Virus record (IMG/VR): IMGVR_UViG_3300008448_000497
Location: 1 to 27,219 of that record
Length of the DNA stretch: 27,219 bases
From: a virus
Reading direction: 5' to 3' (one strand)
Part shown: piece by piece, positions 1-27,219 of the stretch
Layout: each line of letters opens with the position of its first letter
How positions within the stretch are numbered: position 1 is the stretch's first letter
Notes under the pieces: generated by a model
Database searches by the model: none
Told to the model about the DNA's origin: nothing
What the model saw: the letters and a program-made list of their open reading frames with translations, nothing else
Program-made: the position numbers and the translations under genes

Positions 1-891
1 AAAGATCTTATTAAGATACTGCAATGGAACGAGCAGAATGATATTCGACTATTCCGTATTGGTAGCGAGTTATTTCCGCGTTGGAATCATTACCGTCTAG
101 AAGATTTACCAGGTATTGACGAGATTGCTCAGCATCTCCGTGCAGCAGGTGATTTTGCTCGAGCCCATGGGCATCGTGTTACTACACACCCTGGTCCGTT
201 CCATATTCTAGGCAGTCCCGATGCTGTGGTTGTAGATAATTCTATCGTAGGTCTAGAACGACATAGTGAGATGTTTGACCTCATGGGCTTTGCTCCTAGT
301 TTCGAAAACAAGATCAATATTCATGTTGGTGCTACTTACAATGATAAGCCTGGTACTATTGCTCGTTGGTTGCAAAACTATGATCGTCTGTCTGATTCAC
401 TCAAGGCTCGTCTCGTCATAGAAAATGATGACAAGGCTTCTATGTATTCGGTTCGTGATTTATATGAAATGCTTCATAGCGAGATTGCAATTCCGATCAC
501 GTTTGACTATTGGCATCACACATTCAATACCGGTGACTTATCCGAGCAAGAAGCATTCTTCATGGCTCGTGAGACTTGGCAACGTCATGGTGTTACTCAA
601 TGCACTCATTACTCAGAATCTCGCCGTCGCGAACAGCAACTTCTTATCGAGCGTATGTTTGATCATCATGGTATCTCCATGAAGAATATTGCACAATGGC
701 CGACATTTCACAAGCAATACAAAGAATTTACCAAGATCAAAGAGCAAGCTCATGCCGACTTTATTACACAGCTTCCTAATACTTATGGTGTTGATGATCT
801 AGATATAGTAGTAGAAGCTAAGGCTAAAGAACAGGCTCTAATGCAAATTGGTGTAGAATGTTGCCAACAGCCGTTGTTTTTAGTAGATTGA
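1..891 (+). CDS. uvsE: UV-damage endonuclease, UvdE/UvsE family (5' end outside window)
   Basis: The frame is open from base 1 to the TGA at 889-891, so the gene starts upstream and 296 residues are visible. UvdE enzymes are TIM-barrel, metal-dependent endonucleases that nick DNA 5' of UV photoproducts and start an alternative excision repair. Family hallmarks are visible in order: RIGSELFPRWNHY near residue 20, a HPG-F---GSP segment, LERHSEMFDLMGF, INIHVGATYNDK, the RLVIENDDK block, and ITFDYWHHTF, whose His and Asp residues fit the metal site. The C-terminal 90 residues after the barrel are rich in Gln, Lys and Glu. Composition is odd: five sampled lines give about 48% GC against about 32% in other genes, which suggests later acquisition. 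A copy of the intergenic motif begins inside its stop codon. The family call is firm; the full length is unknown. Confidence 0.93.
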   Translation, partial: KDLIKILQWNEQNDIRLFRIGSELFPRWNHYRLEDLPGIDEIAQHLRAAGDFARAHGHRVTTHPGPFHILGSPDAVVVDNSIVGLERHSEMFDLMGFAPSFENKINIHVGATYNDKPGTIARWLQNYDRLSDSLKARLVIENDDKASMYSVRDLYEMLHSEIAIPITFDYWHHTFNTGDLSEQEAFFMARETWQRHGVTQCTHYSESRRREQQLLIERMFDHHGISMKNIAQWPTFHKQYKEFTKIKEQAHADFITQLPNTYGVDDLDIVVEAKAKEQALMQIGVECCQQPLFLVD

Positions 892-904
892 TATTTATAT
901 TAAA
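890..904 (+). promoter_or_regulatory. Intergenic motif copy A (candidate late promoter)
   Basis: The sequence GATATTTATATTAAA overlaps the TGA of the UV endonuclease and lies 23 nt before the ATG at 928. It matches copy B exactly and four further intergenic copies closely. The octamer TATTTATA within it is the reverse complement of the T4 late promoter core. A promoter role is inferred from position and recurrence. Confidence 0.5.
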
Positions 905-927
905 TAGTAATTAAATTTTATAATGTT

Positions 928-1116
928 ATGGCATCAGAATACAAATTCAAGTACAAAGCAAAAATTACAGATGATATTGCAGACGCACACGAAATCATCA
1001 GAAATGTTGGTCGCACAATTCAAGAAGGAAAAACAGATGTAACGTCTGCTCTTCACAATCTAGCAGAGGCACTTAAAAAGTTAGAATCTGCAAAGTATTA
1101 TATCGATCGCGAATAA
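928..1116 (+). CDS. Small helical hypothetical protein (62 aa)
   Basis: I do not recognise this 62-residue protein. It is charged and predicted to be almost all helix from about residue 14: a heptad-like pattern of Ile, Val, Leu and Ala runs through the second half (ALHNLAEALKKLESA), so a helical hairpin or small coiled coil is likely. It has no membrane segment and no cysteine. The ATG at 928 is preferred over an out-of-frame ATG at 923. No clear Shine-Dalgarno sequence is present; the leader is A/T-rich and follows motif copy A by 23 nt, so the gene may have its own late transcript. A zinc-ribbon gene follows 15 nt downstream. Coding status is supported by packing and by low-GC codon use like that of its downstream neighbours. 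Confidence 0.7.
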   Translation: MASEYKFKYKAKITDDIADAHEIIRNVGRTIQEGKTDVTSALHNLAEALKKLESAKYYIDRE

Positions 1117-1131
1117 TCAAAATCACACATA

Positions 1132-1296
1132 ATGGCAAAATCAAAAAAATCTATTCCGGCAAAGGGATATAAACGACTACAGTGCAAATACTGTGATCAT
1201 GTATCGGAACGTGTAGATGTAAATGCTGACGCAATTACATGTTATAAATGCGTAACCAAATTATTAAATGGTGAAGTTTTGGAAATACGAAAGTAA
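1132..1296 (+). CDS. Small zinc-ribbon protein (54 aa)
   Basis: This 54-residue frame starts at ATG 1132 and ends at TAA 1294-1296. It carries two CxxC pairs, C18-KY-C21 and C37-YK-C40, separated by 15 residues, the layout of a four-cysteine zinc ribbon. The first 14 residues are basic (MAKSKKSIPAKGYK), which would suit nucleic-acid contact. Such mini-ribbons are common in T4-like phages and usually have no assigned function; DNA, RNA or protein binding are all possible. It sits between the small helical gene (15-nt gap) and the HD hydrolase (22-nt gap), all in one direction. No Shine-Dalgarno sequence is evident. The metal-site layout supports a real gene. Confidence 0.75.
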   Translation: MAKSKKSIPAKGYKRLQCKYCDHVSERVDVNADAITCYKCVTKLLNGEVLEIRK

Positions 1297-1318
1297 TCTT
1301 CTATTATTTTAATAAACT

Positions 1319-2095
1319 ATGTTAGAAGCAGAAAAAATTAAATCAAATTGGGAACTGTTTAGACGAGAAGTAGATACTTGGTTTCCTACCCGTAAAGATG
1401 CATTGCATAAAATGTATGATGTGTTCGAAGATCGTATGGTACTTATGCCAGCATCTTCAATGGCTCATTTTCACAATGCATTTGCTGGTGGTTATGTAGA
1501 TCACATACTTCGCGTAATGGAGTGCACAAGAAATTTATATACCACGTGGCAATCATCTGGTGCTGATATGTCTGGTTATACCATGGAAGAATTGATGTTT
1601 GCAGCAATGCATCATGATTTAGGTAAAGTAGGGTTTCCGGGAGATGGCAACGAAGTATATCAAGTAGAAACGTCGGATTGGCATCGCAAGAACCAAAACA
1701 AGATGTATAAGCACAATGAAAATATTCCATTCACAATGGTGCCAGATTTATCAATTTGGTTGCTACAAGAACATGATATTAAAATGTCATGGACAGAATA
1801 TCAGGCAATTAAGATTCATGATGGAATGTATGATGATGCAAATAAACCGTATTATGTAGCTCGGTCAGCTCAGGCAAAATTAAAAACTAATATGCCTATT
1901 CTGTTGCATCATGCCGATCATATGGCAGCTCAAATTGAATTTGAACGTTGGAGAAATAATCAAAACACATCGCCGAAGCCAGTAGCAGAAAAAGGCAAAA
2001 TTCAAAAAAGTAATGGTTTAAAAAATCTTGCAGAAAATAATCCGGATGTAGAACGCACATTAACGGATATTTTTAGTGCATTTAACCAGGATTAA
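1319..2095 (+). CDS. HD-domain phosphohydrolase
   Basis: This 258-residue protein has the metal-binding layout of the HD superfamily, which hydrolyses phosphate esters of nucleotides or cyclic nucleotides. H62 lies in GGYVDHILRV, the H99-D100 doublet in AAMHHDLGKVG, H152 in LLQEHDI, H167 in KIHDGMY, and H198-H-A-D200 in LLHHADHMA, all in the expected order. The last 45 residues are polar, probably flexible, and end in a short helix. The substrate is unknown: dNTP control of the host pool, or degradation of a host signalling nucleotide, are both plausible for a phage enzyme. The start is the first ATG after the zinc-ribbon gene; the leader is A/T-rich with no clear Shine-Dalgarno. The stop is 2 nt before the next ATG, so it is probably co-transcribed with the genes through the sigma factor. 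Confidence 0.88.
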   Translation: MLEAEKIKSNWELFRREVDTWFPTRKDALHKMYDVFEDRMVLMPASSMAHFHNAFAGGYVDHILRVMECTRNLYTTWQSSGADMSGYTMEELMFAAMHHDLGKVGFPGDGNEVYQVETSDWHRKNQNKMYKHNENIPFTMVPDLSIWLLQEHDIKMSWTEYQAIKIHDGMYDDANKPYYVARSAQAKLKTNMPILLHHADHMAAQIEFERWRNNQNTSPKPVAEKGKIQKSNGLKNLAENNPDVERTLTDIFSAFNQD

Positions 2096-2097
2096 TC

Positions 2098-2394
2098 ATG
2101 ATTTGGGTAATAGTATTAATAGCAATTTTATTAGGCGGTTTAAGCTACACTGCATACCGTATTTGGTATCTAGCAGGTGTGGTTGCTGACGCACAGGAAT
2201 ACATTGAGGAATTAGAAGTAACAAATCGTTACATGTATTCAAAAATATCCGAATCACATGACATCATGCAAAACATCGATCGTTTAGGTGCGTTTGAAAA
2301 GGATGATGAAGCTGGCACAACCTTCCAACTTCTAACACAAGTAATAACCGAACTTAAAGAACAATTCGATGGCGAAGCGCAAGAAGAAAAGTAA
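2098..2394 (+). CDS. Small membrane-anchored protein (98 aa)
   Basis: Residues 2-20 (WVIVLIAILLGGLSYTAYR) form one clear membrane segment with no cleavage site. A helical, acidic region of about 70 residues follows and ends in EEK. This fits a small inner-membrane protein with the C-terminal part either cytoplasmic or periplasmic. I recognise no family. The ATG lies 2 nt after the HD hydrolase stop, with AGGATTAATC upstream as a Shine-Dalgarno-like element. Its end overlaps the sigma-factor start by 26 nt, so translation of the two is probably coupled. A holin-like or spanin-like role was considered, but a single N-terminal anchor with a long soluble tail in this position does not establish it. 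Confidence 0.72.
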   Translation: MIWVIVLIAILLGGLSYTAYRIWYLAGVVADAQEYIEELEVTNRYMYSKISESHDIMQNIDRLGAFEKDDEAGTTFQLLTQVITELKEQFDGEAQEEK

Positions 2395-3076
2395 TGTTTA
2401 CTTTAGCAAGATAACTGAATTAGCTATTATCGGTTATAATAAAACTGATAATTCTATACTCCGTGAAAAAATATATCGTAGATTTATTTATCCAGCATTC
2501 ATGAAACTTGTGGAAAACATGATTAACAAAGTAAAGCCAACGTACATCGATTCTACATTCTTGGATTTGCAAACGGATCTTGTTACATTCTTAACAGAAC
2601 GTTTAACTAAATTTAATCCAAATGCCGGCAAAGCATTTTCATATTACACACGAACTTCTTATAATTATCTGATAGGTGAAAATGAAAAAGCTTATAAAAA
2701 ATTAAAAGCCGATACCGAAGAATTAAATGTGGATGAAGGTCGCAATGTAATCATTGAAATGCATAATGATGAAATGCGTGAAATTCTCAAGTACTTCATG
2801 GACGAATATGTGGAATTTTGTTATGCTAATTTAAATTTTATATTTACAAATTCAACCGATATTCACGTAGCAGATTCTGTGCTTCACATATTTGAGAATC
2901 GAGCAGATATTGAAGACTTCAATAAAAAGCGATTATACATTTTAATACGCGAACGAACCGGATTAGATCCATCACAAACACCAGCTGTTACCAGAGTAGT
3001 AAAAGTACTCGAGGATCTATATAGACAATTATTTGTTGAGTATGAACGATCAAACTTCGTAAATTTGCCTTTTTGA
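2369..3076 (+). CDS. gp55-like late-transcription sigma factor
   Basis: The 235-residue protein resembles the phage late sigma factors related to T4 gp55, which replace host sigma on RNA polymerase and recognise the -10 element of late promoters. Residues about 38-115 match sigma region 2: a helical segment (REKIYRRFIYPAFMKLVENM), then LTKFNPNAGKAFSYYTRTSY (the typical KFDP-x-K-x-AF-YFT signature) and a basic helix ENEKAYKKLK. The C-terminal half is helical and less conserved, ending in the hydrophobic FVNLPF, which recalls the clamp-binding tail of gp55. T4 gp55 is 185 residues, so this one is longer. The start at 2369 overlaps the preceding gene by 26 nt and gives a basic N-terminus (MAKRKKKS). 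Its own TGA overlaps motif copy B, so it abuts its probable target sequence. Confidence 0.75.
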   Translation: MAKRKKKSNVYFSKITELAIIGYNKTDNSILREKIYRRFIYPAFMKLVENMINKVKPTYIDSTFLDLQTDLVTFLTERLTKFNPNAGKAFSYYTRTSYNYLIGENEKAYKKLKADTEELNVDEGRNVIIEMHNDEMREILKYFMDEYVEFCYANLNFIFTNSTDIHVADSVLHIFENRADIEDFNKKRLYILIRERTGLDPSQTPAVTRVVKVLEDLYRQLFVEYERSNFVNLPF

Positions 3077-3089
3077 TATTTATATTAAA
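3075..3089 (+). promoter_or_regulatory. Intergenic motif copy B (candidate late promoter)
   Basis: GATATTTATATTAAA is identical to copy A. It overlaps the sigma-factor stop codon and lies 11 nt before the ATG at 3101. It would drive the acidic helical gene and the spike/baseplate genes behind it. The promoter role is inferred. Confidence 0.5.
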
Positions 3090-3100
3090 GGATTTACGAG

Positions 3101-3535
3101 ATGGACAAAAACGATGAACTGTTTAAAGGAACTAGCTTTGCAGACTTAATGTCCGATGTTTATCACAATTCTAAAAAGAAGGATAGACAGATTAATCAGC
3201 TTATAGCTCAGTTACAGCCGTTAATTAAAAATGCATCAGATGCTACTATTATTGTTCCGCTGATCAAAGAATATCTTGATGTGGCTGTAAAAAATGATGA
3301 CCACCTAGTTAAACTAACGGCAATTGTTCAAAGATTTATTTCTACAAAACAAACTATTGCCGGAGCTGATGGATTGCTGTCTGATGAAGAAAAACAGCAA
3401 CTTTTAAAAGCGGCTGAATCTACATTATCTGCAGAATTGGAAGATGAATTGGAGAGAATTGCAGATGATGATTCTGAATTGCAACGAAAAATTTCAGATG
3501 CACATGCCAAGATCGATAAGGATGTAGATGCATAG
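3101..3535 (+). CDS. Acidic helical protein next to the baseplate genes (144 aa)
   Basis: I do not recognise a family. The 144 residues look almost entirely helical. An N-terminal part with KKKDRQINQLIAQLQPLI could be a coiled coil, and the C-terminal third is strongly acidic with repeated Glu/Asp-Leu (SAELEDELERIADDD). There is no membrane segment and no cysteine. The ATG lies 11 nt after motif copy B, with AAAGGATTTACGAG upstream, where AAAGGA may act as a weak ribosome site. The last 8 nt overlap the start of the spike gene, suggesting translational coupling and a role in building or chaperoning the central spike or hub. That role is inferred only from position. Confidence 0.7.
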   Translation: MDKNDELFKGTSFADLMSDVYHNSKKKDRQINQLIAQLQPLIKNASDATIIVPLIKEYLDVAVKNDDHLVKLTAIVQRFISTKQTIAGADGLLSDEEKQQLLKAAESTLSAELEDELERIADDDSELQRKISDAHAKIDKDVDA

Positions 3536-4574
3536 CAGTATACAATTCGATGTAGCGGAGGTATTAGAATACGATAAAACATATCGTTATATAGATCCAT
3601 CGTCCGCGGATTCAAATACTGACAGTTTATTTGCATTAAAAGTTAGATCGTGCACTGACTATTTTAATAAAAAGCCATTCATAGCCCGTCCCGGGAACAT
3701 TAACATAAAACAAATACCACTTGTTGGTGAGTTTGTGTTAATATATAAAACATTCAACCAGGTTTCTGATTCACTAAAACGAAGAGAATCTTGGTATTAC
3801 ATTTCATCTGTGGATTTGCAGTCCTCTATACATGCAAATTTGCTCCCGGGTATTTCTGGTGGAAAAACACAAGAAGAAATTGATAATACTAAACCTGGCA
3901 ACACATTTGATTTTAAAATAGTATCACCATTACAACCATATGAAGGAGATTTACTCGTAGAAGGTCGATGGGGTAATAGTATGCGATTTAGTAGCACCAT
4001 CGATCTTAAAGGAGATCAGTCGGTATATACTATACCATCCCCATGGAAAGGCGTTGGTCAGCAAGGACAACCAATTATAGTGTTATCCAATGGTCGTAAA
4101 TCTAAAGCAAACAAACAGTTCGTAACGGAAGACATACAGGCTGATGAATCTTCATTGTATTTAACGAGCACACAGAAGATACCAAATTTAGTATTAGGCA
4201 CTAATTCAGATAAAAATCCGTTAACATGTTATTATCCAAACGAGTCACAGTTTGCTAAATCTCAATTTATCGGAGTAGCAGATCGAGTTATACTAAAATC
4301 AAAAACAGATATTGCTGTGATTGATTCTCCAAAAGCTATTGTTTTAAACACTACTGGTGAAGTAAAAATTGGAAATGATAGTGCTACGGAATCCATGGTG
4401 CATGGTGATGTGTTATTAACGGTACTGCAGAAAATACTAAACCAACTTAGTATGCCTATACAATGTGGTACCATGACTGGCACATTTATAGACAAAACCA
4501 ATATATCTAGTGCACAAAGATCCTTGCAAGATTTATTGAGTAATAAGTATTTCATCGACAAAACTACATATTAA
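3528..4574 (+). CDS. 5: gp5-like baseplate hub/central spike protein with OB fold
   Basis: The 348-residue protein matches the gp5-type spike proteins of T4-like environmental phages. Residues about 35-100 form a beta-rich N-terminal part (IPLVGEFVLIYKTF). Residues about 140-190 carry the signature GDLLVEGRWGNSMRFSST followed by GQPIIVLSNGR. The C-terminal part has short beta repeats (VILKSKTDIAVIDSPKAIVL, then TGEVKIGND) typical of the trimeric spike beta-helix, followed by a helix and tail. T4 gp5 is 575 residues and contains a lysozyme domain between these parts; no lysozyme domain is present here. It sits at the tip of the contractile tail and pierces the outer envelope. It overlaps the gene before by 8 nt and is followed after 9 nt by a coiled-coil tail protein. 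Confidence 0.8.
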   Translation: MHSSIQFDVAEVLEYDKTYRYIDPSSADSNTDSLFALKVRSCTDYFNKKPFIARPGNINIKQIPLVGEFVLIYKTFNQVSDSLKRRESWYYISSVDLQSSIHANLLPGISGGKTQEEIDNTKPGNTFDFKIVSPLQPYEGDLLVEGRWGNSMRFSSTIDLKGDQSVYTIPSPWKGVGQQGQPIIVLSNGRKSKANKQFVTEDIQADESSLYLTSTQKIPNLVLGTNSDKNPLTCYYPNESQFAKSQFIGVADRVILKSKTDIAVIDSPKAIVLNTTGEVKIGNDSATESMVHGDVLLTVLQKILNQLSMPIQCGTMTGTFIDKTNISSAQRSLQDLLSNKYFIDKTTY

Positions 4575-4583
4575 GGATAAGTT

Positions 4584-5426
4584 ATGAGTTCAATAGTTCC
4601 ACCGTTAGACCGTATACCAAAACTACCAGGTAAAGCAGTTTCTGAAATTGTGAAGAAATTAAATACACAAACAGATCGATTGCTCGAAACCGTATCAAAA
4701 ACAGTTCAGGATTCTACTAAATTACCTGACAATGTGAAATGTGATGACCCACGTGTAACACAATTAAAACAGCAACTTGCTGACATACAAACTCAAATCA
4801 ATGGAATACGAGATGCAGTGCCAGCAATACAACAAACTGCTAATTCTTTAAAAGGAGTTGTTTCGTCAGCAGTAGCCATAAAGAATACATTGGCAATAGC
4901 ACAACTTTCAAATCCAGTAACAGCACCTTTGTTCATTGCACAACAATTAACATTGCTGCAAGATGCTACAATTGTTAACGCAATCGAATCACTGAATCAG
5001 TTTTCAACTATACCGGGTATGTTAACATCAAAATTAGATACTATAGTTAATCCATTAATGGCATCTATTAATAAAATTTCATCAGCCTGTAATGGTAATG
5101 TTGACAATTTGCAATTTCCAGGTCAGTCGGTATCAAGTGACATGTTATCTCAAAGTGATATTGCTGAATTAAACGATTTGGTGCCTACCGAGTTTTATAC
5201 GGAATTAAATGTTTCTGATGAAGATTTAGAAAACAGGGCATCTGCTATACAACAATTAGTAGAGCAACAAGCAAATATTTTGCAGTCACTACAAGAGGCT
5301 CCGAGCAAAGTATATCAATTCAACGGCACACCACAAAATGATTTAGGAAAAGTTGGCGATTATTATATTGATATTGATACACAAACAATATATGGGCCTA
5401 AACCTTCACAAAATTCATGGACTTAA
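4584..5426 (+). CDS. Coiled-coil tail/baseplate protein with fibre-type C-terminal motif
   Basis: The 280-residue protein starts at ATG 4584 with TTAAGGATAAGTT upstream, a good phage ribosome site. Residues about 50-100 and 220-250 are heptad-like helices (VTQLKQQLADIQTQINGIRD; QQLVEQQANILQSLQ), separated by a hydrophobic, Ala/Leu-rich middle (about 95-165) that could be helical packing. The last 35 residues contain LGKVGDYYIDIDTQTIYGPK, the G-D-YYID-x-x-x-IYGPK pattern found near the ends of phage tail-fibre and collagen-like tail proteins. It is therefore probably a virion protein of the hub or tail tip, next to the spike; an exact T4 counterpart is not evident. Its TAA overlaps motif copy C. 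Confidence 0.7.
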   Translation: MSSIVPPLDRIPKLPGKAVSEIVKKLNTQTDRLLETVSKTVQDSTKLPDNVKCDDPRVTQLKQQLADIQTQINGIRDAVPAIQQTANSLKGVVSSAVAIKNTLAIAQLSNPVTAPLFIAQQLTLLQDATIVNAIESLNQFSTIPGMLTSKLDTIVNPLMASINKISSACNGNVDNLQFPGQSVSSDMLSQSDIAELNDLVPTEFYTELNVSDEDLENRASAIQQLVEQQANILQSLQEAPSKVYQFNGTPQNDLGKVGDYYIDIDTQTIYGPKPSQNSWT

Positions 5427-5439
5427 TATTTATATAAAA
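5425..5439 (+). promoter_or_regulatory. Intergenic motif copy C (candidate late promoter)
   Basis: AATATTTATATAAAA differs from the consensus GATATTTATATTAAA at the first base and at position 12. It overlaps the TAA of the coiled-coil gene and lies 8 nt before the ATG at 5448. It would serve the wedge cluster that follows. Confidence 0.45.
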
Positions 5440-5447
5440 GAATATAT

Positions 5448-5951
5448 ATGGACACAAAAACATTAGTAAAAGCACTTAAAATGGCTGTACGTGAGGTTAT
5501 AAAAGAGGAATTAACTGAAATTCTTCGTGAAGGGTTACAATCTACTATTAATGAAATGACTCAGCCAAAAAAAACAGTGAAGACTGAAACAGTTCGAGTT
5601 GCACAGAAAACGGCAACACCATCAGCAAAAAGATCTAAGGTTCAATTTGCCGATAATAAATGGGCATCTATTTTAAATCAAACGGATGCATTAATTGAAC
5701 AACAACCAGGTGCAATGAATAGTTTTGCTGAATTAATGAATGAAGAAGTTGATACCATTCAATTTAGTTCTACAGATGCACAAGGATTTGGAATGATGCG
5801 TCAAACGGCACTAACACCAGCTGCACCCAAAACAATGGAAGATCCAGAAACCGGAAAAACATTTAATGTAGCTCCAGAAGTTGCTCAAGCAATGACACGC
5901 GATTATTCAGCTTTAATGAAAGCAATTGACAAGAAAAAGGGTAATATATAA
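5448..5951 (+). CDS. Helical hypothetical protein before gp25 (167 aa)
   Basis: The first 37 residues form an amphipathic helix (ALKMAVREVIKEELTEILRE), followed by a basic low-complexity linker (about 38-65: KKTVKTETVRVAQKTATPSAKRSK). A more ordered C-terminal half includes NKWASILNQTDALIEQQPGAM and a P-ETGKTFNVAPEVAQAMTRDY segment. Similar helix-linker proteins commonly precede gp25 in environmental T4-like phages, but I know no function for them. Membrane segments and cysteines are absent. The ATG follows motif copy C by 8 nt (AAAAGAATATATATG), and the stop abuts the gp25 start exactly (5951/5952). A role in baseplate wedge assembly or as a minor virion protein is inferred only from position. 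Confidence 0.65.
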   Translation: MDTKTLVKALKMAVREVIKEELTEILREGLQSTINEMTQPKKTVKTETVRVAQKTATPSAKRSKVQFADNKWASILNQTDALIEQQPGAMNSFAELMNEEVDTIQFSSTDAQGFGMMRQTALTPAAPKTMEDPETGKTFNVAPEVAQAMTRDYSALMKAIDKKKGNI

Positions 5952-6401
5952 ATGGCATATGTTTTTGAATCCACAATACAAGATAGTAACATTAATAATG
6001 TTTCTAACAATACAGCACTGGGGATTCGTTTAACAAATCTAAATAGCATATTTCAGTCGGTATATACCGTGCCGGAACAAGTACGAGAAAATTTAAAAAC
6101 ATTGTTATTAACTCAAATTGGTGAGCGATACATGCAACCAGAATTTGGTACCAATTTACTGGCAATTATATTTGAGCCAAATGTAGGCGAACTTAAAGCA
6201 GACATACAGGATATTTTAGAATCAGCCATATCAACTTGGTTACCATATGTTAGTATTGAACAATTAAATATAGTAACAACAGAAGATGACCCGACACTTA
6301 TGCATCATGTTTTAATTTCGTTAACATATTCTATACGAAATTATAGCACTGATTCTATTAAAATATATGTTAATAATGATAATACGGTATCGGTAGTATA
6401 G
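5952..6401 (+). CDS. 25: Baseplate wedge protein gp25 (GPW/gp25 family)
   Basis: The 149-residue protein has the fold and order of gp25, the sheath-initiating wedge protein conserved in contractile tails and type VI secretion systems. The signature LLLTQIGERYMQPEFGTNLL (about residues 50-70) is the gp25 loop. It is followed by IFEPNVGELKADIQDILESA, a WLPYVSIEQL strand and a C-terminal beta hairpin. T4 gp25 is 132 residues, so the length fits. In T4, gp25 binds the gp6-gp7-gp53 core of each wedge and starts sheath polymerisation. The gene abuts the helical gene upstream without a gap, and the gp6-like gene follows after 12 nt, the same order as in other T4-like phages. Confidence 0.92.
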   Translation: MAYVFESTIQDSNINNVSNNTALGIRLTNLNSIFQSVYTVPEQVRENLKTLLLTQIGERYMQPEFGTNLLAIIFEPNVGELKADIQDILESAISTWLPYVSIEQLNIVTTEDDPTLMHHVLISLTYSIRNYSTDSIKIYVNNDNTVSVV

Positions 6402-6413
6402 ATATAGGATAAC

Positions 6414-8294
6414 ATGGAAACAAAAAAAGATGTATCATATTTAGGAAAAGATTTTGGTAATTTTCGAAACAACTTAATCGAATTTACCAAACAGTATTTT
6501 CCACAAACATACACCGATTTCAATGAAGCATCGCCGGGTATGCTATTTATAGAACTAGCAGCATATGTTGGGGATGTACTTTCTTTTTATACTGATGTTA
6601 ACTTGAAAGAATCATTGTTAGATCAGGCATCAGAACGAGGCAATGTTTTTGATTTAGCAAGGTCACTAGGATATATACCAAATAATGCAGTTCCTGCATA
6701 CACCACACTCAATGTTTATCAATTAATTCCATCTATTGGTACGGGTGCTAATGTTATGCCAGATTATAACTATGCACTTTCTATTAAACCCGGGTTCCGT
6801 ATAAAACAAGAAGGTGGTCCGGCAATATTTAGAACATTGGATTCGGTTGATTTTACGTTTTCATCATCGTTTGATCCGACTGAGGTTACCATATATGAAA
6901 CCGATGATGCTACTAACTTGCCTACATATTTTCTATTAAAGAAATCAGTGAAAGCGGTTTCCGGCCAAGTGAAAACTGCTAATTTTACATTTACATCACC
7001 GGTACCATATGATAAAGTAGTATTGCCAGACACGAATATAATTGAAATTATTTCAGTAGAAGAAAGTGATGGCGATAATTGGTATCAAGTACCATACCTA
7101 GCACAAGATACTATATTTGAAGATGTTCCTAATTTATTAGAAAACGATCCAGATTTATATGTATATAGATCACAATGTCCTAGCTTGTTGAAACTTAGAA
7201 AAACTTCAAAACGTTTTATAACAAGAATGCGAAGTGATAACAAATTGGAATTGCAATTTGGCGCTGGTGTTTCTGATAATAATGATGAAGAGATAATACC
7301 AAATCCAGATAATGTAGGAAATGGATTAGCTGGATTTCGTAGGGGTGTCGATGTCGACATAGACCCATCTAACTTTTTATATACCAGAGCTTATGGCCAA
7401 GCGCCGTCTGCTACCACATTAACAGTAACATACACTGTCGGTAATGGAATTCAAGACAACGTACCGGCATATAGTTTAACGAACATAGATTTTATTGAGT
7501 ACAATGAAAATGTAAATAGTAGCAGCAATGTAGGTATTGTTAATTTTGTTAAGACAACTGTAGCAGTTTCTAACGATGCCCCGGCAATCGGTGCAAAAAC
7601 TGCAGACACCTTAACTGATATTAAAAATAATGCAATGTCTTATTTTGCTACACAGAATCGATTAGTAACACGTGAAGACTATATTATTCGTGCATACTCG
7701 ATGCCGTCAAAATATGGAAGTGTAGCTAAAGCATACATTGTTCCAGATGATCAAATATCACAATCGGAATATACTAGCCAGCGGGTAGCAAATCCATTGG
7801 CATTAAACATGTACGTATTGGGCTATAATGCTAGCAAACAGTTAACAGCATTAAATGATGCAGTGAAAGAAAATTTAAAATCATATTTAGATTATTATCG
7901 AATACTTACTGATGCTGTAAATATTAAAGATGCATTTGTGATTAACATTGGTGTTGATTTTGAAATTTCAGTGTTGCCAAATTATAATAGCAATGAAATT
8001 TTGTTGAAATGCATTAATGCACTGAAATCAATGTTTGATATAGATAAATGGCAAATAAATCAACCGGTTATCAAATCCGATGTTATTAACACACTAGGCA
8101 ATGTTAAAGGAGTTCAGTCAGTAATTGGTGTGCAATTTTTAAACTTATATGATAGCAGTGCCGGGTATTCTGGAAATGTGTATAATTTAAATACCGCAAC
8201 AAGAAATGGTGTTATTTATCCATCATTAGATCCTAGTATATTTGAAGTTAAATATACAGATTCCGATATTAGGGGTCGTGTAGTAAATTATTAA
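6414..8294 (+). CDS. 6: Baseplate wedge protein gp6 (BaseplateJ-like)
   Basis: The 626-residue protein matches gp6, the wedge subunit whose dimers form the inner ring that holds the baseplate together; it is related to P2 gpJ. The N-terminus YLGKDFGNFRNNLIEFTKQY and FNEASPGMLFIELAAYVGDVLSFYTD are classic gp6 sequence, followed by ARSLGYIPNNAVPAY. The C-terminal half has the J-like features VTREDYIIRAYSMPSKYGSV and a ferredoxin-like region from about residue 500 (IGVDFEISVLPNY). T4 gp6 is 660 residues. The start at 6414 is preceded by ATAGGATAAC, a ribosome-site pattern repeated at other genes here. It lies 12 nt after gp25 and 9 nt before the DNRLRE-like gene, and these wedge genes are probably one transcription unit. 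Confidence 0.92.
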   Translation: METKKDVSYLGKDFGNFRNNLIEFTKQYFPQTYTDFNEASPGMLFIELAAYVGDVLSFYTDVNLKESLLDQASERGNVFDLARSLGYIPNNAVPAYTTLNVYQLIPSIGTGANVMPDYNYALSIKPGFRIKQEGGPAIFRTLDSVDFTFSSSFDPTEVTIYETDDATNLPTYFLLKKSVKAVSGQVKTANFTFTSPVPYDKVVLPDTNIIEIISVEESDGDNWYQVPYLAQDTIFEDVPNLLENDPDLYVYRSQCPSLLKLRKTSKRFITRMRSDNKLELQFGAGVSDNNDEEIIPNPDNVGNGLAGFRRGVDVDIDPSNFLYTRAYGQAPSATTLTVTYTVGNGIQDNVPAYSLTNIDFIEYNENVNSSSNVGIVNFVKTTVAVSNDAPAIGAKTADTLTDIKNNAMSYFATQNRLVTREDYIIRAYSMPSKYGSVAKAYIVPDDQISQSEYTSQRVANPLALNMYVLGYNASKQLTALNDAVKENLKSYLDYYRILTDAVNIKDAFVINIGVDFEISVLPNYNSNEILLKCINALKSMFDIDKWQINQPVIKSDVINTLGNVKGVQSVIGVQFLNLYDSSAGYSGNVYNLNTATRNGVIYPSLDPSIFEVKYTDSDIRGRVVNY

Positions 8295-8303
8295 GGATAA
8301 TGC

Positions 8304-9422
8304 ATGTTTAAAATATTTTATGCTCAAAAAGATGCCACTTTATATCAATCAAATCCGACATATAATACCGGGATAGATGAAATATTGGAAATTGGTAAAC
8401 GATTAGATACTGATGGTGAAACACTGTTAAAGTCTAGATCGGTTATAAAATTTGATATGGCTGAAATTTCAGCATCATTGTCAAAATACAGCAAAACCGT
8501 AAATGATTGCAAATTCGTGTTGCAGTTATATACATCTCATGCAAAAAATCTACCTTCAGATTATTCGGTATATGCAAAGCTAGTTGGACAGGATTGGATT
8601 AACGGAACTGGTTTTGAATCCGGTGTGACTACTGATGGTGTTTGTTGGAATTATCCTATATCCGGAAGTTCATGGTATTCCAGCAGTCAAAACATACAAA
8701 TTGGCAGTAGCACATTGTATGTATCAGGCTCTGGTGCTGGTGCTAGTTTCATGTACCAATCTGCATCCGGTGGTAGCAGTTCCGGCCTAGTGACATCTGA
8801 ATCATTTTCGTATAGACCAACTGATATTAACATGGATGTTACAAATGCGGTTAAAGTTTGGTTGAGTGGTAGTGGTGGGGCTAGTATTCCAAATTATGGA
8901 TTTTTGCTTCAATTTGCTGATTCAGACGAAACGAATAATGCGGTAGCCGGGTATGTTAGATTCTTTTCTCGCGAAACACATACTATATATGTGCCTAGAA
9001 TCGTGATGTACTGGGATAACCGCACTTTTACAACAGGATCGCTAACTTCTGTTAATACTGACTCATATGTAACATATACTAGTGTTAAACCAACGTATAA
9101 AGACACGGAAATTGCAAAGATTCGTATATATGGTCGCGATAGATTTCCACAAAAATCACCTACTAATCTATTTCCGGTACAAACCGTAAAATATTTGCCA
9201 CAGACAACTTACTACACTGTATTAGATGCCGCTACGGATGAGACTATAATTCCGTATGACGATATTTATACTAAAATAAGCTGCGATTCTACTAGCAATT
9301 TTATTTACTTAGATCTAAATGGTTTTATGCCAGAACGGTATTATCGTTTAGAATTAAAAGTAGTTAATGGAATTGAAGAACAGTACATCACAGATCAGAT
9401 TTATTTTAAAGTAGTTAGATAA
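8304..9422 (+). CDS. Virion structural protein with DNRLRE-like beta domain
   Basis: Residues 1 to about 260 of this 372-residue protein fit the DNRLRE/CBM96-type beta sandwich. KDATLYQSNPTYNTGIDEIL stands at the N-terminus, then a SRSVIKFDMAEI strand, DWINGTGF, a Gly/Ser-rich loop (about 110-165), NMDVTNAVKVWLSG, and YVRFFSRETHTIYVPRIV. The remaining 100 residues look like fibronectin-type beta strands ending in ITDQIYFKVV. In cellular proteins this domain binds sugars; in a phage baseplate it may serve structure or receptor contact. There is no close T4 counterpart. The start at 8304 follows AAGGATAATGC, and the stop shares one base with the next start (TAATG), so the two products are likely made in equal amounts. 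Confidence 0.75.
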   Translation: MFKIFYAQKDATLYQSNPTYNTGIDEILEIGKRLDTDGETLLKSRSVIKFDMAEISASLSKYSKTVNDCKFVLQLYTSHAKNLPSDYSVYAKLVGQDWINGTGFESGVTTDGVCWNYPISGSSWYSSSQNIQIGSSTLYVSGSGAGASFMYQSASGGSSSGLVTSESFSYRPTDINMDVTNAVKVWLSGSGGASIPNYGFLLQFADSDETNNAVAGYVRFFSRETHTIYVPRIVMYWDNRTFTTGSLTSVNTDSYVTYTSVKPTYKDTEIAKIRIYGRDRFPQKSPTNLFPVQTVKYLPQTTYYTVLDAATDETIIPYDDIYTKISCDSTSNFIYLDLNGFMPERYYRLELKVVNGIEEQYITDQIYFKVVR

Positions 9423-10405
9423 TGGCAATGGCAGGCAACGAAATTAATATACAAATACAACAATTAATAGATCCAGCAGATATCTATAGATCCGTTCCGT
9501 ACATACAAAATGGTCTGACATACAAATCAAATAATACCAGCATACATAAAAGAGATACAGCCGGCAATATAATATTGGAAGAGAATGCAGATTCAAATCC
9601 GTTATTAATTATTGAACCAACCGTGAAGCGTTTAACAACAAAATCGGTAACACGAGTAGTAGACACTACATTTCAATATTTTAAATTTCCTGTTGCTGTT
9701 ACTGAAACTGCTGCGGTACCAGAATTAAATTTAGAGTTTACAATAGATACCGATACGGTAACTACGCGTTATGTGATACCATATCAAGAATATCCAGAAG
9801 GCGTGCCTAATTCATATCGAAGATTAAACACAACCGGTGTTAGTTCATGGTTTACAAATGGAACTGAAAATTCTAGTGGTTTTACTAGATTACCATTTGT
9901 TGGTGGTACTCAATTAGAACCAGGAACATTCACTATAACTCCTGATGTATTAGACTTTTTACGATTGCAGAATAAAACAATTAGATTTTACATTCAAATG
10001 CAAGGTCGTGCTAGTTCACAAGCAATTGTAACAGAATTTGGTATGCGATTAGTTAGAACAAATCCTAGTGCATATCGAAACTTCGCATTGCCAACAATTA
10101 CAACCGAAGCAACTGGCGATGCATATCCGGTGCTAACCATGGAATACGTTTTAAATGTTAATGAATTATTTGCATTTGATAAATTTGCAGTTGAAGCACA
10201 GGCATCATCTACTTCATGGTATCTAGGTGATAGCACAATTTGGGATATTGAATTGATAGATACTCCAGCTGATTTCATAACAAGATATGATGGCGTACAA
10301 ACTATAAGTGATAACTCAGTTTTACAATTAAATGGCGTTGATGTTTTTAGCACGCGGCCGACAACATATAGTAACACTGCTGCAACGGGCACTGATATAA
10401 GATAA
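9422..10405 (+). CDS. Baseplate/tail structural protein, unknown family (327 aa)
   Basis: I do not recognise a named family. The protein is rich in beta strand, Thr, Asn and Ser, and its sequence style matches the tail genes around it. Segments include SVPYIQNGLTYKSNNTSIHK at the N-terminus, a strand-rich middle (VTTRYVIPYQEYP) and a C-terminal part with SWYLGDSTIWDIELIDTP. It has no cysteine and no membrane segment. Its place, between wedge proteins gp6 and the large gp7-like protein, suggests a further wedge component. A gp8-like role is possible from gene order alone, but no residue match to gp8 is visible. The start shares the A of the upstream TAA, and the next gene begins 3 nt after its own stop. 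Confidence 0.68.
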   Translation: MAMAGNEINIQIQQLIDPADIYRSVPYIQNGLTYKSNNTSIHKRDTAGNIILEENADSNPLLIIEPTVKRLTTKSVTRVVDTTFQYFKFPVAVTETAAVPELNLEFTIDTDTVTTRYVIPYQEYPEGVPNSYRRLNTTGVSSWFTNGTENSSGFTRLPFVGGTQLEPGTFTITPDVLDFLRLQNKTIRFYIQMQGRASSQAIVTEFGMRLVRTNPSAYRNFALPTITTEATGDAYPVLTMEYVLNVNELFAFDKFAVEAQASSTSWYLGDSTIWDIELIDTPADFITRYDGVQTISDNSVLQLNGVDVFSTRPTTYSNTAATGTDIR

Positions 10406-10408
10406 TGC

Positions 10409-13400
10409 ATGTTAACACAATATAAAAATATCGATGAAATATTAAGTTCAAATACATCTGTTTCTGCAGAACGATTATCTAACAGGACTCGAGATTTTGT
10501 TAGTTATGATGGCAATAAATTAGTGTATTTTAATACTGATATTACTACACAATCAGATTTATCTCGTATAGAACTACATGCATATTCTAACGATACGTGG
10601 ATAACCGGTACACACAAACTTGCTATCAAAAATTCAATTCCAACATATGTAGATAGCACAACCAATCAAACAATAACATTTCCAGCACAGCCAATTGCAA
10701 TTGATATTTATGATGAATTATCTAAATTAAATTTAACTGCTGGAAATTTTCGTATTGCTGTTAACTTTTTTAAAAATTTAATAGGTAGCTACGAACGTCA
10801 GCATTTGCGAATTGACGAAATATCTCCAGACCGTACCGAAATTCGTCTACGTGCAATTGACGAAACAGATCCGGAGTTTCTGCAGCAGATTTCGAATTAT
10901 ATACAAACAGTTCGACAAACATCGAGCCAATGGTATAAATCATACGTATTAAATTTTAGCAGAAACCAATGTGCTTTATTTGTGAACAGTGTAGTTATTG
11001 GTGAATACCTATACGTTAAATTATATGAGCCTTTAAGTTCTGATATTGATTTAGATTTTAGATGTTGGGTTGTAGAAGAGCAGAAGCCAACATACATTGA
11101 TAAAATTTACATACAGCCGCAAGCTATATCTACACAGTATAACATACTTTCGAATCCAAACTGGTATGCAAATTCATCATATAATATTTCAGCAGGAACT
11201 GATTTACTATCATGGAATGAATTATTAGGATCTTCTGTACAAACATCTCAGCAAATTATAGATGCGTATTTTTCTGGAAGTTTAAGTGGAGTTAAATTAA
11301 ATATAGATTTTTCTGATTTTAACAATTTCATATTTTATAGCTCAGCAACCGAACGTGTAGAAAATTTTAAATATAAATTACAATTACTAGAATATTATGC
11401 ATCTCAAAGTGTAGCAGTTTCCGTGATATCGGGTAGTGTTGCTACAACAAATGCATCAGATTATAATACACAACGAACCAATTTAATTAGTGGATTTGAT
11501 GCATTTGAAAAGTTTTTATACTACGAATCATCATCTAAATTAACTACCTATGATATTCCATTAGAATTTGCAAATGTACCCGGATTAACTGGCAGTTATA
11601 TTACGCCGGTACCGAAATCAAATTCATCAGTACCATATTCATTGTATCCAGTAACAAGCTCACAGTTCCAAGCTTGGTATTCATCATTAGTGTCAAATGC
11701 AATTTTATATGATAAACTGAACACAAGTGCATTGACATTTGCGATACCAGAATTTATTAGATTGGATTCTAATAATGAAAATTTGCAAACGTTTGTTAAT
11801 ATGTTAGGCCATCATTATGATATACTATACATGTATATTAATCATATGACTAAAATACACAAACGTGATGAAAATCCTAAGATAGGAATGCCAAATGAAT
11901 TGTTGTATTCTGTAGCAAAACAATTTGGGTGGAATTTAACGGATGGTAATCAAACGCAAGATTTATGGCAATATGTGTTAGGAACATCGGAAACCGGAAC
12001 ACCATTAACAGGTTCGAATACGGTTGGCGATCCATCAGTTCCAGGTCGAGACATGACTACCACCATATGGCGACGGATTGTTAACAATTTGCCAGCAATG
12101 TTAAAATCGAAGGGTACGAAAAGAAGTGTGCAAGCACTATTATCATGTTATGGAATTCCACAATCATTAATTTCCATAAAAGAATATGGTGGTCCAAGAT
12201 TAGACAGAGCTCCAGTATATGAAAAATTAAACTTTGACTATGCATTAGATTTAATCAATAACACTGCCGGAACTGTAACTACGAATTATTCTCAATCTAT
12301 TAATACCGTAGAATTACGCTTCCGTACGGATAATGTGATAGAAAATCCGACAATGCCTAGCACAATGAATTTATTTTCAGTTGGATCCAATAACGTTACT
12401 TTAGATTATACCTCAGGAACATTAGCAACCATACAAATTAATGGTACTAGTTCTGCTGATATTGAAATGTTTGATGGTGGTTGGTTAACTGCTATGCTTA
12501 GATCATCTGGAACTAATTTACAAGTAGTAGCAAAACGATCTAAATATGGAAAAATTGTAGCAGCCGTGTCAGCATCAGCAACAGCATCTTTTGCTTATTC
12601 TGGAAGCGTTGTTATAGGTGGTACCGCCGGCGGTAGTCGATTAGTTGGACAAGTTCAAGAATTGAGATTATGGTCTAGCAGTCTGTCTGATTCTGCATTT
12701 AATAATCACGTAAAAGCACCAGCTGCATATAATGGTAATACTGATGCATATGATGAATTAGTGTTCCGGGTGCCGCTAACACAAAAAATTAATCACACAT
12801 TAACATCTAGTTTATCCGGTGTTCAGCCAGCTGTATCCACAATATCTTCTTCATTTGCATCTTGGTCCACATCAACACCATACGACTCTATAGAAGAAAC
12901 ATATTATTATGATTCCGTATCTGTTGGTGCAGGAACATATGATGATAATAAAATACGTTTAGAAGATAATAGTTTGATTGGTACACTTGATGTTAAAACT
13001 CGAGCTGAACGTAGTCAATTTGATACAGCACCACTTGATAGTGCAAAGTTAGGAGTATATTTTTCTCCACAAACCATGATTGATGAAGATATTATTGCAC
13101 AATTAGGATTCGTGGAATTAGATGAATATATTGGCGATCCTGGAGATTCTGAATCAGACGAGTATCCTAGATTGATACAACGAGCGCAACAATATTGGAA
13201 AAAATATTCGGAACGAAATGATATAAATTCATACATCAAAATATTTACTTTGTTTGATTTATCATTTTTCCGGCAATTGGAACAACTACTCCCAGCACGT
13301 GTTAATGCAATAACTGGTATAGTAGTTCAACCGAATATATTGGAACGAAGTAAAAAATCAGTACTGCCTGAAATTGAAAGATTTGACAATACATACAATG

Positions 13401-13984
13401 TTACAATAACACAAGCAGTTCCTACCGCTAGCGGAGATTATTTAAATTATGATGGTACAATACAAGGTAGAATTTTAACACTTACTGCGGAAGATGATGA
13501 TCAATGGCAAGCATATTTGACTGCATCACAAGATAAAAAATACAATGGTACTACATATAGTTATGAGTATCTTATCTGGAGCGGATCTGTATATATAACC
13601 GGGTCTACACCATATTGGAGATCAGAAGCAGTTTCGCCAGTTATTCTAGATGCAGTGTTATCTGAATTCAAAATTAAAAGTGGTAGTTTAGAATATACAT
13701 CTTCATTCATTAGTGGTAGTATCTATGGTTCAGCATCATATGGTACTGGTAGTTATGCTGATTATATATGGAAATTTACCGGAAGCTTAGCACAAACACA
13801 GGACTATTTACCACAAGGAATTGAAAATCAAAAATATGCAGGATCAAAATTAACATCAGCTGATTTCAATATTGATTCTACACAAACTGTTGATGGTAAA
13901 CCGGTAGTGGAATGGCGAACTGCAAATCCGAATCAATTAATATATCAAACACCTAGCGAACAGGGAAGTTTTGTTTTACTATAA
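10409..13984 (+). CDS. Large baseplate protein, gp7/P2-I-like, with LamG-like insert
   Basis: At 1191 residues this is the largest complete gene here, close to T4 gp7 (1032) in size and in place after gp25 and gp6. Around residues 485-600 it has a P2 gpI-like tail-protein core: GMPNELLYSVAKQFGWN, then TTTIWRRIVNNLPAMLKSKG and TKRSVQALLSCYGIP, where K-GT followed by a short helix is the family signature. Residues about 620-790 form a LamG/concanavalin-like sandwich (ending GQVQELRLWSSSLSDSAFNN). Residues about 880-990 include LGVYFSPQTMIDEDIIAQLG and IKIFTLFDLSFFRQLEQLLP, probably the wedge-core contact. The C-terminal 170 residues are beta-rich with repeated SGS/TGS turns. Start: ATAAGATAATGC before the ATG. 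The gp7 equivalence is inferred; the P2-I core is seen. Confidence 0.8.
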   Translation: MLTQYKNIDEILSSNTSVSAERLSNRTRDFVSYDGNKLVYFNTDITTQSDLSRIELHAYSNDTWITGTHKLAIKNSIPTYVDSTTNQTITFPAQPIAIDIYDELSKLNLTAGNFRIAVNFFKNLIGSYERQHLRIDEISPDRTEIRLRAIDETDPEFLQQISNYIQTVRQTSSQWYKSYVLNFSRNQCALFVNSVVIGEYLYVKLYEPLSSDIDLDFRCWVVEEQKPTYIDKIYIQPQAISTQYNILSNPNWYANSSYNISAGTDLLSWNELLGSSVQTSQQIIDAYFSGSLSGVKLNIDFSDFNNFIFYSSATERVENFKYKLQLLEYYASQSVAVSVISGSVATTNASDYNTQRTNLISGFDAFEKFLYYESSSKLTTYDIPLEFANVPGLTGSYITPVPKSNSSVPYSLYPVTSSQFQAWYSSLVSNAILYDKLNTSALTFAIPEFIRLDSNNENLQTFVNMLGHHYDILYMYINHMTKIHKRDENPKIGMPNELLYSVAKQFGWNLTDGNQTQDLWQYVLGTSETGTPLTGSNTVGDPSVPGRDMTTTIWRRIVNNLPAMLKSKGTKRSVQALLSCYGIPQSLISIKEYGGPRLDRAPVYEKLNFDYALDLINNTAGTVTTNYSQSINTVELRFRTDNVIENPTMPSTMNLFSVGSNNVTLDYTSGTLATIQINGTSSADIEMFDGGWLTAMLRSSGTNLQVVAKRSKYGKIVAAVSASATASFAYSGSVVIGGTAGGSRLVGQVQELRLWSSSLSDSAFNNHVKAPAAYNGNTDAYDELVFRVPLTQKINHTLTSSLSGVQPAVSTISSSFASWSTSTPYDSIEETYYYDSVSVGAGTYDDNKIRLEDNSLIGTLDVKTRAERSQFDTAPLDSAKLGVYFSPQTMIDEDIIAQLGFVELDEYIGDPGDSESDEYPRLIQRAQQYWKKYSERNDINSYIKIFTLFDLSFFRQLEQLLPARVNAITGIVVQPNILERSKKSVLPEIERFDNTYNVTITQAVPTASGDYLNYDGTIQGRILTLTAEDDDQWQAYLTASQDKKYNGTTYSYEYLIWSGSVYITGSTPYWRSEAVSPVILDAVLSEFKIKSGSLEYTSSFISGSIYGSASYGTGSYADYIWKFTGSLAQTQDYLPQGIENQKYAGSKLTSADFNIDSTQTVDGKPVVEWRTANPNQLIYQTPSEQGSFVLL

Positions 13985-13998
13985 TTTTATTTATTATT

Positions 13999-14013
13999 GA
14001 TATTTATTTTAAA
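13999..14013 (+). promoter_or_regulatory. Intergenic motif copy D (candidate late promoter)
   Basis: GATATTTATTTTAAA, one base from the consensus, lies in the 41-nt gap after the large baseplate gene and 12 nt before the ATG at 14026. The bases after it (TAGGAATAAAAC) supply a weak ribosome site. It probably opens a separate transcription unit for the next virion proteins. Confidence 0.5.
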
Positions 14014-14025
14014 TAGGAATAAAAC

Positions 14026-14682
14026 ATGGGATATTTAGATAATAGTTCCGTTACGGTAGATGCAATTTTAACTCTTAAAGGGAGAGAATTGTTAGCACGA
14101 GGTGGAAATTCATTTAAAATTACACAATTTGCACTTGGAGATGATGAAGTAGATTATTCATTATGGAATCCAAACCATCCGTTAGGAACAAATTATTATG
14201 GCGTTATTATAGAAAATATGCCAATCGTAGAAGCGATTCCAGATGAAACACAAGCGCTTCGTTATAAATTGATTACGTTGCCAAAAAAGACTACAAATAT
14301 ACCGGTTGTAACAGTAGGAAATACTGCGATTACATTGTTAGCTCCAGGCGATGGTTCGGCAATTACTCCTAATACTAGTAATTTACAAGGCGGAAATTCA
14401 AATTTAGGATATACCGCAATATTATCAGATTCTACGGTTGCTGATATACAAGTAACAAGAGCATTGCAAAATTCAGTATTACCGACGACACCTACATTTA
14501 TTGGAGATAATGAGGATGCTCAGAGTGTGGCTGTATCTGGATATGAATTCCGAGTTATTGCTAAAGCTCAATATGTTGAAGATAAAACTGCTACAATTAC
14601 GATTATTGGAAACGAAACCGGAGGTAGTGTAACTATTAATTTAACTGTTAAAAAAGTAACCTCTGTAACGACCGGCCAGTAA
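14026..14682 (+). CDS. Conserved virion structural protein (218 aa)
   Basis: The N-terminal half is a recognisable phage virion family of environmental T4-like phages: MGYLDNSSVTVDAILTLKGR at the start, then FKITQFALGDDEVDYSLWNP (about 35-54) and LGTNYYGVIIENMPIVEAIP. The C-terminal half (about 97-215) is beta-rich with Ile/Thr/Val strands and a SGYEFRVIAKAQY segment, like an Ig-type sandwich. There are no cysteines and no membrane segment. The function is not known; the neighbours place it in the tail or at its fibres. It has its own upstream motif copy, which suggests strong late expression as expected for a structural protein. A gap of 32 nt with no promoter motif follows, so the next gene is probably on the same transcript. 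Confidence 0.75.
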   Translation: MGYLDNSSVTVDAILTLKGRELLARGGNSFKITQFALGDDEVDYSLWNPNHPLGTNYYGVIIENMPIVEAIPDETQALRYKLITLPKKTTNIPVVTVGNTAITLLAPGDGSAITPNTSNLQGGNSNLGYTAILSDSTVADIQVTRALQNSVLPTTPTFIGDNEDAQSVAVSGYEFRVIAKAQYVEDKTATITIIGNETGGSVTINLTVKKVTSVTTGQ

Positions 14683-14714
14683 TAATCACTGCTAGTTAAT
14701 AAAAAGAAATATAT

Positions 14715-15986
14715 ATGAAACAACTTATTAACATATTAAAGTTAAAACCTAAACATGGCGGATTGCCACGTGGTACGCAATTAGCTACTAATTTAGCAAA
14801 TGCAGCTGCTGGAGCTCCAGCACCACCTGCAGATTCCGTTACTGAGCAAGTGCAACAATTGGCACAGCAATTAGCAAATGAAATAGTTGCTAGTCAGCAA
14901 CAAACGCAATTAATAGCTCGTAACGGCCGTGTCTTTACAAAATTTGATACATTAAATGATGTAGTTTCAAATCAGATTGAAACTGTTACTGCGGGTTTAT
15001 GGAGCGATGGCATTGCAAGTTTAACAACATATGCATCAGCATCATCGCAGACAACATCACAAAAAAGATATTACATCGATGTATATCAGGAAAATCCATC
15101 GAATGAAGGTGCTGCGGTACAATATTCATTAGCATATGGTCATGCATTAGGTAGTGGATCAGACTCACAAGGTACTTTAACTGACTCACCATCAAAAGCA
15201 ATTTATTCACAGTATCGACAATTGCTATTAAATCCAAATGATTCTAGATTCACGACAGCTGGTTCAGGTAGTACGGATTCGATTTATGTTGTTAATTTTA
15301 AAAGAAATCGTTTGAAAGAACGTTTAGATGCTGGTAATTTTGAATTGCCATTAACAAATGTAACTGCTCGAGCTGTCAATGCTACAGGATCTGTAACTGT
15401 TGGATCTACTGTGATCACATTAGTTGATGATTCATCATTAGCATCAGCAACTGTTGGAGATTCTGGAAAAGTTTATAACATTGTGTCTGGATCATTGACA
15501 TCAGGTGTTTATAATTCATCCGCTCCTGTTTATTACGGACTAGCATATCCAGATCATGGAGTTTTAGTATTAGATGGCAAAATGCTAGATCAGCAATTAG
15601 GATTTAAAACTAACGTATCTTCTAGTGTTGAAGGAAACAACCATTTTGTACTATATCATTCAATTTCTGGTTCTGCTCTTCAAACAAATCCAGAAACATC
15701 AGATCCATATGGGTTCTTAGCACGTAATTCTGAAAAGATTACAAGTACTCATTACTTTGTACGAATTAAAAATGCTGAGTATAACTTCTCAAATAATCCA
15801 TCATATGTAACCGGGTCTGTTGGTCAATTATCACAAACATCTTTTGTAGGTGATCCTAAAACGTATATCACAACAGTTGGATTATATAATGATCGTCAAG
15901 AACTATTAGCGGTTGCGAAATTAAGTAAACCGTTATTAAAATCATTCCAGCGTGAAGCTCTTATTCGCGTAAAGCTTGATTTCTAA
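14715..15986 (+). CDS. Virion structural protein, paralogue 1 of a tail pair
   Basis: The 423-residue protein has an Ala/Gln-rich helical N-terminus (about residues 20-80, VTEQVQQLAQQLANEIVASQ), then a beta-rich body. YGHALGSGSDSQGTLTDSPS and LKERLDAGNFELPLTNVTA stand in the middle, and TYITTVGLYNDRQELLAVAK with LSKPLLKSFQREALIRVKLD at the end. The last part matches the end of the protein encoded from 16048 (ITTIGLYDDAGQLLAIGKLA), so the two share a domain. No exact family name comes to mind; it is probably a major tail or neck structural protein. The ATG follows AAAAAGAAATATAT. A strong terminator 20 nt after the stop ends this unit. Confidence 0.72.
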   Translation: MKQLINILKLKPKHGGLPRGTQLATNLANAAAGAPAPPADSVTEQVQQLAQQLANEIVASQQQTQLIARNGRVFTKFDTLNDVVSNQIETVTAGLWSDGIASLTTYASASSQTTSQKRYYIDVYQENPSNEGAAVQYSLAYGHALGSGSDSQGTLTDSPSKAIYSQYRQLLLNPNDSRFTTAGSGSTDSIYVVNFKRNRLKERLDAGNFELPLTNVTARAVNATGSVTVGSTVITLVDDSSLASATVGDSGKVYNIVSGSLTSGVYNSSAPVYYGLAYPDHGVLVLDGKMLDQQLGFKTNVSSSVEGNNHFVLYHSISGSALQTNPETSDPYGFLARNSEKITSTHYFVRIKNAEYNFSNNPSYVTGSVGQLSQTSFVGDPKTYITTVGLYNDRQELLAVAKLSKPLLKSFQREALIRVKLDF

Positions 15987-16005
15987 AATAACACACTGAT
16001 TTAAG

Positions 16006-16041
16006 CCCTGTTATATTTATTATAAATGTAGCAGGGTTTTT
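16006..16041 (+). terminator. Rho-independent terminator with motif-like stem
   Basis: Bases 16006-16036 fold into a 14-bp stem, CCCTGTTATATTTA against TAAATGTAGCAGGG with two G-T pairs, closing a 3-nt loop (TTA). Five T residues follow at 16037-16041. This is a textbook intrinsic terminator for + strand transcription, 20 nt after the stop of the upstream structural gene and 6 nt before the next ATG. The left arm and loop contain TATATTTATTATAAAT, similar to the intergenic motif, so the element may combine termination with re-initiation for the next gene. Confidence 0.85.
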
Positions 16042-16047
16042 ACTATC

Positions 16048-17625
16048 ATGGCTGAAACAAGAATTTTAAATAACGATATTGATGTTTATCAGGGAATCAA
16101 TCCAACTGTGTTTAAAAAGGTTGATCCTGTCGATGTATCCGTTACTCCGTTTCAAACCAATAAACGATGGACAGTTGTTTCTGGTAGTGCTACATCTAGT
16201 TGTTTGCCATTGCAAGGTGTGTATACATCGAAAACAATATTACCGGCATTAGACTCCGAATTAACATTTAATGATGCAAAAAATATCGATGACAGTTTAC
16301 AATCTGTTACATATTGGTCAATTGAACATTTATTTTACAAATACAAAACGCAACCAGCAAATACATTTGGTCCTACCAATTTAAACAACACAAAGAAACA
16401 CTTACATCAGTCTGCTTCAATTTTGTCATTTCCGCTTTATAAAGTAGGCGAAGCAATCAAGCCAGGATCATTTAGTTTTACTGGTTCTGGTTTATTCTTA
16501 GCATCGGATACATATGGAAATGTATATGACACTGCATTTAATACTAGCTCGATTGTAAACAATGTTGCTTGGTATGAAGGTTTCAATGAATATTTTGATG
16601 CATCTAGAATTTCATATGAATCACAAAATGTTACATATGTTCCGGGTGTAAAAACAACTACTGGTGCCGCGACGGCAGTTGGGTTTGCTGCAAAATTTTC
16701 TGGAAATGGATACATTACAACATCTATACCTGGTGAATATTCTCGAGATACCGATTACAGTATTTCATTTTTTATATCCGCGTCAAATCCGGCGGTATCC
16801 AACGATTTAATTATAACTAAAGCTAGTAGCAGCATACAACCACAATATCCGTTTAAAGTAGAATTAAGCGGTAGCAATCAGATTCTGTACACGATAGCTA
16901 GTAACACTGCTTTATCTTTGTCAATTTCGTCGTCAACTATGGTAACTGCATCTACGCATGTTGTGTGTCAGAAAACCGGAAGTGTTATGCAGTTATATGT
17001 TAATGGTGCTTTGCAGTCATCGGCATCTGCTTTATTCTTGATAAATCAAAATAATTCACCATTAACGGCGTCTGGATACATTCATAATTTAGCCCCAATA
17101 TATATTGGAGGTTATGACACAACTTCTCAAAATTTATCCGGCGTATTAGACGAAATACGAGTTTTTAATAAAGCATTAACTAGCACGGAAGTTGGATATT
17201 TAGCAAACCGTACAGAAGGTGGTACTTTTTTGCAAACTGCAAATGTTGGCAATGTGTTTAGCAAACAAGGAATAGTAGTGATATCTAGTGCAGATTATCG
17301 ATACGGTAATGTATTAAATTCTGCATATACATCATCATATCGTAGCACATTAACATCGTATGAGTTAAGTGTGTTAACACGTTTAGATGCTGGAGATTTT
17401 AATTTGTCATTGAATCCTACATTAACGCGTGATAACAATGTAACATATCATGATTTTGTAAGTGGATCAGCATTCGCGCCATACATAACAACTATAGGCC
17501 TATATGACGATGCCGGGCAATTATTGGCAATTGGTAAATTAGCACAGCCTATTCGAAAAAGATCGGATGTTGATATGAATTTTTTAGTTCGAATTGATAT
17601 TGATAAAAATATTTTACCAGGATAA
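16048..17625 (+). CDS. Virion structural protein, paralogue 2, with LamG-like insertion
   Basis: The 525-residue protein shares ends with paralogue 1: RLDAGDFNLSL near residue 450 and ITTIGLYDDAGQLLAIGKLA plus RKRSDVDMNFLVRIDIDKN at the C-terminus. Between them (about residues 205-390) it carries a LamG/concanavalin-type beta sandwich: AAKFSGNGYITTSIPGEYSR, YSISFFISAS, a TGSVMQLYVNGALQSS strand and LSGVLDEIRVFNKALTSTEV. LamG domains often bind glycans, so host-surface contact is plausible. The N-terminus (about 1-200) is a beta-rich body with PLYKVGEAIKPGSFSFTGSG. The gene starts only 6 nt after the terminator T-run, so either read-through or a promoter in the hairpin must feed it. The next gene starts on the A of its stop codon. 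Confidence 0.75.
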   Translation: MAETRILNNDIDVYQGINPTVFKKVDPVDVSVTPFQTNKRWTVVSGSATSSCLPLQGVYTSKTILPALDSELTFNDAKNIDDSLQSVTYWSIEHLFYKYKTQPANTFGPTNLNNTKKHLHQSASILSFPLYKVGEAIKPGSFSFTGSGLFLASDTYGNVYDTAFNTSSIVNNVAWYEGFNEYFDASRISYESQNVTYVPGVKTTTGAATAVGFAAKFSGNGYITTSIPGEYSRDTDYSISFFISASNPAVSNDLIITKASSSIQPQYPFKVELSGSNQILYTIASNTALSLSISSSTMVTASTHVVCQKTGSVMQLYVNGALQSSASALFLINQNNSPLTASGYIHNLAPIYIGGYDTTSQNLSGVLDEIRVFNKALTSTEVGYLANRTEGGTFLQTANVGNVFSKQGIVVISSADYRYGNVLNSAYTSSYRSTLTSYELSVLTRLDAGDFNLSLNPTLTRDNNVTYHDFVSGSAFAPYITTIGLYDDAGQLLAIGKLAQPIRKRSDVDMNFLVRIDIDKNILPG

Positions 17626-18164
17626 TGATGATACGATTGAAACGACTACTTCAAGAAATGTCTGAAACTGACATACAACGTTGTTTAAAAAAAATACGAA
17701 ATGATGAATTTCAATTAATTGCAGCTGGTGATAACGGGCGTGTTTATGAAATTAATGGCGAGGATAAAGTATTTAAAATTACTCAAGAACGTGATGAATA
17801 TGAAGTAGCGGATATCATTGTTAATAAATATAATGAATTTACTACATTTATTCCAGTATATTATGTAGATGGTAAAAACATGTACATTATGGCAAATGCA
17901 TCTGAATTGCCGATCCGATTAAAAAAACGAATTGATCTATTTTTAAAAGATTTTGCGGTATTTGCTAGAAGTGAAGGCGGTGAGGTGTCTATATTTGATT
18001 TCGTTTCTGAAACGGATAATATTGATGCTGAAATTGATAACTTTTTAAATGCTTTACGTGTTGATATAGAAAAACTTCAGATTCCTGAATTTGAATTAGA
18101 TTTAGATTTTCGTTCAGACAATATCATGATATGGAACGGAAAAATGGTAATGGTTGATTGGTAA
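17625..18164 (+). CDS. Minimal protein-kinase-fold protein (179 aa)
   Basis: The residue layout is that of the kinase/aminoglycoside-phosphotransferase fold. It has a glycine-loop-like AAGDNGRVYEI (35-43), the ATP-binding Lys in VFKIT (K51), Glu candidates E58/E60, a hinge around YIMANASELP, a catalytic-loop-like D161-F-R-S-D-N166 in DLDFRSDNIMIW, and the DFG-equivalent D178 in MVDW. The protein ends one residue after D178, so the usual C-lobe helices beyond the metal site are absent. The first residues (MIRLKRLLQE) form an amphipathic helix ending in LQE. The start shares a base with the upstream stop, and two Met codons are adjacent (17625, 17628). The substrate is unknown. Activity is uncertain because of the missing C-lobe; it could be an active mini-kinase or a regulatory pseudokinase. 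Confidence 0.72.
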   Translation: MMIRLKRLLQEMSETDIQRCLKKIRNDEFQLIAAGDNGRVYEINGEDKVFKITQERDEYEVADIIVNKYNEFTTFIPVYYVDGKNMYIMANASELPIRLKKRIDLFLKDFAVFARSEGGEVSIFDFVSETDNIDAEIDNFLNALRVDIEKLQIPEFELDLDFRSDNIMIWNGKMVMVDW

Positions 18165-18166
18165 CG

Positions 18167-18180
18167 GATATTTATATAAA
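18167..18180 (+). promoter_or_regulatory. Intergenic motif copy E, directly before an ATG
   Basis: GATATTTATATAAA lies 2 nt after the kinase-like stop codon and directly abuts the ATG at 18181. If it acts as a -10 element like the other copies, transcription would start at or just inside the start codon, giving a leaderless or nearly leaderless message. Confidence 0.45.
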
Positions 18181-19554
18181 ATGACAGAATTAGACAAAAT
18201 AATATATCGAACTTTATTTGAACAGCGATCAGGTAAATTGAAAACGGTGCGTGTACCCGATGAACCAATTCCATTAGAAGTACCGGATCGTATACCTGAT
18301 GTTCGCCGAAATATTTTAAAACCAGCAAACCGTACTGGGTTACAGATTGGACAGCAACATGGTACTGTGTTGGATGGTTGGTCTGTTTTTACCGTTATGC
18401 TTATTGCATCGAGAGCTGGAAAAGAAGATGTAGCAAAACTAGATACCGCCTTCTCCGCTGCGGCCGCGATTCTTGATTTAGCTCGAGAAAAAGGTAATAC
18501 ACATTATGGTCAAGGAGGCTATTTTGATAAAACGGAATCGGATGGTATTGCTAAATACATGTATATTGTAGGATCTGATGTATCTAAATTTAAACGTGTA
18601 TTTAAACACAATGTTTGGATTTGCAATTTTCATCAATTATTTACATTATCGAAAAAACTCAATGAAATCGAGCCATTAACATATTATGAAAATATTGAAT
18701 CAACATACGGTAAATTCAACGTAGGAAACATCCCAGTATATACGTTCGAATCTGTTAGCAATTGGTTTAAAGCTTTACAATCTAGATTGCAATCATTAAC
18801 ATCAGACCAAAAGCAATCATTACGGTCTTTGTTGAAACCGAAAAATTCGGCAGTATTAATACCAGAATTGCAATATTTAAATCAAGACTATAATCCTACA
18901 GAAAATCCGTTACAATCAAAAACCGTAACTATAACAGATACAGACAACTACGGATATAGAGGATCTTTCCGTGGTGATGCTAAATTAGATTATGATGCAA
19001 ATGGAAATCAAATATTGATACCAATAAAGGGAACAATAAATGTTCGCAGATTAGAGGACAAGGAGGGTGGAATATTTACTGGTGATTTTAAAAATGGCGC
19101 ACCATCAACGGGGGAAGTAGATTGGACAGATGGAAGTACGCAGTCTATAAAACCAGGCGATACTAAAATTTATACAGATAAAAATGGCGATCGAGGTTTT
19201 ACTTTTACAACAAGTATAAATAATAATGAAATACCATTACAATATACATGGGAAGATTCCGAAGATATAATTCGGTTAATACAAACGGATATTAAAGCAA
19301 TGCTTAATAATAATCCAGAATGGGTACAAAGTTTCTCAGGAATTGAAGAGTATCCATCAATACAAGCATTTGATGTTACCGGTATATGGGATATACCTAC
19401 TGAGACTCTATCATGGATATTAAACGTACAATTTTTAGGAGACGATGCAATGCTACCAGATGGTAAAACTGTTAATAACGATGCGTTATTTATTATTCCT
19501 AAAACTACGCGTGATGCTATAATTAAATATAAAACTGAAAAAATACCATTATAA
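18181..19554 (+). CDS. Unknown accessory protein with MORN-like patch (457 aa)
   Basis: No family is recognised over the full length. The start is taken as ATG 18181 (MTELDKIIYRTLFEQ); a TTG at 18154 would add nine residues overlapping the upstream gene and the motif. Residues 61-160 hold a mixed region with THYGQGGYFDKTESDGIAKY, and 185-230 is a helical segment. Residues about 257-320 resemble one good and one degenerate MORN repeat (YRGSFRGDAKLDYDANGNQ, then GGIFTGDFKNG followed by TGEVDWTDGST). The C-terminal 120 residues include QYTWEDSEDIIRLIQTDIKA and a GIWDIPTETLSWILNVQFLG segment. MORN repeats often mediate lipid or protein contact. The N-terminus ends in LFE, like the neighbours' LxE. 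It lies between a kinase-like gene and a wall peptidase, with 1 nt before the latter. Confidence 0.6.
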   Translation: MTELDKIIYRTLFEQRSGKLKTVRVPDEPIPLEVPDRIPDVRRNILKPANRTGLQIGQQHGTVLDGWSVFTVMLIASRAGKEDVAKLDTAFSAAAAILDLAREKGNTHYGQGGYFDKTESDGIAKYMYIVGSDVSKFKRVFKHNVWICNFHQLFTLSKKLNEIEPLTYYENIESTYGKFNVGNIPVYTFESVSNWFKALQSRLQSLTSDQKQSLRSLLKPKNSAVLIPELQYLNQDYNPTENPLQSKTVTITDTDNYGYRGSFRGDAKLDYDANGNQILIPIKGTINVRRLEDKEGGIFTGDFKNGAPSTGEVDWTDGSTQSIKPGDTKIYTDKNGDRGFTFTTSINNNEIPLQYTWEDSEDIIRLIQTDIKAMLNNNPEWVQSFSGIEEYPSIQAFDVTGIWDIPTETLSWILNVQFLGDDAMLPDGKTVNNDALFIIPKTTRDAIIKYKTEKIPL

Positions 19555-19555
19555 C

Positions 19556-20455
19556 ATGAAAATAAATTTATCTGAACAATCATTAATGGATCGTATACGA
19601 AAAGGAGAAATTAAACCCGCACCGGCTCCGACTCCTGTTACTACACCAGAAAAAAAGAAGGATGATACTACACAACCAGTGCCTAATATAAAATTAGCAA
19701 CGAAGTTGACAAAAGAAGCAAAATTCTGTAAAGACCATATTTTATCAATTCCGAAGTTTTCAAAAAATAAATGGACTACAATCGGTACGATATCTTATAG
19801 AAAAGTTGCAGGAACTGATGAGTGGTCAGAACATGCAAAAGGCAATGCTATCGATTGGCATGCATCACCTGCAGACATGCATCAATTAGCAATATATCTT
19901 GTTAACAATTTCAATATGTTACATGTACAAAATGTTATATATAACAGACAAATTTGGAATTATCCGCGCGGATGGCATCCGTATAACGGGAAAGATCCAC
20001 ATACATCCCATGTACATGTAGATTTTACACCGACAACTAGAAAAATTAATACAGATACTAGTATTGATAGTCAGCAAGAAATACACAAAGTTATTGCAAC
20101 ATTTAAAAATGAGTTATATGATATGTTGGTATTAAATCCTGGAAACTATTTTAGTGAATTCCGAGGTTGGATATTAGGCGATGATGAAGAAAAGGCTTTT
20201 AAATATTATTGGTCTGCGATTAATAAACGAGTAAAAGATTTAAAAATTAATACATTGTATAATAGCAAAAATATATCTAAATGGGATAAGTATAACATTA
20301 ATAATTTAAATTCAGTAATTAACAAAATAGGTAAATTTTTACGAGAAGAACATATTGGTAATTCGTATACTATTCCAATTATATGGAATTACCCAAATCC
20401 TAAAACAGGAAAATGGCAACAACGTAAAATTACATTTAAATGGGACTATTTATAA
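19556..20455 (+). CDS. VanY/M15-like peptidoglycan peptidase
   Basis: Residues about 50-160 match the D-Ala-D-Ala carboxypeptidase-like (VanY/M15-type) zinc peptidases. SEHAKGNAIDWHAS supplies H93 and D100, and PHTSHVHVDFTP supplies H152/H154 and D156 as the metal and catalytic set. Such enzymes cut peptide stems of the bacterial wall, so a lysis or entry role is likely. Residues 1-45 are a basic, Pro/Thr-rich linker after a short NLSEQ peptide; no signal peptide or membrane segment is present. The C-terminal 135 residues are a separate, lysine-rich helical and beta region (FRGWILGDDEEKAFKYYWSA) that could bind wall polymer. The ATG is 1 nt after the previous stop. A virion-borne role is possible because the spike here lacks a lysozyme domain; a plain endolysin is equally possible. 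Confidence 0.82.
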   Translation: MKINLSEQSLMDRIRKGEIKPAPAPTPVTTPEKKKDDTTQPVPNIKLATKLTKEAKFCKDHILSIPKFSKNKWTTIGTISYRKVAGTDEWSEHAKGNAIDWHASPADMHQLAIYLVNNFNMLHVQNVIYNRQIWNYPRGWHPYNGKDPHTSHVHVDFTPTTRKINTDTSIDSQQEIHKVIATFKNELYDMLVLNPGNYFSEFRGWILGDDEEKAFKYYWSAINKRVKDLKINTLYNSKNISKWDKYNINNLNSVINKIGKFLREEHIGNSYTIPIIWNYPNPKTGKWQQRKITFKWDYL

Positions 20456-20471
20456 TATAGACAAACGAGTT

Positions 20472-20954
20472 ATGAGAAAAAATCATTATCACAGTTCTGG
20501 AAATTCAAAACGGGCAGCTGCTTTAAAATATGGATATAAATCCGGATTAGAACATACAGTTGCTGATCAAATAAAAACTGCAGAATATCCTTTGAAATAT
20601 GAAACAGAAACATTAAAATATATAGTACCAGAACGTCAAGCAAAATATACTCCAGATTTTGTATTCGTTAAAAAGAATGGCGAGCTGATGTTTATAGAAA
20701 CTAAAGGACGATGGACTAGTGCTGATCGTTTAAAAATGAAACATGTTTTACAATCAAATCCTGGCATAGATATACGAATGGTATTTCAATCACCTACACA
20801 AAAAATATCTAAAGGTTCAAACACTACTTATGAAGCATATGCACTTAAACTGGGAATTAAACATGTTGCAAAAAAAGAAATACCTGCAGAATGGTTTACG
20901 GAATGTTTGCGAGATGGGGAACACGTACGTGATGTTAAAAAGTTTTTTTCATGA
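20472..20954 (+). CDS. T7 endonuclease I-like Holliday-junction resolvase
   Basis: The 160-residue protein matches the T7 gp3 (endonuclease I) family, which cleaves branched DNA such as Holliday junctions and replication intermediates (T7 enzyme 149 residues). The catalytic set is complete: E27 in KSGLEHTVADQ, D62 in KYTPDFVFV, E76 and K78 in MFIETKGRWTSADR. The downstream DIRMVFQ and GSNTTYEAYALKLGIKH blocks also fit, and the C-terminus has the IPAEWF motif. The start is ATG 20472 (MRKNHYHSSGN); a longer frame exists but would overlap the peptidase gene and add 39 residues unlike the family. The leader holds ACAAACGAGTT. It opens the DNA-metabolism block, followed by the AT-rich spacer and the primase. 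T4 itself uses the unrelated endonuclease VII (gp49) for this step. Confidence 0.92.
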   Translation: MRKNHYHSSGNSKRAAALKYGYKSGLEHTVADQIKTAEYPLKYETETLKYIVPERQAKYTPDFVFVKKNGELMFIETKGRWTSADRLKMKHVLQSNPGIDIRMVFQSPTQKISKGSNTTYEAYALKLGIKHVAKKEIPAEWFTECLRDGEHVRDVKKFFS

Positions 20955-20993
20955 TTACTTTGAAATGTGAAAAATATTTAATACATTCATATA

Positions 20994-21012
20994 AATTAAT
21001 GATATATTAATT
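20994..21012. repeat. Perfect inverted repeat, 7-bp arms, 5-nt centre
   Basis: AATTAAT and ATTAATT flank GATAT. The arms hold only A and T, so a chance origin is possible in such AT-rich sequence. Confidence 0.5.
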
Positions 21013-21083
21013 ATAATGATTGATTCAGTATTGAATTGATCGTTAGACCAGAAATGAAATGTATGTGTCTAACTAATATTATT

Positions 21084-21102
21084 AATTATTAATATAATAA
21101 TT
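21084..21102. repeat. Perfect inverted repeat, 8-bp arms, 3-nt centre
   Basis: AATTATTA and TAATAATT flank ATA. It lies 35 nt before the primase ATG and touches the candidate -35 box TTGGAG. No T-run follows, so it is not a terminator; an operator or unwinding site is conceivable. Confidence 0.5.
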
Positions 21103-21129
21103 GGAGTATTACATTTGATTTATTATATT
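21101..21129 (+). promoter_or_regulatory. Weak sigma70-like promoter candidate for primase and SbcDC
   Basis: TTGGAG and TATATT are spaced by 17 nt, four and five matches of six to the -35 and -10 consensus. The predicted start would lie just before the ATG at 21138. In this AT-rich context chance matches are common, so this is only a candidate. Confidence 0.25.
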
Positions 21130-21137
21130 AATATTAA

Positions 21138-22082
21138 ATGAAGAATATTAAATTATTACAGTTACTGGAATCAGTTTTAGGTAAAGGTAAACCTACATCT
21201 GGTAATAATATTGCATTCTTCTCTCCATTTGTTTCTCATTATAAGCCAAAATTAGAAATTGATATCGACACCAACCATAATGGTGAAAATGCATGGCATT
21301 GCTGGATATCAGATAAAAAAGGTAGATCAATTTCTAGTTTATTCAAGCAATTAAATTTACCGAAAGAACGATTTGAACAATTAAATCGAATTATCGAGCA
21401 TGGCAAGTATCGTGTTAATGATACTGTAATTAATAAAGTAGAATTATTACAATTACCTACTGATTATCGACCATTGTGGATTCCAAAAAATACACCTGAC
21501 TATCGTAATGCAATTCATTATCTTAAAAAGCGTGGTATTACTATATTCGATATACTCAAGTATAGAATCGGATATTGTGAATCGGGAGAATATTCGGGTA
21601 AAATTGTGATACCTAGCTACGACTGTGCAGGTCAGTTAAATTACTTTGTATCCCGGGCATATTATAAATCAGACACACAAAAACATAAAAATCCAAAAGT
21701 ATCGAAAGATATTATCGGATTTGATTTATTTATAAATTGGTCACAACCAATTATACTTTGTGAAGGTGCATTTGATGCAATTTCAATTAAGCGAAACGCA
21801 GTTCCTCTTTTTGGAAAAATCATACAAACAAATCTGCAGAAAAAAATCATACAAGAACGAGTTAAAGACATTTATATTTGTCTGGATGCTGATGCGTTAA
21901 AGAATGCAATAAGCATTGCTGAAAAATTCATGTCCGAAGGATTGAATGTGTATTTTGTCGAACTGCAACATGAAGATGCATCCGAATTAGGTTTTAAAAA
22001 GATTAATGAAATACTAGAAAATACTGATGTATTGACATTTGAACGGTTAATGCATTTGAAAATGGGAATGTTATGGACATAA
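21138..22082 (+). CDS. DNA primase (gp61-like/DnaG-type, Toprim)
   Basis: The 314-residue protein makes RNA primers for replication. The Toprim core is clear: E209-G210 and D213 in ILCEGAFDAISI, and D250-A-D252 in YICLDADALK, the residues that bind catalytic magnesium. The N-terminal zinc-ribbon region is recognisable by its frame (AFFSPFVSHYKPKLEIDID; WHCWISDKKGRSI), but the metal-binding CxxC pairs read S29-PF-V32 and C55-WI-S58, so three of four cysteines are gone. The middle holds the RNA-polymerase basic part: NAIHYLKKRGITIFDILKYR, IGYCESGEYSGKIVIPSYD, VSRAYY. T4 gp61 is 342 residues. The ATG is preceded by A/T-rich sequence without a clear Shine-Dalgarno. The last 10 nt overlap the SbcDC fusion gene, linking primer synthesis and recombination in one unit. 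Confidence 0.88.
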   Translation: MKNIKLLQLLESVLGKGKPTSGNNIAFFSPFVSHYKPKLEIDIDTNHNGENAWHCWISDKKGRSISSLFKQLNLPKERFEQLNRIIEHGKYRVNDTVINKVELLQLPTDYRPLWIPKNTPDYRNAIHYLKKRGITIFDILKYRIGYCESGEYSGKIVIPSYDCAGQLNYFVSRAYYKSDTQKHKNPKVSKDIIGFDLFINWSQPIILCEGAFDAISIKRNAVPLFGKIIQTNLQKKIIQERVKDIYICLDADALKNAISIAEKFMSEGLNVYFVELQHEDASELGFKKINEILENTDVLTFERLMHLKMGMLWT

Positions 22083-25000
22083 AAACAATTGATACTGGAC
22101 AAGAAATTATTAATAAAATATTTCATATTTCAGATATTCATATTCGCACACTGAAACGACATCGAGAATATCGAGAAGTATTTCAAAACATGTTTGATTA
22201 CATTGCAACACATTGCGACGGTCAAAGTTTAGCAGTTGTAACTGGAGACATTGTGCACAGCAAGTTAGATATGTCCCCAGAGCTTATTGATATGCTTGTT
22301 GAATTTTTTGATGGATTCATGATTCCGACTGTTGTGATACTTGGAAACCATGACATGAATCTAAACAACATGCACCGCACAGATGCAATTAGTCCGGTTA
22401 TCAATGTAATTAAAAATCCTAACATTATTTTCATAAAAGAAAATGGATTGTTTGAAATTGCCGGCGTAGTGTTTAATCACATGGCAGTAGATGTTGCACC
22501 AACTGAATATATACGAGCTAATCAGTTTGCAGCTGCATATAAAATTGCATTGCATCATGGTGCAGTTAATACTGCGAAAACTGATATTGGCTATCAAATA
22601 TCTAATGAACATGTAGGTATTGATTTATTCGATGGTCATGATATTGTGTTATTAGGTGATATTCATAAGCCAGCACAGTTCCTAAATGATGCTAACACTA
22701 TTGCATATCCAGGTTCGTTGATACAACAAAATCACGGAGAAGCATTAGATCACGGAATCCTGGTTTGGGATCTTCCAGGTCGCGAAGCAAAATTTGTAGA
22801 AATACAAAATGATTATGGATATGTAACATTAGAAGTTGAAGGTACCACAATTATAAAGGCACCGCATCGTATGCCGGTGAAGCCACGAGTTAGAATTAAA
22901 TTCAATGATACCTCCGCAGCAGACATGAAAAAGCTTATTGCTACTATTCGCAAAAAGTATGATGTGCAAGATATTACTATACAAAGAAGCACAGCGGGTG
23001 CCATTGCTGGAGTTACATCATCTTTTGCAATAGGTAATGTGCGAGATGTCGAGTATCAGAACACACTAATCGGCGATTTCATTTCAGTGAATTATCCACA
23101 GGCAACTGCAGAAGAAGCGGATGCAATACGACATATTAACAGAACTATAAATTCAAAATTACCTGCTGTTGAATCTGTCAGACACATGACATGGCATCCT
23201 ATTTCGTTTGAATTTGAAAACATGTTTTCATATGGAGAAGGAAATTTGGTTAATTTTGATTCATTGCAAGATGTTTGTGGGTTGTTTGCAGCAAACACAT
23301 CCGGCAAGTCTTCGTTGCTTGATGCTATAACATACACTATTTTTGATAAATGCAGCAAAACTGGAAAAGCAAATGAAGTGTTAAACAACAAAAAGAACAG
23401 CTTCCGCGGAGTATTTAAATTTGAATTAAACAATGTATGTTACACAATTATACGAGAAGGCATTAAACAAAAAAATGGACATGTTAAAGTTAATGTAGAA
23501 TTTTTCACTGAATCAGAAAATTTAAATGGTGAAGAACGAAGTGATACAAATAAAAACATACGGAAATATCTAGGAACATATGATGATTTTATTTTAACAG
23601 CCTTTTCATTGCAAGCTGATAATAATAATTTTATCGAAAAATCTCAAAGAGAACGCAAAGATCTTCTTTCGCAGTTTTTAGATATTACAGTGTTTGAACA
23701 ACTTTATCAGTTAGCAAATGAAGAAATCAAAGAAACTGCCGGCAAACTAAAAGAATACAAGAAAACGGATTTTGCTGAAATTATTGTGCATGCCGATTCG
23801 ATTATATCTAACAATCATGATAGTATAATTAAGTTGGAACAACAAGAAGATGAGTTGCAAGAACAGAGAAACCAACTTCAAGAAACCATTGTTTCATTGA
23901 TAGAAACTAAACAGCCAACAACATATACCGGCCCAGATTTTAATAAATTGCAAACGGATGAGCAAACACTTGTTAAAACAATCGAAACAATTCAAAGTGA
24001 TATTGCAACTATCGAAACTGAAATTGATACCATATACGCAAACATTAACACAATTAAATCCGTAATTAAAACTACAGATGAAACAGTAATAAACAACGGA
24101 ATACAAGTTCATAATGATTACCAAGCAAAATTAGAACACATACAAAAAGAAATTAAAACCGTACAAGGAGTAGTAGATGCGAAACAACAAAAAATCGATC
24201 ATCTTTCAGAACATGAATATGATCCAGACTGCCAATACTGTACATCTAATGTTTTCGTGCAAGATGCAATTCAAGCCAAAGCTACGATTGTTGCAGATAA
24301 ACAAATATTAAATGAAAAGCTTTCTCAAAAAGAAGAATACAATACTCAGGTCACTGAACATTCTAAATACATAAAATTAAAACAAGATTTAGATGCAGTA
24401 AAATTAAAATTGACTAACAGCAAAACATTGTTAGAAAAACGAGACTTACAATTACAGATTTTAGAAAATGATTTGCAAACACGTGAAGCTGAATTAGAAA
24501 CGTGTTTAGAACGCCAAGAATCTTTCCGAGCCAATGAGTCTGCAATCAAACATAATAAAATTGTAGATGTTGAAATTGCAAACTGCAAACAAACAATCGA
24601 AGAAATTTCAAAATCTATAAAAGAAATTACAGAAACAATTCGCGGAAAACATGGTGCTATAGAAGTTGCAAAAACAAATAAATCAAATGCAATAACACAG
24701 TTAGATGCATATCGTAAACTTGAAACCGAATATAAGGCATATGAATATTACCTAGAATCGGTTAAGCGAGATGGAGTGCCATATGAATTAATTTCGAAAG
24801 CTATTCCAAAAATTGAAACTGAAATAAACAATGTTCTAAATCAAGTTGTGGATTTTAACATGGTGCTTCAAAGTGATGGTAAAAACATTAATGGGTATAT
24901 TATTTACGATGAGGATAATTTCTGGCCATTAGAATTAACAAGTGGTATGGAACGCTTTATTTCATCTCTAGCAATTCGCATCGCACTTATCAATGTATCG

Positions 25001-25213
25001 GCACTACCTCGTCCTAATTTTATCGCAATCGATGAAGGATGGGGATCGTTAGATGCTGAACATATTTCAGCCGTTGTGAATCTATTTGATTATTTCAGAA
25101 CTAAATTTGATTTCTCAATTATTATTTCACACGTTGATAGTATGCGTGACATGGTAGACAATTTAATTGAAGTAAACAAAATAAACGGATACAGTCAGAT
25201 TTGCCACAACTGA
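22073..25213 (+). CDS. Single-chain SbcD-SbcC (Mre11-Rad50; gp47-gp46) fusion
   Basis: The 1046-residue frame joins both subunits of the recombination nuclease that T4 makes as gp47 and gp46. Residues 1 to about 365 are the Mre11/SbcD phosphoesterase: D21 and H23 (ISDIHIR), D59 (VTGDIVH), N92-H-D94 (LGNHDM), then IALHHGAV and LLGDIHKP. Residues about 372-1046 are the Rad50/SbcC ATPase: Walker A AANTSGKSS (K412, with Ala at the usual first Gly), a Q-loop-like FSLQADN, long coiled coils with a zinc hook C720-QY-C723, the signature LTSGMERF (S957), Walker B FIAIDEGWGSLD (D987, E988) and the switch IIISHVD. The complex resects DNA ends for recombination-dependent replication. An internal ATG at 23186 (residue 372) could also yield a free SbcC-like product. 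The start overlaps the primase gene by 10 nt. Confidence 0.93.
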   Translation: MDIKTIDTGQEIINKIFHISDIHIRTLKRHREYREVFQNMFDYIATHCDGQSLAVVTGDIVHSKLDMSPELIDMLVEFFDGFMIPTVVILGNHDMNLNNMHRTDAISPVINVIKNPNIIFIKENGLFEIAGVVFNHMAVDVAPTEYIRANQFAAAYKIALHHGAVNTAKTDIGYQISNEHVGIDLFDGHDIVLLGDIHKPAQFLNDANTIAYPGSLIQQNHGEALDHGILVWDLPGREAKFVEIQNDYGYVTLEVEGTTIIKAPHRMPVKPRVRIKFNDTSAADMKKLIATIRKKYDVQDITIQRSTAGAIAGVTSSFAIGNVRDVEYQNTLIGDFISVNYPQATAEEADAIRHINRTINSKLPAVESVRHMTWHPISFEFENMFSYGEGNLVNFDSLQDVCGLFAANTSGKSSLLDAITYTIFDKCSKTGKANEVLNNKKNSFRGVFKFELNNVCYTIIREGIKQKNGHVKVNVEFFTESENLNGEERSDTNKNIRKYLGTYDDFILTAFSLQADNNNFIEKSQRERKDLLSQFLDITVFEQLYQLANEEIKETAGKLKEYKKTDFAEIIVHADSIISNNHDSIIKLEQQEDELQEQRNQLQETIVSLIETKQPTTYTGPDFNKLQTDEQTLVKTIETIQSDIATIETEIDTIYANINTIKSVIKTTDETVINNGIQVHNDYQAKLEHIQKEIKTVQGVVDAKQQKIDHLSEHEYDPDCQYCTSNVFVQDAIQAKATIVADKQILNEKLSQKEEYNTQVTEHSKYIKLKQDLDAVKLKLTNSKTLLEKRDLQLQILENDLQTREAELETCLERQESFRANESAIKHNKIVDVEIANCKQTIEEISKSIKEITETIRGKHGAIEVAKTNKSNAITQLDAYRKLETEYKAYEYYLESVKRDGVPYELISKAIPKIETEINNVLNQVVDFNMVLQSDGKNINGYIIYDEDNFWPLELTSGMERFISSLAIRIALINVSALPRPNFIAIDEGWGSLDAEHISAVVNLFDYFRTKFDFSIIISHVDSMRDMVDNLIEVNKINGYSQICHN

Positions 25214-25238
25214 TATTTATATTTAAAAGAATATCAGT
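25209..25238 (+). repeat. Inverted repeat enclosing motif copy F
   Basis: Bases 25209-25217 (ACTGATATT) pair exactly with 25230-25238 (AATATCAGT) around a 12-nt loop. The repeat contains most of motif copy F and ends 2 nt before the tail-fibre ATG. No T-run follows, so it is not an intrinsic terminator; it may affect initiation by hiding or framing the start. Confidence 0.55.
25212..25226 (+). promoter_or_regulatory. Intergenic motif copy F (candidate late promoter)
   Basis: GATATTTATATTTAA overlaps the SbcDC stop codon and lies 14 nt before the ATG at 25241. It stands at the switch from DNA-metabolism genes to a structural gene, which is where a late promoter is expected. Confidence 0.5.
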
Positions 25239-25240
25239 AA

Positions 25241-27219
25241 ATGAAACGCAAAGAAGCAGTCTATAAAGGTTTACAGTTCACGCCTGTTTGGTTTGCCGAT
25301 ACATCATTAACATCGCCAGATTATTTTCAAATAACAGATTTTCCTACACGATTAACTGCAGGTAAAAATTTATTTAAATTTCGAGGACATCCTAATAATT
25401 TAAAACCAGGCAGTTATTTAAATGTCGAAGTTTTAGATTATAATGGAGATCCTATTTATCATGAAGTTATAAATTACATTGACGAAGATAAGTCTCGTGT
25501 TATTGCAATATACATTTATGAAGAAACATCTCCTGGTGACTGTGTAATCACATTAACTGCAGAAGCTGTGAATGTTCCGGCTGAATGGCAAGGTCGAACA
25601 AATGTTAAATGGACCAGAGCCGTACCAGTAAATCCAAGTGTATCTAACATATCAGAAATAATATTTGAAACTGTTCCCGAGTTAGTGATTGCCGAACAAG
25701 TTGGAGTGCAGTTAACTAGAATATATTCAGGTAGCACACAATTTCCTACATACACACAAGGCCTTGTTAAATATTTCACATACAACAACCAACCAGCCAT
25801 TGAGTTAACCGGCGGAATATTCACGTCAGACATGGCAACAGGCACAGTAACTGTGGCATCCCCAACTAGTCCTTTGCCTACGCCCCAATATACTCCGTCT
25901 ACAACAACGTTTACTAGTACTATAAAAAAGATATTAACTCCAACCATCGCACTGTTAGACACGGAGTATACGGTTTATAGCAGCCAGAGCATATCTTCAC
26001 ATACATACAATGAATTTAGTAATTCAGCATATTCCATTGCGTATGAAGCAACGCCTACTTATGTAGCCACACAGAATTCAGAATCCTTTGCTTTGATGCA
26101 AATTAAAGGATTGAATCCGGCAACTGGCGATGTTTCACGTGTCAAAGTTTTTATGAACAACAATGGTACGGTTGGTACATGGGAATTGTTGAATGATGTC
26201 GAACTAGATGAAACAGAAATATTCATTTTTAATACTGCATCTCTGTATCCAGATCAAAGTATTGGCTCGTTCACATCACAAAGCATAATTAACACGTATT
26301 GGGAAGGTGTATCATATAGCAATGGGGTCATATCAACTCCGCCGGTATTAACATGGTCCACTGCATCATTAAACAATGCAATGTTAATACAAAATACTGT
26401 GAATATTGCTGCAGATAATTCGGTTAGCATTGCACGAATAAAATCGCAGTATGCTGGAATATTCATTGCAAACTCAGAATACAAAGTAACATTGGATGCA
26501 TTAGGTTCAGTGTCCGGCTCAAGCACAGCAAAATTATCAGTGTATGTTTCTGGAAGTGCATTCGATTTTAATTCTACGGATGTTGTTAATCAGCAATTCA
26601 ATGTAGGTAAACGCATCGGCGAACTGCAAGTAACAGATACCACACAACGATTTGATGATGTAGTATTTAATTTTGAAACAGATCGAGAAGGCACTGCTGT
26701 TTTAATATTAGTTGCAGAAGAAGGCACTTGGCAAGTTGCAGATATACGTACCACAACTGATAATGATGCTGGATATTCTCCGAATTACACCAGACTGCGA
26801 ACATTGGTACCTACTGCACACAAATCTGAAAACCAATTAACATTTAAAGCAGAATACTACAATGTTAACGGAGAAAAAAGTCAACAGATAAGCTATGTGT
26901 ACAATAAAAATTGGGAAGGTGGTAATCGATACATTGATGGTGATTATTCCATGCTTACCGGATCATTGTATGTAGCAGATTCTTTAGAATCCGGAGTTGC
27001 AATATCAGGATATAAAAATACAGGTTTCGTACGGTCATTGGGATATGAAGGATTCGCAGCCGGATTTCCTGGTTTCTTGTTGTGGAGCGGATCTGCATTG
27101 TCTGGATCTGCGGGAACCAAGGGAGGCGCGGCATATAGTGGGGTTGGATTAGAACTATACGGTGATGCTAACAACTATTTCCGATATTCCACAAATCCTT
27201 CTGAATTAGATGTGCACAC
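25241..27219 (+). CDS. Tail-fibre-like structural protein (3' end outside window)
   Basis: The frame is open from ATG 25241 to the window end, at least 659 residues, and no stop is seen. The N-terminal 110 residues form a beta sandwich typical of long structural proteins in these phages: GLQFTPVWFADTSLTSPDYF, a KPGSYLNVEVLDYNGDPIYH strand pair and EETSPGDCVITLTAEA. The following 500 residues are Ser/Thr/Asn-rich beta strands with SGS-type turns and repeated sandwich patterns (SVSIARIKSQYAGIFIANSE; RFDDVVFNFETDREGTAVLI). The visible end, NNYFRYSTNPSELDV, is a pattern that in tail fibres of environmental phages precedes the receptor-binding tip. It has its own motif copy and no link to the upstream repair gene. 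Fibre identity is inferred from composition and domain style. Confidence 0.75.
   Translation, partial: MKRKEAVYKGLQFTPVWFADTSLTSPDYFQITDFPTRLTAGKNLFKFRGHPNNLKPGSYLNVEVLDYNGDPIYHEVINYIDEDKSRVIAIYIYEETSPGDCVITLTAEAVNVPAEWQGRTNVKWTRAVPVNPSVSNISEIIFETVPELVIAEQVGVQLTRIYSGSTQFPTYTQGLVKYFTYNNQPAIELTGGIFTSDMATGTVTVASPTSPLPTPQYTPSTTTFTSTIKKILTPTIALLDTEYTVYSSQSISSHTYNEFSNSAYSIAYEATPTYVATQNSESFALMQIKGLNPATGDVSRVKVFMNNNGTVGTWELLNDVELDETEIFIFNTASLYPDQSIGSFTSQSIINTYWEGVSYSNGVISTPPVLTWSTASLNNAMLIQNTVNIAADNSVSIARIKSQYAGIFIANSEYKVTLDALGSVSGSSTAKLSVYVSGSAFDFNSTDVVNQQFNVGKRIGELQVTDTTQRFDDVVFNFETDREGTAVLILVAEEGTWQVADIRTTTDNDAGYSPNYTRLRTLVPTAHKSENQLTFKAEYYNVNGEKSQQISYVYNKNWEGGNRYIDGDYSMLTGSLYVADSLESGVAISGYKNTGFVRSLGYEGFAAGFPGFLLWSGSALSGSAGTKGGAAYSGVGLELYGDANNYFRYSTNPSELDVH

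Follow-up and report, generated by a model that had tools for sequence, protein, structure and literature searches.

The window analysed in this study is the whole 27,219-base record of an environmental virus contig. A short motif recurs in it, which in the sense direction reads nATATTTATA-ww-AAA (consensus A-TATTTATA-w-w-A-A-A). The first candidate late promoter core, at 890-904 on the + strand (octamer 892-899), heads an operon at 928-3076 that includes the gene of a gp55-like late sigma factor. The following cores, also on the + strand, are located at 3075-3089 (octamer 3077-3084), before ORF 3101-3535, and at 5425-5439 (octamer 5427-5434), before ORF 5448 and the baseplate genes. The core at 13999-14013, before ORF 14026, is a TATTTATT variant. 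The core at 16013-16026 (octamer 16014-16021, matrix score 17.5), before ORF 16048, is nested in an intrinsic terminator-like hairpin that is followed by a T run (16003-16039, + strand, MFE -19.9 kcal/mol, z -5.9). The last two + strand cores are found at 18167-18181 (octamer 18169-18176) and, before ORF 25241, at 25212-25226 (octamer 25214-25221). An internal candidate on the same strand lies at 9261-9275 inside the gene 8304-9422, 151 nt before ORF 9422. The copies at 890, 3075, 5425 and 25212 start inside the preceding stop codon. At 18167, the 15-mer overlaps the ATG at 18181 by one base (the A), and the octamer ends 4 nt before this ATG, leaving a short leader or none. The sequence-only reading of this DNA had listed six gap copies. 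All six were found where it placed them, four of them in a stop codon and with the ATG distances it gave, and the seventh gap copy at 16014 had been missed. At the start of the record, a UV-endonuclease UvdE-like gene (226-891) matches only the C-terminal half of its family and may begin before the record.

The window was scanned with the 15-mer, allowing at most two mismatches. Eight matches were obtained, all on the + strand, compared with 0.75 expected, and no shuffle reached eight. The exact 15-mer occurs only at 890 and 3075; the copies at 13999, 18167 and 25212 have one mismatch, and the copy at 5425 has two. With a matrix trained on relatives, the number of matches scoring 12 or more was eight on the + strand and zero on the - strand (shuffles 0.0). 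The comparison of intergenic and coding density by position matrix, which had been proposed with the six copies, placed seven of these eight matches in the gaps, which total 530 bases, and one in the 26,689 coding bases. The bare octamer TATTTATA was not enriched across the whole window (10 found, 6.75 expected). This indicates that the signal lies in the placement.

Two protein searches yielded 160 homologous loci with a protein identity of 67-83%. The nearest named phages were Microcystis phage Mel-JY01 and Flavobacterium phage immuto, whose gp6-like proteins showed 55% and 41% identity, respectively. At the 160 loci, TATTTATA was present within 60 nt of start codons 263 times in sense and 14 times in antisense, while approximately 8 were expected from the coding frequency. 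It ranked with the top signals in the sequences preceding 1215 distinct start codons, and the distance from the octamer end to the ATG was mostly about 10-30 nt (typically 12-28 nt). The junctions upstream of the window genes were examined at their orthologous positions in the relatives, and 24 of them were testable. The proposal that related phages might keep the motif at the same junctions was borne out at seven of them, with 86-100% of the relatives: before 928 (24/28 relatives), 3101 (47/48), 5448 (60/60), 14026 (45/45), 16048 (42/42), 18181 (both of the two relatives having the ortholog) and 25241 (57/57). A counterpart of the copy at 3075-3089 also precedes the immuto ortholog at 78906. 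The motif was nearly absent (0-9% of relatives) from the remaining 17 testable junctions, and the replication-type genes at 20472-25213 had no conserved motif at their orthologous junctions.

Two further features were observed in this replication region. The primase gene is preceded by a very A/T-rich gap of 183 nt (20955-21137), in which no late motif is conserved. The first 106 nt of this gap fold somewhat more stably than shuffled sequences do (z -2.1), and an early or middle promoter may be located there. The single 1046-aa frame at 22073-25213 fuses an SbcD-like phosphoesterase with an SbcC-like ATPase (gp47/gp46 type).

The orientation of the motif was determined in two close relatives, G004 and G008, with a matrix trained without these test genomes (shuffles gave 1-2.4 matches per strand). 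In G004, 40 matches were on the forward strand and 3 on the reverse strand; in G008, where most genes are on the reverse strand, the numbers were 3 and 38, respectively. Two clear + strand sites in G008 are each located 24 nt upstream of a + strand gene. One of these two sites belongs to the divergent pair 86947(-)/86999(+), at which each gene has its own sense copy before it. The motif thus faces the gene that follows it, also where two genes diverge, and we assign it to that gene. In Mel-JY01, the matrix of the relatives gave no excess; the bare octamer was found upstream of genes 15 times in sense and 4 times in antisense, with 1.6 expected. In the part of LR756508 that was examined, one motif was found against 0.2 expected, which is too few to call. 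Judged by these comparisons of sequences, the motif is real, directional and conserved.

In immuto, TATTTATA precedes 17 of the 58 virion or late genes and none of the 35 replication or metabolism genes (p = 1.6e-4), with gene categories that were set by hand from annotation and gene order. Motif sites in this phage lie upstream of the genes for terminase, portal, sheath, tube, hub, tape measure and fibres. No copy was found directly upstream of the immuto gp23 gene, and there are other late genes without a copy. Conservation, strand, position and late-gene association all support the earlier proposal of a candidate late promoter family. We believe that the motif is very probably the late promoter in this freshwater phage and its lineage, distant relatives of T4, and that it is used on the sense strand to switch on the particle-building genes.

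In 94 aligned sites, the conserved columns span only -14 to -1 (T4 numbering). A weak A/T tract is present at -28 to -25, and no column was conserved at -40 to -30, indicating no conserved -35 element. A scan for sigma-70-type promoters stayed at the chance level. A second, bipartite promoter class (TTG ... TAtcTTTA or TATATTTAGG) precedes many small ORFs in the relatives. In immuto (62-76 kb), G004 and G008, it consists of GTTGAC or GTTGG, approximately 19 nt, and then TTATCTTTA or TATATTTAGG; in immuto it is often trailed by the near-identical TATCAATAATTAAAAC. The -7 box of flavobacterial hosts is TAnnTTTG (PMC9723704). The bipartite class resembles these flavobacterial promoters and is likely an early class. 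Hybrid sites were also found, where TATTTATA shares bases with a -7 box of the host type (TTATATTTA, preceded by TTG or TTAGG). They are located at 131478, 130175, 121393, 89495 and 86947 of G008, where about 5 of 35 motif matches overlap host-type promoters, and at 153620 of G004. These hybrid sites are possibly middle-type promoters.

The late sites could themselves be sense-strand promoters for the primary or an alternative sigma factor of a Bacteroidota host, possibly with a phage activator. Promoters of the Bacteroidota primary sigma factor (TTG / TAnnTTTG) are the type that the likely hosts themselves use, and their -7 box shares the string TATTTA with the motif (PMC9723704); the five G008 sites and one G004 site also bear a TTG or TTAGG box at the host spacing. 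However, the host promoters combine a -33 box with a conserved TA...TTTG, and the late sites have neither. The first-position T of TAnnTTT is unconserved in them (40% T), the G of TTTG is absent, and no -33 box is conserved over the 94 sites. In addition, a distinct host-type class exists in the same genomes. We consider recognition by a host sigma factor unlikely, and a phage-encoded late system remains our preferred explanation for the motif.

The in-gene and bare copies mentioned in the sequence-only reading do exist, and they differ in conservation. The copy at 9261 is not background: TATTTATA was kept in 69 of 71 orthologs, and no synonymous change was found at its Ile, Tyr and Lys codons. 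The offset of 151 nt from this in-gene copy to the next gene is shared by G004 and G008. Such constraint suggests that the 9261 copy is probably an internal promoter for the gene 9422. The bare octamers at 6544 and 21727 were rejected as sites, being kept in only 1/93 and 1/86 orthologs, and the bare octamer at 20447 was kept in 3 of 6 orthologs. At 16003-16039, the upper stem and loop of the hairpin hold the promoter octamer. The hairpin is present in all 42 relatives, each folding at -16 or below. An RNA begun at the 16014 promoter would lack the 5' arm of the hairpin and would escape termination.

These sites also bear on the idea that the motif works at the RNA level, in translation initiation or mRNA processing. 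Its closeness to start codons and its A-rich 3' side, which fits the A-rich leaders of Bacteroidota, are what such an element might show. However, the distance between octamer and ATG ranges from 4 to more than 30 nt and varies among orthologs, only 7 of 24 junctions have the motif, a conserved copy lies inside a gene 151 nt upstream, and another falls in a terminator hairpin, at which the RNA from upstream would stop. An RNA element is thus very improbable.

As a late promoter element, the motif can be compared with that of T4. TATTTATA agrees with the T4 core TATAAATA at six of eight positions, and only the central dinucleotide differs (TAT-TT-ATA vs TAT-AA-ATA), with TT replacing AA at -10/-9 in T4 numbering. 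The octamer is at the same time the reverse complement of the T4 core, because TATAAATA is nearly palindromic and the centre here is TT. The sequence-only reading had concluded from this that either the phage uses an inverted consensus or the sites direct minus-strand transcription into the upstream gene. The octamers, read in sense, indicate that the inversion is only apparent and that the element lies in the same place and sense as that of T4. TATAAATA in sense was far rarer than TATTTATA before genes, and the T4 consensus itself was not matched; the same count in T4, as a positive control, gave 11 TATAAATA in sense with 0.3 expected. The reverse complement of the sites contains TATAAATA exactly, but minus-strand T4-type promoters making antisense RNA into the upstream gene are scarcely credible, since the motif faces the downstream gene even at the divergent pair, where there is no upstream gene to silence, its conservation reaches the A-rich side adjoining the start codon, it is kept at particular junctions only, and TATAAATA is not enriched in sense.

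Late promoters of T4 consist of an 8-bp TATA box without a -35 element and have an A/T-rich segment downstream (PMC2988020); the architecture without a -35 is likewise described in PMC7892883. The sense-strand late promoter proposed here is similar in having one 8-bp TATA element about one helical turn before the putative start, no -35, a downstream A/T-rich segment, late virion operons and a gp55-like protein, together with a clamp and its loader in close relatives. It differs from T4 in that the centre is TT instead of AA, an A is conserved at -14 and AAA is conserved up to -1, the sigma factor is only remotely similar to gp55, and no gp33 was found among the few candidate ORFs scanned. The late promoters of cyanophages and of Aeh1 (NATAAATA; a/gC at -13/-12) are variants of the T4 octamer (PMC2984593, PMC2988020). 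These variants alter the first positions (-13/-12 or -13) and keep the central AA, whereas the reverse is seen here. A literature search for TATTTATA with phage and promoter returned nothing relevant. To our knowledge, descriptions of the late promoter code come mainly from phages that infect gammaproteobacteria and cyanobacteria.

The putative late sigma factor (235 aa) is encoded at 2369-3076 on the + strand and was assigned by profile comparison with canonical gp55; a structure model was compared as well. In hhalign, its family aligned with canonical gp55 collinearly over 116 columns (E 4.2e-6, probability 87). The best E-value to phrog_234 was 5.6e-4, obtained for family members and not for the window protein itself. 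Single-sequence searches of the window protein against PHROG and Pfam gave no sigma family match, and the sigma profile against sequences of solved structures gave only a chance match to a ribosomal protein. The AlphaFold model had a mean pLDDT of 81.5 and a pTM of 0.46. Its comparison with T4 gp55 (7d7c_F) gave a Z score of 9.9 and an rmsd of 4.3 over 118 aa, although a Z of about 10 may mean a shared helical arrangement only. The structure matches of the model were almost all sigma factors (region 2 domains), gp55 included, and Foldseek returned no significant E-value. The earlier claim of a gp55-like late sigma factor in the window holds on the profile E-value, with remote similarity. According to the profile comparison, ORF 2369-3076 is a remote gp55-like sigma factor, and its model may share the region 2 fold of gp55. 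Its position in the operon headed by 928 suggests that it may add to its own late expression.

T4 late transcription is the textbook case in which a replication clamp activates a sigma factor, and the C-terminus of T4 gp55 carries a clamp-binding motif. In the freshwater sigma relatives, the C-terminus is formed by a nearly invariant LPF tail, which, as a guess, may be the equivalent of this motif; the sigma factors of immuto and Mel-JY01 lack the tail. G008 encodes gp45-, gp44- and gp62-like proteins, and G004 does too, as indicated by synteny and PHROG; these genes lie outside the window. No counterpart of the G008 clamp or loader was detected in immuto, which retains the motif and the gp55-like gene. 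A search with the Pfam clamp family PF02916 gave no match, and the controls were equally silent. Among the few candidate ORFs scanned, none matched a gp33 family, and no gp33 homolog was identified. Immuto also encodes family A DNA polymerases.

In analogy to T4, RNA polymerase associated with the gp55-like sigma factor (2369-3076) would read the single element without a -35, and the RNA would start approximately 6 nt past the octamer, a position with which the octamer-to-ATG distances are compatible. A gp45-type sliding clamp would activate the promoter where the phage has one, as close relatives do. Binding of the sigma factor to the element, the exact starts, the late timing in the phage and the activation by the clamp are what we infer from this analogy. 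We are fairly confident that the motif is a -10-like late promoter element on the + strand, from which a polymerase with the gp55-like sigma factor would read into the virion operons.

For the wider lineage, we lean cautiously towards the following view. In a widespread lineage of probable Bacteroidota phages, a sigma factor of the gp55 family may have shifted its core from TATAAATA to TATTTATA at -10/-9, the mirror of that of T4. This system would work without a detectable clamp in immuto, and one of its promoters would be nested in a terminator hairpin, with the same bases stopping the upstream transcript and starting the next. Such a sister system with a changed core, present in many environmental contigs, would make the sigma-to-promoter code testable by paired proteins and elements. 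Immuto, a cultured relative without a detectable clamp, is where the need for the clamp could be tested. With the motif as a guide, many unnamed genes in freshwater phages could also be placed on an operon map and in a temporal class.
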